Assembly: GCA_030698405.1 (NCBI GenBank) | Contig: JAUYMU010000059.1 | Span: 1 to 64,000 of the forward strand | Source of the DNA: Bacteroidota bacterium | GTDB lineage: Bacteria; Bacteroidota; Bacteroidia; Bacteroidales; Prolixibacteraceae | Direction of reading: 5' to 3' | Length of the DNA: 64,000 nt | Part shown: in pieces, positions 1-64,000 of the stretch | Numbering within the stretch: the stretch's first letter is position 1 | Layout: every line of letters starts with the position of its first letter | Notes under the pieces: model-generated | Told to the model about the DNA's origin: nothing | Databases searched by the model: none | Seen by the model: only the letters and a program-made list of their open reading frames with translations | Made by a program: the position numbers and the translations under genes

Positions 1-277
1 AACCAAATGAACGCAAGAAAAAAAAGAATGGAACGCTGATAACACGGATTTTCAAACGCAGATTGCCGCAGATTTTTTTTATCAGTTTAAATCCGCGTTG
101 CGCAGCATCAGCGTTATCTGCGTGCCAATTGTATCTTTACAATATAAAAACCAAATGAACGCAAGAAAAAAAAGAATGGAACGCTGATAACACGGATTTT
201 CAAACGCAGATAAAATGATTAAAAAAAATCAGCGATCATCAGCGTTGCGCAGCATCCGCGTCATCCGCGTTCCAACT
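1..277. repeat. Tandem repeat upstream of the methylase gene
   Basis: The first 63 bases recur exactly at 149-211. The tails are diverged but still related: the 15-base string GCGTTGCGCAGCATC is at 95-109 and again at 242-256. The window therefore opens with two units of about 148 and 129 bases. Each unit has GCTGATAACACGG on one side and TCAGCGTTATCTG-like sequence on the other, so each can fold on itself. I see no gene in 1-299. Repeats rich in ATCCGCGT are common between genes in Bacteroidota. A role here is unknown. Confidence 0.85.
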
Positions 278-299
278 ATTTAAACCATAAAACAAAACA

Positions 300-1925
300 A
301 TGACCATACAAGATCAAAAACAATTAGGCACAACCCTTTGGGGCATAGCCGACCAACTACGCGGTTCGATGAATGCCGACGACTTTCGCGATTATATGTT
401 GTCGTTTCTCTTTTTGCGTTATTTATCGGATAACTACGAAACTGCCGCCAGGAAAGAACTGGGTCCCGACTACCCGAAAGTGAATAACGACGATAAACGC
501 ACCCCGTTATCAATCTGGTATAAAGCCAATGCGGTTGATGTGGATGAATTTGAAAAGCAAATGCGCCGCAAAGTGCACTATGTAATAGAACCAGGCCATT
601 TGTGGAGCAGTATTGCCGAGTTGGCACGTACCCAAAATGGTGAGTTATTGCATACCCTGCAAAATGGCTTTAAGTATATCGAAAACCAATCCTTTGAAAG
701 CGCTTTTCTGGGCTTGTTCTCCGAAATCAACCTCGATTCGGAAAAGTTGGGTAAAAACTATACCGAGCGCAACGCCAAACTCTGCACCATTATCGCGAAA
801 ATAGCAGAAGGTATTGCCCAATTTTCCACCAACATCGATGTATTGGGCGATGCGTACGAATACCTGATCGGCCAGTTTGCAGCAGGTTCAGGAAAAAAAG
901 CCGGTGAGTTTTACACGCCACAGCAGTTGTCAACCATTCTTTCTGCAATTGTTACACTCGACAGCCAGGACCCAAGTGCAGGTAAAAAGATAAAGATCAA
1001 TAAGTTGCTCGATTTTGCCTGTGGTTCCGGTTCGCTCCTGTTGAATGTGCGCAAACAATTGGGCGCCCATGGTATCGGCAAAATTTACGGACAGGAATCA
1101 AATATCACTACTTACAACCTGGCCCGTATGAACATGCTGCTGCATGGCGTGAAAGATTCTGAATTTGAAATTCACCACGGCGATTCGTTGCTCAACGACT
1201 GGACTATCCTGAACGAGATGAATCCCGCCAGGAAGATGGAATTCGATGCGGTGGTGGCCAATCCTCCGTTCAGCTATCGCTGGGATCCTACCGAAGCCCT
1301 GGGTCAGGACTTCCGTTTTAAAAGCTACGGTTTGGCGCCTAAATCAGCAGCCGACTTTGCTTTTTTGCTTCACGGCTTTCATTTCCTGGGCAAAGAAGGA
1401 ACGATGGCGATTATTCTTCCTCACGGGGTTTTGTTCCGGGGCGGAGCCGAGGAGCGTATTCGCACCAAACTATTGAAAGACGGCAACATTGATACGGTGA
1501 TCGGTTTGCCAGCCAATCTGTTTTTCTCAACCGGCATCCCCGTTTGTATACTGGTGCTGAAAAAATGTAAAAAATTCGATGATGTGTTGTTTATTAACGC
1601 CAGCGAACACTTCGAAAAAGGCAAACGGCAAAACCGGTTACGCGATGGAGAAGACGGAGAACCGAATGATATCCGGAAAATTGTTGAGACCTACCAGTTC
1701 CGGAAACAAGACGATCCACGCTATTCCCGTCGCGTGTCGATGGAAGAAATAGAGAAAAACGATTTCAACCTGAATATTTCCCGCTATGTGAGTACAGCTA
1801 TTTCCGCTGAAATAATCGACCTGAAGGCGGTAAATGATGAGTTGATTAAAATCGAAGCCAAAGCCAAAGCAGCAGCAGATAAACACAATCAGTTTTTGAA
1901 AGAGTTGGGGTTGCAATCCATTTAA
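300..1925 (+). CDS. hsdM: Type I restriction-modification DNA methylase subunit (HsdM-like)
   Basis: This is a 541-residue N6-adenine DNA methyltransferase subunit. The N-terminal helical HsdM domain covers roughly residues 1-135. GEFYTP near residue 202 precedes the SAM-binding motif I DFACGSGS near residue 238, and the catalytic NPPF motif is near residue 321. The length and the helical C-terminus match an intact HsdM. HsdM normally needs HsdS for target recognition, but the next gene downstream is a convergent glycoside hydrolase, so there is no hsdS on that side. hsdS and hsdR may lie upstream of the window. The ATG at 300 fits the start of the HsdM domain. Family assignment is firm; whether the system is complete cannot be decided here. 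Confidence 0.93.
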   Translation: MTIQDQKQLGTTLWGIADQLRGSMNADDFRDYMLSFLFLRYLSDNYETAARKELGPDYPKVNNDDKRTPLSIWYKANAVDVDEFEKQMRRKVHYVIEPGHLWSSIAELARTQNGELLHTLQNGFKYIENQSFESAFLGLFSEINLDSEKLGKNYTERNAKLCTIIAKIAEGIAQFSTNIDVLGDAYEYLIGQFAAGSGKKAGEFYTPQQLSTILSAIVTLDSQDPSAGKKIKINKLLDFACGSGSLLLNVRKQLGAHGIGKIYGQESNITTYNLARMNMLLHGVKDSEFEIHHGDSLLNDWTILNEMNPARKMEFDAVVANPPFSYRWDPTEALGQDFRFKSYGLAPKSAADFAFLLHGFHFLGKEGTMAIILPHGVLFRGGAEERIRTKLLKDGNIDTVIGLPANLFFSTGIPVCILVLKKCKKFDDVLFINASEHFEKGKRQNRLRDGEDGEPNDIRKIVETYQFRKQDDPRYSRRVSMEEIEKNDFNLNISRYVSTAISAEIIDLKAVNDELIKIEAKAKAAADKHNQFLKELGLQSI

Positions 1926-1935
1926 GGAATAGGAA

Positions 1936-3936
1936 CTATTTGTTCCACAAATTCGGAATTCCGCCATGTCCGCGGGCTTTTACAGGCGCCTGTTCAACCG
2001 GTTTTAATTTTTCCTGATGAATGTCGAACAAGCGTTTAGCAGTTTCCATCATTGCTTCCACCTGATGCTGGTATGGTCGGTCGGTCACATCAACCAAACC
2101 GCAGTTGTAGTTTTCGCCATCGCGCCGGCCTGTTAAATCCTGGTCACACCACTGAAAATAAGCTGTTCCAATCAGTCCCGGATGCTGATATGCCCGTTCG
2201 GTGTAGTAACGATAGGCAACGCCTCTTTCTTCCTGCGAATTAACCTGCCACAGCGATTGCGCCATTCCGCGGTCAACCGTTCCGAAGTGGTATTCGCCGA
2301 TAATCATGGGCAAACCGGTCATTTCCATTGCACGATCCATCATTTCCTTTTTCGGGTAAAGATCGTAGCAGTTGAAACTGAACACATCGAAAACATCTTT
2401 GCATATTTCCAGAACTTCGCGGTCGATGTGCATCACATTTCCGAAACGGATACCCAGGTTGAGGTGGTTGGGGTCGTATTTTGTGATGGCATTGTCAACC
2501 GTTTCGAGGAAGATGCGGAAAGTATTAAATATGAACTGCTTCCGGTTTTCAGGAGTATCGCCTTTGGCCAGCCAGTTTTTCAATTCGGTTTTAATGGGTT
2601 TATCGTCACCTTCCAAAATCATATCGCAAAGCCTTAGTTCCTGTTCGAGCCACGATGGTTCGTTGCCGGTGAAATAGCCAATCAGCCAGGGATTATCCTT
2701 GTATTGCTCAACCGACGCTTTGCAAGCTGCATCAACTTTCGAGGCAAAATCACCGGTATAAACATCCGGCAATCCCATCAGTCCGCCCTCAATTCCCACT
2801 CCCCGCAACTGAAACATAAATGCTTTGCGGTTCATGTTCATCACTTCGGGGCTCGACCAGTTGGCAATCGTATTCAGTCCCCATTTGTCCATCCGTTTGA
2901 TAATCATATCGCGCGATTTTTCAGGGTAATCATCGCCATATCTGCGGAAAAGGTTCCAGGTACCGAACGAAGACCCGCCTCTTCTTTCCTGATTTTGACT
3001 GATGTTTTCAGGAGGCAATTCCTTGTAAAAACCATTCCGTTTATCCAGATCGCGAATGTTTCCGCCTCCGCCGGGACTAACACAATCGACGCCATGCGAC
3101 AGGAACAAATATCCTTCAGGATCGACAAACCACCAGCGACCGTCAATTTTTTCGGTGTGAAAAAATCCGGTGGCTTTGGTTTTTGCCTGAAGATAACCAC
3201 CGTATCTGGAATAGTTGTAGAGATTTACGGAAACAGTTCTGTTGATGAGTTCACCAGTAGAAACGTTCCGAATCTTGTGGCTTTTTGTTGTTACCGCGTC
3301 CTTCTCTTCGACTTCCCATTCTTTTTTTAGCTGATCGATCGAATGAACTTTGCCTTCCCATTCGCCAAGGTTCCATTGGCCAAATTCGTCAACAACAGGT
3401 TTTTCACCCAGATATTGATCGCCGGGATCTTCCACCGAAAGTGAGATGGAGCGAAGTTCCAAAGTTGGGTTGTTAATGGGCGCATTCATTCGGATACCAA
3501 TGCTGTCGATGCCACGAAGCGGCCCACGATTCCCGCCCAGATTGATCCATCCTGTGTATCGGGGCTGGTTGTATGTTGCAGCCAGATCGAGCGCGGCATC
3601 GGGCAGGCGACGGTAGAATTTCAGCGGGATGGCCAGTTTGTTCCAGCCATTGGCAGTGTAGCTCATTACACGCAATTCGTTGTATCCGGTTTCAGTGGTG
3701 AAACCCACGTGGAATCGCTGCGGGGTCGTGATTTTAAATTCGAGAACCACAAAATTAAAATCGTCCCAATTGGCAGGCAGTCCGGGAGAAATATCCCGGA
3801 TGGCAAATTTTTGTCCGGAAACTTCTTTGCTGCTGTCGAACTGGATTTTGACGGTTTTTTGGGCTTGAGATGTAATTGAGATTGCAAAAAGTAATACTGA
3901 AAGCACAAGCAGGTTTTTGAGGAGGGTTGTTTTCAT
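1936..3936 (-). CDS. Exported clan GH-A glycoside hydrolase, GH50/agarase-like
   Basis: This exported protein of about 666 residues has an N-terminal beta-sandwich (about 25-210) and a TIM-barrel hydrolase domain (about 225-640). The barrel begins with WWFVDPEGYLFLSHGVD, a pattern I associate with GH50 and agarase-like enzymes. GYFTGNEPSW puts the probable acid/base at about E425, and MIIGEY puts the probable nucleophile at about E546. The start at 3936 is chosen because MKTTLLKNLLVLSV begins a clean signal peptide; the upstream ATG at 4014 would add 26 unrelated residues. It is the last gene of the minus-strand xylan run, 305 bases after the GH43, so it may have its own promoter. The substrate is uncertain: a beta-linked galactan or xylan side chain is possible. 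The exact GH family is a moderate-confidence call. Confidence 0.7.
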   Translation of the reverse strand: MKTTLLKNLLVLSVLLFAISITSQAQKTVKIQFDSSKEVSGQKFAIRDISPGLPANWDDFNFVVLEFKITTPQRFHVGFTTETGYNELRVMSYTANGWNKLAIPLKFYRRLPDAALDLAATYNQPRYTGWINLGGNRGPLRGIDSIGIRMNAPINNPTLELRSISLSVEDPGDQYLGEKPVVDEFGQWNLGEWEGKVHSIDQLKKEWEVEEKDAVTTKSHKIRNVSTGELINRTVSVNLYNYSRYGGYLQAKTKATGFFHTEKIDGRWWFVDPEGYLFLSHGVDCVSPGGGGNIRDLDKRNGFYKELPPENISQNQERRGGSSFGTWNLFRRYGDDYPEKSRDMIIKRMDKWGLNTIANWSSPEVMNMNRKAFMFQLRGVGIEGGLMGLPDVYTGDFASKVDAACKASVEQYKDNPWLIGYFTGNEPSWLEQELRLCDMILEGDDKPIKTELKNWLAKGDTPENRKQFIFNTFRIFLETVDNAITKYDPNHLNLGIRFGNVMHIDREVLEICKDVFDVFSFNCYDLYPKKEMMDRAMEMTGLPMIIGEYHFGTVDRGMAQSLWQVNSQEERGVAYRYYTERAYQHPGLIGTAYFQWCDQDLTGRRDGENYNCGLVDVTDRPYQHQVEAMMETAKRLFDIHQEKLKPVEQAPVKARGHGGIPNLWNK

Positions 3937-4070
3937 TGTTTTAGCTGTTAAGGTTCGGGTAAATTTAGCTGAAAGCAATGAAAATAAACAAAAAAAGCTG
4001 TTTAAATTTCCCATAGGGAAAAAATATGGGTAGAAAAATTGAATTTATATTTGATAGCGGGTGTCATAAA

Positions 4071-4157
4071 ACTCAGTGGTTCTCTGTGTCTACTCAGTGG
4101 TTCTCTGTGTAATTAATTGTATCACAGAGTTTCACTAAGTAGGCACAGAGTTTCACT
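4071..4157. repeat. Cluster of short direct and inverted repeats between glycosidase genes
   Basis: Two 19-base copies of ACTCAGTGGTTCTCTGTGT lie at 4071-4089 and 4092-4110. They are followed by two copies of CACAGAGTTTCACT at 4123-4136 and 4144-4157, which are imperfect reverse complements of the first pair. The cluster can therefore form a long imperfect hairpin in the 305-base gap 3937-4241. I see no coding sequence in the gap. The hairpin could reduce readthrough into the GH50-like gene. It may also be a degenerate dispersed repeat of the kind found between genes in Bacteroidota. Confidence 0.75.
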
Positions 4158-4241
4158 GAGAGAAAAAATCCAGTTTATTAACTTCTTAAACAAACCAATT
4201 AACAGATAAATCAAATAATATCCGTGTGAACTAATATTCAG

Positions 4242-5213
4242 TTATTTCCCCTCCCCGTCAATGGTCTGGATAGTTCCGTCGGCATTGTATTCCAATTCGA
4301 TTACCTTTAAACTACGCAACCATGTTCTTCCTCCTGAAGGAACACTGTCGTGATGAAACAAGTACCATTTCCCCTTGAACTCCGCAATGGCGTGATGGGT
4401 CGTCCATCCGACTACCGGAGTCAGAATCACGCCCTGAAAGGTAAAAGGTCCGTAAGGATTATCGCCGGTAGCGTAACACAACAAATGCGTATCGCCTGTT
4501 GAATAAGAGAAATAATACTTGCCCTTGTACAGGTGCATCCAAGAGGCTTCAAAGAAACGGTTTTGCTGTCCGGCTTTCATCGGAGTTCCATCCAAATTCA
4601 GGATCGTAACAGGGCGGGGTTCTTCAGCAAAACCAAGCATGTCGTCCGACAAGCGAACCACTCTTGACGGCAATGCCAATTCATCTCCTGAAGGCAAATA
4701 AGCACATTCTAGCGCCTTATTGTCCTTGTACCGTTGCAGTTGGCCTCCCCACAAACCGCCAAAATACATGTATTGAGTTCCATCAGTGTCTTCAAATATT
4801 GCAGGGTCGATGCTGTAACTTCCCCTGATCGGATCGGGCTGAGGAATGAACGGGCCTGCCGGACTGTCGGAAATAGCAACTCCCAGACGGAAAATATCGG
4901 TTTTGTCCTTCAGCGGATAATACATGTAGTATTTAACGTTCCTGAATGCTACGTCACAATCCCATAACTGACGTCCGGCCCAGGCGATATCACTTACTTT
5001 AAGCACAACACCGTGGTCTGTCAATGGCTCGTTTTCAATGTCTGAAGTTGAGAAAACATGGTAATCATTCATGTCAAAATGATCGCCGTTGTCATTTTCA
5101 GGAATACCTGATTCTCGGTCGTGAGAAGGATAAATGTATAATTTACCTTCGAAGACATGTACAGCCGGATCGGCCATAAAGTCATTTTCAACTAAATATC
5201 GTGGTTGTTTCAT
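4242..5213 (-). CDS. Cytoplasmic GH43 glycosidase (xylosidase/arabinofuranosidase)
   Basis: This 323-residue five-bladed propeller has the expected GH43 catalytic residues: D15 in ADPAVHVF (base), D136 in SIDPAIFED (pKa modulator) and E222 in FFEASWMH (acid). There is no signal peptide, so it should act in the cytoplasm on short xylo-oligosaccharides, removing xylose or arabinose. The conserved YIYPSHD stretch near residues 26-32 is typical of the single-domain GH43 enzymes of Bacteroidota xylan loci. It lies 82 bases after the GH10 gene and two genes after a GPH symporter. This GH43, GH10, symporter order is a known core of Bacteroides and Prevotella xylan clusters. I cannot separate xylosidase from arabinofuranosidase activity from sequence alone. 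Confidence 0.9.
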   Translation of the reverse strand: MKQPRYLVENDFMADPAVHVFEGKLYIYPSHDRESGIPENDNGDHFDMNDYHVFSTSDIENEPLTDHGVVLKVSDIAWAGRQLWDCDVAFRNVKYYMYYPLKDKTDIFRLGVAISDSPAGPFIPQPDPIRGSYSIDPAIFEDTDGTQYMYFGGLWGGQLQRYKDNKALECAYLPSGDELALPSRVVRLSDDMLGFAEEPRPVTILNLDGTPMKAGQQNRFFEASWMHLYKGKYYFSYSTGDTHLLCYATGDNPYGPFTFQGVILTPVVGWTTHHAIAEFKGKWYLFHHDSVPSGGRTWLRSLKVIELEYNADGTIQTIDGEGK

Positions 5214-5295
5214 ATGGTTATTATTTACTATTTAACGATTTACCATTGACTATTTCTTCGCTGAAATTGTAAATTGTAAATGGTACAATCGTCAA

Positions 5296-6408
5296 TTATT
5301 TATATTTTTCTGCAAGTTTAATCATCTCAGCTACCACTGGCTTAGGTTGGTTGTTGCGGTCGAAAAGCACAGGATAATCCTTTCTTCCACGGATCGGGAA
5401 ATTATTCAGCCATGTTGTGTTATCAGTCAAGCCCCAAACCGTTACGCGATCAACTACATCATTGTATTTCAGGAAAAGTCCGAACATATCGAGCACGCGT
5501 TTATTCCAATGCTGCTGAACAGAGTCGGGAATTGCATCACGATACGGGTCCATCTCTTTTGAATACTTGAAACCGGTAGAAATGTTTGCCCCATCATACG
5601 GACTTGGAAGGATAGATATATCCCATTCGGTAATCAGGATTTTTACACCGGCAGCTTTAAGTTTTTTGAAACTGGCTTCTGTGTTCTCAAGTGTAGGCGA
5701 ATTCATGTGCATGTGCGCCTGCGAACCAACGGCATCAATTCTGCATCCTGCATCCTTGAGTTCCTTCACCAGTTCTACTATCGCATCGCATTTGGCTGCT
5801 TTTTCCACATTGTAATCGTTGTAGTACAACTCTGCATTCGGATCGGCTTCGTGGGCAAACTGGAACGCATATTTGATAAAATCCTTGCCCAATATCTGGT
5901 AGAATTTGCTGTTACGATATTTGCCGTTGTCTTCAAAGGCTTCGTTAACAACATCCCAACCTGTTACGCGGCCTTTGTAGCGGCCAACAACTGTTGAAAT
6001 GTGCTGACGCATTCGTTCTTTCAGCACTTCAGGCGAAACATCTTTCCCGTCAGCATCTATAAAGAACCATCGGCCAATTTGAGAATGCCAGATCAGAACG
6101 TGACCCGTTACCACCTGTTTGTTTTTTTCTCCAAAAGCAACCAGTTTATCGGCATCATCCCAATTGTACTTGTTTTCTTCCGGATGGATTGGTTGCGGTT
6201 TCATACAGTTTTCGGCAACAATTGTAGTGAATTCTTTTGCAATCAGTTCCGTTTCGTTAGGGTTTGCACCATTAACTTGTCGCGTATTGACAGCAACGCC
6301 GAATAGAAATTTACCCTTGGTTGCCTCTCCCAATGTTTTCTGAGCCATTGTTTGAACGGATGCCAGTAAAACCAGGGCGGTAATTGTGGAAATAAATTTA
6401 ATTTTCAT
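5296..6408 (-). CDS. Secreted GH10 endo-1,4-beta-xylanase
   Basis: A signal peptide (about 1-22, ending TMAQ) precedes a complete GH10 barrel of normal length (370 residues in all). NCMKP at 68-72, GHVLIWHSQ near 102-110, acid/base E156 in WDVVNEAF and nucleophile E261 in ITEWD are all present, as is the late WGLTD motif. It hydrolyses internal beta-1,4 bonds in xylan or xylo-oligosaccharides, probably in the periplasm or at the outer surface; there is no lipobox or type IX tail. It is 56 bases after the symporter gene on the same strand. Unlike the GH10-like gene at 7948-9264, nothing is missing, so this should supply the active endoxylanase of the locus. Confidence 0.96.
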   Translation of the reverse strand: MKIKFISTITALVLLASVQTMAQKTLGEATKGKFLFGVAVNTRQVNGANPNETELIAKEFTTIVAENCMKPQPIHPEENKYNWDDADKLVAFGEKNKQVVTGHVLIWHSQIGRWFFIDADGKDVSPEVLKERMRQHISTVVGRYKGRVTGWDVVNEAFEDNGKYRNSKFYQILGKDFIKYAFQFAHEADPNAELYYNDYNVEKAAKCDAIVELVKELKDAGCRIDAVGSQAHMHMNSPTLENTEASFKKLKAAGVKILITEWDISILPSPYDGANISTGFKYSKEMDPYRDAIPDSVQQHWNKRVLDMFGLFLKYNDVVDRVTVWGLTDNTTWLNNFPIRGRKDYPVLFDRNNQPKPVVAEMIKLAEKYK

Positions 6409-6464
6409 AGATTCTTTATTTAGTTTATTTATTACACTTTATCATTTGATTTATATTATACATT

Positions 6465-7919
6465 TCATTTCCTGCGTAATTTCAAATCTTCTTCTATTTT
6501 CACTTCCATTTTCTTGTCAATTGCATAGAAGAAAAGCAGGCCAACACCAATCAGGAAAGGAATTGACGGATAGATGCTCACAAGTAATCTTGCTCCATCG
6601 GAAACAGAACCTGGTTGAATAATTTCCTGACCTGCAACTGAACTTTCTAACGCGATGTATCCGTATAAACCCAAAATCCAGGTTACCAATGCACCTCCGA
6701 TCGAAAGCCCTGCTTTCAGGCCGACCATCATCGCAGAAAAGATGATGGCAGTTGCCCTATGATTTGTTTTCCATTCTGAATAATCGGCAACATCGGCAAT
6801 CATGGCCCAAAGTACTGGAATGGTAATGCCGTAGAAAAATCCATGCAGAATTTGCGAACCGAACATTAACGCAACACTTTCAGGTTTGAAAAAGACAAAA
6901 ATCAGGATGAAAATGGTGGCAACGAGTAGTCCGTATTTATAAACATCCCGTTTCCCATATTTATCAGCAAGCTTTTTCGACAACGAAATTCCGACAATCA
7001 TGAAGATGATACCTCCTGCGTTGAACAACCCAAAACCGGCTGCTGCAGGGTCTGATCCAAAGAAATTGATGCCTAAATCGGACAATGTGGAGATAACCGG
7101 ACTGATAAAATTGGCCAGTGCAACTTCATCTACGTAATTATTAAAATAATACACATACGAACCACCTTTCATTGCAAGCGTGATGAACACCAAAATGGTT
7201 AAGCTGAGCATGATTAACCAGGGTTTATTCTTCATAAGATCCGAAAGGTCATCTTTTATGGATGATTTTTGTTCCAAACTTGGCACAATACGCTCTCTGG
7301 TGGTAAAGAAAGTTATCAGCAACATCACAGTGCCAACAATTGCCATCCATGTCATTACTGTTTCAATACCGGCAGCCTTGTCACCGCCACCTGCATAGAT
7401 AATAATCGGCAACATAAACACTTGCACAAAAAACTGGGCAAACATTACCGCCACAAAACGGTACGACGAGATACTATTCCGTTCGCCCATATCGCCGGTT
7501 ATTACACCGCTCAAAGCTGAGTAAGGCAGGTTACTTGAGGCATACAACATCAACAAAAGAGAATAAGTTACAGCGGCGTAAATTAGTTTCCCTTTGTACG
7601 AAAAATCGGGTGTTGAGAATGCAAGAAGAGCAACAACACCTAAGGGAATAGCCGTGTACAATATCCAGGGCCTGAATTTGCCCCATTTCGAATTGGTTCT
7701 GTCGGCCAATACTCCAATTATTGGATTAAACAGGAATGCGGCAGTCAAACCTACAACAAGCATTATTATTGAAGCATCGGTACTTTTAAGCCCGTAGATA
7801 TCGGTATAAAAATAAGCCAAATAGGTGATTAATGTTTGGAAAACCAGGTTTGCGGCTAAATCGCCCAAACTGTATCCAATTTTCTCGAGCACTGAAATCT
7901 TTTGTGAAGTTGTTGCCAT
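6465..7919 (-). CDS. GPH-family (MFS) xylo-oligosaccharide:cation symporter
   Basis: This 484-residue protein has about 12 predicted membrane helices and the features of the glycoside-pentoside-hexuronide symporters. These are an N-terminal KIGYSLGDLAANLVFQ segment, GVLADRTNSKWGKFRPW after helix 2, and the second-half loop KKLADKYGKRDVYKYG. It should carry xylose, xylobiose or longer xylo-oligosaccharides across the inner membrane with a cation. Its place between two GH10 genes, and upstream of a signal-less GH43, fits a final import step. The start is at MATTSQK, just before the first helix. Substrate is inferred from context. Confidence 0.92.
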   Translation of the reverse strand: MATTSQKISVLEKIGYSLGDLAANLVFQTLITYLAYFYTDIYGLKSTDASIIMLVVGLTAAFLFNPIIGVLADRTNSKWGKFRPWILYTAIPLGVVALLAFSTPDFSYKGKLIYAAVTYSLLLMLYASSNLPYSALSGVITGDMGERNSISSYRFVAVMFAQFFVQVFMLPIIIYAGGGDKAAGIETVMTWMAIVGTVMLLITFFTTRERIVPSLEQKSSIKDDLSDLMKNKPWLIMLSLTILVFITLAMKGGSYVYYFNNYVDEVALANFISPVISTLSDLGINFFGSDPAAAGFGLFNAGGIIFMIVGISLSKKLADKYGKRDVYKYGLLVATIFILIFVFFKPESVALMFGSQILHGFFYGITIPVLWAMIADVADYSEWKTNHRATAIIFSAMMVGLKAGLSIGGALVTWILGLYGYIALESSVAGQEIIQPGSVSDGARLLVSIYPSIPFLIGVGLLFFYAIDKKMEVKIEEDLKLRRK

Positions 7920-7947
7920 AAATTGATTTTAAAAAGTTTTATACTGG

Positions 7948-9264
7948 TTAATTGATTACAATTTTCTTACTAACAAACTGTTTCCCGTCAAAGAGATTCA
8001 GAATATATATTCCTTCAGGAACATTTACCTGAATATTTATGGATGACTGGTTTAAACTCCCGAAGCCGGTCACTTTTTCTCCAAGCATATTGATCAGCTC
8101 AATTCGTTTGATGCCTTCAATTCCTTTGATCGTGAAATTTCCATTATCAGCAGGATTGGGATATATCGTAATTTGATCGGTAAGCGATTTGTCGGATAAT
8201 CCGGTGGTTTGGTAATAAATGTTGATATCCATTGAACCTTTAATCCCCGATCCATCCCAGGCAGTAGCTGTAACTGTTACCTTTCCATTTGCCACGGCAG
8301 TCAACTTTCCGTTTGCATCAATCGAGGCCAGAGTTGTTGGAGCAACTGTCCAGGTAACATTTGGAATGGTTGTATTCGCAGGTAACACATTGGCCACCAT
8401 ATTAAGTGAAGCTCCTTTTGACATGATTGCAGCGCTTCCATCACTGGTGGAAATTGCAATCGATTTAGTGATTGTAAGTGTATCGTTCACATAAGCTTTC
8501 AGCCAGGTCATTGCCGGACGCTCTGTGCCGTTTAAGTTGATCAGATATGCTTTCTGGTCGTTTCGCCACAAGCCAACCCTGAAACCCCAAAAGGTGATTC
8601 CCATAACCGAGGGATGTTTCCAGAAAACCGGGAAAACCCGCTGCATTTCTTTCAGCTGGATTAGATCCGTCGCTCCGTCGATATCCATTTCTGTCAAATA
8701 TATTGGCAATCCGGTTGCTGCCAGCGCATCGAGGTTCGCTTTTAATGTCGTTGCAGATGTGCCGGCTGTTGTGAACGCATGTGCCTGTTCTCCGATGCCA
8801 TCAATTAAGTTTTCAGCCTGAAGTAGCTTGATGATTTTAATATAATTCTGGGTAGTCGAGGAACTGTTTATGACACTGTATTCATTCAAAATTAGTTTTG
8901 ATTTCGGGAAATATTTGCGGGCCATACGAAAAGATTTAATGGCAATCCACGAAGGTTGCTGGGCGCCCCAAATTAAGGTATGCGCTTTAAAAAGCATGTT
9001 GTATTTCTTTGCCAGGGCGTAGCTTGCATCCATGTCCGACCAGTTCATCACATTTCTTGTTCTTTCCACGCTTCCCCATTTTCCTCCGTTTTCGGGTGTA
9101 ACCTGATTCCAGTAGTTTTGGAAATTCAGGTTTTGCCCGCTGCTCCAGGCGCTGCCAAGGAATTTTGTATTTCCGTCAGCGATGGGTTTGATGGGTGTAG
9201 TCTGCCCAAATGAAGCAGAACTGGCAAACAGGCAGATTATTAGAAGTATTTTTTTGTATTTCAT
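7948..9264 (-). CDS. GH10-like secreted protein lacking the acid/base segment, with Ig-like domain and T9SS tail
   Basis: The signal peptide (1-20) is followed by a shortened GH10 domain, a bacterial Ig-like (Big_2-type) domain at about 258-345, and a C-terminal type IX sorting domain from TIYPNPA (about 366-438). The GH10 part runs normally to HTLIWGAQQPSWI (residue 107), then jumps directly to AIKSFRMARKYFP. Ordinary GH10 enzymes of this subtype have about 60 residues between these points, including the VVNEP motif with the acid/base Glu. The nucleophile E192 in YLTEMD remains. The protein is therefore probably inactive as a retaining xylanase, unless it acts as a binding protein. The frame is intact, so this is an in-frame deletion or an assembly artefact. 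It lies 8 bases after the upstream GH43. Confidence 0.85.
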   Translation of the reverse strand: MKYKKILLIICLFASSASFGQTTPIKPIADGNTKFLGSAWSSGQNLNFQNYWNQVTPENGGKWGSVERTRNVMNWSDMDASYALAKKYNMLFKAHTLIWGAQQPSWIAIKSFRMARKYFPKSKLILNEYSVINSSSTTQNYIKIIKLLQAENLIDGIGEQAHAFTTAGTSATTLKANLDALAATGLPIYLTEMDIDGATDLIQLKEMQRVFPVFWKHPSVMGITFWGFRVGLWRNDQKAYLINLNGTERPAMTWLKAYVNDTLTITKSIAISTSDGSAAIMSKGASLNMVANVLPANTTIPNVTWTVAPTTLASIDANGKLTAVANGKVTVTATAWDGSGIKGSMDINIYYQTTGLSDKSLTDQITIYPNPADNGNFTIKGIEGIKRIELINMLGEKVTGFGSLNQSSINIQVNVPEGIYILNLFDGKQFVSKKIVIN

Positions 9265-9272
9265 ATACTCTA

Positions 9273-10829
9273 TTAGTTGTTTATTCTAAACCAGTCAAAG
9301 TCAGCAAATCCGCCAGTTTCTTTCGTTGCATAATTGAACAATCCGAAACGATAGCCCATGAAATGTGGAAGGGTGTATTCCATTTTAAGTTTAGAACCTA
9401 TCGGGGTCCACGTTTTTCCATCGTGACTGTAGTAGAATTTTGCCAGATCGGCGAGATCCCTGAAGTCACAAGCAGCTTTCAGATAAATCATTTTTTGGTT
9501 AACCGGAACTCGCTCCAATTCAACAACAGAGCCTGATTCTGAGCTAACCATCACCACATATTTGTTCCCATTTTCATACTTTACCCCAACCAAACCATAT
9601 TTTTTTTGCAAAAGGGCAAGGCCTGCAAAGTCTCCATCTTTCATTCCTGAAATATCGATACAGGTTGATCCGGAGCATTCAGGTCCAATTGTTCTTTGAG
9701 TCAGGGTGTTTCTTGTCAGCAAAAAGTCATTGTCCACCCGCCCGGTGGTCAGGCGCAGAAAACCTTTTCGTTGGGTAACCGACCAAAGTTCGTTGGCCGG
9801 ATTGTGGTTCCACTGCCAAACCAATGGAAGGGCCCGTTCGCCTTTTTTACGATTGAATTCATCGGAGTTTACAATTCCCGGTATCAATCCTTTGCTGGCC
9901 GGAAGATCGGGTGTATCTGGAACCTTTCCGTCAATACCAATTACCGGCCAATCGTCTTCCCATTTTACCGGCACGAGGTAAGGAATGCGACCAACCGCCC
10001 CATTGTCGCGGAAAAGATAGGCAAACCAGCGTCCGTCGGGTGTATCGATGAGACCGCCCTGAGCAACGCCTTTGTCCTGTAATGCGAATTTGCCTTCATA
10101 AGTACCGGTTATTTTGTCGGCACGGTGAACCACTACGGTTCGCATACCGCCTCGTGGCCAGGCAATGTTGAACAGGTAATATTTGCCATTCACCTTAAAA
10201 AGTTGCGATCCTTCTGATTGCAACATGATATTGGAACCTGCGGGAGCGCTCGCGTTTTCGATCAACACTTTTTCTGTTCCTTCCTTTACTCCTGAAAGAT
10301 CCTCTTTCAATTCAGCGATCATGAGTTTTCCAGCTCCCCAAATCATGTAAATGCGGTCATTGTCATCGAAAAAGATTGTATGATCGTGATAGGCTGGTTT
10401 AAAAGAAATGGTTTTCCAGGGACCTTTTTCGATGTCCTTTGTTGAAAAGATATAAGTTTTGCCAGTAGTTTGAGCAAAGGTACTCACATAGTAAGTGCCT
10501 TTATGGTAACGGATACAACTCGCCCATGAACCACGGCTATAGGTGCTTTTCCCATTGTTTAAGTTTAGTTCATCCATATCAGCCAGCATATCGTAGCAGT
10601 ACCTCACCGTTTCCCAATTCACCAAATCTTTCGATTTCATGATTGGTACTCCGGGACTCATGTGCATGGTGGTGCTGCTCATGTAATAAGTATCGCCCAC
10701 CCGAATCATCGACATATCGGGTACATCGGCATGAATGATTGGATTCTGTGCCAAATTTCCCTGTGCAAAAACAGTGTTGCAAGACAGAACTGCCAACAGT
10801 AAAAACAAAATTGAACTTCTTTTGAGCAT
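9273..10829 (-). CDS. Exported GH43 beta-xylosidase/arabinofuranosidase with C-terminal beta-sandwich
   Basis: This protein of about 518 residues has an N-terminal five-bladed GH43 propeller (NPIIHADVPDMSMI, then SPGVPIMKSKDLVNW) followed by a C-terminal concanavalin-like beta-sandwich (about 330-518). The start at 10829 is preferred because it begins MLKRSSILFLLLAVLSC, a signal peptide. The longer reading from 10934 would overlap the upstream gene. A Cys at the end of the hydrophobic stretch (LSCNTVFAQ) makes either a lipoprotein or signal peptidase I cleavage after FAQ possible. It likely removes xylose or arabinose from imported oligosaccharides in the periplasm. It resembles the next gene upstream in architecture but is clearly diverged. 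Confidence 0.88.
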   Translation of the reverse strand: MLKRSSILFLLLAVLSCNTVFAQGNLAQNPIIHADVPDMSMIRVGDTYYMSSTTMHMSPGVPIMKSKDLVNWETVRYCYDMLADMDELNLNNGKSTYSRGSWASCIRYHKGTYYVSTFAQTTGKTYIFSTKDIEKGPWKTISFKPAYHDHTIFFDDNDRIYMIWGAGKLMIAELKEDLSGVKEGTEKVLIENASAPAGSNIMLQSEGSQLFKVNGKYYLFNIAWPRGGMRTVVVHRADKITGTYEGKFALQDKGVAQGGLIDTPDGRWFAYLFRDNGAVGRIPYLVPVKWEDDWPVIGIDGKVPDTPDLPASKGLIPGIVNSDEFNRKKGERALPLVWQWNHNPANELWSVTQRKGFLRLTTGRVDNDFLLTRNTLTQRTIGPECSGSTCIDISGMKDGDFAGLALLQKKYGLVGVKYENGNKYVVMVSSESGSVVELERVPVNQKMIYLKAACDFRDLADLAKFYYSHDGKTWTPIGSKLKMEYTLPHFMGYRFGLFNYATKETGGFADFDWFRINN

Positions 10830-10890
10830 CCTTGTCTTTTTTTGAATGAAACTTACGATTATTGCCATCTGAATTGAAATTACAAAACGC

Positions 10891-12615
10891 TTATTTTGGC
10901 AGAGCATCGTTAGCCGAAGTGGCGTATAAGCCAATTAAACAACCGGTAAACCCGCCTGCAACATTGGTTGAAAGGATATCACCAGAAACCGTTTCCCCCA
11001 ATTTCACAAAGTCGGTTCTATTGGCCGAATAAGAAAAATCATAGTTATCGCCAACAGCCTTTACTTGCAGACGAATGGGATTTCTGACATCGATTTTGGT
11101 GCTTGCCACTATTGTGGAATGTCCTCTCTCAGTTCTTTCCAACAACAGATAAGTATCGTTTCCTTTCATTGTAACCCCAAACACGTAGTTAAATTTTTCG
11201 CTCTGCAAACACACAATCCCAGCCAAATCTTTCTCCGATGCCGGTGTATATTGAATCGTTGTGGTGAATGAAAAATTACTGTGTTGCTGCCGGTGAAAGA
11301 GTGTTGAAGTTGGCTTTACTTCTTTGATGTTCACGGGGAATGGATTGATTTGCAAGCCCTTCTTTGTTACTGAAATGAATTCTTCGCGCGGACCTCTCAG
11401 ACCAATCCAGCGATAGTCAGGTTTTTCTGAAGTAAAATCATCTCTGAAGGTAAAGTTGCCATTGGGGAAGAAACCATCTTTCCCGGTTTTATTCTCAACT
11501 CCTTTTGGCATTTTTAGTTTTGGCTCCATCGGAATTAAGCCGTTTTCGAATACCGGGAATACTCCCGACCAATCCACTGGCAAAATAAATGTTTCGCGAC
11601 CTGTGTTCACCCTGTCGTTCTCGTTGGGGCGAACAGCCAGAAATACGCCATAATATTTTCCATCAGGTCCTTCAACCAAATCGGCATGACCAGCCCAGTC
11701 AACCTTGTTATTCCGGTCTTTTGGAAAATGTCGTTGTGTCAGTATCGGGTTGCCGGGTGCTGGTTTATACGGTCCCATTGGGTTGTCGCTAATAAAAATA
11801 ACCTCACTGTGCCAGCCACCGGTACCGCCTTCGGCACACATTAAGTAATACTTGCCGTTTTTCTTATAAATATGAGGCGCTTCAATCCAAATCGGTTTTT
11901 TCGAAAGATCAACTCCTCCATCCACAATAATTTTGTCGGTTCCGGCAATTACCTGATCTTTTTCAATATCGTATTCCCAAACTTTGATCACACGGTGACC
12001 AGTATAAAGTTCTTTTCCACTATCCGGCGCATCGTTGTGTACCACATACGCTTTCCCGTCTTCATCAAAGAAAATGGAAGGATCAATCCCGTCAAATTTA
12101 AGTTTGATCGGATCGCTCCAGCCTTTCATCGGATCTTTCGTTTTCACGATGATGTTACCAAAACCTCCTGAAAACTGGGTCGTGATCATGTAAAATGTGT
12201 CGTTGTTTGGATTGTATTTGATGGCGGGTGCATAAATTCCGGCACTAATACCACAATCGTGTACTTTTAATTGCGAGGTGCGGTCTAACACATGACCAAT
12301 TTGTGTCCAGTTCACCAAATCTTTGGAATGAAAAATGGGCACACCGGGGAACATGGCAAAGGACGAACATACCAGATAATAATCGTCGCCTTTGCGGGTT
12401 ATAGCCGGGTCGGGGTAGCACCCTTGTAAAATCGGGTTATAAAACTCGCCGGGTTTCAAGGGGTTGTCGGTATAAACCTTGTCGTTGCCCTCGTACACAA
12501 AATTGGAAAACACAGGTGAATTGGTTGCCTGGCTAAAAACTGTCAGCGAAAACAGGGCTGTAAAAGCTGCCGTTAGTAGGATTGTTTTGGTTTTTTGATT
12601 TTTTGCTTTTTTCAT
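10891..12615 (-). CDS. Exported GH43 beta-xylosidase with C-terminal beta-sandwich
   Basis: This 574-residue protein has a signal peptide at about 1-29. The GH43 propeller starts at FYNPILQGCYPDPAI with catalytic Asp69; FDGIDPSIFFDEDG near 170-183 and KPIWIEAPHIY carry the second Asp and the acid Glu. SSFAMFPGVPIFHSKDL is typical of two-domain GH43 beta-xylosidases. The C-terminal 200 residues form the usual beta-sandwich that shapes the active site. It probably acts in the periplasm as a xylosidase or as an arabinofuranosidase on decorated xylan. It is 24 bases after the CE1 esterase with an N-terminal domain, in the same run. Confidence 0.92.
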   Translation of the reverse strand: MKKAKNQKTKTILLTAAFTALFSLTVFSQATNSPVFSNFVYEGNDKVYTDNPLKPGEFYNPILQGCYPDPAITRKGDDYYLVCSSFAMFPGVPIFHSKDLVNWTQIGHVLDRTSQLKVHDCGISAGIYAPAIKYNPNNDTFYMITTQFSGGFGNIIVKTKDPMKGWSDPIKLKFDGIDPSIFFDEDGKAYVVHNDAPDSGKELYTGHRVIKVWEYDIEKDQVIAGTDKIIVDGGVDLSKKPIWIEAPHIYKKNGKYYLMCAEGGTGGWHSEVIFISDNPMGPYKPAPGNPILTQRHFPKDRNNKVDWAGHADLVEGPDGKYYGVFLAVRPNENDRVNTGRETFILPVDWSGVFPVFENGLIPMEPKLKMPKGVENKTGKDGFFPNGNFTFRDDFTSEKPDYRWIGLRGPREEFISVTKKGLQINPFPVNIKEVKPTSTLFHRQQHSNFSFTTTIQYTPASEKDLAGIVCLQSEKFNYVFGVTMKGNDTYLLLERTERGHSTIVASTKIDVRNPIRLQVKAVGDNYDFSYSANRTDFVKLGETVSGDILSTNVAGGFTGCLIGLYATSANDALPK

Positions 12616-12639
12616 TTTTTTGCTTTTATGATATTTTTA

Positions 12640-14612
<1,973 letters not shown>

Positions 14613-14646
14613 TTATTTCTAATTCGACCTATAATCTTGATTTCAT

Positions 14647-14868
14647 TTATTTTAGGAATACCGGGTTTCCTGATCCCCACCAATCAGACCATGCGAACGG
14701 ATCGGTCAGAGGCTCAATTGCTGGAAGTTGTTCTATCGTAGGTAAAACCGGCGTCGGATATTTTGCGCCGGTGTTTTCAAATCCATAGACAAAGGGAATT
14801 TTCTGGGCAAAAGAATTGACTGCCAGAAAGGTACTTAGTAAAATCAGCGAAATTATTTTAGTTCTCAT
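14647..14868 (-). pseudogene. 73-codon remnant of an exported xylan esterase-like protein
   Basis: A clean signal peptide (MRTKIISLILLSTFLAVNSFAQ) is followed by about 50 residues. ENTGAKYPTPVLP and IEPLTDPFAWSD resemble the start of Bacteroidota CE15-like glucuronoyl esterases and related exported hydrolases. The reading frame then ends with WWGSGNPVFLK and a stop. No catalytic domain follows in any frame before the CE1 gene 58 bases further on. It is most simply an N-terminal remnant left by a large deletion. A functional small exported protein cannot be excluded. The CE15 link rests on recalled family resemblance and is tentative. Confidence 0.5.
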
Positions 14869-14974
14869 TTAGATATCGTTTAGGTTTAATTACTATTGTT
14901 TTTTTACTTATTAATGAGAATCACCAGTTGAGACCCGTTATGTCAATTAATGTTTTTCTAAAAAAGAGCACCAT

Positions 14975-15163
14975 ATTGAACCCACTTCGGGGTTCTGTTT
15001 ATTGCTTTATTGCATTTCCCCGCACTTTGTACGGGGTTATTCAAATTAAACCACATTCGCGGTTTTTAAGAGCAAATCCTGAAAGGATTTAATATGAATA
15101 ACCGCGGGTGTAAACCCGTGGTAAACAGAAGTATAAAAACCAGAACCCCGAAGTGGGTTCAAT
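14975..15163. repeat. Composite palindromic intergenic element (REP/BIME-like), copy 1
   Basis: Perfect 23-base inverted arms lie at 14975-14997 and 15141-15163. Nested inside are smaller hairpins: CCCCG/CGGGG at 15018-15022 and 15032-15036, AAATCCT/AGGATTT at 15074-15090, and an ACCGCGGGT/ACCCGTGGT arch near 15101-15121. The motif TGAATAACC next to a GGTG-AAACC hairpin recurs in the element at 40014-40209. The element fills most of the 330-base gap 14869-15198 between the GH2 gene and the 73-codon remnant. I see no gene in that gap. It could act as a terminator or RNA-stability element, or be a REP-type mobile palindrome. Confidence 0.8.
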
Positions 15164-15198
15164 AATAAATTGCGACTTATACTCTTGATTTTCATTAT

Positions 15199-17925
15199 TT
15201 ACTTGATTTGAATTTCTATCTGTTTTTCTTTCAATCCTGAAGATTTCGCTTTCAAAATTAATGTCCCTTTTTCTCCGTATTTCGCCCTAACAATCACCAG
15301 CGCCAATCCGTTAAAGGCTTCACGCTGGTGTGAAGCAAAAGATTCCAGGTTATATGAATCGCCGTTATCGGTTGCCACAATTTCGCCCGGACCTTCAATA
15401 CTGAATTCAATCCGGTTGTTTGATCGTGGCACCAGAAGTCCATCTTTATCGGTTATTTTCACGGCAATGAATGCCAAATCTCTTCCGTCAGCATCAATTT
15501 TGCTGCGGTCGGCTGTTGCCTGAAGTTGCGATGCTTCTCCGGTTGTTTTTACTACTTCTTCAGCCCACTTTGCACCGTTTTTAAAGGCGATCACCTTCAA
15601 TTCACCCGGTTCGTATTTCACATCGTCCCAGCGCAAACGGTACTCGGATGCTCCTTTTTTCTTTTTCCCCTGCGATTTTCCATTCAGGAATAATTCTGCT
15701 TCGTCGCCCGAAGTAAATACATGTACCGGAGTAACTTCTCCGACTCGTTCCGGCCAGTTCCAGTGAGGCAGAATGTGAACCATGGGCAGATCGGGGCGCC
15801 AGCGCGATTGATAAAGGAAAAACCGGTCTTTTTTGAAACCTGCCAGATCGATCATTCCGGAATAAGAACTTCGCGCTTCATAATATGGCGTTGGTTCGCC
15901 GATGTAATCAAATCCATTCCAGACAAATTCTCCAGCCACAAAAGGATGCCGGTCGAGTGAACCAAAAACCTTATCGGCAGAAGATCCAAAATCAACCGCA
16001 TAAAGTTCGTACGAACTGACCTGGCAAATCTTCGAGTCGCCGCCTCTGCCATCGCGTGTAGGTGAACTATTTGCTTTTGTTACCGGGAACAGATAGACAC
16101 CACGGCTACTGAAAGCAGATGCAGTTTCAGCGCTATAAATTACTTTGTTTGGGAATTTCGTATGAAAAGCTTCGTATTGCGGAGCAGTGCGGATACGATC
16201 AGTTCCTTCAAATTCAGGAGCCGTGCGAATTCCTTCACCCTGATAATTCAGTCCAATCACATCGGGAACCTGTGACAAAGGCATGTCCGATTTTGCAAAA
16301 TTCATGGCAAGGGTGGTTGGGCGCGTTGGGTCTTCTTCGTTCACAAAATCGGATAACCGTTTTGCTACAGCAGCGCCTTCTTTGTCGGTGTATTGTTCGC
16401 CCACTTCATTCCCAAAACTCCACATTATTACTGACGCATAATTCCTGTCGCGACGAATAAAAGCGCGCGTATCGGCTTCCGACCAGTCGGGAAAAATCAG
16501 GTGAAAATCGTGTGGCGTCTTTTTTCGTTCCCACGAATCAAAGATCTCGTCGATCACCAGAAAACCCATTCGGTCGGTTAATTCCAGCAACTCCGGTGCG
16601 GGAGGATTGTGTGCCATGCGAATGGCATTGCAGCCCATCTCGCGCAATATCTCGAGCTGGCGTTCGGCTGCCCGCGTATTGAAAGCTGCACCCAAAGCGC
16701 CCAGGTCGTGGTGCTGGTTGACGCCTTGTATTTTTATGTGTTCACCGTTGACAAATATTCCTTTGTCGGGATTAAATTCTACTGCCCTAATTCCAAACCG
16801 TGTTTCGTATTGGTCGATGGCTTTCCCTTTTTGTGTTAAAGTGGTCACCGCAACATAAAGGTTGGGTTGTTGTGTTGGTGGCGGCCCCCAAAGTTTGGGG
16901 TTTTTAATGATTACAGAACCTTCAACTTTTGCACTTTCCCCTGAAGGAATTTTTGATTTCAGGGTTGAGAAACTGACAACTGCTTTGCCGTTTTTGTTCC
17001 CATTTGCATCCAACGCAAAAACTGAAGTTGCAATTTCAATGTTTGCTTCGGTTTTCGAGTCGTTATCAATTGAAACGGCAAGCTGGATGGTAGCAGATTC
17101 CAATGAAACATCTTTTGTTGTTACAAAAGTCCCCCATTGCCCAATATGAACGGGATTGGTTTTGGTCAGCCAAACGTTGCGGTAAAGTCCTGCGCCGGGA
17201 TACCAACGAGCAGAATGATTGGGATTGTCGATGCGGATGGCCAGTTGATTTTCACTGCCGAATTTGATGAACGGAGTCAGGTCCAACCGAAATGAATTAT
17301 ACCCATATGGCCAGCCACCCACCAGTTGCCCGTTCATCCAAACAATAGCGTATGACATGGCCCCGTCAATATCAAGAAAGATGGATTTACCTTTTTCCGA
17401 AGCCGGAATATCGAGTTTTTTGCGGTACCAGGCCACTCCGTTAACCGGCAAACGCCCCATTCCTCCGCCAACTTCAGAATCCCAACCTTTCTGAAAAGGT
17501 CCTTTGATGGCCCAGTCGTGCGGCAGGTTTACTTTTTCCCATGAATGATCGTCGAAATTGCTTTGAACAAAAGGAAAATCACCGCCGGGATTTCCTTCAG
17601 GACGAACATGTTTTTTTGCAGAATCTTTGATGAAATCATTTGCAGAGGGAAGAATCCAGGGTTTAAGTACTTCCTGTTTAGCTTCCACTTCAACAGCTTC
17701 GGTGGGTTTTGCGTCGGCGACCTTATTGTCAGTATTGTCGGTAATTTCAGGCCTGACATCGTAAATCAACTTGTCGGCTTTTGGTGCCGATTCGTATTTG
17801 AAGAAACTCCAGCCTTCGTTGATTGAAATGCGCTCTCTTTCAGATTTTTTGGATTGAGCAAATGAAGTTGTCACCGCAAGTAAGATGATACATTCTATCA
17901 GGATAAAAATATTTTTGTTTTTCAT
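15199..17925 (-). CDS. Exported GH2 family glycoside hydrolase (beta-galactosidase-like)
   Basis: This 908-residue protein has a signal peptide at about 1-23. A sugar-binding jelly-roll (about 110-280; KGWDSEVGGGMGRLPVNG), an Ig-like domain and a TIM barrel follow, then DUF4982-like and Ig-like domains (about 700-908). The acid/base is about E506 in WSFGNEVG and the nucleophile about E666 in FVAGEFVWNGFDY. An unusual insert at about 45-110 (with DNTDNKVADAKP) separates the signal peptide from the first domain. GH2 enzymes include beta-galactosidases, glucuronidases and mannosidases. In this run it would remove galactosyl or similar side-chain sugars from complex xylans. It follows the SGNH esterase gene by 36 bases. 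Confidence 0.92.
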   Translation of the reverse strand: MKNKNIFILIECIILLAVTTSFAQSKKSERERISINEGWSFFKYESAPKADKLIYDVRPEITDNTDNKVADAKPTEAVEVEAKQEVLKPWILPSANDFIKDSAKKHVRPEGNPGGDFPFVQSNFDDHSWEKVNLPHDWAIKGPFQKGWDSEVGGGMGRLPVNGVAWYRKKLDIPASEKGKSIFLDIDGAMSYAIVWMNGQLVGGWPYGYNSFRLDLTPFIKFGSENQLAIRIDNPNHSARWYPGAGLYRNVWLTKTNPVHIGQWGTFVTTKDVSLESATIQLAVSIDNDSKTEANIEIATSVFALDANGNKNGKAVVSFSTLKSKIPSGESAKVEGSVIIKNPKLWGPPPTQQPNLYVAVTTLTQKGKAIDQYETRFGIRAVEFNPDKGIFVNGEHIKIQGVNQHHDLGALGAAFNTRAAERQLEILREMGCNAIRMAHNPPAPELLELTDRMGFLVIDEIFDSWERKKTPHDFHLIFPDWSEADTRAFIRRDRNYASVIMWSFGNEVGEQYTDKEGAAVAKRLSDFVNEEDPTRPTTLAMNFAKSDMPLSQVPDVIGLNYQGEGIRTAPEFEGTDRIRTAPQYEAFHTKFPNKVIYSAETASAFSSRGVYLFPVTKANSSPTRDGRGGDSKICQVSSYELYAVDFGSSADKVFGSLDRHPFVAGEFVWNGFDYIGEPTPYYEARSSYSGMIDLAGFKKDRFFLYQSRWRPDLPMVHILPHWNWPERVGEVTPVHVFTSGDEAELFLNGKSQGKKKKGASEYRLRWDDVKYEPGELKVIAFKNGAKWAEEVVKTTGEASQLQATADRSKIDADGRDLAFIAVKITDKDGLLVPRSNNRIEFSIEGPGEIVATDNGDSYNLESFASHQREAFNGLALVIVRAKYGEKGTLILKAKSSGLKEKQIEIQIK

Positions 17926-17961
17926 ATCTGTCTTATACTGTCATTCAAATTTAATCCATAT

Positions 17962-19902
17962 TCAAGGTTCGGTAGTAAATGGCGAAGCGGGCAACCCATC
18001 CTTGTTGTACAGATTGGCACCTGCCGGATTATCAGCCCAGGCATAGCGAACAGTCAAAGGATTTGGGATACTTTCGTTCCAAACAACTACTTTGTTACCT
18101 TTTATTTCAGCTTTGGCCCAAACAAATTTTTTGTCGGCTCCGGCAATGGCGAAATGTTTCAACTCCTTGCCATCGTTGGTCGTCAGTCCGTTTCCACAAT
18201 CAGAAAAAGTCAGTTCAATTTTGTCGCCTTTCACCTTCATTGATTGATAAATGGGTCCCGAAGCTACCACTTTCGTATCTCCATAAGCTAATTTTTCAGC
18301 AGCAAGGGCAAGGCGCTGTCCCACTTCTTTTTTCCGAAGCGGGTGAATGTCGTTCTTTTCGCCCAATCCGATAGTCACCACCATCGCGGTGTTGGGTACC
18401 GAAAGCGTTTTCAACTGCTGATAACGAAGAGATGCCCAACTGCCTTCAGAAGGTTCATTTTTCGGTTCCATAAAATCGGGAAGCTGGACAAAAAGAAACG
18501 GTAGATCGCCTTGTCCCCAGAGTGTGCGCCATTCGCCAATCAAGGTAGAGAGAACAGTTTTGTATTCACTTGCCCGCTCAGCGTTGGATTCGCCCTGGTA
18601 CCAAACCATTCCCTTCAGCGTGTAATTCACAATGGGCGAAAGCATTGCATTGTACAATCCAAGCGGTTTTCCGGGGAAAAAGGTTGCGGTTGGGCTGGGG
18701 CCGCATTTCGCTCCAATGTTGTATTTCCAGGTTCCTTTCAGGTCGAATATTTGCCCATCAACTGTCAATTGGTAAGGTTTTTCTTTGATAAAAGCCCCAT
18801 TCCCCGATTGGCTGACTACCCGTATTGTGATGTTGTTTTTGCCAGCTTTCAAAATGCCGGAATCTACATTGTAGCGCCGTGGTGGATATTGGTAGCCTGT
18901 TGTGCCTACAAATTTTCCGTTTATAAAAACGGAATCGCTGTCAACGATCGTTCCAAGTTCAAGAAGAGCCGTTTTTCCGACACAATTTTCCGGAAGTTCG
19001 ATCTCTTTGCGAAACCAGACAGCGCCACTTTTAAAATCCATGCCTGTTTCCCTAAATGAAGAGGGTATTTGCAACGTTGGCCAGGCAGAATCGTCGAGTT
19101 GCGGTGTTGACCAGGGCATTTCCTTCCTTCCCAGATCGCTTTTGCCCAACTCATCAAACCATTTCCACTGAGCCGCTTTTTCCGAAGAGAGCAAGTTCCG
19201 CATGTAAGTTGTATCCGATAATTGTTTGGCGATTTTGTACTGCTCCGGAAAAGCTTTCAGCGATTCTTCGCTGATCCAGCTTTCGGCAGATGAGCCACCG
19301 GCTGCACATTGGATGATTCCAATTGGGATGTTATATTTTGCATTGAGTTCGCGGGCAAAGAAATAGCCCACAGCCGTGTATTTTAAAATGTTTTGAGGAT
19401 TCGCTTCTTCCCATTTTCCACCCTGAATGTCTGCTTGCGGTTCGTTGTAATTCCAGCGCACCGGAACCTGAAATAGCCTGATGTTGGGATTCTCGCAGTT
19501 TTCAATGTCCTTTTCGTATAGGGGAGAAACCCGGCTCATGGTTGTTTCCATATTCGATTGGCCCGAACAAAGCCAAACATCGCCAAAGAGAATGTTCTTC
19601 AGGATAATTTGATTGCTGCCGGTAATTTTGATTTCAAATGGTCCGCCTGCCTTTTGTGCCGGAAGGGTAATCATCCATTTGCCATCAGCCGGGGCAACTG
19701 TTTCGAACGACTGGTTGTTGAAATTGAGTTTTACATTTTCTCCTGCACTTGCCCAACCCCAAATCTTCACAGGAGTTTCGCGCTGAAGAATCATTCCGTC
19801 ACTCACCAGTTTCGGCAAACGCACCTGACTATTCACGGTTTGGGCGATCAACAAAATCAGGAAAAGTATGCTGAAAAATATTTTCAAAGTTCGGTTCATC
19901 AC
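17962..19902 (-). CDS. Exported SGNH-type acetylesterase (sialate O-acetylesterase-like, CE20-like)
   Basis: This 646-residue protein has a signal peptide of about 25 residues. The SGNH core is interrupted by a GH2-like jelly-roll at about 250-400 (WFRKEIELPENCVGK). The nucleophile is S116 in WLCSGQSNME; GMVWYQGESNA (about 435) and the DIHP motif in LGEKNDIHPLRKKE (catalytic Asp and His) complete the site. The length and domain insertion are typical of Bacteroidota proteins labelled sialate O-acetylesterase, several of which act on acetylated xylan. No sialic-acid genes are nearby, so xylan deacetylation is more likely. It is the first gene of the long minus-strand run and is divergent from the AraC regulator, so the promoter should lie in 19903-20051. 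Confidence 0.88.
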   Translation of the reverse strand: MMNRTLKIFFSILFLILLIAQTVNSQVRLPKLVSDGMILQRETPVKIWGWASAGENVKLNFNNQSFETVAPADGKWMITLPAQKAGGPFEIKITGSNQIILKNILFGDVWLCSGQSNMETTMSRVSPLYEKDIENCENPNIRLFQVPVRWNYNEPQADIQGGKWEEANPQNILKYTAVGYFFARELNAKYNIPIGIIQCAAGGSSAESWISEESLKAFPEQYKIAKQLSDTTYMRNLLSSEKAAQWKWFDELGKSDLGRKEMPWSTPQLDDSAWPTLQIPSSFRETGMDFKSGAVWFRKEIELPENCVGKTALLELGTIVDSDSVFINGKFVGTTGYQYPPRRYNVDSGILKAGKNNITIRVVSQSGNGAFIKEKPYQLTVDGQIFDLKGTWKYNIGAKCGPSPTATFFPGKPLGLYNAMLSPIVNYTLKGMVWYQGESNAERASEYKTVLSTLIGEWRTLWGQGDLPFLFVQLPDFMEPKNEPSEGSWASLRYQQLKTLSVPNTAMVVTIGLGEKNDIHPLRKKEVGQRLALAAEKLAYGDTKVVASGPIYQSMKVKGDKIELTFSDCGNGLTTNDGKELKHFAIAGADKKFVWAKAEIKGNKVVVWNESIPNPLTVRYAWADNPAGANLYNKDGLPASPFTTEP

Positions 19903-20051
19903 TGACGTTTAAGAATAGCTATAAAATTATAACCAAAATACGGTATGAAGGTACTGAAACACGATTTTAGACCATTTTAAAGTACATTTTTCTTTCCTTT
20001 TGGCATTTGAAATTCGCTACTTTTACCGTTTCAAGAAATGTTTCAGAATTT

Positions 20052-21143
20052 ATGGAGAAGACTGTTCATCTGCTGATCATGTACACGATGCTGGTTTTGA
20101 CTCTTGTGTTGTTTCACAAGGGACGAAAACACCCGCCAAGCTTGATGCTCGCCATTTATGCTTCGGTTGAAGTGTTAACCAATGGTCTGAACAGCCTTAC
20201 CCTTTCCGGAGGTTATAGTTTTTTCGACCAATTTCCGGTTTTGCATTTCATCTATAAACCACTGTATTGTTTGTGGGTTCCATTGTTTTATTTTTATGTA
20301 CGGTACAGCTTCTCTTCTGATTTTAAGCTAAATAAAAAGCACCTGATCCATTTGATTCCTTTTTTTGCTTTCCTTGTATTTTTCCTGATGATTTGGATAC
20401 TGAAAGGAAATCATTATATCTGGGAGAATTTATATCAATCAAATACATTTCTTAACAATACAGCTTTTGCTGTTGATCTAACGGTTAAAGTGCAATATCT
20501 GATTTATAATTTTTTAATGATGAGGTCTTTGTTTTATATTGAAAAGAATGAAAATCTGCAGCACCAGATTATTCCATCGTTGGGAGTCGATATCCGATGG
20601 TTACGGTTTATTGTGTATGGTTATGCGCTTGCATGCCTCATCGGAATAGCCATCACGGTGTCCGTTTTGGTGAAAAGCCCGGCTGTTTCGGTGATCAATC
20701 TGGTGAGTATTTCATATTTTTTCCTGTTTTTCTTTGCCATTTTTTACCATACAATTACCAATAAACGCTTCAGTGATGAGGTAAAACCCAAACTGGTACA
20801 ATTGCCCAATGCCGATATGAAACTGTTGATGAAACGGATTGAGGAACTGGTTGCAGAAAAGAAAATGTATCTCGAACCGGAACTGACACTTCAGCAAATT
20901 GCCACAGCGCTCAACGAAAAGGAACGAAATATTTCACAAGCAATCAACACCATTCAGCAACGGAATCTGAACGATTACATCAATTCCCTCAGAATTGAAC
21001 ATGCCTGCGGGTTGTTACTCACAAACAAGGAAAAACCGGTTTTCGAGGTGATGTACGAATCGGGGTTTAACACCAAAGGCGCTTTTAATCTGGCATTTAA
21101 GAAAATGGTTGGAAAAACGCCTACACAATATCGGGAAGGGTAA
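20052..21143 (+). CDS. Membrane-anchored AraC-family transcriptional regulator
   Basis: This protein of about 363 residues has roughly seven hydrophobic helices in its first 235 residues (LLIMYTMLVLTLVLF, FAFLVFFLMIWIL, SISYFFLFFFAIFYH). A C-terminal AraC DNA-binding domain of about 100 residues follows: ERNISQAIN, then FEVMYESGFNTKGAFNLAFKKMVGKTPTQYR. The start at 20052 (MEKTVHLL) is preferred over 20007, because a possible -7 box (TACTTTTA, 20018-20025) lies between them. It is divergent from the long xylan-enzyme run and probably controls it, sensing a signal in or across the membrane. This topology is common in Bacteroidota, but most known xylan loci use hybrid two-component sensors instead. 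Confidence 0.88.
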   Translation: MEKTVHLLIMYTMLVLTLVLFHKGRKHPPSLMLAIYASVEVLTNGLNSLTLSGGYSFFDQFPVLHFIYKPLYCLWVPLFYFYVRYSFSSDFKLNKKHLIHLIPFFAFLVFFLMIWILKGNHYIWENLYQSNTFLNNTAFAVDLTVKVQYLIYNFLMMRSLFYIEKNENLQHQIIPSLGVDIRWLRFIVYGYALACLIGIAITVSVLVKSPAVSVINLVSISYFFLFFFAIFYHTITNKRFSDEVKPKLVQLPNADMKLLMKRIEELVAEKKMYLEPELTLQQIATALNEKERNISQAINTIQQRNLNDYINSLRIEHACGLLLTNKEKPVFEVMYESGFNTKGAFNLAFKKMVGKTPTQYREG

Positions 21144-21177
21144 TGCATTCAACGCATTCTCACCTTCCCCGACAGAT
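21135..21177. terminator. Hairpin between convergent AraC and ATPase genes
   Basis: GGAAGGGTAATGC and GCATTCTCACCTTCC pair with a small bulge across the end of the AraC regulator gene and the 40-base gap before the convergent ATPase gene. The position is right for a shared terminator. There is no strong T-run on either side, so the call is moderate. Confidence 0.5.
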
Positions 21178-21183
21178 TCTTAT

Positions 21184-22389
21184 TCAGATCAAAAATTCAT
21201 GGGCCGGAAGAAGTTTTACTGTATAGCCGTCTTTTTCAAACACATCTTTTTGATTGAGTGTTACGATCGTTCCTTCATTCATTTGGAAGAACTTCATTGC
21301 CTCCACCAATCCTGAATATTCCCTTTGAAAATTCAAGTCGTCTGTTTGATAGCACACTTGTACCAGTTTTTCTACTTTGCCACGACTATGCACTACAAAA
21401 TCACACTCCCCTTTGTCCTTGTAATAGTATATTTCACTGTACTTTCGTCGTAAATGCAGGTAGATCAGGTTTTCAAACCGTCGTCCCAAATTATCGGTAA
21501 AGAGCGTCGCAACTTCCGATACAAACCCTAGATCTACAGCATATACTTTTTTAGGATTGCGTGCCTGTGCTTTTAATGAATAGCTGAATTGAGGCACAAA
21601 TTCAACCAGATAGGCGTCGCGCAGGAATGAGAAGTACTCCAAAAAAGTTGTCGCAGATTTGACTCCATACATTCCCGTAAGTTTTGTCGCTGCAATCAGA
21701 TTTCCAACGTTGGTCAGCAAATAAACGGTGAGTTGTCGCAGTATTTCTACATCGCGGATCGATTGCCGAACTGAAATGTCGCGGATAAGTATATCATCGA
21801 TTAACCGGCTAAGCACCATTCCTTCACCACTTTTTACAAATTCGGGCATTCCTCCGCTAACCAAATAGGCTTGTACCGATTCCGAATTTTTTTCTAGTCC
21901 TTTAAATGAAACAAATTCGTTGTACGAAAAGGGGAAAAGCTCCATTGAAAGGTATCTTCCGGTTAGGTGGGTGCCCAGTTCCCGGCTAAGAAGTGATGCA
22001 TTCGACCCGGTTACAAAAACCTGGTACCCTTCGCGAAGCAACTGATGGACAAACATTTCCCAATTTTTTATCAGTTGTATTTCATCGAAACACATCACAC
22101 GAATGCCCCGATCAACAATTTCGCTGTATAAACGGGTGAAATCATCCACCTCAAAACCCGACAAACGGATATCTTCAAAATTTAAGAAGAAGGCATCAGG
22201 ATATCTTTCCCTGATCAACTGGTGGAGTAAAGTGCTTTTTCCACACCTTCTTATTCCTGAAATGATTGTCGCAAAAGACTCCAAAACCGGTACTTCGGCC
22301 AGAGCTTCCCGGTCCATGCACTGCCCCTTTTGCAGGAATCGCTCTTTCTGACTATCGACTACAGTTGCTATTTGTTCTTGCCTATACAT
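21184..22389 (-). CDS. AAA-type ATPase with DUF4143 domain
   Basis: This 401-residue protein has a P-loop at 45-52 (GIRRCGKS) and Walker B with RVMCFDEIQLIKNWE near 97-111. A sensor region TGSNASLLSRELGTHLTGRY follows, and then the C-terminal DUF4143 half (about 210-401) with the nuclease-like pattern DKGECDFVVHSRGK. Such ATPases are common, often lone genes in Bacteroidota and archaea, and their job is unknown. An origin in mobile or defence DNA is often suspected. Here it sits between the two halves of the xylan locus next to an AbiE pair. Iterated short boxes and a TATATTTG promoter element precede the gene. It shares fold and layout with the gene at 56660-57850 but is clearly diverged. 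Confidence 0.88.
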   Translation of the reverse strand: MYRQEQIATVVDSQKERFLQKGQCMDREALAEVPVLESFATIISGIRRCGKSTLLHQLIRERYPDAFFLNFEDIRLSGFEVDDFTRLYSEIVDRGIRVMCFDEIQLIKNWEMFVHQLLREGYQVFVTGSNASLLSRELGTHLTGRYLSMELFPFSYNEFVSFKGLEKNSESVQAYLVSGGMPEFVKSGEGMVLSRLIDDILIRDISVRQSIRDVEILRQLTVYLLTNVGNLIAATKLTGMYGVKSATTFLEYFSFLRDAYLVEFVPQFSYSLKAQARNPKKVYAVDLGFVSEVATLFTDNLGRRFENLIYLHLRRKYSEIYYYKDKGECDFVVHSRGKVEKLVQVCYQTDDLNFQREYSGLVEAMKFFQMNEGTIVTLNQKDVFEKDGYTVKLLPAHEFLI

Positions 22390-22411
22390 GTGATATTCAA
22401 TTAGTATAGTG

Positions 22412-22488
22412 CAAATATATAACTTCTTTCAGAATATATGGATGAAGTCATCCAAAATATATGAAAGAAATTATCCAGAATATTTGGA
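22412..22488 (-). promoter_or_regulatory. Promoter with iterated boxes for the DUF4143 ATPase
   Basis: On the minus strand TATATTTG (22412-22419) matches the Bacteroidota -7 consensus TAnnTTTG and lies 23 bases before the ATG at 22389. Just upstream are four related half-sites in alternating orientation: AATATATGGATGA (22433-22445), TCATCCAAAATAT (22448-22460), and the pair within TATCCAGAATATTTGGA (22472-22488). The arrangement looks like an operator. No DNA-binding protein for it can be named. Confidence 0.5.
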
Positions 22489-22491
22489 AGA

Positions 22492-22581
22492 CTATTTTTT
22501 ACTGGAACTTTTTACGATGGTACTTTCGGGTTCGCCCAGATAACTTGGCTTTTTATCCTTGTTATGCACAACGATTGTTTT
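22492..22581 (-). pseudogene. Remnant of a GH115 gene 3' end
   Basis: Read on the minus strand, these 30 codons give KTIVVHNKDKKPSYLGEPES and then TIVKSSSKK and a TAG stop. The C-terminus of the intact GH115 at 24365 reads QKIVVNTRDKK, then ATYLGEPEST, then ILKNLVKK and TAG. The sequence just after the stop is also similar in both places (AGAAATTATCCA on the plus strand at 22466-22477 and 24338-24349). No further GH115 sequence is readable upstream, so only the tail survives. It suggests that a GH115 paralogue, or a duplicated 3' end, once stood here, and that the AbiE module now occupies part of its place. Confidence 0.75.
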
Positions 22582-22652
22582 TGAAATAAGGGAAATCCGG
22601 TTTTGAGAGACTGACAGAAATTGGCTTAAATGCTTTAATTATAAAGATTCAG

Positions 22653-22700
22653 TTGCACAAAAATACGAAGACTGTAAATATTCTTCGTATTTTTGTGCAA
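22653..22700 (+). promoter_or_regulatory. AbiEi operator and promoter: 19-base perfect inverted repeat
   Basis: Arms at 22653-22671 and 22682-22700 are perfect reverse complements (TTGCACAAAAATACGAAGA and its partner) separated by 10 bases. The second arm contains TATTTTTG (22688-22695), a match to the TAnnTTTG -7 box, and ends 13 bases before the antitoxin ATG at 22714. AbiEi antitoxins studied elsewhere bind inverted repeats in their own promoter and repress it, so this is the expected autoregulatory site. The rest of the 323-base gap 22390-22713 holds the ATPase promoter and the GH115 remnant. Confidence 0.8.
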
Positions 22701-22713
22701 AACGACAAAAGTT

Positions 22714-23301
22714 ATGGAACAACAACTGTATGAACTGTTTGTGCAATACAATGGATATGTGGCTTCCAATCTCATCCGTGGAAACCGCTCGCTTTACTAC
22801 CAGCTTAAAACGATGCTGGAATCAGGAAAGGTTGTTCAGATAAAACGTGGATTGTATCGTCATACCGATTTTACGGAAGATGCCAATTTGGGCGAAGTGT
22901 GTCGGATCGTTCCGCAAGGAATACTTTGTCTTTTTACAGCCTGGCAGTTTTACAGTCTCAGCACCCATGTTTCATCGTTCGTTCATTTGGCCATTCCGGT
23001 AAGGAAAAAACCAGTATTGCCAGAATTCCCACCTGTGAAGATTTATTTTTGGAGTGGTGCTTATTATGAAATTGGCACAGTGGAAGCAACCTATAACAAT
23101 CAGAAAATTTCTATCTCTGATTTGGAAAAATCGGTTTGCGATGCCATTCGTTACCGCAACAAAGTGGGAACAGAACTAAGCGCCGAAGTGTTGCGGAATT
23201 ATCTGAAACGGAAAGACCGCAATTTAGATAAGCTAATGAAATATGCTGAAAATATGCGAATTGCAATTGTGCTGAATCAATATCTAAGCGTAATGCTATG
23301 A
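22714..23301 (+). CDS. abiEi: AbiEi-family antitoxin (type IV toxin-antitoxin)
   Basis: This protein of about 195 residues has an N-terminal winged-helix domain (about 1-55; NGYVASNLIRGNRSLYYQL, then KVVQIKRGLYRH) and a C-terminal AbiEi domain (LSTHVSSFVHLAIPV; SDLEKSVCDAIRYRNKVG). It is expected to bind the operator immediately upstream and to counter the nucleotidyltransferase toxin, possibly without direct contact as in type IV systems. The start at 22714 (MEQQLYELF) is preferred, since the ATG at 22693 lies inside the operator's second arm. Its TGA overlaps the ATG of a 33-codon reading frame, and the toxin gene follows 94 bases on. Such pairs stabilise mobile DNA or abort phage infection. 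Confidence 0.88.
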   Translation: MEQQLYELFVQYNGYVASNLIRGNRSLYYQLKTMLESGKVVQIKRGLYRHTDFTEDANLGEVCRIVPQGILCLFTAWQFYSLSTHVSSFVHLAIPVRKKPVLPEFPPVKIYFWSGAYYEIGTVEATYNNQKISISDLEKSVCDAIRYRNKVGTELSAEVLRNYLKRKDRNLDKLMKYAENMRIAIVLNQYLSVML

Positions 23302-23399
23302 AACGAGCCATGAGAGATAATCTCACAAACAGGAGCATCCGCCAGCTGGCGGATGGCGAGTTCCATCTGACAATTAAAAAACAAATTATAAACAGATGA
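23298..23399 (+). CDS. Possible 33-codon coupled reading frame between antitoxin and toxin
   Basis: An ATG at 23298 overlaps the antitoxin stop (ATGA), and the frame runs for 33 codons to a TGA that overlaps the toxin ATG at 23396 (again ATGA). The translated peptide is basic (MKRAMRDNLTNR at the start) and includes IRQLADG, encoded by a 20-base palindrome. Ribosomes could pass from antitoxin to toxin by two reinitiation steps. I recognise no protein family. It may be a translational spacer created when the palindrome inserted into an older, directly coupled pair. Confidence 0.35.
   Translation: MKRAMRDNLTNRSIRQLADGEFHLTIKKQIINR
23336..23355. repeat. 20-base perfect palindrome between antitoxin and toxin genes
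   Basis: CATCCGCCAG is followed directly by its reverse complement. It lies in the 94-base gap between the AbiEi and AbiEii genes and inside the 33-codon frame. Palindromes with a CCGCCAGCTGGCGG core are scattered in Bacteroidota genomes and look like REP-type elements. It could lower toxin expression by folding in the mRNA ahead of the toxin start. Confidence 0.8.
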
Positions 23400-24247
23400 A
23401 GAATCGCGCAGCTTCCATCCGGGCAAGATTGCTCAACCTGGCAAAAAAAGAAGGGATAGATTTTCAGCTGATTATCATTCGGTTTCTACACGAACGATTA
23501 ATTTACCGGATTTCAGTATCGGATTATTCAGAAAAATTCATTTTGAAAGGCGGAGCGTTTATCTATGCCTTGCAGGGTATCAAATCGCGTCCAACCATTG
23601 ATATTGATTTATTGGGAACACAAATATCGAATGATGTTGAAGAACTTTGTGATGTGTTTCGGCATATTTGTAAGGTTCAGTCTGACGATGAGGTGAGGTT
23701 CAATCCCGAAAGTGTTGCCGGAGAATTAATCACGCAACAGGATAAGTACAATGGTGTGCAGCTTTTTGCGGAAGCGGACTTCAATACTGTTCGTCAACGC
23801 ATTCAGATCGACGTTGGTTTTGGAGATATTGTGATTCCAACCATTCAGAAATTGGAATATCCGGTATTGCTGGACGATATGCAAATTCCTGTCATTCATG
23901 CCTATTCGAAAGAAACAGTAATTGCCGAGAAGTTTCAGGCGATGATTGAATTGTCAGTCGCCAATAGCCGGATGAAGGATTTTTATGATGTCTATATGTT
24001 GCTATCTGACAATGAATTTGACAGCGCCACTCTGGAAGAAGCGATTGTTGCGACTTTCAACAATCGCCAAACCATCTACACGGAAAATCATGCGTTATTC
24101 GCAGTAGATTTCGCCGCCAATGCCATTCGGAAAAGAAATTGGATAGCTTTTCTAAACAAAATAAATCGGGATAAGAGTCTTCCCTTCGAGGAAGTAATTG
24201 AAATTATTAAGGAAAGATTAGGCCAATATTGGGAGAAATTGAAGTAA
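23396..24247 (+). CDS. abiEii: AbiEii-family nucleotidyltransferase toxin
   Basis: This 283-residue protein has the nucleotidyltransferase signature ILKGGAFIYAL (49-59) followed by RPTIDIDLLG (65-74), with D69 and D71 as likely metal ligands, as in the AbiEii/MNT toxin family. A helical C-terminal half contains EKFQAMIELSVANSRMKDFYDVYML, the second conserved region, with K and DFYD. AbiEii-type enzymes modify tRNA acceptor ends or bind nucleotide and so halt translation when not countered. It follows AbiEi and the 33-codon frame. The whole module sits between the GH115 remnant and the intact GH115. Confidence 0.9.
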   Translation: MKNRAASIRARLLNLAKKEGIDFQLIIIRFLHERLIYRISVSDYSEKFILKGGAFIYALQGIKSRPTIDIDLLGTQISNDVEELCDVFRHICKVQSDDEVRFNPESVAGELITQQDKYNGVQLFAEADFNTVRQRIQIDVGFGDIVIPTIQKLEYPVLLDDMQIPVIHAYSKETVIAEKFQAMIELSVANSRMKDFYDVYMLLSDNEFDSATLEEAIVATFNNRQTIYTENHALFAVDFAANAIRKRNWIAFLNKINRDKSLPFEEVIEIIKERLGQYWEKLK

Positions 24248-24364
24248 ATCGCTGAAATTCTGCGAAAAATTGCAGTTTAATCCTAATTTGATATTGCATA
24301 ACATTTTAAATAGATGGTTCCGGTTTTGATATTCTAAAAGAAATTATCCAAATATTCTGGAAGA

Positions 24365-27253
24365 CTATTTTTTCACCAAATTTTTCAGAATAGTGCTTTC
24401 TGGTTCGCCCAAATATGTCGCCTTTTTATCGCGGGTGTTTACAACTATTTTTTGAAGTACCACGCCCGGATCGACCATCCAGATTTTCAGGGTGTGTTTG
24501 CCGGGTTTGTAAAGCTGATGGCTTGAAACTACCTGATTGATGTTGTTGCTCACCCAGCCTTCCCATATTTTTTCCTGATTGTTTTTGTTCATGTTTAGAA
24601 TTACCGGTTCCTGATCGTCAAACGAAACGGCTACTTCGGTTCCGCCATCGTTGAAATAATTGAGGGTGGGAGAGAGGTAAAGGTTTACATCCACTTTTCC
24701 GGCCTGATGCAGGTAAAGATCGTATTCCAGACATGCACTGCTTTTGCCCGGAACCTGCGGTTTTGCAGTTACCGGAAATGGTTTCATGCCCGATAAAGTC
24801 CGACCCAAACCGGGAATTACTTCCCATTTTACATCGTTTGCAGGTATGTTTCGTGAAAAATGTTCGGCCTCGATGGAGACAAACCCGTTGCTTTCGACAA
24901 ATCCGGTGAACGAATTTAATTCAGGATTGAAAACCGGCACTTTTACCAAAACTTCTTTTCCTCCGGATTGCTTGATGGTCACAACAACTTCGTGTTTCCC
25001 AACCGGAACTTTGCTCCAGTCGGCAGTAAGCCAAAACCGTAGTTCTTTTTCTATTTTTCCCGAAGCCGGTTCTGCTTTTAGCCATGACTGATCAGCCGAA
25101 ATCTGAAAGTAGAAAGGCTGTTTCCCACGGTTGAAGAGATCGATGTAAACAGGTCGTTTCGAAACTGCATTCAATTCAGGCAAAGTCTCCGGAAATGTTC
25201 CTTCAGTAATAAATTCTCCCGATCCTTCAATGGATACTCCCATTTCGGCAAGTTCGGATAAGCTGATTTCCTTCACCTCGGGCATCGCGTTTTTTTCGGG
25301 CTGCTGCCAGTAAGTATAACCAATGTGTGTTTGGGCCATCATGTGGTCCCATTTACCGTTGGCCAGTTTGGTGTGGTAATAATCGGTAATGTCGGCGTCT
25401 TTTTGATACAGTTGCCGTGCGTTTTCGGCCCAGTCGTTGGCAGTTGCCCGGCCTTGAGTTGCTGCCTGACGGTTCTTTGCAACTGCCAGATAGAGTTCGT
25501 TCAGGTTGGCGCAAGCCGTTACCGGATGCAAAACCAACTGATAAAAAGCATCTTTTAACTGAACAGGAATTTTTTCATTGAGCAATGTCGCGTCCTCAGC
25601 CAGTTTGTTGTAATCCTCCACGATGCGTTCAAATTCCCTGAAATTGGTCAGACTGTATGTTTTTGGAGAAAGCAATTCGGGTTTCCGGCGGCCATTGTAT
25701 TTCGTGTATAAATCGAGCATTCGGGCAATTTTCGGGGCGTGTTCGTTGCCAAATTGTTCGGCAGCCCAGTTTTTTGTATATTCCGGAAGTCGCTCTTTTG
25801 GCCACCGATCAGGATTCCATGCATAATCGAGGAAAAATGAAATGGGCAATTCCATTGGTTTCAGGTCGCCCACATTCACCAGCCAAATTCGATCGACACC
25901 ATGTTCGTAAGCCATGTGCATCTGTTCCCAAACAGCTGGCAGCGGACTTGTATTCAGCCACTTGTAATTGCGCGGTCCGCCAACATAATCGAAATGGTAA
26001 TAAATGCCATATCCTCCGGCGCGTGGTTTATCGTCAGGGCGCGGCAATTTGCGGATGTTTCCCCAGTTGTCGTCGCAAAGCAGCAAAGTCACATCATCGG
26101 GAACGCGCATTCCATTGTCGTAATAATCCTGAACTTCTTTGTAAAGCGCCCACAATTGCGGGGTTTCCGAAGCCGGTTTGCCAGTCACATTTTCGATGAT
26201 TTCCCGCTGATCGGCCACAATTTTTTCGAGCAAAGCGATGTTCGTTTCGGCTGTCATGGCCATGTCGCCATCGCCGCGCATTCCCATGGACACAATGCTT
26301 TCGTGCTTGTCCATCCTTTCAATTCCTTCTTTCCAGAATTGTTGGAGTGTAGCCTTGTTGGTTTCGTAATTCCATGCTTCACCCTTTTTAACTTTCCATT
26401 CGGCATGGGCGCGCATCATGGGTTCGTGGTGGGTGGTGCTCATTACAATTCCCATTTCTTCAGCCAATTCAGGATTGATTGGATCGTCGGTGTTGAAACT
26501 GGCCCACCACATGGCCGGCCACAGGTAGTTTCCTTTCAGGCGAAGTATCAGTTCAAATACTTTTTCGTAAAACTCGTGATTAAATCCGCCGTAATTCTTC
26601 ACCGCCCAGCGGCCCAAAGCAGGTTCTTCATCGTTCAGGAAAATTCCGCGGTATTTCACTTTGGGTTCTCCGGAAATGTACCGTCCGAACCGGACATACA
26701 ATTCTGAATGTTTTTTCGCTGGAACATCGCTCCAGAAATGCCAGGGTGAAACGCCCATTTGGCGCGACAATTCAAACATTCCGAAGATGGTTCCCCGCTT
26801 GTCGCTTCCGGCAATTACCAATGCCTTTCTGATTCCGGGAAAAGGTTTTTCAACCACCTGAATAAGTGAAGTTTCCCACTTTCCTTCTAAATCTGAGATG
26901 TTGAGTTTTCCGGAGGCAACCAGTTGGTCGATCAGCTTGCTTTTGCCAATGGTTCCGGCAATGATAACCGATTCGGATTTTGGCAATCCGCCAACCACCA
27001 ATTCAGGTTTTAAAGAAGTAACCTGAAAAATGTCTTCCTGAAAAAGTTTGGCAACGCGAACAACTCCAGAGAATTCACCGGCATCAATCACAATTGGAAC
27101 GGCATTTCCAACAGCCACTATCGACATGGCTTGTTTTTCTTTTGAAAAAGCAATAATACTGCTTGATATTGGATGTTTTTGTGCCAGGCTGACGAAGGTG
27201 AAACCAACAGACAGGAAGCACAGCAAAAGAAATTTTCGAGTCAGAAGTCTCAT
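24365..27253 (-). CDS. Exported GH115 xylan alpha-1,2-glucuronidase
   Basis: This 962-residue protein has a signal peptide of about 24 residues. The N-terminal alpha/beta domain (about 30-200) contains IIAGTIGKSKLID; the GH115 barrel follows with KYRGIFLNDEEPALG, TTHHEPMMRAHAEWK, SIVSMGMRGDGDMAM and LLLCDDNWGNIRKLP. A helical domain and a C-terminal beta-sandwich (about 780-962) ending LGEPESTILKN complete it. Length and motifs are normal for the family. GH115 removes (4-O-methyl)glucuronic acid from internal and terminal xylose, a step needed for glucuronoxylan use. It is 182 bases downstream of SusD with a terminator hairpin between, so it may be expressed at a lower level than susCD. Confidence 0.95.
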   Translation of the reverse strand: MRLLTRKFLLLCFLSVGFTFVSLAQKHPISSSIIAFSKEKQAMSIVAVGNAVPIVIDAGEFSGVVRVAKLFQEDIFQVTSLKPELVVGGLPKSESVIIAGTIGKSKLIDQLVASGKLNISDLEGKWETSLIQVVEKPFPGIRKALVIAGSDKRGTIFGMFELSRQMGVSPWHFWSDVPAKKHSELYVRFGRYISGEPKVKYRGIFLNDEEPALGRWAVKNYGGFNHEFYEKVFELILRLKGNYLWPAMWWASFNTDDPINPELAEEMGIVMSTTHHEPMMRAHAEWKVKKGEAWNYETNKATLQQFWKEGIERMDKHESIVSMGMRGDGDMAMTAETNIALLEKIVADQREIIENVTGKPASETPQLWALYKEVQDYYDNGMRVPDDVTLLLCDDNWGNIRKLPRPDDKPRAGGYGIYYHFDYVGGPRNYKWLNTSPLPAVWEQMHMAYEHGVDRIWLVNVGDLKPMELPISFFLDYAWNPDRWPKERLPEYTKNWAAEQFGNEHAPKIARMLDLYTKYNGRRKPELLSPKTYSLTNFREFERIVEDYNKLAEDATLLNEKIPVQLKDAFYQLVLHPVTACANLNELYLAVAKNRQAATQGRATANDWAENARQLYQKDADITDYYHTKLANGKWDHMMAQTHIGYTYWQQPEKNAMPEVKEISLSELAEMGVSIEGSGEFITEGTFPETLPELNAVSKRPVYIDLFNRGKQPFYFQISADQSWLKAEPASGKIEKELRFWLTADWSKVPVGKHEVVVTIKQSGGKEVLVKVPVFNPELNSFTGFVESNGFVSIEAEHFSRNIPANDVKWEVIPGLGRTLSGMKPFPVTAKPQVPGKSSACLEYDLYLHQAGKVDVNLYLSPTLNYFNDGGTEVAVSFDDQEPVILNMNKNNQEKIWEGWVSNNINQVVSSHQLYKPGKHTLKIWMVDPGVVLQKIVVNTRDKKATYLGEPESTILKNLVKK

Positions 27254-27362
27254 TGTTATCAGGTTTTAATTTGGTTTTAGTCGGAAAAAAGAATGGGTAC
27301 AATTTAGAAAATAATGGCTTAGGACGGGAGGTGAATTATCGAAAAGGTATCAATCATTAGTA

Positions 27363-27397
27363 AAAAGAGGCTGAACTCTTTGGAGACAGCCTCTTTT
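27363..27397 (-). terminator. Terminator or attenuator between susD and the GH115 gene
   Basis: A perfect 11-base stem (27363-27373 with 27387-27397) has a 13-base loop. On the minus strand it is followed by TTTTT, so it would act on transcripts leaving susD before they reach the GH115 gene. Partial termination after susCD, giving more transporter than enzyme mRNA, is common in these loci. Confidence 0.75.
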
Positions 27398-27435
27398 ATA
27401 CTCAGTTATTTTTTAGACTAATAATATGCTGTTTA

Positions 27436-29388
27436 TTAGTAGCCGGGATTTTGATAAGCCTTTTTCTCTTCAACAGTCATTTGCATACCATCAAGCTGGC
27501 CTTGCGGAATTGGGCGCAGATAGAGATAAGGTTGAATATTGCGCGTAACGGTTACCGCATTATGGTCACCTTTGGTACTTGAAGCTATTTTGTATGTACC
27601 GGCAATTTCGGCCCATTTTTGAGTACGTACCAAATCGAACCAGCGAAAACCTTCTCCATAATATTCACGTGAGCGTTCAGCCAAAATATAGTTGATATCG
27701 ATGGTTGCAGGTGTGGCAGCGATCATAGCAGCGCTATTGTCAACACTTTTTGCAACATTGTTAAACCGGTCGAATTTCCACTTTCCTGCACGTGCCCTGA
27801 TAACATTGATAAGTTCCCTTGCACTTTTTCCCGTTTTCACGGTTGCACCCTTCACAGCTGCTTCGGCCGCAATGAAATAGAATTCAGAGAATTTGGCAAT
27901 ATTAAACGGACGCGTTACTGCAGCATTGGGTTGTCCCAATCCACCGGCATTGTCAGTTCGGTAGGTGCTCATCTTCCACGTTCCGGGATATACTACACGG
28001 CTTGTGCCACTTAGCGCTATTACAAAATCAGCTCTTCCGGGTGAAGTTCCTGCACCAACGTTACTTTTACCTGCACCGGTAGTATAGTTGATCGGTATCC
28101 CTAGTTCATCGGGAAGGAAAGAGAGGATAGCATCTCCTGGGTAAACTTTCAAACCATTTGCGCCATAATAAAATTCGGTAAGGTCTTTATTTTTAGGCCA
28201 GTTGCCGCGGTAAACGGTTGTAAATGACGCATCGAACCGGGAATCATCCGTTTTGTTGGCAAAAGTGGTTTCAAATATATTGGCTGGAGGAGCCATACGT
28301 GTCCATGGACGGCCCAGATCCTGAATTGCATCACGCAGTACAGTACTTACTGCTGAGCCAGATAGGTCTGCAGTTTTGTAACTTCTGATTTCCGTGTAGT
28401 TCCATGTCATCATCCAGGAAGCAAAATTATCCGCATTGCCGCCACTACCAAATGTAAGGCTTGCTCCGTTATATTTTTCACTTGTTTGCGTATGATCGGC
28501 GAATAACATCATTTCTTTGTTACGTTCATTTCCTCCTGCATGCAATTCATAAAATGTCGGCATTAAACCGTAGGAACCCGGAGCGTCAATAGCGGTGGTG
28601 GCAACATCATAAGCCTGCTGGAAATACCACTGGGCATTTTTCCCATCAGGGTCTGTGCGGTCAGCCGCCGGATAAGTAGGAATGTTATTAGGATTTTGCA
28701 GCCACCATGCATAAGTCAGGTAGGCTTTGGCCAAAAACAGGCGTGCCACATTTTTGGTTACAGTACCCGTTAATCGGCTTGTTTCCGGTAAATCGGCAAC
28801 CGCTTTCAGCAGGTCGGGAAATATGGCTTTGGTGTAAACCTGGGGTACGGTGTTGCGCACAGATATTCTAACCGGAGACGTGTTGAACTTCAATTCTCCG
28901 GCACCCATGTCCAATGGCACTCCACCATAAGTTTGTGCCAGCATAAAATAGTCGAATGCACGGAAAAACCGGGCTTCTGCAATCAGGGATGCATTGAGTC
29001 CAACTTCTGTAGCATTTTCTATAATGCCACTGGCCGTGTTGACTGCGGGAAATGCATGGTCCCATAAAGTCCCGGTACCACCATTGTCAGTAGAGGTAAT
29101 ATTTCCCTGTCCGCTAACATCCATCACCTTAAAGTTTCCATCTGCACTCTGGGCGTATGTCGCTTCGTCGGTCCCGGTTACACCCGAGTTATAGTAGTAG
29201 GCATTCCCGTAGATGTAGCGCAGATGTGCATAAAGCGCTGTCAGACCGCCATTCACACCCTGTTCCGATTTGAAAAAACCGGGTTCTAAAATACTGCGTG
29301 GCTGTTCCTCCAAGATATCAGAACATCCTATCAGGAACACTGTCAACAAGGCAGTTCCTATTATATTTTTTATATTCATGTGTTTCAT
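27436..29388 (-). CDS. SusD/RagB-family outer-membrane glycan-binding lipoprotein (xylan)
   Basis: This 650-residue lipoprotein has the lipobox LIGC after a short hydrophobic stretch. SusD features include the N-terminal ILEEQPRSILEPGFFKSEQ, the TPR-like helices with EARFFRAFDYFMLAQTYGGVP, and a C-terminal YILAERSREYYGEGFRWFDLVRT. It caps the SusC pore and presents xylan oligosaccharides. AAGGAAAA just before the ATG at 29388 supports this start over the next ATG three codons on. It lies 12 bases after susC and is followed by a terminator. The xylan role is inferred from the GH115 and GH10/GH43 neighbours. Confidence 0.95.
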   Translation of the reverse strand: MKHMNIKNIIGTALLTVFLIGCSDILEEQPRSILEPGFFKSEQGVNGGLTALYAHLRYIYGNAYYYNSGVTGTDEATYAQSADGNFKVMDVSGQGNITSTDNGGTGTLWDHAFPAVNTASGIIENATEVGLNASLIAEARFFRAFDYFMLAQTYGGVPLDMGAGELKFNTSPVRISVRNTVPQVYTKAIFPDLLKAVADLPETSRLTGTVTKNVARLFLAKAYLTYAWWLQNPNNIPTYPAADRTDPDGKNAQWYFQQAYDVATTAIDAPGSYGLMPTFYELHAGGNERNKEMMLFADHTQTSEKYNGASLTFGSGGNADNFASWMMTWNYTEIRSYKTADLSGSAVSTVLRDAIQDLGRPWTRMAPPANIFETTFANKTDDSRFDASFTTVYRGNWPKNKDLTEFYYGANGLKVYPGDAILSFLPDELGIPINYTTGAGKSNVGAGTSPGRADFVIALSGTSRVVYPGTWKMSTYRTDNAGGLGQPNAAVTRPFNIAKFSEFYFIAAEAAVKGATVKTGKSARELINVIRARAGKWKFDRFNNVAKSVDNSAAMIAATPATIDINYILAERSREYYGEGFRWFDLVRTQKWAEIAGTYKIASSTKGDHNAVTVTRNIQPYLYLRPIPQGQLDGMQMTVEEKKAYQNPGY

Positions 29389-29400
29389 AGTTTTCCTTTT

Positions 29401-32400
29401 TTAAAATGTCAAATTAACTCCAATTACGTAGTTCCGGGTTGAAGGCGAGTTGAAACCGACAGTCAATATACGATTATTGTAACCACCTGTTGCAACATTC
29501 TGGTCACCGCGCGAGTTGGTTTCAGGATCCAATCCCATTTCCTTGTTGAAGTCAGAGAACATCACAAACGGGTTCTGTACCGTGACATACATACGCATAT
29601 TAACCCCCGAGTTTTTAAGCAATGATTGGTTAAAATTATATCCAAGTGAGATATTGCGTATTTTCATATAAGAACCATCGAAGTAGCCCATCGTGCTTAG
29701 ATACTTCGGATTGTCGCCGCTTAAAACGCCTTTCGGTGCTGGGTATTTGGCTCCGGTGTTCTCCGGAGTCCAGTAGTCCACCTTAATTTGGCCCCTGCGT
29801 CCGGTCATCAAATTGAGGTAGCTGCTCGGTCCGTTAAGGGTGCTGACGAGGATACCGCCGCGTTGGAAGCTCCCGATAAGGCTCAGATCAAATCCTTTAT
29901 AAGCTACGCGGGTGTTGAACCCTCCCATAAAATCAGGATCGACTTCCAGAATTTGCCTGTCATCGGGTCCGATTTGTCTTTTCGGTGTACCATCGGCGTT
30001 AAATTCACCGGTATATTTTACCTTGATCATTCCTACATTACCACCCGGTTCCAGAATGCTCAGATACGGGTCGTCTTGTTGCCATAAGCCTACACTTTCG
30101 TAGTCATAAATCGAATTGATGCTATATCCAACAAACCAGGCGTTGCCTTCGTCTCTTGTCTGTCCGGATGCAAGGGCAACCAGTTCGTTTTTGTTTGAAT
30201 ACAGGTTAATTCCGGCGTCCCATGTCCATCCGTTTACATTGTCAAGAATGACACCGTTGAGTGAAAATTCAATTCCCTTGTTTTGAGTTTCCCCGATATT
30301 AGCCGTGTAGCTGCTTACTCCGGAAGTACGGGGTAAACCAAGGTTTAACAGGAGATCTTTGGTATTTGTAATATAATATTCAATAGTACCTGAAAGTCGG
30401 TTTTTCAGCAAACCGAAGTCCAAACCATAGTTAAATGTTTCAGAGTATTCCCATCCTAATGCTGGGTTTGGCAGTTCAGTTACATAATACCCGGTAGCGT
30501 AAGTAGCGTCTCCAAAGTTGTAATTTCTGGAACTTAAAAGGCCAAGGGTTTTATAAGCGCCAACAGCCTGGTTGGAAGTTTGCCCGTAACCAGCGCGAAT
30601 TTTCAACCTGTCAATCAAAGCGACACTCTGCATAAAAGACTCGTTCTTTATATTCCATCCGGCTGATAAAGCCGGATAGGTATGCCATTTATATCCTTCT
30701 GCCAGTCTTGAGGAGGCATCAGTACGGATGGTTGCACTAAGCATATACTTGTCGCTGAATTCGTACATCACGCGTCCCATATACGAAAGTAAGCCGGACT
30801 GGACATAGCCGCCGTCATTGAGATTGGTGGCAGTAACTTCACCAAGAGACTGACTCAGACTGTAATATTGTAAATCCTTTGAAGGAATACCTTTTGCATT
30901 TGTGCCCGAGTTAAAGAAAGTGCTTTGGTCGGCTTCGTAAAGCGCAACTGCATTCACCCGATGTTTATCGGCAAAAATACGATCATAGCTAATGAGGTTT
31001 TGAATGTTCCAGTGATACCTGTGCGAATTAGTGATAGAAGCAGTTGATTCAGTAGCTGGATTGCTACTGTTTATGCCCTCTGCTGTATAGCTTCCGTTGT
31101 TCGACTGCATAAAATCCAGACCGAATGTGGCACGATACTTCAAGCCTTCAATCCCCGGGATTTTTGCTTCGCCATATATGGAGTTGTAGGTTGCAAATCC
31201 CCTGTTATGGCTTAACCATTCATCTTCTAATCCTTCAACAACATCTCTCGTAATGGTGTAAGCTTCATCCAACGGCATTTTTATAGTTCTTTTTAACGTA
31301 CCGTCTTCCTTATATGGGTTGGCAATAGGCGACATGCTTAAAATTCCGTACAATCCTATCTGGTTACCTTCGGTGAAGTTGTAGTTATTGTTTGAATTGA
31401 AGCCGAAACGGAATAATTTACCTACTTCCTGATCAACTGAACTGCGCATGGTATAGCGGGTGAATTTGTTGGTTGGTATTACGCCTTGATCCTGAAGGTA
31501 GCCAACACTGAAGCTGTAGTTTCCAGTGGCAGTACCACCGGAAAGACCAATGTCGTGGCTGGCCTGATAACCGTTTCTGAAAAACAGGTCCTGCCAGTCA
31601 GTATTTACATCGTTGGATTCATCCAGCGCATTTGTGAATTGGCCTCTTGCTGCACGCAGAGCAACAAATTCAGGCCCGTTCATCATAGGGAATTTGGCAA
31701 AAATCTGGTTTTCACTTTGACGACCATTGTATGATATTTCTGCCTTTTGCCCTTTTTTTCCTTTGTTGGTAGTTATGATAATAACACCGTTAGCGCCACG
31801 CGAACCGTAAATGGCGGTTGCCGAAGCATCCTTCAGGATATCCATGCTCTTGATGTCATTGTTGTTAATTTCGCTGATAGACCCGGAAAAGGGGATTCCA
31901 TCGAGCACCACCAGCGGATCATTGCTGGCAGTCAGCGAACGCGTACCGCGAATACGGATTTGCATGGTCGCTCCCGGGCGGGTTGAGGTTTGCGAGAACT
32001 CCACACCAGGTAATCGTCCTTGTAAGGCTTGTGAAAAATTAGACGATGGGATGTCGCGTAAGGATTCTCCTGATATTGATGCAACAGAACCCGTAACGGC
32101 TTCTCTCCGTTGGGTACCATACCCAATTGCCACCACTTCATCAATTCCAATGGTTTCTTCGGTAAGAGTAACATCAATTGTAGATTTGTTTCCAACAACA
32201 ATTTCCTGCATCTGCATCCCTACAAAACTGAACTGCAAAGTTGCATTTGCTGGAACATCGGAAAGCGAATAATTCCCGTTGGTATCAGCAATAGTTCCGT
32301 TAGAAGTGCCTTTTACCACTATGGTAACTCCCGGAAGAGGCGATCCGGAACCGTCGGTAACTTTACCGGAAACAGTTTTTTGCTGTTGATTTACTGAAAC

Positions 32401-32781
32401 TGATGCATCCAGCTTTTTTGACAATACGATTTGCCGTCCTTCTACTTTGTAATCAACATCGGCTCCATTAAACAGTGCACTCAGAACTTCATTGATTTTT
32501 GCGTTCTGCATCTGCATAGTAACCGTCCGATCAACATCAATGACCGTTCTGCTGTACAAAAAATAGAAATCCGACTGGTCTTCAATTTGTTGCATTACTG
32601 TTTGAACAGAAGCATTTTTCAGACTAATCGACAAGGTCGTAGTTTGCGAATAGGAAGTTCCTGCTAAACTTTGCAGGACTACCGTCAATAGAATTACAGT
32701 AGTTAGTTTCATGAGCAACAAGGTTTTTTTCATTCCCGGGGAAAATCTCCAGGGAATGATCATTTTTAACTTTTTTTCCAT
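29401..32781 (-). CDS. SusC/RagA-family TonB-dependent transporter with STN domain (xylan)
   Basis: This 1126-residue outer-membrane protein has an N-terminal signal anchor and then an STN domain (about 50-120; LSISLKNASVQTVMQQIED). A carboxypeptidase-regulatory-like domain follows (about 135-215; VSGKVTDGSGSPLPGVTIV), then a TonB-box-like DEVVAIGYGTQ (about 223), the plug (VLDGIPFSG, DASATAIYGSRGANGVIIITT) and the barrel ending NYVIGVNLTF. The STN domain is the part that talks to a FecR anti-sigma factor, and the fecR and sigma genes lie directly upstream. It imports xylan oligosaccharides, as inferred from context. Confidence 0.95.
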   Translation of the reverse strand: MEKKLKMIIPWRFSPGMKKTLLLMKLTTVILLTVVLQSLAGTSYSQTTTLSISLKNASVQTVMQQIEDQSDFYFLYSRTVIDVDRTVTMQMQNAKINEVLSALFNGADVDYKVEGRQIVLSKKLDASVSVNQQQKTVSGKVTDGSGSPLPGVTIVVKGTSNGTIADTNGNYSLSDVPANATLQFSFVGMQMQEIVVGNKSTIDVTLTEETIGIDEVVAIGYGTQRREAVTGSVASISGESLRDIPSSNFSQALQGRLPGVEFSQTSTRPGATMQIRIRGTRSLTASNDPLVVLDGIPFSGSISEINNNDIKSMDILKDASATAIYGSRGANGVIIITTNKGKKGQKAEISYNGRQSENQIFAKFPMMNGPEFVALRAARGQFTNALDESNDVNTDWQDLFFRNGYQASHDIGLSGGTATGNYSFSVGYLQDQGVIPTNKFTRYTMRSSVDQEVGKLFRFGFNSNNNYNFTEGNQIGLYGILSMSPIANPYKEDGTLKRTIKMPLDEAYTITRDVVEGLEDEWLSHNRGFATYNSIYGEAKIPGIEGLKYRATFGLDFMQSNNGSYTAEGINSSNPATESTASITNSHRYHWNIQNLISYDRIFADKHRVNAVALYEADQSTFFNSGTNAKGIPSKDLQYYSLSQSLGEVTATNLNDGGYVQSGLLSYMGRVMYEFSDKYMLSATIRTDASSRLAEGYKWHTYPALSAGWNIKNESFMQSVALIDRLKIRAGYGQTSNQAVGAYKTLGLLSSRNYNFGDATYATGYYVTELPNPALGWEYSETFNYGLDFGLLKNRLSGTIEYYITNTKDLLLNLGLPRTSGVSSYTANIGETQNKGIEFSLNGVILDNVNGWTWDAGINLYSNKNELVALASGQTRDEGNAWFVGYSINSIYDYESVGLWQQDDPYLSILEPGGNVGMIKVKYTGEFNADGTPKRQIGPDDRQILEVDPDFMGGFNTRVAYKGFDLSLIGSFQRGGILVSTLNGPSSYLNLMTGRRGQIKVDYWTPENTGAKYPAPKGVLSGDNPKYLSTMGYFDGSYMKIRNISLGYNFNQSLLKNSGVNMRMYVTVQNPFVMFSDFNKEMGLDPETNSRGDQNVATGGYNNRILTVGFNSPSTRNYVIGVNLTF

Positions 32782-32815
32782 AGTTTTAAAGCGTTAAGTA
32801 TTAATATTAAATATG

Positions 32816-32856
32816 GGTCGCCAGTGAACCTGCGAAATTCCTGGTGGCCTTTTTTT
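32816..32856 (+). terminator. Plus-strand terminator-like hairpin between fecR and susC (possible antisense RNA end)
   Basis: GGTCGCCAG (32816-32824) pairs with CTGGTGGCC (32841-32849) using two G-U pairs when read on the plus strand, and is followed by seven T (32850-32856). On the minus strand the same positions become A-C mismatches and no T-run follows. The structure therefore fits the end of an RNA running antisense to the susC start rather than the end of fecR. A matching hairpin precedes the second susC at 50338-50370. Confidence 0.55.
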
Positions 32857-33880
32857 ATTTCTTCTTCATAAATATTGTACGTTGTATTTTTGATGGGTTA
32901 TTTTCTTTCTTGAATTCAAATTTTACAGGTAGAGCCAATGAAATCATCCTCAGTGTTTGATCTAACTTTTCATCCCTAAAAGTTCCTGTTAACAGATATT
33001 CGTCAAGTGTCGGATCGGCTAAAATTATTTCAACATTGTACCAGCGTCCGATTTTTTTTATTGCAATTCCCAATTTTTCGTCTGTAAAAATCAATTTCCC
33101 GTCGATCCATGCCGTAGCATTTTCAGTGGCAATATTTTTTTGAACTATTTTTTCGTTTTGCGCATCAAACTGAACCTGCTCTCCGGGCTCCATTTCGAAA
33201 GTTTGGTGGTTTTTTTTCAGGCTAACTTTTCCCTGAACTAGTGTTGCTTCGAAGTACTTGTCAGCCGAATATGCATTCAGGTTAAAACGAGTGCCTGTTA
33301 CCACTGTATTCATCATCGGATTGTTTACAACAAAGGGGTTTTTGGGGTTTGACTTCACTTCAAAATACGCTTCGCCATCAACGAATACTTCACGTTTTTT
33401 TCCTGAAAAAGATTCAGGATAACGGAAGGTGGTACCATCGTTAAGCCAGACCTCGGTTCCGTCAGGCAATTCAATTTTGGTACGCGTACCGGGTTTTGTA
33501 TAAATTTCGCGTACCGAAACGGTTGCAAGTTCATTGACGATTTGGGTGGGATTGTAATACAGGTAAAGTGAAAGTAAAATTATTGGAAGAATTAGTATGG
33601 CCGCAATTCTGGAAAAAGTGTGGTAAATACGGAAAATTCCAGAGCGTGGATTTTGCAGATGGCTGTTTTCGCTGTTGATTTGGTGATGTACCTGATTCAG
33701 CATTTTATCAAAATCGGGTTTTGTTCCGGTTAAATGGATGCTTGAGTTTGTCCATATTTCACCAAGCATTTTCCTTGATTCAACATTGTTTGCTTTATCT
33801 TTTAACCAGATACGAACCATCTCTGATTCTGTGTCACTGGTTTTTCCTTCAACGTATTTTTTTAGTTCCGTGTAATTCAT
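32855..33880 (-). CDS. FecR-family anti-sigma factor
   Basis: This 341-residue inner-membrane regulator has a cytoplasmic N-terminal domain of about 90 residues that holds the sigma factor. One membrane helix follows (RIAAILILPIILLSLYLYY, about 93-111), then a periplasmic FecR domain (about 130-225; LPDGTEVWLNDGTTFRYPESF and REVFVDGEAYFEV) and a C-terminal DUF4974-like/STN-like part ending YNVEIILADPTLDEYLLTGTF. It should release or activate the sigma factor when SusC's STN domain signals transport. It lies between the sigma gene (105 bases upstream) and susC. Confidence 0.94.
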   Translation of the reverse strand: MNYTELKKYVEGKTSDTESEMVRIWLKDKANNVESRKMLGEIWTNSSIHLTGTKPDFDKMLNQVHHQINSENSHLQNPRSGIFRIYHTFSRIAAILILPIILLSLYLYYNPTQIVNELATVSVREIYTKPGTRTKIELPDGTEVWLNDGTTFRYPESFSGKKREVFVDGEAYFEVKSNPKNPFVVNNPMMNTVVTGTRFNLNAYSADKYFEATLVQGKVSLKKNHQTFEMEPGEQVQFDAQNEKIVQKNIATENATAWIDGKLIFTDEKLGIAIKKIGRWYNVEIILADPTLDEYLLTGTFRDEKLDQTLRMISLALPVKFEFKKENNPSKIQRTIFMKKK

Positions 33881-33985
33881 TTATTCCTATTTCTTGCTTT
33901 TTATTATACTACGTAAACAGATACAATTTACCCCTATCCGCCAGTGAAAAATAATTGGTAAAAGAAATGAAATTGGAACCCAAAG

Positions 33986-34570
33986 TTACCGATGCAGCAA
34001 TAAAAAGTAGAACAACAAACCAAGTATGTCGTTTTTACCCAATTTTTCACGGAGAAATTTCAAGGCTGAAGTCATTTGATTTTCAACAGTTTTAATTGAA
34101 ATGCCAAGTTTTTCGGCAATTTCTTTGTTCGAAAATCCCTGTTCGCGGCTAAGTATGAAAATTTCTTTACGCTTTTCCGGCATTTCTGAAATTAACTGAT
34201 TTGCCAGGCCTTCAATATTGCGAAATTCAATGCCGAATTCTGTTTCGTTACTTGAAAATCCTGCTGACTTAGTAAATTCATCTATTCGCCTTTTTTGCGA
34301 TTTTTCAGTACGAATCCACGAAATAGTTTCGTTGTAGGCTACTGAAAATAAAAAAGATTTAAAGGAGAGGTGTTCGTTTATTTGAGCCCTTTTTTCCCAA
34401 ATTTTCAGAAAAACAAGCTGGGTGATTTCTTCCGCAGCAAAAGTGTCTCTTGTAATGCTTAACGCAAATGCATAAAGTTTCTCGGAGTATTTATGAAACA
34501 AAGCATCAAAGGCTGAAAAATCCTCCTTTTTCAAACTTTCAACATATTCCTTGTCCTCTTTAAATTGCAT
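33986..34570 (-). CDS. ECF RNA polymerase sigma factor for the xylan susCD operon
   Basis: This 194-residue protein has sigma region 2 (about 20-90; LFHKYSEKLYAFALSIT, then LVFLKIWEKR) and region 4 (about 125-180; MPEKRKEIFILSREQGFSNKEIAEKLGISIKTVENQM). The short hydrophobic tail LGLLFYFLLLH is also seen, in other form, in the second sigma factor of this window and is typical of this Bacteroidota subgroup. It heads the sigma, FecR, SusC, SusD, GH115 series and presumably drives susCD when xylan fragments are sensed. Confidence 0.95.
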   Translation of the reverse strand: MQFKEDKEYVESLKKEDFSAFDALFHKYSEKLYAFALSITRDTFAAEEITQLVFLKIWEKRAQINEHLSFKSFLFSVAYNETISWIRTEKSQKRRIDEFTKSAGFSSNETEFGIEFRNIEGLANQLISEMPEKRKEIFILSREQGFSNKEIAEKLGISIKTVENQMTSALKFLREKLGKNDILGLLFYFLLLHR

Positions 34571-34631
34571 TATAGGTTTCAGTTAAGTGAAGGACCAAAG
34601 TAAGGAATTTAAATTTGGTTTTCTTTTTACA

Positions 34632-35477
34632 TTACGCCCAGTTCCCGTCGCAATAGCCGGACTTCATCCAGGGAAGGTTTTCGTGGTTGTAGAATGGAGT
34701 GAGTTGCATGGCCATTTCCTTCATTTTGGAATCTTCCATTGGCCTGAAATTGCGGAGTATTTCAAGATTCGATTTGACCACCTCCAGACTGTCCATTCCA
34801 AGCACAATGCCATCGGGGCCTTTCAGCGACAAGGCATACCGAACCAAATCTTTGGGATCAAGTTCTTTGATGGTTTCCCGCGGACGGATTACTTTCATCA
34901 GCATTACTCCCATGTCGTTGGTTTTTGCTGCGGGTATTGCCTGTTCCTGTCTTTCTTGCGGATTGGTTGCTTTGTTGTAATGGTTCATAGCCATTAGCAT
35001 ACTAAGCATATCCACGTGGTCGGTTTGCAGACGTTTCAGGCTGGCCTCTATTTGTCGCATGGCTTCATCCGGGTCACGGCTGGTTACTTTTGTGGAAATG
35101 AAGATTTCTTTGCGTCGGTTTTTAAGTACTTCGCCCAGTCGTTCTTCACTGGTAAATCCCAGTTTTTTGTTTTCGTAAGCCCAGGCAGTGTCCCAGTAAT
35201 ACAGTCCGTTGTCCAATGCATAATTCAGGAGATCGAATGCTTCTTCAGCACTTTCGATGGTACAAAAACGGCTTCCAAGACCGATGGCAATGCGTGGAAT
35301 GCGCACACCTGTTTTGCCAAGCATTGCTGTTGGCAAACCTTTGGCATCGTATGCCGAACTTGATCCGGACATCCGGAAAATATTGCACGATGGCAACAAT
35401 CCTGTACCAGCTAACAGTAACCCTGTTCCTTTGATGAATTTGCGGCGCGAGAAGTTTGAGTTTTCCATTGTTTTCAT
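34632..35477 (-). CDS. Tat-exported aldo/keto reductase with internal deletion
   Basis: The N-terminus has a twin-arginine signal (SRRKFIK) with a lipobox-like LLPSC, then an aldo/keto reductase barrel. Numbering from the chosen start (MKTMENSNF), the tetrad members Asp96 and Tyr101 in WDTAWAY and Lys130 in STKVTSRD are present. After RLQTDHVDMLSM (ending at residue 160) the sequence jumps to LMAMNHYNK. Family members of this type have about 55 more residues there, including the catalytic His after VDxxQ and the GFTGH strand. The C-terminal half (GVMLMKVIRPRE; DGIVLGMDSLE) is normal. The protein is probably inactive as a reductase unless it was rebuilt. The frame is open, so this is an in-frame deletion or assembly artefact. 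It is the last gene of the second ECF operon. Confidence 0.8.
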   Translation of the reverse strand: MKTMENSNFSRRKFIKGTGLLLAGTGLLPSCNIFRMSGSSSAYDAKGLPTAMLGKTGVRIPRIAIGLGSRFCTIESAEEAFDLLNYALDNGLYYWDTAWAYENKKLGFTSEERLGEVLKNRRKEIFISTKVTSRDPDEAMRQIEASLKRLQTDHVDMLSMLMAMNHYNKATNPQERQEQAIPAAKTNDMGVMLMKVIRPRETIKELDPKDLVRYALSLKGPDGIVLGMDSLEVVKSNLEILRNFRPMEDSKMKEMAMQLTPFYNHENLPWMKSGYCDGNWA

Positions 35478-35525
35478 TTTTATATTTTCAAACAACCTGA
35501 CAAGCTAAATAGTTTTTCAAATACA

Positions 35526-36689
35526 TTAGTTGTAGCCAATCTTCTCAGCTTCAATTTCTACCAGCAGATCCTCGCGGCAGATGTCGGCCTGAACAAAACT
35601 CAGAGGTACTTCTCCAAAATGATTTAGGCAGATAGCTTTTACTGCGGGAATATCGGCTTCATTTTTCACATAAACGCGTACATAGGCATATTGATCGGGA
35701 ACGACGGTGAGTTGCGGGGCGTGTAATTTTAAGTTCTTTTTACCAGAAAGCAACTCAATGTGATCAATCGTAATCCGGGTTTGTTCTTCGACATCATTCA
35801 GCCCTATGGTTTCCTGCCCGGCAATGGAAGCTGTTCCGGAGATAAAAACCCGCGACTGGTTTTCGCTCATCATCAGTTTAGCCCGCTCAAACTGTGGAGG
35901 CTGATTGCTGGTCTGGTGTTTCTTCGGTTCGCCTTTTAAAACGGCTTGTCCGTATTCATAGGAATCCAGTTGTTCAGGATTGCTAAGCGAAATAATCTCC
36001 AGATTATCATCGCCGGCAACCGCCATACATTCGATACTTACTCCATGATGTGCAACACCGATTCCGGTTGCTGCCGGAAAATCAGGATTGGTGCGGTACC
36101 TGGAATAATACTCACTCCTGACTTCGTTAAAGAGCTGGTAATTTTGCCGCTGCTGAAGTCCGCTTGCTGCAAATCCGAAAATTTGTTCCACATAATTCCA
36201 TTGCCTGACGATCTGGTTAAAGCTTAGTCCCAATTGCAGAAAGGCGGCCAGCAGTTGCCTGAAAGCGCTTTCGGCAGATTCAGAAATTGTATTTTCGACT
36301 GCACTGCCTTCAATCCCTGCAAACCAATATTCAGAATAGTCTGAACCGGAGAGTTTGCAGTAGTTGATCAATCCAGCCTGACCATATTCAACCCGAACAA
36401 TGTCAGAGTCGGCAAAACCGGCTTCAATCGTTACCTGATTGGGTTTTTCAGGCGATTCGGACAAAATGCTTACGGGAATTCCGGTTCCGGAGAATGATTG
36501 TTTAATTTGAGCTGAACGCTGAAGAAATTCATGCGTATTTTCAGCAGCAACAAACACGCGTACAATAAATGCTTTTTGGCTGGTATGTCCGGATAAAAAC
36601 TGTTGGAAACTGACAAAACAGCCTGTCCACTTCGCGTCAAAACTTCCTGCACAACCGGGTATAAAAATACGATATTGAGGTTTAAGCAT
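35526..36689 (-). CDS. Chorismatase-like protein of the RidA superfamily (FkbO/Hyg5/XanB2-like)
   Basis: This 387-residue protein has two RidA-like halves. The second half carries YSRYRTNPDFPAATGIG (about 187-203), the pattern I associate with chorismatases, and later the strand RVFISGTASIAGQETIG (about 284-300). Chorismatases split chorismate into pyruvate and a dihydroxycyclohexadiene or hydroxybenzoate acid. XanB2 makes 3-hydroxybenzoate for an aryl polyene-type pigment. No signal peptide is visible, so it is cytoplasmic, unlike nearly all its operon neighbours. It is 19 bases after the propeller lipoprotein gene. A plain RidA-type enamine deaminase is less likely given the length. Function in this operon is unknown. 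Confidence 0.65.
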   Translation of the reverse strand: MLKPQYRIFIPGCAGSFDAKWTGCFVSFQQFLSGHTSQKAFIVRVFVAAENTHEFLQRSAQIKQSFSGTGIPVSILSESPEKPNQVTIEAGFADSDIVRVEYGQAGLINYCKLSGSDYSEYWFAGIEGSAVENTISESAESAFRQLLAAFLQLGLSFNQIVRQWNYVEQIFGFAASGLQQRQNYQLFNEVRSEYYSRYRTNPDFPAATGIGVAHHGVSIECMAVAGDDNLEIISLSNPEQLDSYEYGQAVLKGEPKKHQTSNQPPQFERAKLMMSENQSRVFISGTASIAGQETIGLNDVEEQTRITIDHIELLSGKKNLKLHAPQLTVVPDQYAYVRVYVKNEADIPAVKAICLNHFGEVPLSFVQADICREDLLVEIEAEKIGYN

Positions 36690-36708
36690 AATTCCTTTTT
36701 AGGTTAAC

Positions 36709-38175
36709 TTATTGCAATTTCAGGTTTTCTACCTGCTTGCCTTTGTTTTCCAAAACGATTTTTTCGATGTCGTTCGGATCGATTTCCACTTTCCCGGTTA
36801 TAAATTCAGGAATGTTGAACGATTGCATCATGTTCAGGTAAAAATCAGGATTTTCCTGCGGCAACAGAAAGGGTTTGCGGGCGATTCCGTTTTCACCGAT
36901 GTAAGCCAGGTAGGGACGGGTATAAAGGCCGTCGATGCGGCGGCTGCTAAATACAAACCAGCGCGAGTTGGTTGCCCACGAATGATAACTTTCTGTATCA
37001 TCGCTGTTTACTTCAACTATCGGGCGGCTGTTTCCGGTTTGAACATCAAACAAATACAAATCGGCTTCCTTGTGCCAGATGGAAAAATTCCCGTAATCAA
37101 TCAGGGTAAATAGGATGAAACGCCCGTCAGGAGAAGGACGTGGAAAAGTGACACTTTTATTCAGCGCTGTGGCATGAAACAAGGTATCGATCCGGTCGCC
37201 GAAAGTCCCATCTTCAGGATTAAAAGAAATGCTGCAAAGATTGTATCTGACCTGATTGTATTCTTCCGGCATTTTTCGGGAAGCGGAACTGCAAAAGTAG
37301 AGGGTTTTTCCGTCCGGAGAAAACGACGGGAATGTTTCGAACATACTGTTCTGCATCAACAACTCATTGCTGATTGCCCGGTTGTTTTTAATATCATAAA
37401 CAACCACATCGGAAGCGCCATCCACCACTTCAACCCTTTTTTCTTTGGTTGCATGAAATCCCTGGTTTGTATTGTTGACCGAATAGGCGATGTAGTTTCC
37501 CGATGGATGCCAGTAGGGATAAACAAAGTTTGAAATTGTTTTTTCGGTTTTGGTATTCAGCAGGCTTATCTTTCCGTCGGTCATTAAAACAGTTCCGCCC
37601 AGTTTGCCCCTGATGTGAAGGCTCATTTCCTTCGGGTCGGACTGACGAAATGAATGACAATTTACACAGCTTCCCGGAATGAGCGTGTTTTCTACAATCG
37701 GCGACTGGTCGAAATTCGAAAGGTTTCGCTGATAAATACCCATTTTGCTGTACACTTCGTAGCCCGGAGCAATCAGGCGGTAAACCAAACCGTAATCAGC
37801 AGGAGTTTCACTCACATGCACTGAAAAAGGGGCAAACTGTATCCATTTGCCTTGCTGCTCAATCGAAACTGTTATCCGAAGGCTGTCACCTTTCGAATTG
37901 GTGAGCATTTGCGTCCATTTACCGGCTGGAATTGAAATGAATTTTTTATCCTGAACGTGGATCACTTCCTTGTTTCGTCCTTCAATGACGGCATCAATGG
38001 CTGAATATTCGTCGTTTACCCTAAAATTAAGCGGAGCAATGTTCTCCGGAATGGTCACTTCGGTATAATCAGGAAAAATATCGGGTTTTTCATTCCGTAT
38101 TTCTGAAGGCACTGGCTTTTGGTTGCAAGCCGTGAGTGTCGCGAAGAGGAATAGTATGATGAAGATTCTATTCAT
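36709..38175 (-). CDS. TolB-like beta-propeller lipoprotein with a CxxCH haem site, copy 1
   Basis: This 488-residue lipoprotein (TLTAC lipobox, Cys17) has an N-terminal beta-sandwich of about 150 residues, a single CVNCH c-type haem motif (C170, C173, H174), and then a TolB/PD40-type propeller with repeats such as WHPSGNYIAYS, FSPDGKTLYFC, PSPDGRFILFT and WATNSRWFVFSS. It follows the DUF6057-type gene by 6 bases and is paralogous to the product of 40288-41733. It should sit in the periplasm or outer membrane as a monohaem protein. The haem could bind an electron donor or a small ligand, and the propeller could bind a peptide or glycan. No function has been assigned that I know of. Confidence 0.8.
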   Translation of the reverse strand: MNRIFIILFLFATLTACNQKPVPSEIRNEKPDIFPDYTEVTIPENIAPLNFRVNDEYSAIDAVIEGRNKEVIHVQDKKFISIPAGKWTQMLTNSKGDSLRITVSIEQQGKWIQFAPFSVHVSETPADYGLVYRLIAPGYEVYSKMGIYQRNLSNFDQSPIVENTLIPGSCVNCHSFRQSDPKEMSLHIRGKLGGTVLMTDGKISLLNTKTEKTISNFVYPYWHPSGNYIAYSVNNTNQGFHATKEKRVEVVDGASDVVVYDIKNNRAISNELLMQNSMFETFPSFSPDGKTLYFCSSASRKMPEEYNQVRYNLCSISFNPEDGTFGDRIDTLFHATALNKSVTFPRPSPDGRFILFTLIDYGNFSIWHKEADLYLFDVQTGNSRPIVEVNSDDTESYHSWATNSRWFVFSSRRIDGLYTRPYLAYIGENGIARKPFLLPQENPDFYLNMMQSFNIPEFITGKVEIDPNDIEKIVLENKGKQVENLKLQ

Positions 38176-38181
38176 TGTCTT

Positions 38182-39945
38182 TTAATTATTTCTGAATTGA
38201 TGATAGTACCAGTAAGAATCAGAGAACTCAGCGCGCAGGTTGCTTTCCGGATTCGACTGTCGTGAAATGTTTTGGTATGCCTGAAAGCGCTGTTTGATCG
38301 CAGGATTTACCGGATAGGGAATGTCCTGCGTCGGATCGTTATTGGACATGCCCCAAATATAGATCAGGGTTTCCTGATAACTGACAGGAATGGACTTGTA
38401 ATTTAGCGATTCGCCCAGCGGGAAATATTGCCAGAAATGCTTCAGATCTTTCGATAGCAAGGTGTAAGCCATCAGATATTCATAAGCCATCCGGTTTGTT
38501 TTGTTTTGCATGAATAAAATTCCAAGCATCATGTCTTTCTCTGCTTCGCTGAACAGAAAATCTTCCTTTGTGCGGCATTGACGCAACCAACCCCATTCCG
38601 AATGCTGTTCGATGAGTTTTTCGTCTTTCATCGTTTGAAGTGCTTGTTTTGCCCAGCCCCGGTAGTAAAAAGTTTGTTGCAGCAGGTGTAAATATTTCCC
38701 GGCAACAGCGTAATTGCCATTGATCAGATTGGTTTCTGCCAAACGCTTTACCGAGCGTACACTTTTCTGGTAGTCAGGCAAAGCCTCCATGGCTTCAAAA
38801 GCATAACGCTGTGCGGTATTTACAAATCCCAGATGATAATACACCTCTCCGGCAATGGTTGGTATAGTATAATCGCGGGTAAAATCGGGGAGCAGGCCGC
38901 CAACCCCATTCTGGTAATAATGAAACATCCGGTCGGCAAGCAATTCCTGTTTTGCAAGTGCCAGATTTAAACAGGTTACCGAAAGCGGTCCTGAAGGTGA
39001 TTTTTGGTCGGCAAGCTTGATTACCCGATCCCATTTTCGCATCCGCACATTAAAATCGTAAGCCATCACTTCTTCCTTTTCCATATCGGACGACCGGCTA
39101 ATAAATACGGATCCTCCAACAATCAGCACAAATAGTTGAATACTGAGAATGAATGTGGTTTTTTTTGGCTGAAACTTGTCAGACAGAAAACGAATCAGAA
39201 AGGGAATGTAAACAATCAGGATTCCGATTACACCGGCAGCTATCGGAATATTTACAGGGAATCGGTAATAGTTGGCTCCGATCCAAACCTGTTGCATCGG
39301 ATATTGAAGGAAATAGGTTTTGCTGAGAATTGGAAAAGCAACGGAAAGCAGGATACAGGCAAAAGCCAGCAAAACCAGATACAGATTTTTTATTTTTCGT
39401 GCGGTTATTTCTCTTGAAATTGCAAACAACGGAAGCAGTAAAAAAGCACCCCCGGCAAGCCAATACAGCACCGGAATTGAAATCAGAAAAAATGAAATCC
39501 GAAGCGGAATGGAATCGAAGAGGGTATAGGCACGAATCCAGAAAGCCACGAGCAGCATGGCTGCAACACCCCCAAAAAGGTAATTCTCGTCGCAGAGCAT
39601 TCCCCAATAGAGCAATGATGGAATAAACGTGAGCGGCACGAACAAAGGATTCGCTCCCATCCGGCGCGAAACCGACCAAACAGCCCGCTGCAGCAGTGTC
39701 AGCATGGACACGATGACAATTGCCCCCACCCAGGAATAAAAGAAAAACTGGGTGAAGAAATTCCCCATGTAATCGCTAAAACCACCCGGCTTTTCCATCA
39801 ACTGAAAGAAGTAATCAGCAGTGAACAGGAACATTTGATACTGCTCCTGATAGTTCAGATGAAAGGGGTAGACAAAAGCAAAAAAGAGAAACACGATTAC
39901 CCCAAATGTCAGTGAAAGCAGCTTATCGATCGAAAATATCTTCAT
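38182..39945 (-). CDS. DUF6057-type polytopic membrane protein, copy 1
   Basis: This protein of about 587 residues has roughly ten hydrophobic helices in the first 330 residues, followed by a soluble helical C-terminal domain with TPR-like spacing (LALAKQELLADRMFHYYQNG; YHLGFVNTAQRYAFEAMEAL; LAETNLINGNYAVAGKYLHLL). The first loop YPFHLNYQEQYQMFLFTADYFF, the KPGGFSDYMGNFFTQFF stretch and the next copy's YPYHLFFKEQIQLFLFSSDYF are strongly alike. The start at 39945 (MKIFSIDKLL) is preferred, since the longer reading from 40077 runs through an intergenic palindrome. Many helices plus a soluble C-terminal domain recall GT-C glycosyltransferases, but I see no firm catalytic motif. Confidence 0.75.
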   Translation of the reverse strand: MKIFSIDKLLSLTFGVIVFLFFAFVYPFHLNYQEQYQMFLFTADYFFQLMEKPGGFSDYMGNFFTQFFFYSWVGAIVIVSMLTLLQRAVWSVSRRMGANPLFVPLTFIPSLLYWGMLCDENYLFGGVAAMLLVAFWIRAYTLFDSIPLRISFFLISIPVLYWLAGGAFLLLPLFAISREITARKIKNLYLVLLAFACILLSVAFPILSKTYFLQYPMQQVWIGANYYRFPVNIPIAAGVIGILIVYIPFLIRFLSDKFQPKKTTFILSIQLFVLIVGGSVFISRSSDMEKEEVMAYDFNVRMRKWDRVIKLADQKSPSGPLSVTCLNLALAKQELLADRMFHYYQNGVGGLLPDFTRDYTIPTIAGEVYYHLGFVNTAQRYAFEAMEALPDYQKSVRSVKRLAETNLINGNYAVAGKYLHLLQQTFYYRGWAKQALQTMKDEKLIEQHSEWGWLRQCRTKEDFLFSEAEKDMMLGILFMQNKTNRMAYEYLMAYTLLSKDLKHFWQYFPLGESLNYKSIPVSYQETLIYIWGMSNNDPTQDIPYPVNPAIKQRFQAYQNISRQSNPESNLRAEFSDSYWYYHQFRNN

Positions 39946-40013
39946 TAAAAAAAAGGTTATCACTTTGTTGTAAATTTCAATAAAAATTGAGTTCACTCCG
40001 AAAAGTCGATTAG

Positions 40014-40209
40014 TTATCCCGAAGGGATAAAATTTGAATAACCACCGGTGAAACCGGTGGAAAGGAAATGAAATCAAAATCGCAACCCTGAAAGGGTTGA
40101 ACTTTTAGTGTGTTAATATTCAACCCTTTCGGGGTTGCGTGTTCGTCTTTCATTCTTCCGTCCCGAGAGTAAATCGGGGCGGTTATTCAAATTCAGTCCT
40201 TTCAGGACT
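40014..40209. repeat. Composite palindromic intergenic element (REP/BIME-like), copy 2
   Basis: A string of hairpins fills most of the 342-base gap 39946-40287: TTATCCCGAAGGGATAA (40014-40030), CCACCGGT/ACCGGTGG (40042-40060), a 21-base inverted pair with one mismatch (40081-40101 with 40119-40139), and AGTCCT/AGGACT (40195-40209). It shares TTTGAATAACC beside a GGTG-AAACC hairpin, and GGTTATTCAAATT, with the element at 14975-15163. I see no gene in the gap. The element splits the duplicated gene pairs of the operon and may attenuate transcription between them. Confidence 0.8.
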
Positions 40210-40287
40210 ATCTTAGGACTTTCTGACTTCTCGTATTGGACTCAAAATTTAGATATTTTATTGATTGAAAATTAAATGATTATTTAT

Positions 40288-41733
40288 CTACTTCACCCGT
40301 TCAGCCTCCTGATCCCAAAACACCCGTTCAATATCCGCGGCATCAAATGGTGTCGGGCCATCAGACAATTCAGGAATATTAAACGATTTAAGCAGGTTGT
40401 CGTATTTCGATGGATCTCGCTGCGGCAAAACAAACGGCTTGTGCGCTTTCCCCGTTGAATCAATGTAACAGAAATAGGGTTTGCCGTAGATTCCATCGTC
40501 GCGTTTACTGGCAAAAACAAACCAACGGCTGTTTGACGACCAACTGTGATAAGAATCGGAATTTGGTCCGTTAACGATTTTCAAACTGTCAATTTCGCCA
40601 GTTTCGAGGTTCATCATCTGCAAATCGGCTTCGCGGTGCCAGATCGGAAATGTGCCATAATCAGCCACGGTATAAAGCAGAAACCTGCCATCGGGCGAAG
40701 TTTTCAGATGACAAACCGATCCATTCATCTTTTTTGCATCCCAAAGCGTATCTGCCTTTAAGCCAATTGTGCCATTTTCTGCATTAAAACTTACCCGGCA
40801 AATGCTGTATTTCAGTGATTTGATGCTGTCGGGCAAAGGCACGGCAGGTGCCACGCAGTAATAAATCCATTTTCCATCGGCAGAAAAAACCGGAAAAGAT
40901 TCGAAAGCGGTGGAATCTGAAAGGAATGGTTGCGTGCTTGTTACATTGGTGTCGAAGTCCAGAACGACTAAATCAGAAGCGGTATCATACACTTCCAGGC
41001 GTTCGCTTTTGAGGGCATGAAGTTCAGGAATGATGATGTTCGTGGAGAAAACGGCATACCGTCCACCCGGGTGGAAATTGCCATAAACAGCATTCAAAAT
41101 CATGCCGTTTCCTTTTGTGTTTATCTTTCTCAGTTTGCCATCTTTGTTCAAAATGGTTCCACCATTCTTTCCCCTGAGATGAAACATGGAAAGCGAAGCA
41201 TTTTGGTTGCCATAAATGTGACAGTTCATACAAGTTCCATCGGTTAAATTATTGTCGGCAATCACCCGCTCATCAAACGATTCAATATTCCGCTCTACAA
41301 TCTGTACTTTGTTCCAGACTTCATATCCCGGTTCAATCAGGCGGTAGCTGAGGTAAGGACTTATCGAATCGCTTTTTACATGCCATTTAAATGGGTTATA
41401 CTGAATCCATTTTCCGTTTTTTCGGGCAGTCACCCGGATGCTCAGGCTTTTTCCTGATTCCAAAGCAAGAAGTGTTTTCCATTTTTTTACCGGAATCGAA
41501 ATTTTTCCATTTCCCCTGACAATTATTGAACTGTTGCTGCCTTCAATGGAGACGATCATCTTGTCGGTCGAATCGCGCATCATAAAATTCAGGGGCGCCA
41601 CATTCACCGGAATAGACACGTCGATGTAATCGGGATAAATGGCCGGAAGTTCATGACTTATCCTGACGTCAGCCGGACCGCTGCACGCCATCAGAACTAA
41701 AACTGATATTATGAAAAAGATTATATTTCTCAT
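40288..41733 (-). CDS. TolB-like beta-propeller lipoprotein with a CxxCH haem site, copy 2
   Basis: This 481-residue paralogue of the 36709-38175 product has a lipoprotein signal ending VLMACSG (Cys17), the same N-terminal sandwich (IYPDYIDVSIPVNVAPLNF), the haem motif CMNCH (C168, C171, H172) and the propeller repeats FHPGGRYAVFS, FSADGKWIYYC, TSPDGRFLLYT and WSSNSRWFVFAS. The start at 41733 overlaps the DUF6057-type stop by four bases (ATGA), showing tight coupling. The longer frame upstream is an artefact of reading through that gene. Conservation of CxxCH and of the propeller in both copies argues that both matter. Confidence 0.82.
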   Translation of the reverse strand: MRNIIFFIISVLVLMACSGPADVRISHELPAIYPDYIDVSIPVNVAPLNFMMRDSTDKMIVSIEGSNSSIIVRGNGKISIPVKKWKTLLALESGKSLSIRVTARKNGKWIQYNPFKWHVKSDSISPYLSYRLIEPGYEVWNKVQIVERNIESFDERVIADNNLTDGTCMNCHIYGNQNASLSMFHLRGKNGGTILNKDGKLRKINTKGNGMILNAVYGNFHPGGRYAVFSTNIIIPELHALKSERLEVYDTASDLVVLDFDTNVTSTQPFLSDSTAFESFPVFSADGKWIYYCVAPAVPLPDSIKSLKYSICRVSFNAENGTIGLKADTLWDAKKMNGSVCHLKTSPDGRFLLYTVADYGTFPIWHREADLQMMNLETGEIDSLKIVNGPNSDSYHSWSSNSRWFVFASKRDDGIYGKPYFCYIDSTGKAHKPFVLPQRDPSKYDNLLKSFNIPELSDGPTPFDAADIERVFWDQEAERVK

Positions 41734-43466
41734 TTCTTTTGAATGGTTGCAAAATGATAATAGAACCAGTACGATTGACCAAACCGTTCTTTCAGGGCGT
41801 TCATGTCCCCCTTTGTTTGTTCGTAGAGTTTGGTATAGGCAATAAAGTCCTTCATCTTTTGGGGATTGATGGAATAGCCAGCAGCTTCTTCTCCGGAAGC
41901 CTTTGAAGCGAACAATTGAATTAGCAAAGTTTCGCCATAAACTTTGGGAACTGGCCGGTCGATCTGTCGTGCATATTGATCGTACGCTATTTTGAAAGAT
42001 TTCAAATCCTTGTCCAGCAGGTAATGACAAAGCAAATAATCGAGTGCGATTGTGTTCCCGGGATTTTGCTGAACCAGAAAACGGAGCGAAGCCAGCTGGT
42101 CGTTCGATTTTCGCAAGGTGTCGGTATGCGGAATCTGCTCCCGCTTTTCGGAAAGCCATTTGTTCGGGACAGCAGCATGATTCATGAGCTGCCGGCTTTT
42201 TGCCCATTTTTTATGAAACAGGGTTTTGCTTAGAATTTGCAAATATTTGTCGGCAGCAGCGGTGTCTCCGTTAATCAGGTTAATTTCTGCCAGACGTTTG
42301 ATCATTCGTGAACTTCGATGATAGGGCGAAAATGTATTTCCAAGCATAGCAGAATGTTGGGCAAGGTTCATGTCGCCCATCAGGAAAAAAACTTCATTGC
42401 TCACAAAGATCGACTGCCAGCTTTCATCAGGCATTACCGGCAATATCAAACCATGAACAGACGGCTGATAGAATTCGAGCAGATGTTCGGGCAACACGCC
42501 GTTTTTTGCCAGCGCCATGTTGGTGAAGTAGGTGGCCTGCCTGTCCTTCAGCTTGTATTTTTGGGAAAGTTCAATCACGCGATCGGTGTTACCGAAATAA
42601 GTTTCACTGTCCAGCGACAGGATTTTTTCGAACCTGAAATTGGCATTTACCGACAGTCCGCCAATCAGCAATCCGATGAAAACAGGGGGAACAGCAATGT
42701 TGAACAATTTCGAATGAGTGAGTTCAATCCTTTTCAGGGAAAAAACACCGGCCAGCATAAAAACAAAAGCAGCGGGCAAAAGTAAACTTTGTACCTGAAT
42801 TGCCGGGTAAATGTAGGCTTGCAATGTGGTGAGCAGGTAATGGTGCCTGAATGCCAGCGGTATTGCAACTGCAAGGGCAATAGCAACAATCCATTTCAGT
42901 AAACTAAATCGTCCTTGTTTAAAGTCCCGGGCAACGATCAAAACCGGAAGAATCAGTATGGTCATTCCGGCCAGCCAGTATCCGGTAAAAATTACAATCG
43001 GGACTGAAACGATGGAAAGCCGGCGGTTCGAAATGAAGGTATAAATCAGGAACAGCAGGAGGACCAAAATAAAACCGACAGAAACGGATACGCTGTGTAA
43101 GATTTCCAGATGAAGAATCCAGTCGGCAATAACGGGAAGCAATGCCCAAACAGATGCTTTGGTGGTGGAAGAAATACGTTTGATGACGATTGAACTGATC
43201 AGCCATTCAAGCAGAAACAGGAAGGAAAGTACGGTAGCCCCACCTCCGCGGAGATAAAAAAACTGGGTCAGGAAATCGCCTGTATAGCCAGCCAGCCATG
43301 CGGGTTTGCTGAAATAGGAAATAAAATAATCAGAAGAAAATAGGAACAGCTGTATCTGCTCTTTGAAGAACAAATGGTAAGGATAGAAGAACTGAAAAAA
43401 CAGGAAACTTATACCAACAAGGCTTGCCGGTAATATCCAATCGATTTTCTTTTCGTATTCCGCCAT
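41730..43466 (-). CDS. DUF6057-type polytopic membrane protein, copy 2
   Basis: This 578-residue paralogue of 38182-39945 has about ten membrane helices in the first 300 residues and a soluble helical C-terminal half (EVFFLMGDMNLAQHSAMLGN; LAEINLINGDTAAADKYLQIL). The loop after helix 1 reads YPYHLFFKEQIQLFLFSSDY and the next KPAWLAGYTGDFLTQFFYL, matching the other copy closely. Its stop overlaps the start of the paired propeller lipoprotein. Invariant first-loop residues next to the membrane surface suggest a periplasmic active or binding site. Biochemical function is unknown to me. Confidence 0.75.
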   Translation of the reverse strand: MAEYEKKIDWILPASLVGISFLFFQFFYPYHLFFKEQIQLFLFSSDYFISYFSKPAWLAGYTGDFLTQFFYLRGGGATVLSFLFLLEWLISSIVIKRISSTTKASVWALLPVIADWILHLEILHSVSVSVGFILVLLLFLIYTFISNRRLSIVSVPIVIFTGYWLAGMTILILPVLIVARDFKQGRFSLLKWIVAIALAVAIPLAFRHHYLLTTLQAYIYPAIQVQSLLLPAAFVFMLAGVFSLKRIELTHSKLFNIAVPPVFIGLLIGGLSVNANFRFEKILSLDSETYFGNTDRVIELSQKYKLKDRQATYFTNMALAKNGVLPEHLLEFYQPSVHGLILPVMPDESWQSIFVSNEVFFLMGDMNLAQHSAMLGNTFSPYHRSSRMIKRLAEINLINGDTAAADKYLQILSKTLFHKKWAKSRQLMNHAAVPNKWLSEKREQIPHTDTLRKSNDQLASLRFLVQQNPGNTIALDYLLCHYLLDKDLKSFKIAYDQYARQIDRPVPKVYGETLLIQLFASKASGEEAAGYSINPQKMKDFIAYTKLYEQTKGDMNALKERFGQSYWFYYHFATIQKK

Positions 43467-43485
43467 TCAATCCGGAGCTAAGTAA

Positions 43486-44079
43486 TCATTTCAGGTTCAA
43501 ATTCTTTTTTTGTTCGGGAGTGAAAGAATTACCCATTAATTTGGCAACAAATTTTCCAACAACATTGTCCTGATTGTTGCGCGCAAAGTTATAATGAAAA
43601 TCTACAATCCTGAGATTTAGTGAGTCAGCCGTCTGTTTGATAACGGTTTGTTCTGAACTGTCAGCGCTGCTAAACTTTTGCTTCAGCTCTTCATGGAGAT
43701 GGTCAGCCATCAGTTTCTTTTCTTTCCAGTACTGAAGTGAGTCGTTGAGTGCAGTTCCGCGAACCATGCTGTTTGGGCCAATCCTGACGGTTAATTCGCC
43801 CGGCTCTTTTACCACAAGCAATTCCTGAAGCTTTAAACGCAATGCCGGTTTGGGTCTGATAATGTAAATTTCTGCGGAATTGGCTACTCCTTTTATTTGA
43901 AACATTCCATTTACAATGAAGGCAGAATCCACTTTTTCTTTTACTGCATTTTCCAGTGGAACCAGATAAATAACCTCGCCGTCGTAAGTTTTGTCAGGCA
44001 ACTGGCCTTGTATCCTGAACTGGCCATCAGTTTGGCAACCGGTCAGGATTATAAATAAAATGTAGCAGAGGTTTCGCAT
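43486..44079 (-). CDS. DUF4369-like lipoprotein without a thioredoxin domain
   Basis: This 197-residue lipoprotein (IILTGC lipobox) has an N-terminal DUF4369-like beta domain (FRIQGQLPDKTYDGEVIYLVP and DSAFIVNGMFQIKGVANSAEIYII). A charged helical part follows (about 120-197; KLMADHLHEELKQKFSS). DUF4369 usually sits in front of a TlpA-like thioredoxin, but here the protein stops before any CxxC. It is 19 bases upstream of the DUF6057-type gene in the operon. It could be a shortened TlpA partner for the CxxCH proteins or an independent binding protein. The domain match is recalled, not searched. Confidence 0.65.
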   Translation of the reverse strand: MRNLCYILFIILTGCQTDGQFRIQGQLPDKTYDGEVIYLVPLENAVKEKVDSAFIVNGMFQIKGVANSAEIYIIRPKPALRLKLQELLVVKEPGELTVRIGPNSMVRGTALNDSLQYWKEKKLMADHLHEELKQKFSSADSSEQTVIKQTADSLNLRIVDFHYNFARNNQDNVVGKFVAKLMGNSFTPEQKKNLNLK

Positions 44080-44117
44080 GGCTCCAGAGTCGATAAATTA
44101 CTTCAGTTTACGAAATA

Positions 44118-44144
44118 AGAGGACGAACCATAAGCCCGTCCTCT
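44118..44144 (-). terminator. Hairpin after the SusCD-associated lipoprotein gene
   Basis: AGAGGACG (44118-44125) pairs perfectly with CGTCCTCT (44137-44144), and the loop can extend pairing through GGGCTTA. It lies in the 91-base gap after the lipoprotein gene and before the DUF4369-like gene. Only a weak T-rich run follows on the minus strand, so partial termination is likelier than a full stop. Its position parallels the terminator after susD in the xylan operon. Confidence 0.55.
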
Positions 44145-44170
44145 ATATTATTCAAAAGTTTTAGCAGCTG

Positions 44171-45004
44171 TTATTTTGCCTTGAACATCCAAAACCAGGC
44201 AGTTCCCCATGAACCGGCACCGGGTTCAGGAAATGCAAGAACCATCTTGTTGGCGTCCAATTTCAGAATATCATATTCATAAACTGTTGCGCCTCCGCCG
44301 TTTGGCTGTATTCCGCAAAGAACACCAATGTTCTTGGTTTTTAACTTACCTTTTGCCCAAACTGCGCCACCGTCGTCCATAGTTTTTGCTGACATGTCAA
44401 AAGAGAAAGAACCTTTTGCTGAAGTAGCATCGCTCTTAATCTTTGTAAGCGAAGAGCCGCTAACAGCGAACACCATTTCAGCTCCGGCGCCTTCTCCGGC
44501 AGCCTGACCATTGATGTCAGCCAAAGCAACCTTCCACCATCCCGGAGAAACATTGCCTTTGTAGCCACCGTTGCCCCATACAGCATTGGCTTGGGTATCA
44601 TCCCAAACCCAGCTTTTTTCGCCGGTACCGCAAAGTAGTCCCCATTCTTCAGGAACATTGATCAAAGTATCGATCTGCACGGTTAAGGTTTTTGTAATGG
44701 TAGTTCCATCGTGATTCAATCCGGTGAACACAATATCATTGGCACCCTTTAGTACCAGCATAACTGTTGTCTTTGTACTTGTTGTTGTGCCGTTTCCGTA
44801 ATTCCAGGAGCTCAGACAACCAACGCCGTCACTGTTCAGTTCAATACTATTCGATTTCTTTCCTTTGACCATTACCGGAGTAGCTGAGATTTGCAAATCA
44901 TCGGCAGTTATTGCGCCTGACAAAACATCTCTGTTCTCTATCGGATCGCAGGCAACCAGCATCATAGTGGCAGCCAGCATTGTATATAATATAGCTTTTT
45001 TCAT
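44171..45004 (-). CDS. SusE/F-position surface lipoprotein
   Basis: This protein of about 277 residues has a lipoprotein signal (MLVACDP). Ig/PKD-like strands follow (SATPVMVKGKKSNSIEL; GANDIVFTGLNHDGTTITKTLTVQID), then a C-terminal beta-sandwich rich in Trp and Gly (GEKSWVWDDTQANAVWGNGGY; PGAGSWGTAWFWMF). Proteins in this position after SusD are usually surface glycan-binding lipoproteins. The start at 45004 (MKKAILYTML) gives the clean signal peptide. The closest role is SusE/SusF-like binding for the substrate of the second system. The ligand is unknown. Confidence 0.75.
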   Translation of the reverse strand: MKKAILYTMLAATMMLVACDPIENRDVLSGAITADDLQISATPVMVKGKKSNSIELNSDGVGCLSSWNYGNGTTTSTKTTVMLVLKGANDIVFTGLNHDGTTITKTLTVQIDTLINVPEEWGLLCGTGEKSWVWDDTQANAVWGNGGYKGNVSPGWWKVALADINGQAAGEGAGAEMVFAVSGSSLTKIKSDATSAKGSFSFDMSAKTMDDGGAVWAKGKLKTKNIGVLCGIQPNGGGATVYEYDILKLDANKMVLAFPEPGAGSWGTAWFWMFKAK

Positions 45005-45040
45005 TTTTCTTATCTTGAAATTTATCATTAAATATCAAAC

Positions 45041-46798
45041 TTACTCGTTCCAGCTAACAAATAACGCGGATGCATCCCAACCGACATTTTGTTTCAATAC
45101 ACCGTTTGAAAGATCTATTTCAGACTGAGGAATTGGCATAAAACCTTTTGTTGCATCATACCTGGCAGCGTAACCTGCACCCTGGTTTTTCATCGTAGTA
45201 GCAACACCGCGATTCCAGATATCTGAACCGAGCTGATTTGAGAGCGCTTCCTTTGCAATCCCCCAGCGACGGATATCGCTCCAGCGTGTTCCTTCAAAAG
45301 CAAGTTCCCAGCGACGTTCGTTACGAAGCGCGCTTACCGAATAGCCAACTTCAGGCAGTCCTGCGCGGACACGAACTTTGTTCATACTTTCAGCAGTTCC
45401 CTTAAGTTCTGAGTGCATCAGAAGAACGTCGGCAAAACGGATGATATTCAAATCCACTTCATGACCCAACTGAAAGTCATCAGCAGCGCCATCGCCATAA
45501 TATTCTGTTGAAGAGGTAAAACTATTGAACAGCGCATTTAATGAACCATCTGGTTTATAAGATTTCACACCGGTTGTGGCAACAATTTTCTTTTGGTAAA
45601 AACCAGATTCTTCCATTAATTTATCGGCGCCATAAACATAGTCAGCCGTTTTTGTACCATCAAGAATTGAAGCTTCACGGCGTGGATCATTGGGTTCGGC
45701 AGCTTTCCATTCATTCCAAAGTTTTGGACTCACAGGACCTGCTCCCCAACCTTGTCCGAAAGGATACATATTTTTAAACTGATCGGCGCCACCATGGCTG
45801 CGTATTCCGAAGTGCAGCATATACTGGTTTGAATATCCGATGGTTGTTCCCCAACTTGCCAAATGCGAAAATTTAATTGCAAATACCTGTTCAGGATTGT
45901 TGCCATCTTTTACCCATGCCGGAGCATCTTTGGCGTAAGGATAATCTTTCTTTGAAAGTGTATTCGTGTATGGCCACAAACTACGGAAGTCAGTTATCAA
46001 ACTGTTTCCGCTGTTTGCGATACAATCCTCCAGGGCAGTTATTACTTCAGCCTTTGAAATTGATCCTGTGATCTTACCATCAGCTCCCATTAATGGAAGT
46101 GCATCTTTTTGATAGAACCCTGTGTAGAAAAGAAAAACCCGGGCAAGAAGAGCTTCAGCAGCCCATTTTGTAACGTGTCCGCTACCTGAAACAGTTTCAT
46201 TCCATTTTTTGTCAGGCATAATACTGATGGCTTCTTTCAAACCAGCGGCAATAAAACCATACACTTCCTCCGGCGAAGCTTGTGCCGGATATACCTGCGC
46301 CTCGCTAACAGTGGCCGGAACACTGGTAATCAAAGGAACATTGCCAAACATTTCTACCAATTCATTGTAGAAGTATGAGCGAAGGAAAAGTGTCTCACCC
46401 TTTAACTGATTTCTCAGTTGCTCGTTTTCCACTTTGTCAAGGTTGGCAACAGCCATATTGGCACGGCTAATTCCTGCGTAACGATCGGACCAGAAGGATT
46501 TGAAGCGGTCCATGTTGGTGTACAACAAGTGGTCGAGAACCTGCATGTCCTTGTCATTTTCACCACCACCGCCAAAACGATCGTCTGAAGCCAATTCGGC
46601 TGCATAAAAATAAGTGTTGGCGACATTGGCTACCGGCTTGTTTAAGGTGGCATAAACACCCGTTACCATTTGAATGGCATCATCCGCCGTCTTTGGATAA
46701 TTCCCGGTATTCTTCTTGGTATAGCTCTCTGTGTCGAGATAGCTTTCGCAACTCGTAAACAAAAGGGCAGTTGCTGCAAAATAGATTATCTTTTTCAT
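45041..46798 (-). CDS. SusD/RagB-family lipoprotein of the second system
   Basis: This protein of about 585 residues has the lipobox LFTSC. SusD features include TADDAIQMVTGVYATLN, LKGETLFLRSYFYNELVEMFGNVPLI, LLMHSELKGTAESMNKVRVRAGLP and LRNERRWELAFEGTRWSDIRRWG. The start at 46798 is chosen for the signal peptide MKKIIYFAATALLFTSC. The longer frame begins inside susC. It partners the SusC encoded 13 bases upstream. No polysaccharide-degrading enzyme is encoded in this operon, so the ligand may not be a plant glycan. Confidence 0.94.
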   Translation of the reverse strand: MKKIIYFAATALLFTSCESYLDTESYTKKNTGNYPKTADDAIQMVTGVYATLNKPVANVANTYFYAAELASDDRFGGGGENDKDMQVLDHLLYTNMDRFKSFWSDRYAGISRANMAVANLDKVENEQLRNQLKGETLFLRSYFYNELVEMFGNVPLITSVPATVSEAQVYPAQASPEEVYGFIAAGLKEAISIMPDKKWNETVSGSGHVTKWAAEALLARVFLFYTGFYQKDALPLMGADGKITGSISKAEVITALEDCIANSGNSLITDFRSLWPYTNTLSKKDYPYAKDAPAWVKDGNNPEQVFAIKFSHLASWGTTIGYSNQYMLHFGIRSHGGADQFKNMYPFGQGWGAGPVSPKLWNEWKAAEPNDPRREASILDGTKTADYVYGADKLMEESGFYQKKIVATTGVKSYKPDGSLNALFNSFTSSTEYYGDGAADDFQLGHEVDLNIIRFADVLLMHSELKGTAESMNKVRVRAGLPEVGYSVSALRNERRWELAFEGTRWSDIRRWGIAKEALSNQLGSDIWNRGVATTMKNQGAGYAARYDATKGFMPIPQSEIDLSNGVLKQNVGWDASALFVSWNE

Positions 46799-46811
46799 AT
46801 TTAGACTCTCA

Positions 46812-49800
46812 TTAAAATTTAAGATTAACACCAACCATATAAGTTCTTGGACTTGGGTAATAACCTAAGTCAATACCTGATACCCAACTTTTATCGTAAC
46901 CATATCCAATTTCAGGATCCATTCCTGAATAACTGGTAAATGTGTATAGGTTCTGGGCTGTTACAAAAATACGTGCCTGTCCAAACGGAATATTGCTGAA
47001 ATGCTTTTTGAAGTCGTAACCCAATGTAAGGTTCTGAATTTTCAGATAATCGCCATCTTCAATGTAGATATCAGAAATATTCTGCCAGTTGGTATGGCTG
47101 CCTGAAGTCAGACGTGGCAATTTATTGGAAGTACCTTCACCGGTCCAGCGACCAAAAATTTCAGTCGTGTAGTTTTGTAGCGGTGAATCGGCAAATGAAC
47201 GGTATGATTTGGCAATCTGTTGTCCGAATGCTCCAGTTCCCGTGATATTTAAATCAAAACCCTTGTATTCGAAATTCAGATTTAATCCCAGGGTAAAGTC
47301 AGGATGCGGATTGCCAATCATTGTACGGTCGTCTTCTGTAATCGTACCGCTGGCGTCAGTATCCACAAAGATAAGGTCACCAGGTTGTGCGCCAGCATAT
47401 CTGGCAGGAGTGTTGTTTACCTGTTCCCAGTTCTGGAATACTCCGGCTGTTTTGTAGCCATAAAAATATCCGATAGGAAACCCTTCCTGTGCACGGTACA
47501 TTTCTGTTGTACCCTGACTTAATACGTTTCCATCGCCGTGAATAATGCCTTCCGCATTTGCAATACGTGTTACTTTGTTTACATTGTGGGCTAAATTTAC
47601 CGAGGCGCCATATTTCAGTTCACCTGCTTTGTCATTCCAGTTCAATGCAATTTCAAAACCTTTGTTTTCGATATCGCCACCGTTCACATAAGGAGCATTC
47701 AATCCCCAAACCGCTGGAATCGGAGCCAATACAAGCCAATCTTTCGTGGTTTTCTTGTACCAGTCGAAAGTCAGGCCTAATCGTGAATTCAGAAAACGGG
47801 CATCAAAACCAAGGTTCAACTGTTCAGAAGTTTCCCATTTTACATCCGGATTGGCTAAAATATCAGCATATCCACCCACTGTTTGTGTTAACTTGTCAGG
47901 GGCAAAATAGTAGCCATTGCTGGTATCAAATGCGATGGTAGAAAGATACTGGAAGTTATCAATGGCAGCATTGCCATTCTGACCCCAGCTGGCACGAAGT
48001 TTCATGAAATCCATCCACTTTTCAGTCGATTCCATAAACGATTCGTTGGTGATTACCCAACCGGCAGACATTGACGGGAAATAACCCCAACGGTTTCCGG
48101 GTGCGAAGTTCGATGAACCATCGGCACGCATGGTGAAAGAAGCCATATAAGTTTCTTTGTAGTTGTAGTTGGCACGTCCGAAGAATGAAGCCAGAGAACC
48201 CGATCCCCAGGGAGAACCGCCAGCTCCACGCTGTGCAAGTACTGTTGGTTTAGTATTGTCAACCCATGCATTGTCAAACAAGCCCGGAAACATAGAATTG
48301 TTTCCACTTGCATTGACGTTTGAACCCATTCCCCATTTTTCAACCGATTGACCAACCAAAACATCGAACTGATGATCGTCGGCAACCATGAATTTATAGG
48401 CAAGTGTGTTATCCAATGTTATATTATGTCCTGAACTTGCATTTTGATAGACATTGTCCATCGTTACATTTGTGTTGTTTGACAAGTGACGGATTCCATC
48501 ATATGAACGGTAAGAGGATGCGGTCATCTTGTAACCAAACTGAGATCTGAAAACCAAATTCTGAATTGGTTGGATTTCAGTATAAGCACTTGTCTGAAGC
48601 GCATAGTTTTGGGAAAGGTTCAATCCCCAGTTTGAAAGAGCAGTTCCTGCAAGCGGATTGCCTGTATTGCCATCAAAGTTCCAGCCATTATCTCGCTTGT
48701 CATCAAAGTCATAGAAGTTGCCATCAGCATCGTAGGCAGGGAGCAACGGATTTCCAACCAACAGGTTGTGGATCGAATTGCCATAGATGTTGCCAATTGC
48801 AATACCTGATTTGGTGCTTGAATTATAATTCAGCGTCTGACCAATTTTGATTACATCAAAGTCTTTTGCTTTGAGCAATACATGATCTGAATTGATACGG
48901 GCAGTATAACGTTCATATTCAGACTGAACTGGTTTTCCAAGAATACCGTCCTGTGAAGTATATGAAAATCCCAAAGCAAATTTCGACTGATCGTTTCCAC
49001 CTGACAGGTTAAACGAATGATTTTGTGTTGGAGCAGCTTCGTTGTATGCCTCTTTCATCCAGTTTGTTCCCTGCCATGAACCATCCATAACCGAGTTATA
49101 GAGGGCTTCAGGAAGAAGGTTTGCCCAGTCGTAAGTAGGATTCGCTTCATTGAAACGGGTTTCATCCATCATCGACATGTATTCTTTGGCATTCAGTAAA
49201 GCAGGCATTTTGGCTGCATATTGAGCGCCATAGTAACCATCATAAGTAAGCTGAAGTTTTCCGGCTTTACCTTTTTTTGTTGTTACCAAAACTACACCAT
49301 TGGCAGCACGTGCACCGTAAATTGCTGCCGAAGCTGCATCCTTCAATACGTCGATGGATTCAATGTCTGATGTATTCAATGCATTGATATCTCCACCAGC
49401 CACACCATCTATAACATATAGCGGAGATGATGAACCAATGGTACCCAAACCACGGATGGTCACTTTAAAGCCTTCACCCGGCTGACCTGAGCTCTGTGTG
49501 ATCTGAACTCCGGGAGTCTGGCTCTGCAAAGCGCCCAAGGCACTTACCGAACTCATTTTCTGAAGGTCGTCGCCGCCCACCTGAATCGTAGCGCCAGTGG
49601 TTAGTTTCTTTTTCTGAACACCGTAACCAATTGCTACAACTTCATCAATATCAAATGATTCTACGTCCATTACAACATTGACAGTTGTTTGATTACCCAC
49701 TTGTACTTCCTGTAATTTCATTCCAATGAACGAAAATTGCAGAGTTGCATTTTCAGGAACATTCGAAACGGAATAGTTCCCATTGCCATCAGTAATGTTT

Positions 49801-50282
49801 CCGTTGGTGGTACCTTTTACTACAACCGAAACACCCGGAACCGTTGCTCCTGAAGCATCGGTTACTTTACCTGTAACCGTTTTGCTTTGTTGCTGCTGTG
49901 TTGAATTTTGCTTCAAATCCGCTCGGGAAAGCAATATATGCCGGTCGTTGATTGAATACTTCACTCCGGCTCCTTCAAAAAGAATTGGAAGTGTCTGTTC
50001 AATACTCTTGCCTTTTATCGCAATACTCACCTTGCGGTTAATATCGATGTATTCGGCACTGTAAGCGAAACGGAATTCGCTTTGTTTCTCAATAGCTTCC
50101 ATAACATCTACCACACGGGCGTCCTGGAAGTTCAGGCTGAGTTTGGTTGACTGGCTGTAAAGGCTGGCCGAAACCTGCATCAGACCCACAAAAAGAAAAA
50201 GGAACGTAAGTCGCATAATTCTAAAGAATTTTTTGTTCCAGTTCCGGGGCATCAAACCTCGGATACTCGATTTTTTTTTCAT
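46812..50282 (-). CDS. SusC/RagA-family TonB-dependent transporter with STN domain, second system
   Basis: This 1156-residue outer-membrane transporter has a signal anchor and an STN domain (about 45-120; LSLNFQDARVVDVMEAIEK). The carboxypeptidase-regulatory-like domain reads VTGKVTDASGATVPGVSVV; the TonB-box-like DEVVAIGYGVQKK, the plug (VIDGVAGGD; DAASAAIYGARAANGVVLVTT) and a barrel ending TYMVGVNLKF follow. It differs strongly from the xylan SusC in the barrel. The STN domain and the upstream fecR/sigma genes show transport-coupled induction. Its substrate is not evident from neighbours. Confidence 0.95.
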   Translation of the reverse strand: MKKKSSIRGLMPRNWNKKFFRIMRLTFLFLFVGLMQVSASLYSQSTKLSLNFQDARVVDVMEAIEKQSEFRFAYSAEYIDINRKVSIAIKGKSIEQTLPILFEGAGVKYSINDRHILLSRADLKQNSTQQQQSKTVTGKVTDASGATVPGVSVVVKGTTNGNITDGNGNYSVSNVPENATLQFSFIGMKLQEVQVGNQTTVNVVMDVESFDIDEVVAIGYGVQKKKLTTGATIQVGGDDLQKMSSVSALGALQSQTPGVQITQSSGQPGEGFKVTIRGLGTIGSSSPLYVIDGVAGGDINALNTSDIESIDVLKDAASAAIYGARAANGVVLVTTKKGKAGKLQLTYDGYYGAQYAAKMPALLNAKEYMSMMDETRFNEANPTYDWANLLPEALYNSVMDGSWQGTNWMKEAYNEAAPTQNHSFNLSGGNDQSKFALGFSYTSQDGILGKPVQSEYERYTARINSDHVLLKAKDFDVIKIGQTLNYNSSTKSGIAIGNIYGNSIHNLLVGNPLLPAYDADGNFYDFDDKRDNGWNFDGNTGNPLAGTALSNWGLNLSQNYALQTSAYTEIQPIQNLVFRSQFGYKMTASSYRSYDGIRHLSNNTNVTMDNVYQNASSGHNITLDNTLAYKFMVADDHQFDVLVGQSVEKWGMGSNVNASGNNSMFPGLFDNAWVDNTKPTVLAQRGAGGSPWGSGSLASFFGRANYNYKETYMASFTMRADGSSNFAPGNRWGYFPSMSAGWVITNESFMESTEKWMDFMKLRASWGQNGNAAIDNFQYLSTIAFDTSNGYYFAPDKLTQTVGGYADILANPDVKWETSEQLNLGFDARFLNSRLGLTFDWYKKTTKDWLVLAPIPAVWGLNAPYVNGGDIENKGFEIALNWNDKAGELKYGASVNLAHNVNKVTRIANAEGIIHGDGNVLSQGTTEMYRAQEGFPIGYFYGYKTAGVFQNWEQVNNTPARYAGAQPGDLIFVDTDASGTITEDDRTMIGNPHPDFTLGLNLNFEYKGFDLNITGTGAFGQQIAKSYRSFADSPLQNYTTEIFGRWTGEGTSNKLPRLTSGSHTNWQNISDIYIEDGDYLKIQNLTLGYDFKKHFSNIPFGQARIFVTAQNLYTFTSYSGMDPEIGYGYDKSWVSGIDLGYYPSPRTYMVGVNLKF

Positions 50283-50337
50283 AGTTTTGAATGAATTTGT
50301 TATTAAAAAGTTTCATCATTAATTTGATGGGCATTTG

Positions 50338-50370
50338 ACCGGGGAGCGTTGCTGCGCTTTCCGGTTTTTT
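50338..50370 (+). terminator. Plus-strand terminator-like hairpin between fecR and the second susC
   Basis: ACCGGGGAGCG (50338-50348) pairs with CGCTTTCCGGT (50355-50365) with two G-U pairs on the plus strand, followed by a T-run to 50370. Read on the minus strand these become A-C mismatches. Upstream on the plus strand TAGTTTTG (50282-50289) matches TAnnTTTG, which would give an RNA of about 75 nucleotides covering the susC leader. The same arrangement occurs before the xylan susC. Confidence 0.55.
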
Positions 50371-50374
50371 ATTT

Positions 50375-51370
50375 TTAGTTCAATGGTTTCTTGTGGTATT
50401 TTAATTCAATCACATTGTCGTGTTGAATGGCATCAACGGGAGTGATTTTTTCAATCAGGCTCAGTATGCTGCTTAAATTTTCGTTCTTGATGGTGAAGGT
50501 AAATGGAAGATTTTTTATTTGATCATCGACCACGAATTTTTGGTTGTACCGCTTTTCAAGCTTAATGACCAACTCGCTCAAAGGTAAATTATAAATGTTT
50601 ATCAATCCGTCTTTCCACGATGTATAAAGTACAGTATTAACATTTGAAAGGGTAAGTTCTCTTTTGTCTTTATTGAAATTGGCCAATTCGCCAGGCTTCA
50701 TTTCTTGCCTGAAATTCGAATTGGAAGTTGATGTTAATTCTACTTTTCCTTTCTCCAGTACAACCTGAATGAAGTTTTCTTCGGAATAAGCCATCACGCT
50801 GAATTCGGTGCCCAACACTTTCACCTGTAAATCCGAACTGCTCACAATCATTGGCAACTCAGCATTTTCATAAGCTTTAAAAAATGCTTCACCATTCAAT
50901 TCGATCTCACGATTTGTGGCCGAAAATTGGTTGTTGTAACGGATGGCCGATCCTGAATTGATCCAGACAACCGAACTGTCGGGCAATACCACTTTCGAAA
51001 TCTGGCCGAAATCGGCAGCTACCGTTGTGTAAACCAGTTGTTGATCTGTAGGTTTTGATTGGGTGAAGAAGTAAAGCAGCGATGGCACTGAAATTAACAG
51101 AACAAAAATGGCAGCATACCTGAAAAAACTGAGTGTTCTCCGGGTACGGTGTAAATCTGATTGCATCCGACCGAACAGAATATTCTGAACATTGTTCCAA
51201 TCCGCTTGAAATTCTGCGGGTATTTTTTTATCCCGGATTTCGCTTTTCCATTCGCTTTTAATTGCCTGGAATTCATTTAAGTTATGATCCTCCCGGATCC
51301 AATACAGCAATTCTTTTTGTTCCTTTTCAGAACTTTCCCCCGAAAGGTATTTCTTGATTTTTAATTTCAT
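50375..51370 (-). CDS. FecR-family anti-sigma factor, second system
   Basis: This 331-residue protein has an N-terminal sigma-binding region and a membrane helix near 83-105 (FRYAAIFVLLISVPSLLYFF). The FecR domain reads LPDSSVVWINSGSAIRYNNQF and REIELNGEAFFKAYENAELP, and the C-terminal part ends FVVDDQIKNLPFTFTIKNENL. It should transmit the SusC signal to the sigma factor encoded 227 bases upstream. That gap (51371-51597) holds only low-complexity TTTCAAGT and GGATATTG-type repeats and possibly a separate promoter. Confidence 0.94.
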   Translation of the reverse strand: MKLKIKKYLSGESSEKEQKELLYWIREDHNLNEFQAIKSEWKSEIRDKKIPAEFQADWNNVQNILFGRMQSDLHRTRRTLSFFRYAAIFVLLISVPSLLYFFTQSKPTDQQLVYTTVAADFGQISKVVLPDSSVVWINSGSAIRYNNQFSATNREIELNGEAFFKAYENAELPMIVSSSDLQVKVLGTEFSVMAYSEENFIQVVLEKGKVELTSTSNSNFRQEMKPGELANFNKDKRELTLSNVNTVLYTSWKDGLINIYNLPLSELVIKLEKRYNQKFVVDDQIKNLPFTFTIKNENLSSILSLIEKITPVDAIQHDNVIELKYHKKPLN

Positions 51371-51597
51371 TCATTGAGTTGTTTCATGAGGAGTACACGG
51401 AAATAATAAAAACCCTACCCTGAAACCTGAAAAAGTTTCAAGTTTCAAGTTCAAAGTTTCAAGTCTGTCTTTGGATATTGGGTATTGGAAGTTGGATATT
51501 GATTATTTGTTTTTTAGTTGCTTCATGACCTTCGAAGTCACGTTTACTTTCCTGTTTCTTGTTTCTTATTTGATATTCCTTATTTTTTATTTTGAAT

Positions 51598-52191
51598 TTA
51601 TTTCAGCAGCATTGTAATCATAACTGCCATAAGCGGGAATTTAAGCAGCATTTCCTTACGGATTTGTTCTTTGGCCTGATGAAGGTGTTTCTCAACCGCT
51701 TTTACTGAAATGCCCAACTCGTCGGCTACGTCCTTGTTTTTTTTGCCTTCAAGTTTTGATTTGGTGAATACAATTTTCCGTTTTTCAGGCAATTTATCGA
51801 CCGATTCGCGGATCGCCACAATTAGCTGTTCTTCAAGGATTGATTCTTCTTTGCCGATAAAGTCGAGTTGAAAAAGGTGCTGGAGTTCATTTTCACCAAC
51901 CGAATCAATTTCCGTTTCGGGTTTGTGTAGTTTTTTATCACGAAGGTAATTCAGGCATCTGTTCCGGAGCATCACAAACAACAAACTTTCAACCGATTGT
52001 GTGGTTTTGATGGAGGATCGTTTTTCCCATAACTTTATGAAACACTCCTGAACCAGATCGTTTGCCTGTTCCTGTTCATGAATGAAAAGCCTGCAATAAC
52101 CCAGCATACGCGGAAAAGTTTGTTTGAACAACTCCTCGTAGGCCGCAGGATTTCCCTCTTTTAACTTTATATTTAGTTGAAAATTTTCCAC
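51598..52191 (-). CDS. ECF RNA polymerase sigma factor, second system
   Basis: This 197-residue sigma factor has region 2 (LFKQTFPRMLGYCRLFI; LVQECFIKLWEKRSSI) and region 4 (LPEKRKIVFTKSKLEGKKNKDVADELGISVKAVEKHL). A hydrophobic tail LMAVMITMLL is present, as in the other sigma factor of the window. It heads the second operon and is divergent from the sugar dehydrogenase gene at 52350. It presumably directs transcription of the second susC and the downstream cargo. Confidence 0.95.
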   Translation of the reverse strand: MENFQLNIKLKEGNPAAYEELFKQTFPRMLGYCRLFIHEQEQANDLVQECFIKLWEKRSSIKTTQSVESLLFVMLRNRCLNYLRDKKLHKPETEIDSVGENELQHLFQLDFIGKEESILEEQLIVAIRESVDKLPEKRKIVFTKSKLEGKKNKDVADELGISVKAVEKHLHQAKEQIRKEMLLKFPLMAVMITMLLK

Positions 52192-52349
52192 TATCTACAA
52201 AGGAAAATGAATTTTCGGTCACAAAACACTATTGTCCGATAAAAATTTCCCCACCAATCATTACCTCGTTGAGGTTAAACTTTTACTAACCTGCAACAAT
52301 TCGCCGGGTTTACTGTTCTAAAGCCATCAACAATAAAATCTATCCAACT

Positions 52350-53771
52350 ATGAAACCATTTGTTATTCTTGGCTTTTCACTATTCCTATTGGCTGGTTTA
52401 TTCCTTATTTTTCAGGGATCAGCACCGTCCGGATCAGAAAATCATTCAGTTGCCCTTTCGGCTCAACCTTCGGCTCAGGATAATTTCCTGAAGTATTGCG
52501 CCGGTTGCCATGGTATGAAAATGGAACGTTTTGCCGGAAATACCTGGGAAGCTTATAGCGCCGGAAATGATCTGAGTCCGGTCATTAAATTCGGGATTCC
52601 GGTTCTGGGAATGCCTTCGTTCGAAAAAGCTTTTTCGGATGCTGAAATGAAAGCCATTTCAAACTACATTTTAACCGAAATGAAAAGCAAAAAGGAAACT
52701 CCGGCACTTACAAAATTCCCTGCCGTTGTGCGTTCCAAACATCAGGCATTCCGCATCGACACAGTTGCCAAAGGGTTGGATGTTCCCTGGGGAATCGCAT
52801 TTTTACCTGATGGTGACATGCTGGTAACCGAGCGCAGTGGACAGTTGTTCCGATTCAGCGATGGCAAATTAAAAGCAATCATTTCAGGAGTTCCTGAAGT
52901 AATGGCTCAGGGACAAGGTGGTTTGATGGATATAATTCTGCATCCGGATTACAAAAAGAATGGATGGATTTATATTTCGTATTCGCAAAAGGCGCCTGAT
53001 GGAAAAGGTGGGAATACTGCAATTTTCAGGTCAAAATTAAAGGATGACAAATTGGTGGAGCAGCAGGAATTGTTTAAGGCCATGCCAAATACAAACTCAG
53101 GCGTACATTTCGGATGTCGGATGGTTTTCGACGACAAGGGCTATTTGTACTTTTCGGTTGGCGAACGTGGTAATAAGGAAAATGCACAAACCTTGACCAA
53201 TCATTGTGGTAAAATTCACCGCATTTTTGACGATGGTCGCATTCCACCTGATAACCCATTCGTAAAAACTACCGGAGCCATGCCAACCATCTATTCTTAT
53301 GGTCACCGCAATCCGCAGGGGATTGACATTCATCCGGAAAACCGCCGTATTTACAATAACGAACATGGCCCGCGGGGTGGCGATGAAATAAATCTGGTGG
53401 GCAAAGGAAAGAATTACGGCTGGCCGGAAATTACTTTCGGGATCAATTATGATGGAACAATTATCACCAAAGATACAGCCAGAGAAGGTATGGAACAGCC
53501 TGTATTCCAGTGGACACCATCGATTGGTCCAAGCAGCATGAAATTTGTTGTTGGCGATAAATATCCGGGATGGAAAGGCGATATCCTGAACGGATCGCTA
53601 AGTTTTAAATACCTTGAACGTGTTCGTCTTGAAAATGGAAAAGTTACCGGGCAGGAAAAATTGCTCGAAAATGCCGGCCGTGTTCGCCATGTGACCATGA
53701 GTCCCGACGGATATATATATGTTGCCATGGAAAGCCCCGGAACCATTGTCAAACTGGTGCCTGTGAAATAA
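52350..53771 (+). CDS. Cytochrome c-fused PQQ-dependent sugar dehydrogenase
   Basis: This 473-residue exported protein has a signal anchor (about 5-23) and a monohaem cytochrome domain (about 45-112; CAGCH with C50, C53, H54; probable axial Met91 in VLGMPSF). A soluble aldose-sugar-dehydrogenase propeller (about 125-473) follows with GLDVPWGIAFLPDGDMLVTER, QGGLMDIILHPDY, VHFGCRMVFDDKG and SYGHRNPQGI, including the His and Arg expected at the PQQ site. It would oxidise sugars such as xylose or other aldoses in the periplasm and pass electrons through its own haem. It is divergent from the second sigma gene and may belong functionally to either locus. Confidence 0.92.
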   Translation: MKPFVILGFSLFLLAGLFLIFQGSAPSGSENHSVALSAQPSAQDNFLKYCAGCHGMKMERFAGNTWEAYSAGNDLSPVIKFGIPVLGMPSFEKAFSDAEMKAISNYILTEMKSKKETPALTKFPAVVRSKHQAFRIDTVAKGLDVPWGIAFLPDGDMLVTERSGQLFRFSDGKLKAIISGVPEVMAQGQGGLMDIILHPDYKKNGWIYISYSQKAPDGKGGNTAIFRSKLKDDKLVEQQELFKAMPNTNSGVHFGCRMVFDDKGYLYFSVGERGNKENAQTLTNHCGKIHRIFDDGRIPPDNPFVKTTGAMPTIYSYGHRNPQGIDIHPENRRIYNNEHGPRGGDEINLVGKGKNYGWPEITFGINYDGTIITKDTAREGMEQPVFQWTPSIGPSSMKFVVGDKYPGWKGDILNGSLSFKYLERVRLENGKVTGQEKLLENAGRVRHVTMSPDGYIYVAMESPGTIVKLVPVK

Positions 53772-53790
53772 TTGAGGTCTATCCCAACTT

Positions 53791-53825
53791 TAATCCTGAC
53801 AGGTTTTCAAAACCTGTCAGGATTA
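53791..53825. terminator. Bidirectional terminator palindrome between convergent genes
   Basis: A perfect 17-base inverted repeat with a one-base centre (53791-53807 and 53809-53825) lies between the convergent dehydrogenase and helicase genes. The core CCTGACAGGTTTT with its mirror is a palindrome I have seen widely between Bacteroidota genes. It would act as a terminator on both strands. Confidence 0.8.
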
Positions 53826-53838
53826 ACAACAGGCATTA

Positions 53839-56493
53839 TTACACCGGAAGTTTAAATTTCATTACAATCTCTCCGGTTTCTTTATTTATTTCGACGGATT
53901 GACCGCTTAAACCGAGGTCTTTCCCAGTGGACATTTTGAACAGACCGGCAAGGAATTGCATACCGTTGTTCATCACTTGCTCAATTTCCTGCGCTTTTTC
54001 TTCTGCAACTGTTTGTTGCGATGATGTTTGGGTTTCGATTACAGTTTCAGGAATATTTTCAATTGCTTCTTCTGAAAGGTCGATTTCATCCGGTTCAGGC
54101 AATTTCTCTGTTACATTTTCGGCAGTATTTACAGAGGTGACTACCTTTTCCAGATCATCCTCCAACGCAATTTTTTCCGATTCAGCAATAAACTCTTCGA
54201 GTTGCTGGATGAATTGCGAACGGCCCTTGCTTGAGAAATCGACATAATTGGTTGTACTCGAACTGTCGAGTACGCCATCAAAAAGGTTTTGCTTGATCAA
54301 CAATCCGGAAGCAATTTGTTGTTCGATCGAATTGCGGGTAATGAAATTAAAAATGGTGAGCTTATTGCTTTTTTGCCCCAGACGGTCGATCCGGCCAATG
54401 CGCTGGTTCTTTTTGGCGGGGTTCCACGGAAGCTCAAAATTGATCAGGGTATCGGCTACCTGAAGGTTGAGCCCGGATCCTCCGGCTTCGGTAGATAGGA
54501 AAATCTTGCAATGGGAGTTGGTTTCAAATTTCCTGATAAGCTCGCCACGCAGTTTCACCGGGACGGAACCGTTGAGTTCGGCAAACCCGATGTTATTCTC
54601 TCGCAACATCTTGCCAATCAGCTTGTGGACTTTTACCCATTCTGAAAAAATGATGATTTTCCGGTCAGAATTCGGGACATCCAATTTTTCGAGAAGGATG
54701 TATTTTAGTTCTTCCAATTTGGGCGATTCGTTGGTTTCTTCATCGATCAGGTAGGTCGAGTCGCACACCATTCTCATGCTGGCCAGCAACAATTGTAATT
54801 TTTGTAAGTCGTACGGGGTGAGGAACTTTTTCCTGATAATGCTGGCTATCCCTTTTGAGTACGAAGCATGGTAGTCGGCTTGCAGGGGCGAAAGGTTGAC
54901 AGGGATATTGGTTTGTTGCACATTGGGCAACTGATCGAGTACCTTTCGTTTTTCGCGCCTGATCAGGATTTGCCCAAGCTTTCGGTGGAGCTGTTGCAGG
55001 TTGTAATAGCCATTTATTTTGTCGCGGCGTTCGGGGTCGAACAGGCAATGCTGGTAAGAAAATTCCCAGAGCGGGCCAAAAAATTGTGGATCAATGATGC
55101 TGACAATCGAAAAAATATCGATCAGCCGGTTTTCGATAGGCGTACCGGTTATGATCAAAACATGCTTGGAATCAAGTCGTTTGATCGAGGCTGCTGTTTT
55201 TGTTTCATAGTTTTTGGCCCGCTGCGCTTCATCCAGAACGAGCAGGTCAATCCCCGCTTTATTGATGGCCAGCTGGTCGCGCAGGATGGTTTCGTAGTTG
55301 ACGATGAAAAACAAGTGTTCGGTGTCGCGGTACTGTTTTTCACGTTCATCCGGAAACCCTTCTACAATCAGGGCTTTTTCTTCGCTGAATTTTTCAATTT
55401 CTTTTTTCCACTGGACTTTAAGCGAAGCCGGGCAAACGACCAATACTTTTTTGAACCCGAATATCTGCTTTTTAAGCACGGCAGTCCCGATGGCCTGAAT
55501 CGTTTTTCCCAAACCCATTTCATCTGCAATGATAGCCGCTTTACGGAACAAGGCGAATTCAATCCCTTCTTTCTGATAATTGTATAATTCGGCATTGATG
55601 TCGGAAAAGTCGGGCTTCCAGTTTTGCCGTAATTTTTCGAGCATGTCCTGTTCAAAAGCCGATTCCACTTTCTCGCGCACTTCGGGCCGGATATGGATCA
55701 TTGGAAAATCAGCCGATTCTTCAAAAAAGCCCAGAAAGCCTTTCAATTCTTCGTCCTCGATAAATGTGGCCTTTTTGAAATATCGGGAAATCAGTAATTG
55801 TTCGTCGATTGGTAGCGGGTGGGGGAAGAACCAGCTTATTTTGTAGTTGTTCCGAGGGTCACAAAAAACCTCGACAAACGGGCAGGTTTTATCCAATTGG
55901 GCAAAAAGCGCCTTGTTATCTTTCAATTGCTGAAAGGCAAACATGATGTGCTTGGTGGTGCCTAATTTGTTGAGGCGCGAATCCATGCTGTCGCTATAGC
56001 CGGTTTCATTTTCGAAGTCGCGCAAAAAGATTTTGTACTTTACGCCGTTTTCGTTGGTCAGAAAATGGTCGCCGTATATGTTCGCGGCCCATTTTATGCG
56101 GTATTTTGCCTTATCAGCTTTCATGCGGCGTTCCTGCATCACCCGTTTGATCATTCCTTCGCGGGTGTATTTTTTATGCTCTACCGGTTCTTTGTGGTCG
56201 AGGAACCGCAGTTCGTTCTCAATTTCGAGCAGGCATGCATACGAAACCCGTTCCCAACCCGAACGTTCGCCATTTATCGAAGGTATTAAATCCTCATCTT
56301 CAATATCAAGCGAACATTCCTTCGGAGACTTGGAATCCGCAGAATCTGCAATTAACTCAAAGCGGACTGCCGATTGCGAAAGCACCTGGCAATCGTTGTT
56401 GTTGAACATGATTTCGCCCAAAGCCAGCTCTGGCTTTGCAAGGATATTTTGAAGTTTGTCTTTTTGTTTTTGGATCAGTTTCTGAAGTTCCAT
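53839..56493 (-). CDS. SNF2-family DEAD/DEAH-box helicase
   Basis: This protein of about 884 residues has an N-terminal region of about 300 residues without a recognised domain. The SNF2 ATPase follows: DEMGLGKTIQAIG near 321-333, LDEAQRAKNYETK near 418, TGTPIENR, and the C-terminal helicase half with FLSTEAGGSGLNLQ and the arginine finger QRIGRIDRLGQ near 700. The last 170 residues are acidic and Glu-rich. The start at 56493 (MELQKLIQKQ) is preferred to one at 56574, whose extra residues look untranslated. Bacterial SNF2 proteins remodel RNA polymerase or DNA complexes, and some belong to defence systems. No methylase or nuclease partner adjoins this one. Confidence 0.92.
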   Translation of the reverse strand: MELQKLIQKQKDKLQNILAKPELALGEIMFNNNDCQVLSQSAVRFELIADSADSKSPKECSLDIEDEDLIPSINGERSGWERVSYACLLEIENELRFLDHKEPVEHKKYTREGMIKRVMQERRMKADKAKYRIKWAANIYGDHFLTNENGVKYKIFLRDFENETGYSDSMDSRLNKLGTTKHIMFAFQQLKDNKALFAQLDKTCPFVEVFCDPRNNYKISWFFPHPLPIDEQLLISRYFKKATFIEDEELKGFLGFFEESADFPMIHIRPEVREKVESAFEQDMLEKLRQNWKPDFSDINAELYNYQKEGIEFALFRKAAIIADEMGLGKTIQAIGTAVLKKQIFGFKKVLVVCPASLKVQWKKEIEKFSEEKALIVEGFPDEREKQYRDTEHLFFIVNYETILRDQLAINKAGIDLLVLDEAQRAKNYETKTAASIKRLDSKHVLIITGTPIENRLIDIFSIVSIIDPQFFGPLWEFSYQHCLFDPERRDKINGYYNLQQLHRKLGQILIRREKRKVLDQLPNVQQTNIPVNLSPLQADYHASYSKGIASIIRKKFLTPYDLQKLQLLLASMRMVCDSTYLIDEETNESPKLEELKYILLEKLDVPNSDRKIIIFSEWVKVHKLIGKMLRENNIGFAELNGSVPVKLRGELIRKFETNSHCKIFLSTEAGGSGLNLQVADTLINFELPWNPAKKNQRIGRIDRLGQKSNKLTIFNFITRNSIEQQIASGLLIKQNLFDGVLDSSSTTNYVDFSSKGRSQFIQQLEEFIAESEKIALEDDLEKVVTSVNTAENVTEKLPEPDEIDLSEEAIENIPETVIETQTSSQQTVAEEKAQEIEQVMNNGMQFLAGLFKMSTGKDLGLSGQSVEINKETGEIVMKFKLPV

Positions 56494-56612
56494 GAAATTA
56501 TAGGGTATTTGAGTGAATTTTTGAAGTGATAAAAATAGAAAAAAGAGCGTTACGAATCTTCTTTTTTGCTCCAATTATGCTTTTTCCAGGTTTTGTAATT
56601 TAATTTGTTTTT

Positions 56613-56651
56613 CTCAATGCATTGAGTAATTTTACTCAGTACATTGAGTAA
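56613..56651 (+). promoter_or_regulatory. Operator-like cluster of TTGAG half-sites before the second ATPase
   Basis: Four half-sites in alternating orientation lie directly before the ATG at 56660: CTCAATG/CATTGAG forms a perfect 14-base palindrome (56613-56626), TGAGTAA-TT-TTACTCA another (56623-56638), and TTACTCA-N6-TGAGTAA a third (56632-56651). Nested overlapping palindromes of this kind suggest an autoregulated or tightly repressed gene. The other DUF4143 ATPase also has iterated boxes at its promoter, but with a different core. Confidence 0.55.
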
Positions 56652-56659
56652 ATGGGAAT

Positions 56660-57850
56660 ATGAATTTTGCAAGAAGTCATAAGAGTTTGTTGCTGAATCG
56701 TTTAGTAGACGAAAAACGACAATTTGTTCAGGTAGTATTTGGACCACGTCAGGTTGGAAAGACTACCATGATTGTACAGGTTTTGAAGGAAACAGACATG
56801 CCATCGCATTATATGTCAGCGGATGGAGTATCTTCAGATCAACAAATTTGGATAAGTCAGCAATGGGAAATTGCCCGTTTGATCATTAAACAATCAGAAA
56901 AAAATGAGGGCCTTTTGATTTTTGATGAGATCCAAAAAATTGAAAATTGGAGCGAGGTAGTTAAACGGGAATGGGATTTGGATACGATGAATGGAACCGG
57001 GTTGAAAGTTGTACTTTTAGGTTCATCCAGAATCCTCTTGCAGCAAGGGCTTACAGAATCACTCGCAGGCAGGTACGAAACAACCTACATGGGGCATTGG
57101 TCATTCAGTGAGATGCAAGAAGCTTTTGGATACGATATTGACCAGTTTATTTGGTTCGGTGGTTATCCTGGAGCTGCATCAATGATTAAGGATGAAAATA
57201 GATGGAAGCAATATGTATTGGATTCATTAATCGAAGCAAGTATTTCACGCGATATCTTAATGTTGACCAGAGTAGATAAACCCGCCCTGATGAGAAGGCT
57301 TTTTGTTTTAGGATGTCAGTATTCCGGACAAATTTTGTCTTTTAATAAAATTCTGGGACAACTTCTGGATGCTGGCAATACAACAACCTTGTCTCATTAT
57401 TTGAATCTGCTTGATACGGCTGGCTTATTAAACGGCATCGAGAAATATAGCCCTGATTTAATCAGGCAACGATCTTCAAGTCCTAAATTTCAGGTTTATA
57501 ACACGGCGCTGATGTCAGCTCAGAATGACTTGACTTTTCAGGAGGTAAAAATGAAACCTGACTTATGGGGTCGATCGGTTGAATCTGCCGTTGGCGCTCA
57601 TTTAATTAATAGTTCGAGAGCCGGATATTTCACTGTACATTATTGGCGGGATCATAACGATGAAGTCGATTTTGTTCTGCAATACCGTGGAAAAGTGATT
57701 GCCATTGAAGTAAAAAGCGGAGCAAGAGCACAAATTTCGGGAATGGAAGCATTTAAAAAGAAATTTCCCCAATGTAAAGTATTTCTAATCGGTGCAAGTG
57801 GATTGCCAGTGTCGCAATTTTTGCAAACCAATCCGACTGATTTGTTTTAA
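56660..57850 (+). CDS. AAA-type ATPase with DUF4143 domain, second gene
   Basis: This 396-residue protein has a P-loop in FGPRQVGKTTM (Lys34) and Walker B in LLIFDEIQKIENWSEVV (about 89-105). The sensor region LLGSSRILLQQGLTESLAGRYE follows, and then the DUF4143 half with the nuclease-like DHNDEVDFVLQYRGKVIAIEVKSG (about 330-353). The D-ExK-like pattern VDF-IEVKSG is well preserved, so a nuclease activity is possible. The gene stands alone between the helicase and dodecin genes and has an operator-like repeat cluster before it. Its relationship to the gene at 21184-22389 is only at family level. Role unknown. Confidence 0.88.
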   Translation: MNFARSHKSLLLNRLVDEKRQFVQVVFGPRQVGKTTMIVQVLKETDMPSHYMSADGVSSDQQIWISQQWEIARLIIKQSEKNEGLLIFDEIQKIENWSEVVKREWDLDTMNGTGLKVVLLGSSRILLQQGLTESLAGRYETTYMGHWSFSEMQEAFGYDIDQFIWFGGYPGAASMIKDENRWKQYVLDSLIEASISRDILMLTRVDKPALMRRLFVLGCQYSGQILSFNKILGQLLDAGNTTTLSHYLNLLDTAGLLNGIEKYSPDLIRQRSSSPKFQVYNTALMSAQNDLTFQEVKMKPDLWGRSVESAVGAHLINSSRAGYFTVHYWRDHNDEVDFVLQYRGKVIAIEVKSGARAQISGMEAFKKKFPQCKVFLIGASGLPVSQFLQTNPTDLF

Positions 57851-57969
57851 AATCTAATTATTTCCTTATCCAATCACCGAAACCTATTGTCAAACAGGTG
57901 ATTTTTTGAAACCATACACCTGACTTTGATGTTAATGGAGTAAATCACAAAACGAAAGGAGACCACATT

Positions 57970-58179
57970 ATGCCAAACAGTGTTTACAAAATTATCGAAT
58001 TGGTTGGTTCAAGTAACGAATCATGGGAAAAAGCTGCACAAACTGCTATTTCCAAAGCTTCCGAAACATTGCACGAACTTCGTATTGCTGAAGTAATCTC
58101 AATGGATCTGACCATTAAAGATGGAAAGATTGAAAGTTACCGCACTAAGCTTAAGGTATCATTTAAACTTGAAGGCTAG
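57970..58179 (+). CDS. Dodecin-family flavin-binding protein
   Basis: This 69-residue protein matches dodecins over its full length: VYKIIELVGSSNESWEKAAQ with the conserved Trp36-type position, a single helix with AISKASETLHELRIAEV, and the strands DGKIESYRTKLKVSFKLE. Dodecins form hollow twelve-subunit spheres that store or buffer flavins. A strong AAAGGAGA Shine-Dalgarno sequence, unusual in Bacteroidota, stands at 57955-57962, about seven bases before the ATG, suggesting high expression. A terminator follows immediately, so it is monocistronic. Confidence 0.93.
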   Translation: MPNSVYKIIELVGSSNESWEKAAQTAISKASETLHELRIAEVISMDLTIKDGKIESYRTKLKVSFKLEG

Positions 58180-58215
58180 AAATTAGACCGAATCAACATT
58201 GATAAAGTAAAAAAG

Positions 58216-58254
58216 CAGGACGAGCCCATATTTCGGGTTCGTCCTGTTTGTTTT
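58216..58254 (+). terminator. Terminator after dodecin
   Basis: CAGGACGAGCCC (58216-58227) pairs with GGGTTCGTCCTG (58235-58246) with one G-U pair, followed by TTTGTTTT. It ends the dodecin transcript. Confidence 0.85.
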
Positions 58255-58282
58255 ATCACTTTCAAAATCAGCAGTCTGTAAT

Positions 58283-58339
58283 TTAAGCCAATCTTAAGAA
58301 TAGCCTAATCGTTGCTGAAGCCAGTTTGCTGAACCTTTG
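58283..58339 (+). promoter_or_regulatory. Predicted response-regulator operator and promoter for the DUF2231 gene
   Basis: TTAAG at 58283-58287 and TTAAG at 58294-58298 are 11 bases apart, one helical turn, as in OmpR/PhoB-type binding sites. The second is extended to TTAAGAATAGCC (ending 58305). After exactly 26 bases comes AACCTTTG (58332-58339), a -7-like box, 19 bases before the ATG at 58359. The same order and spacing occur before the rubrerythrin gene. The two-component genes lie between the two sites. Confidence 0.7.
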
Positions 58340-58358
58340 CAAATAAAATATAAAAACT

Positions 58359-58829
58359 ATGATTTCAGCAACACACCTCCATGCAATGATTATCCATTTC
58401 CCGATTGCCCTTCTAATGGTTGGCTTTCTTTCGGAAATAATTACGATTTTCAGTAAAAAAGAGTTTTTCAGTAATGCAGCATTTTATCTTTTGCTGCTTG
58501 GCGCAATGGGTGCAACTGCCGCCTATCTAAGTGGAAGCTATGCCGGAGAAGGCATTGAGGATGGTCCACTGAAAATACCAATGGAACTTCACGAACAGGC
58601 TGCCACCATTACCCTCTGGCTTGCCATCGTTACCGCTTTGTTCCGTGTCATCATCTTTTATTTCAAATACAACCGCTCCTGGACGAAATGGTTAGGCATC
58701 ATTCTGTTTCTTGCTTTGGTTGGAGCAGTAGCCCGGACAGGTTATCTGGGAGGGCAGTTGGTTTATAGCCATGGGGCAGGGGTTCAAATGTCATTTCCTG
58801 ATTTTAATGAAACACCTGACGAGGAATAA
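58359..58829 (+). CDS. DUF2231-type four-helix membrane protein
   Basis: This 156-residue protein has about four membrane helices and the pattern HLHAMIIHFPIALLMVGF at its start, typical of DUF2231 proteins. Conserved His residues at the membrane face (H7, H13) and the ELHEQAATITLWLAI second pair suggest haem or metal binding in this family. It is followed 48 bases later by the response-regulator gene on the same strand, and its promoter carries the predicted regulator box. It may be a sensor partner or target of the two-component system. Function unproven. Confidence 0.85.
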   Translation: MISATHLHAMIIHFPIALLMVGFLSEIITIFSKKEFFSNAAFYLLLLGAMGATAAYLSGSYAGEGIEDGPLKIPMELHEQAATITLWLAIVTALFRVIIFYFKYNRSWTKWLGIILFLALVGAVARTGYLGGQLVYSHGAGVQMSFPDFNETPDEE

Positions 58830-58877
58830 CGCTTTCGATCTGTATCTTTGATTGGATATTATCAATAAAATAAAACG

Positions 58878-59555
58878 ATGCGAATATTAATTGTAGAAGA
58901 TGAAGCCTTTATTGCCAATTTCCTTCGCGATGGATTGGAAGAAGAAGGTTTTGCAGTAGATGTTGCTGACAATGGAAAGAAAGGATTGCAGCTTGCATTC
59001 GACAGCATGGACGAATACGATGTGATTTTACTTGACTGGATGTTGCCGGGAATGAGTGGAATTGAAATTTGTCGTAACATCCGGCTGGAAAACAAAACTG
59101 TTCCAATCATTTTTCTTACCGCAAAAGATACCGTTGACGATGTGGTTTTTGGTCTTAAAACCGGAGCAAACGATTACATCCGCAAACCTTTTTCTTTTGA
59201 AGAATTGCTTGCAAGGATACAGGTACTAATGCGCAAAAATGAAACTGAATCAGTAGTTTTTTCAGCTTTAGGAATAGAAATGAATATTGAAAAACATACT
59301 GTAACCAAAAACAGCAGGCAAATTGAATTTACCCAGAAGGAATTTTCATTACTCGAATATTTATTAAGAAATAAAGGAAAGGTATGCAGAAGAACGCGTA
59401 TCATCGAAAAGGTCTGGGATATTCATTTTGATTACGACAATTCGGTGATTGATGTTTATATCAATGCACTGCGCAAAAAACTGGACGAACCAGGTAAACC
59501 CTCCGTAATTACTACCGTTCGCGGTGTGGGTTATAAAATTGAAACCGACGAATGA
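58878..59555 (+). CDS. OmpR-family response regulator
   Basis: This 225-residue protein has a receiver domain (1-118) with the acidic pocket (VEDE) and phospho-acceptor Asp53 in LLDWMLPG; FLTAKDTVDD holds the conserved Lys. The winged-helix DNA-binding domain (about 128-223) reads FTQKEFSLLEYLLRNKGKVCRR and VDVYINALRKKLD. Its stop overlaps the kinase start by four bases (ATGA), so the pair is coupled. TTAAG direct repeats with an 11-base period upstream of the DUF2231 and rubrerythrin genes are its probable targets. It resembles copper/stress-type regulators such as CusR or CopR in length, but the signal is not evident. Confidence 0.95.
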   Translation: MRILIVEDEAFIANFLRDGLEEEGFAVDVADNGKKGLQLAFDSMDEYDVILLDWMLPGMSGIEICRNIRLENKTVPIIFLTAKDTVDDVVFGLKTGANDYIRKPFSFEELLARIQVLMRKNETESVVFSALGIEMNIEKHTVTKNSRQIEFTQKEFSLLEYLLRNKGKVCRRTRIIEKVWDIHFDYDNSVIDVYINALRKKLDEPGKPSVITTVRGVGYKIETDE

Positions 59556-60943
59556 CATTAAAATTTAAGAACCGGATCGCGATTTTCAATACCCTTGCTG
59601 TTGCTTTTACTACAGCGATGGTTTTTTTTGTTATATATTTTGTTGTATATAAAACAGCTTATGCACATTTAGATGATGATGTAGCGGTGGAGAAAGAGGA
59701 GGTAATCAGTAATCTTGACTGGCATCGCAACACAATAAGTATAAACAAAATGCCTGAGTGGGAAGAAGCTGAACACAATCAGGTTGAAGTAAATCCTACT
59801 TTTTTACAAATTGAAGATGACAAGGGAATTGTCATCTTTCGTTCAGCCAATCTGATGGGGGATCAGATGCTGATTGCCTCAAATAATCCGAATAAAATAT
59901 TTTACAACGGTGAAATCAATGGTCAGAAAATCAGACTTGGGCAGTTTCCAATACTGAATGAAGAGGGCGAAAATATTGGGCGACTAACAATTGCAGTTTC
60001 GCTGGAAGAGTCATTCAATATACTGAATAACCTGATTTGGGTTTTACTTATATCATTCCCAATTGTACTCATTGTGCAGTTTATGGCTTCATCGCTGGCA
60101 GCAGAAAAAGCCATTGAACCAGTTAATCAACTCATTCGGTCAGCCTCAAGCATCAGCGATTCAAATATTAATACCCGGCTGGTTTTGCCTGAACATAAGG
60201 ACGAATTATACGAGTTAACCAAAACCATCAATGAATTGCTCGCACGCATTGAAGTGAGCATGTTGCAGCAAAAACAATTTACAAGCGATGCATCGCACGA
60301 AATCAGGACTCCGTTGGCTGGCATCAGAGGAACACTTGAAGTTTTGATTCGCAAGCATCGTGATCAAAATGTATATGAAGAGAAAGTTGCTGATGTTATT
60401 TCACAGGTTGATCGTTTGGATAACTTGCTCGAACAACTTTTACAACTTGCCCGCATTGATTCAAGTACTTCCATTGCACAACTTGAACCAATCTTTCTGG
60501 CAGAACTTATTTCAGCATTGGCTGAAAAATGGAACCAAAAAGACAACGAGAAGGACATTACGCTACATTTTAATATTCCTGAAGATGCTATAGTTCAGGG
60601 AGATGAGCTTTATCTTGAGGTCATTCTTAACAACTTATTTAGCAATGCTATTAAGTATGGAAAAAAGAATGGAAACATTTTTATTTTCTGGGACGATGCA
60701 TTGAAAACACTGTCGGTAAAGGATGATGGAATTGGAATTTCACCAGAACATCTTCCCAACATATTCAACCGGTTTTATCGTGCTGATGAATCACGAAGTT
60801 CTGCAATTAAAGGCAACGGACTTGGTCTTTCCATTGTAAAAAAGCTTGCTGACCTTCAAAACATTTCTCTCAAAGCCGATAGTAAATCCAATGTCGGTAG
60901 CACTTTCATGCTAACCTTTCCGCGCAGAATTTTATTAAGCTGA
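59552..60943 (+). CDS. Membrane sensor histidine kinase
   Basis: This 463-residue kinase has two membrane helices (about 10-32 and 160-182) enclosing a periplasmic sensor of about 125 residues, a HAMP linker (about 185-235) and a dimerisation domain with H249 in DASHEIRTPLAG. The ATPase part contains NNLFSNAIKYG, DDGIGISPEH and GNGLGLSI. It phosphorylates the upstream-encoded regulator. The last codons (ending TTAAGCTGA) overlap the predicted operator of the next promoter at 60935, so this operator is built into the kinase gene's 3' end. Confidence 0.95.
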   Translation: MTLKFKNRIAIFNTLAVAFTTAMVFFVIYFVVYKTAYAHLDDDVAVEKEEVISNLDWHRNTISINKMPEWEEAEHNQVEVNPTFLQIEDDKGIVIFRSANLMGDQMLIASNNPNKIFYNGEINGQKIRLGQFPILNEEGENIGRLTIAVSLEESFNILNNLIWVLLISFPIVLIVQFMASSLAAEKAIEPVNQLIRSASSISDSNINTRLVLPEHKDELYELTKTINELLARIEVSMLQQKQFTSDASHEIRTPLAGIRGTLEVLIRKHRDQNVYEEKVADVISQVDRLDNLLEQLLQLARIDSSTSIAQLEPIFLAELISALAEKWNQKDNEKDITLHFNIPEDAIVQGDELYLEVILNNLFSNAIKYGKKNGNIFIFWDDALKTLSVKDDGIGISPEHLPNIFNRFYRADESRSSAIKGNGLGLSIVKKLADLQNISLKADSKSNVGSTFMLTFPRRILLS

Positions 60944-60991
60944 TTTTAAGAATAGCCAAAGGAAGTTTAAATGTGTGCCCAAGTACATTTG
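60935..60991 (+). promoter_or_regulatory. Predicted response-regulator operator and promoter for the rubrerythrin gene
   Basis: TTAAG at 60935-60939 and TTAAG at 60946-60950 are 11 bases apart, and the second extends to TTAAGAATAGCC (ending 60957). After 26 bases comes TACATTTG (60984-60991), a full match to TAnnTTTG, 34 bases before the ATG at 61026. Box, extension and spacing equal those before the DUF2231 gene. The first half-site lies inside the kinase stop region. Confidence 0.72.
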
Positions 60992-61025
60992 TTTCATAAA
61001 ATAAACTTCAAAAAACAAATACAAA

Positions 61026-61700
61026 ATGAAAAAGTCATCAATCGTTATGGTTTTCGTTGCCATTGCAGCAACGTTTATTTTCCAGTCATTCACAAGTAAT
61101 AGCCGGCTAAAAAGTGAAGCACAGGCAGTAGTCAAAGATGCGAAAGTTATCACCTTCCAGAATCTTCAGGATGCATTTAAGGGTGAAACAACGGCAGGTG
61201 CCAAATATGCCGCTTATAGCAAAAAAGCCGAAGAGGAAGGTTACCACGAAATCGCCATGTTATTCAAAGCCGCATCGGTATCCGAAAAAATTCATGCAAA
61301 AAATCACAAAGCAGTTTTGGCCGAAAATGCTCAGAAAGTTCCTGTAATTACTCCGGAATTTACGGTGAAGTCAACCAAAGAAAACCTTAAAGACGCCATC
61401 ACCGGCGAAGGTTACGAAATCAGCACCATGTATCCTGAATTTATAACCAATGCCAACACTGCCGGAAATCAACTCGCGTTGGTTAGCCTGAATTATGCAT
61501 ATAAAACCGAACAAAAGCATAAACCATTTTACGAAAAGGCACTTGCCGCACTCGAAGGTAATACGGTAAAATCATTGCCATCACTATACTATGTGTGCCC
61601 GGTATGTGGAAATACCTACGATACTACATCGCCCAAACGCTGCGGAATTTCAATGACCAGTTCAGAAAAATTTATAAAGATTGTAAATCTCAATAGTTAA
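61026..61700 (+). CDS. Exported rubrerythrin-like diiron protein
   Basis: This 224-residue protein has a signal peptide or anchor (1-21). The rubrerythrin four-helix bundle (about 42-175) has the two ExxH motifs EKIHAKNH (E87, H90) and EQKHKPFY (E162, H165) and the helix Glu residues E54 and E128. A C-terminal rubredoxin-like knuckle has C191 and C194 in VCPVCGNTY and C206 in RCGIS, but Ser209 stands where the fourth Cys is usual. Rubrerythrins reduce peroxide. An exported one would protect the periplasm. The predicted two-component promoter lies upstream and a terminator follows, so it is a single-gene target. Confidence 0.9.
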   Translation: MKKSSIVMVFVAIAATFIFQSFTSNSRLKSEAQAVVKDAKVITFQNLQDAFKGETTAGAKYAAYSKKAEEEGYHEIAMLFKAASVSEKIHAKNHKAVLAENAQKVPVITPEFTVKSTKENLKDAITGEGYEISTMYPEFITNANTAGNQLALVSLNYAYKTEQKHKPFYEKALAALEGNTVKSLPSLYYVCPVCGNTYDTTSPKRCGISMTSSEKFIKIVNLNS

Positions 61701-61722
61701 GTAAGTTAAGTTTCAAGATTGG

Positions 61723-61752
61723 AAGCTCCGGAGAAATTCGGGGCTTTTTTTA
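61723..61752 (+). terminator. Terminator after the rubrerythrin gene
   Basis: AAGCTCCG (61723-61730) pairs with CGGGGCTT (61739-61746) with one G-U pair, followed by a T-run to about 61751. The gap 61701-61868 holds nothing else I can support apart from a presumed promoter for the next gene. Confidence 0.82.
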
Positions 61753-61868
61753 TCGCATTGAATTGCAACAAGATGCCTCGAAAGTAATTTTTCTAATTAT
61801 ATCAATCATTTTTTATAACTTCCGCACGAAATTATAACCAAAGTAAACTGTATTATATTCGGAAAAAC

Positions 61869-64000
61869 ATGGGGCAGGGTAAACTTGGTAAGTTGTTATT
61901 TTATTTGATTTCGGTTCTGATTTCCGCCAATTCATTTGGCCAATCCGGCAATATTGAATTCGACCAATATACTACCAATGAAGGCCTGTCAAATGGTTAT
62001 ATCAATGCATTTTTACACGATAGCAAAGGGTTTATCTGGATTGGGACAGCCAATGGCTTAAACCGATTTGACGGGATCAATTTTAAAACATATTATTCCG
62101 AAATTAAAGACAGTACCACTCTTCCCGGCAGTGGTGTAACTGCTTTGGTTGAAGATTCGTTGGGCAACATCTGGGTAATGACCAGCAATGGCTTCTGTGT
62201 TTATAATAGAAAAAAGGATAGCTTTTCAAGAAAAACAATGCGGGTAAGCGAAGTAATTATAAATAATTCTTTCCAGTATTCTTGCTTTATCGACAGTAAA
62301 GGGTTTTTATGGGCTTCTTCTCCAATCGTGGGGATTTTTCGGTTTAAAATTTTTGACAATCCCCAAATTTCAAATGCCATTATTGATGCTGATTTGTATC
62401 TGTTGGAAGAGGATGATGTTGATTCTAAATTGAGAAATAATGTCTATTCATTTGTTGAGGATGAGAACAATCAAATTTGGGTCGCCAGTCAAAGCAATAC
62501 GCTTTACTATTTTGATAATCAGCAAAATAAATTTATTCCAAAGCAAATTGATCATCCTGAAGTTGACAATTTTAGCAATAGACGTAAAGGATTGTTCAAA
62601 GATAGTGGCGGTGATTTTTTTATAAGCATTGAAGATAACGGATTGTTGGTATGGGACAGAGGGAAAAATGATTTCAGGCTATACAAACCAAATGGTACCA
62701 ATACTGGCCCCAAAGGCAGAGTTTTATCTGCTCTTGCTGAAGATAGAGATGGATTAATCTGGATTGGTGACAGAAATGCAGAAGGTATCAGCATCTTTAA
62801 TAAAAAGACAGGAAAATTCAGCTATTGCCGGTCAGACAAGTCTGATCCATATTCGTTAAATACAAATAAAATAAATTGTATTTATCAGGATAAAACCGGA
62901 TCGATGTGGGTAGGCGCTATCATTGGAGTCAACAAATATAGTCCTGGCAAGTTGAAATTCAAACGGTATTTTAGTAACCCGAATATTCCCGGCAAACTAA
63001 GCAATAATAATACACTAAGTTTCGCTGAAAGTAAAACAGGTGAAATATGGATAGGCACCGATGGTGGAGGTTTAAACAAATTTGACAGGAAAACGGGAGT
63101 GTTTTCGCATTTCAAAGACAATCCTTCCGATCCCAATTCGTTAAGCAGCAACGCTGTAATATCAATTTGCGAAGATCATGAAGGTACCTTGTGGATGGGA
63201 ACTTATCATGGTGGATTGGCCAGAATGAAAAATGGCAAATTTGATGCTCTTTATCCTGATCCGGCCAACCCACATTCAGTTTCTGACAGAAATATTTGGT
63301 ATGTTTTTGAAGATAGTAAAAATAACCTGTGGGTAGGCACGCTAAACAGCGGACTTGATTTGTTTGACCGAAAAACTGGACGCTTCTATCCTTATACATC
63401 AGCAGAAGGTGATTCAACCAGTTTATGCAATAATTCAATCAGGCAAATATATGAAGACAGTAAACAAAACCTTTATATTACAGGTAATCAGGGAGTAAGT
63501 ATAATTGATTTGAAGGCATATGATTTTTCAGGACCACCACCTGACATTAAATTCCGAAATTTGGTACATCGCGAAAACAGCAATAGTCTCATTAGCAATG
63601 ATGTTTATTGTGTAAAAGAAGACAAGGAAGGTAATTTGTGGTTTGGCACATACGGTTCGGGTATTGACAAGCTGGAATTGGCGACGGGCAAATACACGAA
63701 TTATTCAACAAAAGATGGATTTCCCGGTAATTCTGTAACTTCTATCCTGGTTGACGACCTAAATAATTTATGGCTGGCAACTGACAAGGGTCTTGTGAAG
63801 TTTAATCCGGATACCAAAGAGGTCGTTGTTTTTGACCAAAAGGATGGTTTGCAAAACACGAGTTTAAAGAGTTGGGCGATAAAAACCAAAGACGGTGAAA
63901 TGCTTTTTGGTGGACCAGATGGTTTTAATTCGTTTTATCCCGACAGGATAATAAATAATCAAAATCAGAACAAACCTCCTGTTGTTATTACCGGATTGAA
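61869..64000 (+). CDS. Propeller-type hybrid sensor or regulator, 3' end outside the window
   Basis: An open frame starts at 61869 with a signal peptide (ending ANSFGQ) and continues without a stop to the window edge, more than 710 codons. It is built of Reg_prop-type propeller repeats: FLHDSKGFIWIGTANGLNRFD, LVEDSLGNIWVMTSNGF, FAESKTGEIWIGTDGGGLNKFD, FEDSKNNLWVGTLNSGLDLFD and VKEDKEGNLWFGTYGSGIDKL. It then reaches FGGPDGFNSFYPDRI, which usually leads into a Y_Y_Y domain. Such proteins end either as hybrid two-component systems with AraC output or as simpler kinases. The output domain lies beyond the window. It may control glycan genes further downstream. Confidence 0.93.
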   Translation, partial: MGQGKLGKLLFYLISVLISANSFGQSGNIEFDQYTTNEGLSNGYINAFLHDSKGFIWIGTANGLNRFDGINFKTYYSEIKDSTTLPGSGVTALVEDSLGNIWVMTSNGFCVYNRKKDSFSRKTMRVSEVIINNSFQYSCFIDSKGFLWASSPIVGIFRFKIFDNPQISNAIIDADLYLLEEDDVDSKLRNNVYSFVEDENNQIWVASQSNTLYYFDNQQNKFIPKQIDHPEVDNFSNRRKGLFKDSGGDFFISIEDNGLLVWDRGKNDFRLYKPNGTNTGPKGRVLSALAEDRDGLIWIGDRNAEGISIFNKKTGKFSYCRSDKSDPYSLNTNKINCIYQDKTGSMWVGAIIGVNKYSPGKLKFKRYFSNPNIPGKLSNNNTLSFAESKTGEIWIGTDGGGLNKFDRKTGVFSHFKDNPSDPNSLSSNAVISICEDHEGTLWMGTYHGGLARMKNGKFDALYPDPANPHSVSDRNIWYVFEDSKNNLWVGTLNSGLDLFDRKTGRFYPYTSAEGDSTSLCNNSIRQIYEDSKQNLYITGNQGVSIIDLKAYDFSGPPPDIKFRNLVHRENSNSLISNDVYCVKEDKEGNLWFGTYGSGIDKLELATGKYTNYSTKDGFPGNSVTSILVDDLNNLWLATDKGLVKFNPDTKEVVVFDQKDGLQNTSLKSWAIKTKDGEMLFGGPDGFNSFYPDRIINNQNQNKPPVVITGL

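Follow-up and report, generated by a model that had tools for sequence, protein, structure and literature searches.

DUF6057 membrane proteins and CxxCH propeller lipoproteins as cognate partners in Bacteroidales, with a possible relationship to GT-C glycosyltransferases

Why does a SusCD operon carry two copies of a gene pair coding for a DUF6057-type membrane protein and a propeller lipoprotein? The operon lies on the minus strand, at 34632-52191 of the window, by which we mean the whole 64,000-nucleotide stretch of Prolixibacteraceae DNA that was analysed (contig JAUYMU010000059.1, positions 1 to 64,000). Gene order and coordinates are as originally predicted: an ECF sigma factor, FecR, SusC, SusD, a lipoprotein and a DUF4369 protein precede two DUF6057/propeller cassettes, a chorismatase-fold protein and an aldo-keto reductase (Table 1). 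Two starts were corrected, that of the second propeller to the ATG at 41733, giving a 4-base overlap with the end of its DUF6057 gene, and that of the first DUF6057 protein to the ATG at 39945. The lipoprotein downstream of SusD has acidic residues behind its lipobox cysteine and belongs to a family found in 31 of 77 relatives' loci. The operon was also said to encode no glycan-cutting enzyme, and of its genes that were scanned, none indeed matched a glycoside hydrolase. It has the SusC and SusD of a classic PUL with no CAZyme matched. A xylan-type PUL with GH10, GH43, GH115 and esterases, and with its own sigma factor, FecR and SusC, adjoins it directly.

Table 1. Features of the operon, in the direction of transcription.
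Feature	Coordinates	Strand	Evidence
ECF sigma factor	51598..52191	-	ORF; similar genes beside other loci (phmmer); the Pfam run was on the neighbouring sigma factor at 33986-34570
FecR-type anti-sigma factor	50375..51370	-	ORF and sequence resemblance alone
SusC-type TonB-dependent transporter with STN domain region	46812..50282	-	TIGR04056 E 2e-270
SusD-type lipoprotein	45041..46834	-	PF07980 E 2e-26, PF14322 E 2e-24
Lipoprotein 3' of SusD, probable surface glycan-binding protein	44171..45028	-	without Pfam match
DUF4369 protein	43486..44079	-	PF14289 E 3e-11; in 31/77 relatives' loci
Second DUF6057 protein (GT-C-like membrane half and TPR)	41730..43466	-	PF19529 E 2e-148
Propeller lipoprotein 2, one CMNCH	40288..41733	-	PD40 E 2e-10
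Intergenic spacer with inverted repeats, dispersed REP-like element	39946..40287	-	
First DUF6057 protein (GT-C-like membrane half and TPR)	38182..39945	-	PF19529 E 1e-182; model pLDDT 95.7
Propeller lipoprotein 1, one CVNCH at residue 170	36709..38175	-	PD40 E 1e-13; model pLDDT 93.3; TolB fold
Chorismatase-fold (FkbO/Hyg5-like) protein, C-R-x(5)-E motif kept	35526..36689	-	PF21168 E 4e-11
Aldo-keto reductase with Tat signal, 56 residues missing internally	34632..35495	-	PF00248 E 8e-20 over 85 residues

The DUF6057 assignment proved right, both membrane proteins matching PF19529 across nearly the whole model (609 and 496 bits, gathering score 29.8). Both also contain the first-loop signature described for them (YPxHL, EQxQxFLFxxDY, KP, FxTQFF). 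The loop Glu is kept in 66 of 69 aligned DUF6057 sequences and in 119 of 141 non-gap positions across all ORFs, and EQ, Q71 and PGG are near-invariant in the alignment. The family extends across Bacteroidales and to two genomes outside their class (G039 and G078). Weaker matches, loci L005-L025, were rejected and left out of all counts; among their scanned ORFs, five are FtsW/RodA proteins and others MMPL, PMT_2 or baeRF. A PDB sequence search with DUF6057 gave no convincing match, and no paper was found in a literature search on DUF6057/PF19529.

What counts is the pairing of DUF6057 with the propeller, and the two partners co-vary as cognates. Among 295 genomes of the order, DUF6057 was found in 36, the propeller in 38 and both in 34 (Fisher p 1e-37), so that the co-occurrence looks obligate; copy counts from this genome search are lower bounds because only the best few candidates were scored per genome. 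The 77 relatives' loci, drawn from the 80 best among 262 relatives and weighted towards the window's own type, together with the window, L003 and L004, contain 155 propeller and 155 DUF6057 ORFs, forming 147 adjacent same-strand pairs; an overlap at an ORF start accounts for one of the 8 misses, the second pair of the window. Over 117 full-length pairs, partner distances correlate with r = 0.93. Where a locus has several cassettes, the best match of the DUF6057 protein and that of the propeller agree in 1219 of 1471 comparisons, the same agreement being 0.49 (maximum 0.62) in within-locus shuffles. DUF6057 genes at L133, L136 and L148 have no propeller nearby, and propellers at L145, L146, L147 and L150 have no DUF6057. 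In genome G498, two propellers first listed as partnerless proved to have a DUF6057 partner. That the two proteins usually travel as matched pairs points to an undescribed two-part system.

What kind of protein is the propeller? Its fold is that of TolB, the propeller of the Tol-Pal system, whose chains take ranks 1-12 (Z 25.3-26.9). It differs from TolB in having a lipobox, a conserved CxNCH in blade 1 and another partner; TolB is not known to have a CxxCH. Other fold matches include copper thiocyanate dehydrogenases (by Foldseek), cytochrome cd1 and the hydrazine synthase alpha propeller (5c2v_A, Z 23.6), which belongs to a haem-containing complex, differs in length and shows no sequence match among the PDB profile matches listed. 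The haem of hydrazine synthase alpha is in a domain other than the propeller. The PDB sequence search with the propeller returned generic propellers only, and literature searches on CxxCH with propeller, TolB and heme found no paper. A lipobox is present by pattern in 119 of 155 propellers. Two or more acidic residues follow it in 16 of these 119, as compared with 23 of 24 SusD proteins and 20 of 25 members of the SusD-downstream lipoprotein family, which suggests that the propeller is held in the periplasm. As predicted, each propeller of the window has exactly one CxxCH. Loss of the motif in most orthologues would have told against the original inference; it is kept in 155 of 155 and in 40 of 40 propellers, two short fragments standing outside the 155 counted. 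The one exception is the orphan propeller of L147, in which CxxCH is lost and H398 is replaced by Ala while H223 is kept.

For DUF6057 itself, a likeness to GT-C transferases had been offered as speculation, with profile searches and structure prediction as the check, and both fold comparison and profile alignment lend it support short of proof. The confident model of the first copy (the second copy being in the alignment) consists of a membrane half and a TPR domain, many TPR chains matching residues ~292-452 with Z 10-12. Residues 1-298 align with the Pmt2-type chain 6p25_B (Z 11.3, 278 aligned, rmsd 6.1) and residues 1-299 with STT3 6ezn_F (Z 9.9, 272 aligned, rmsd 5.6), Z near 11 being a range that unrelated helical models also reach. 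Most rows of the fold comparison are TPR proteins, with GT-C proteins among them, and the lack of other membrane folds there is uninformative. Foldseek gave no match to the model at E 0.001 or better, and a Pfam scan of DUF6057 proteins gave no match to the GT-C families PF13231 and PF02366. By hhalign, DUF6057 aligns with PMT_2 at a probability of 76.9 (columns 7-293 against 1-302), or 47.7 for the membrane half alone. The known GT-C pair PMT_2/TMEM260 scores 90.7, FtsW, MFS and SSF at most 1.2, and 30 block shuffles at most 0.8, whereas reversed decoys reach 12 to 23 (the controls' maximum being 22.6) over only ~106 columns. TMEM260-like proteins (PF11028), a GT-C clan member also present in DUF6057-bearing genomes of Bacteroidales, were considered as the nearest family and dropped, with no significant profile match to DUF6057 (hhalign 16.2 for the full profile, 0.4 for the membrane half).

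The PMT/PMT_2 enzymes, protein O-mannosyltransferases and kin of ArnT, align with the DUF6057 membrane half over its length. The acidic residue that GT-C enzymes carry in the first periplasmic loop, after TM1, has its counterpart in the DUF6057 Glu, the conserved Glu-Gln falling on the PMT_2 acidic pair and KPGG on KPP. DUF6057 differs in having PGG for PP, Gln after the Glu, and a TPR domain in place of MIR or other C-terminal parts. A two-part plan like that of DUF6057, with a GT-C membrane half followed by TPR and an acidic motif in the first lumenal loop, is that of TMTC1-4, O-mannosyltransferases of the GT-C/PMT clan (PMC7801869). Compared by description, TMTCs have 11 TM segments and a DD motif under strict conservation, DUF6057 ~8-9 TM segments and EQ. 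A positive-inside count fits a periplasmic TPR domain only if the long helix 151-187 makes two passes, and this helix is unbroken in the model. From model and profile together, a relationship of DUF6057 with GT-C glycosyltransferases is supported but not proven; catalysis and a periplasm-facing topology are inferred.

How might the two proteins work together? The reading that we prefer, to which we give a chance not far short of even, is that DUF6057 is a GT-C glycosyltransferase facing the periplasm and the propeller lipoprotein its cognate, the two forming a module borrowed by several glycan-uptake operons. DUF6057 would sit in the inner membrane with both its active loop and the C-terminal TPR domain on the periplasmic side, and would move a sugar from a polyprenyl-phosphate carrier to a protein or glycan acceptor in the periplasm or outer membrane. 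The propeller, probably periplasmic, would be its dedicated partner, which either presents the acceptor or uses a site for ligand, haem or metal in its channel to control the transferase; CxxCH would act there together with conserved His. The window's lineage would have drawn two copies of the module, both ancient, into a SusCD operon, where SusD or the lipoprotein encoded alongside is a possible acceptor. The acceptor and the haem are both what we infer. In a bolder and rather doubtful form of this proposal, the ligand or redox state of the propeller CxxCH would switch or enable transfer onto periplasmic or surface acceptors. This exchangeable module of glycan-uptake operons would then contain a GT-C enzyme obligately partnered by a propeller with haem or metal, the first of its kind.

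Two alternatives concern the proteins themselves. DUF6057 might have no transferase activity and serve as a scaffold, either shaped like GT-C or simply helical. Anchored in the inner membrane, it would use its TPR domain to bring in the propeller and partners in the outer membrane for assembly or for coupling energy, a role like that of TolB with Pal. The TolB fold of the partner, the TPR domain, the loss of the loop Glu in some members and the modest fold and profile scores all fit this idea; the end-to-end collinear PMT_2 alignment with its motifs in register, and near-invariant EQ, Q71 and PGG that look catalytic rather than structural, make it unlikely in our view. At the propeller, haem on CxxCH is plausible: the motif spacing, the periplasmic export and the co-occurrence of a host cytochrome c assembly family (PF01578 in 35 of 36 DUF6057 genomes and 203 of 259 others, p 0.006) fit c-type haem, and cytochrome cd1 and hydrazine synthase among the fold matches are haem proteins. 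However, CxxCH lies in an inner beta-strand of the AF2 model, built without haem, which argues against a canonical haem site. Within the channel of the propeller, the motif could instead form a metal site or a redox disulphide together with H174, H398, H223 and E280. High conservation of H223 (153/155), H398 (151/154, the other three being Pro in propellers that retain CxxCH) and E280 (151/155), the joint loss of CxxCH and H398 in the L147 orphan, and the copper enzymes among the Foldseek matches speak for such a site, and we regard it as a serious contender, if somewhat under an even chance.

Does the pair serve the substrate of SusCD? The original prediction had it process or sense what SusCD imports, and one could imagine a glycan, or an aromatic linked to a glycan, being processed in the periplasm. 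In this respect, the order SusC-SusD-lipoprotein-DUF4369-cassette is kept in many close relatives, SusC or SusD occurs in 37 of the 77 relatives' loci and mannan-type GH5/GH26/GH130 genes in 23. Linkage to SusCD is enriched and inconstant at the same time: in the even sample of the order, SusC/SusD genes make up 27 of 152 genes within two of the pair and 4 of 106 further out (p 7e-4), and SusC or SusD lies at most two genes away in 13 of 40 loci; SusC is present anywhere in the stretch retrieved around the pair in 15 of 40 and absent from 25, some of these stretches being short. With CxxCH retained but SusCD linkage inconstant, the conditions originally named for refuting the claim give a mixed outcome. 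Neighbours in that sample are diverse (134 of 151 neighbour ORFs scanned; the 25 commonest families per set among the matches listed). GH26 is found in 21 of 36 DUF6057 genomes and 40 of 259 others, but GH10, in 24 of 36 and 34 of 259, is enriched at least as much, which indicates that the genome-level link is with fibre degraders in general. As stated, the substrate claim is therefore unsupported, and we judge it improbable. The same GH10 control led us to reject mannan specificity, which the GH26, GH130, GH5, mannobiose-type epimerase and GH27 genes beside some loci had suggested. A beta-mannan utilisation system seems very improbable indeed, since a xylan PUL adjoins the window's operon and other loci adjoin GH28, GH43, GH88 and fucose isomerase genes; a literature search on mannan PULs with cytochrome c and propeller found no paper.

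The remaining genes of the operon add smaller points. The palindrome noted in the spacer between the cassettes is real, but nothing points to a special role for it as an operon element, the genome having 29 dispersed copies at <=2 mismatches (0 for the reversed control pattern) of what is an ordinary repeat. The chorismatase-like protein was well named: it matches the solved chorismatases 5ag3/5a3k and FkbO 4bps (E 3e-25 to 2e-22; 5ag3 E 3e-25) and shares C-R-x(5)-E with the FkbO/Hyg5/XanB2 chorismatases (PMC3949708), but scores below the TIGR04444 cut-off (146.7 against 325 bits). The Cys and Glu of this C-terminal motif are kept in 26 of 26 members of its cluster. The Tat-signal reductase is an aldo-keto reductase, one that lacks 56 residues present in its close homologue at L026. 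A glucose/sorbosone dehydrogenase with CxxCH adjoins the operon; no homologue of it was found in the other loci examined.

If the preferred reading, a glycosyltransferase with a cognate propeller, is true, the large DUF6057 family would acquire its first mechanism, and a single module would for the first time combine glycosylation with a haem-type propeller. The TM-plus-TPR architecture of animal TMTC enzymes would then have a counterpart in bacteria, for which cultured species, among them Dysgonomonas capnocytophagoides and Bacteroides luti, offer a ready genetic system. The two-part system may decorate cell-envelope molecules in fibre-degrading gut and sediment bacteria.

ORF and family searches bore out the original prediction of the gene order, with twelve genes running from 52191 to 34632 on the minus strand. 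They placed both membrane proteins in Pfam PF19529, with scores of 609 and 496 bits where the cut-off is 29.8, which confirms their identity as DUF6057. A search of the window's genome found these two copies, both in the operon, and no others. Each of the two propellers carries a lipobox and one CxxCH, and propeller 2 overlaps DUF6057 no. 2 by four bases. Identities in the alignments of only 28% between the DUF6057 proteins and 43% between the propellers mark the cassette duplication as old. Relatives share the arrangement DUF6057-2, propeller 2, DUF6057-1, propeller 1, for example in loci L028, L029, L030, L031, L034, L036 and L044. The spacer between the cassettes holds a REP-like palindrome with 29 occurrences genome-wide, commonly in inverted pairs at a distance of 36 bases. 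The window also has two in-frame shortenings. The reductase is 56 residues shorter than its near-identical homologue in locus L026, a 168-base loss within the barrel that is either real decay or an assembly artefact. The other, apparent one is in a GH10 protein, whose profile is matched at 28-92 and 153-309 with zero DNA between the stretches, and which seems short of about 60 domain residues. For the dehydrogenase beside the sigma gene, no homologue was found in the other loci examined.

Features of the operon and its surroundings
Feature	Position	Strand	Remark
Propeller 2	start 41733	minus	
DUF6057 no. 1	start 39945	minus	
Spacer	39946-40287		
Tat-signal aldo-keto reductase	34632-35495		
Glucose/sorbosone dehydrogenase fused to cytochrome c domain	52350-53771		CAGCH; divergent, adjoins sigma gene
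Xylan-type PUL	4242-34570		GH10, GH43, GH115, GH2, esterases, own SusC, sigma/FecR set
GH10 protein	7948-9264		
AbiEii-type nucleotidyltransferase toxin, type IV toxin-antitoxin system	23396-24247		small ORF upstream, 22693-23301

What is the unit of this system? A contig scan found 262 relatives, the best 80 of which gave 77 loci; together with the window and two further loci (L003, L004) these hold 155 propeller and 155 DUF6057 ORFs, the window's second copy counted, and adjacent same-strand pairs make up 147 of the 155 (median gap -7 bases). One further pair, in L110, was recognised on inspecting the fetched stretch. Intact DUF6057 stands without a propeller in the fetched stretches L133, L136 and L148, and a fragment does so in L151; DUF6057 was not found in those around four propellers (L145, L146, L147, L150). 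Among 295 genomes sampled evenly across the order, DUF6057 occurs in 36, the propeller in 38 and both in 34, a propeller match lying within 1 kb of 62 of the 70 merged DUF6057 matches. Partner distances correlate at 0.93. Cognate pairing predicts that the closest DUF6057 and the closest propeller name the same cassette, as seen in 1219 of 1471 comparisons in multi-cassette loci (0.49 on within-locus shuffling), and comparing cassettes within a locus controls for species history. The unit is the DUF6057-propeller pair.

The original prediction had tied this pair to SusCD. Among the 77 loci, a set biased towards the window's own type, SusC or SusD is present in 37, the downstream lipoprotein family and DUF4369 in 31 each and the chorismatase-like gene in 24. 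In 40 loci drawn mostly from the even sample, SusC or SusD makes up 27 of 152 genes near the pair against 4 of 106 at least five genes away, yet SusC occurs anywhere in only 15 loci, and SusC or SusD within two genes in only 13. The link is therefore real but optional: the enrichment stood, the constancy did not. The chorismatase-like gene is not significantly enriched in these 40 loci (7/152 positions within two genes, 2/106 far), and its adjoining the pair in two genomes outside the window's class (L103, L104) suggests an old association or transfer. GH26 and GH10 are both enriched among DUF6057 genomes of the even sample, where the scanned neighbours are diverse (GH43, GH28, GH88, GH2, GH16, housekeeping genes).

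The DUF6057 model (69 sequences, pLDDT 95.7) has helices up to about residue 290, followed by TPR. Foldseek matched it to TPR proteins only, none at E 0.001. With VIA-align, residues 1-298 fit the Pmt chain 6p25_B with Z 11.3 and an rmsd of 6.1 over 278 aligned residues, and residues 1-299 fit STT3 6ezn_F with Z 9.9, which is suggestive of a GT-C membrane half, as was originally guessed, although helical coincidences reach the same range. As an independent check, DUF6057 was compared by hhalign with 14 PMT_2 proteins of relatives; the probability was 76.9 across the whole membrane half (47.7 with that half by itself), and in the alignment the loop Glu-Gln coincides with the acidic pair of PMT_2 and KPGG with KPP. 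FtsW, MFS and SSF controls reached at most 1.2 and 30 block shuffles at most 0.8, whereas reversed decoys scored 12.5 to 22.6, their alignments spanning about 106 columns. PMT_2/TMEM260, an accepted GT-C pair, scored 90.7, and DUF6057/TMEM260 only 16.2. Kinship with GT-C is judged probable, catalysis less so. TMTC1-4, in the available text of PMC7801869, likewise combine a GT-C membrane half, an acidic first-loop motif and C-terminal TPR, the latter lumenal.

The propeller model (58 sequences, pLDDT 93.3) is TolB-like (Z 26.9, against 23.6 for hydrazine synthase alpha). As anticipated, CxxCH is retained, in 155/155 propellers of the ORF tally and 40/40 of a second set. Its Cys and His are invariant among the 155, in which R133 and R189 are kept in all, H223 in 153/155 and H398 in 151/154. 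The sole full-length propeller without CxxCH, the orphan L147:6062-7459, keeps H223 and has lost H398 as well; counter to such joint loss, three related propellers have Pro at H398 yet keep CxxCH. In raw counts that ignore kinship, PF01578 is present in 35/36 DUF6057 genomes against 203/259 others, the sole exception being 61% complete. Yet CxxCH is modelled inside strand 170-176, so it is a putative haem site only. Acidic residues behind the lipobox are a guide to surface or periplasmic location; their presence in 16/119 propellers against 23/24 SusD suggests that the lipoprotein is periplasmic.

The original interpretation is partly supported. DUF6057 would be a periplasm-facing putative glycosyltransferase and the propeller its cognate partner, a chain which, taken whole, we hold tentatively, at somewhat under even chances. 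In the available text of PMC10897501, general O-glycosylation in Bacteroidota begins with mannose or another hexose; present in only 36/295 genomes, the DUF6057-propeller module would instead be an accessory system.
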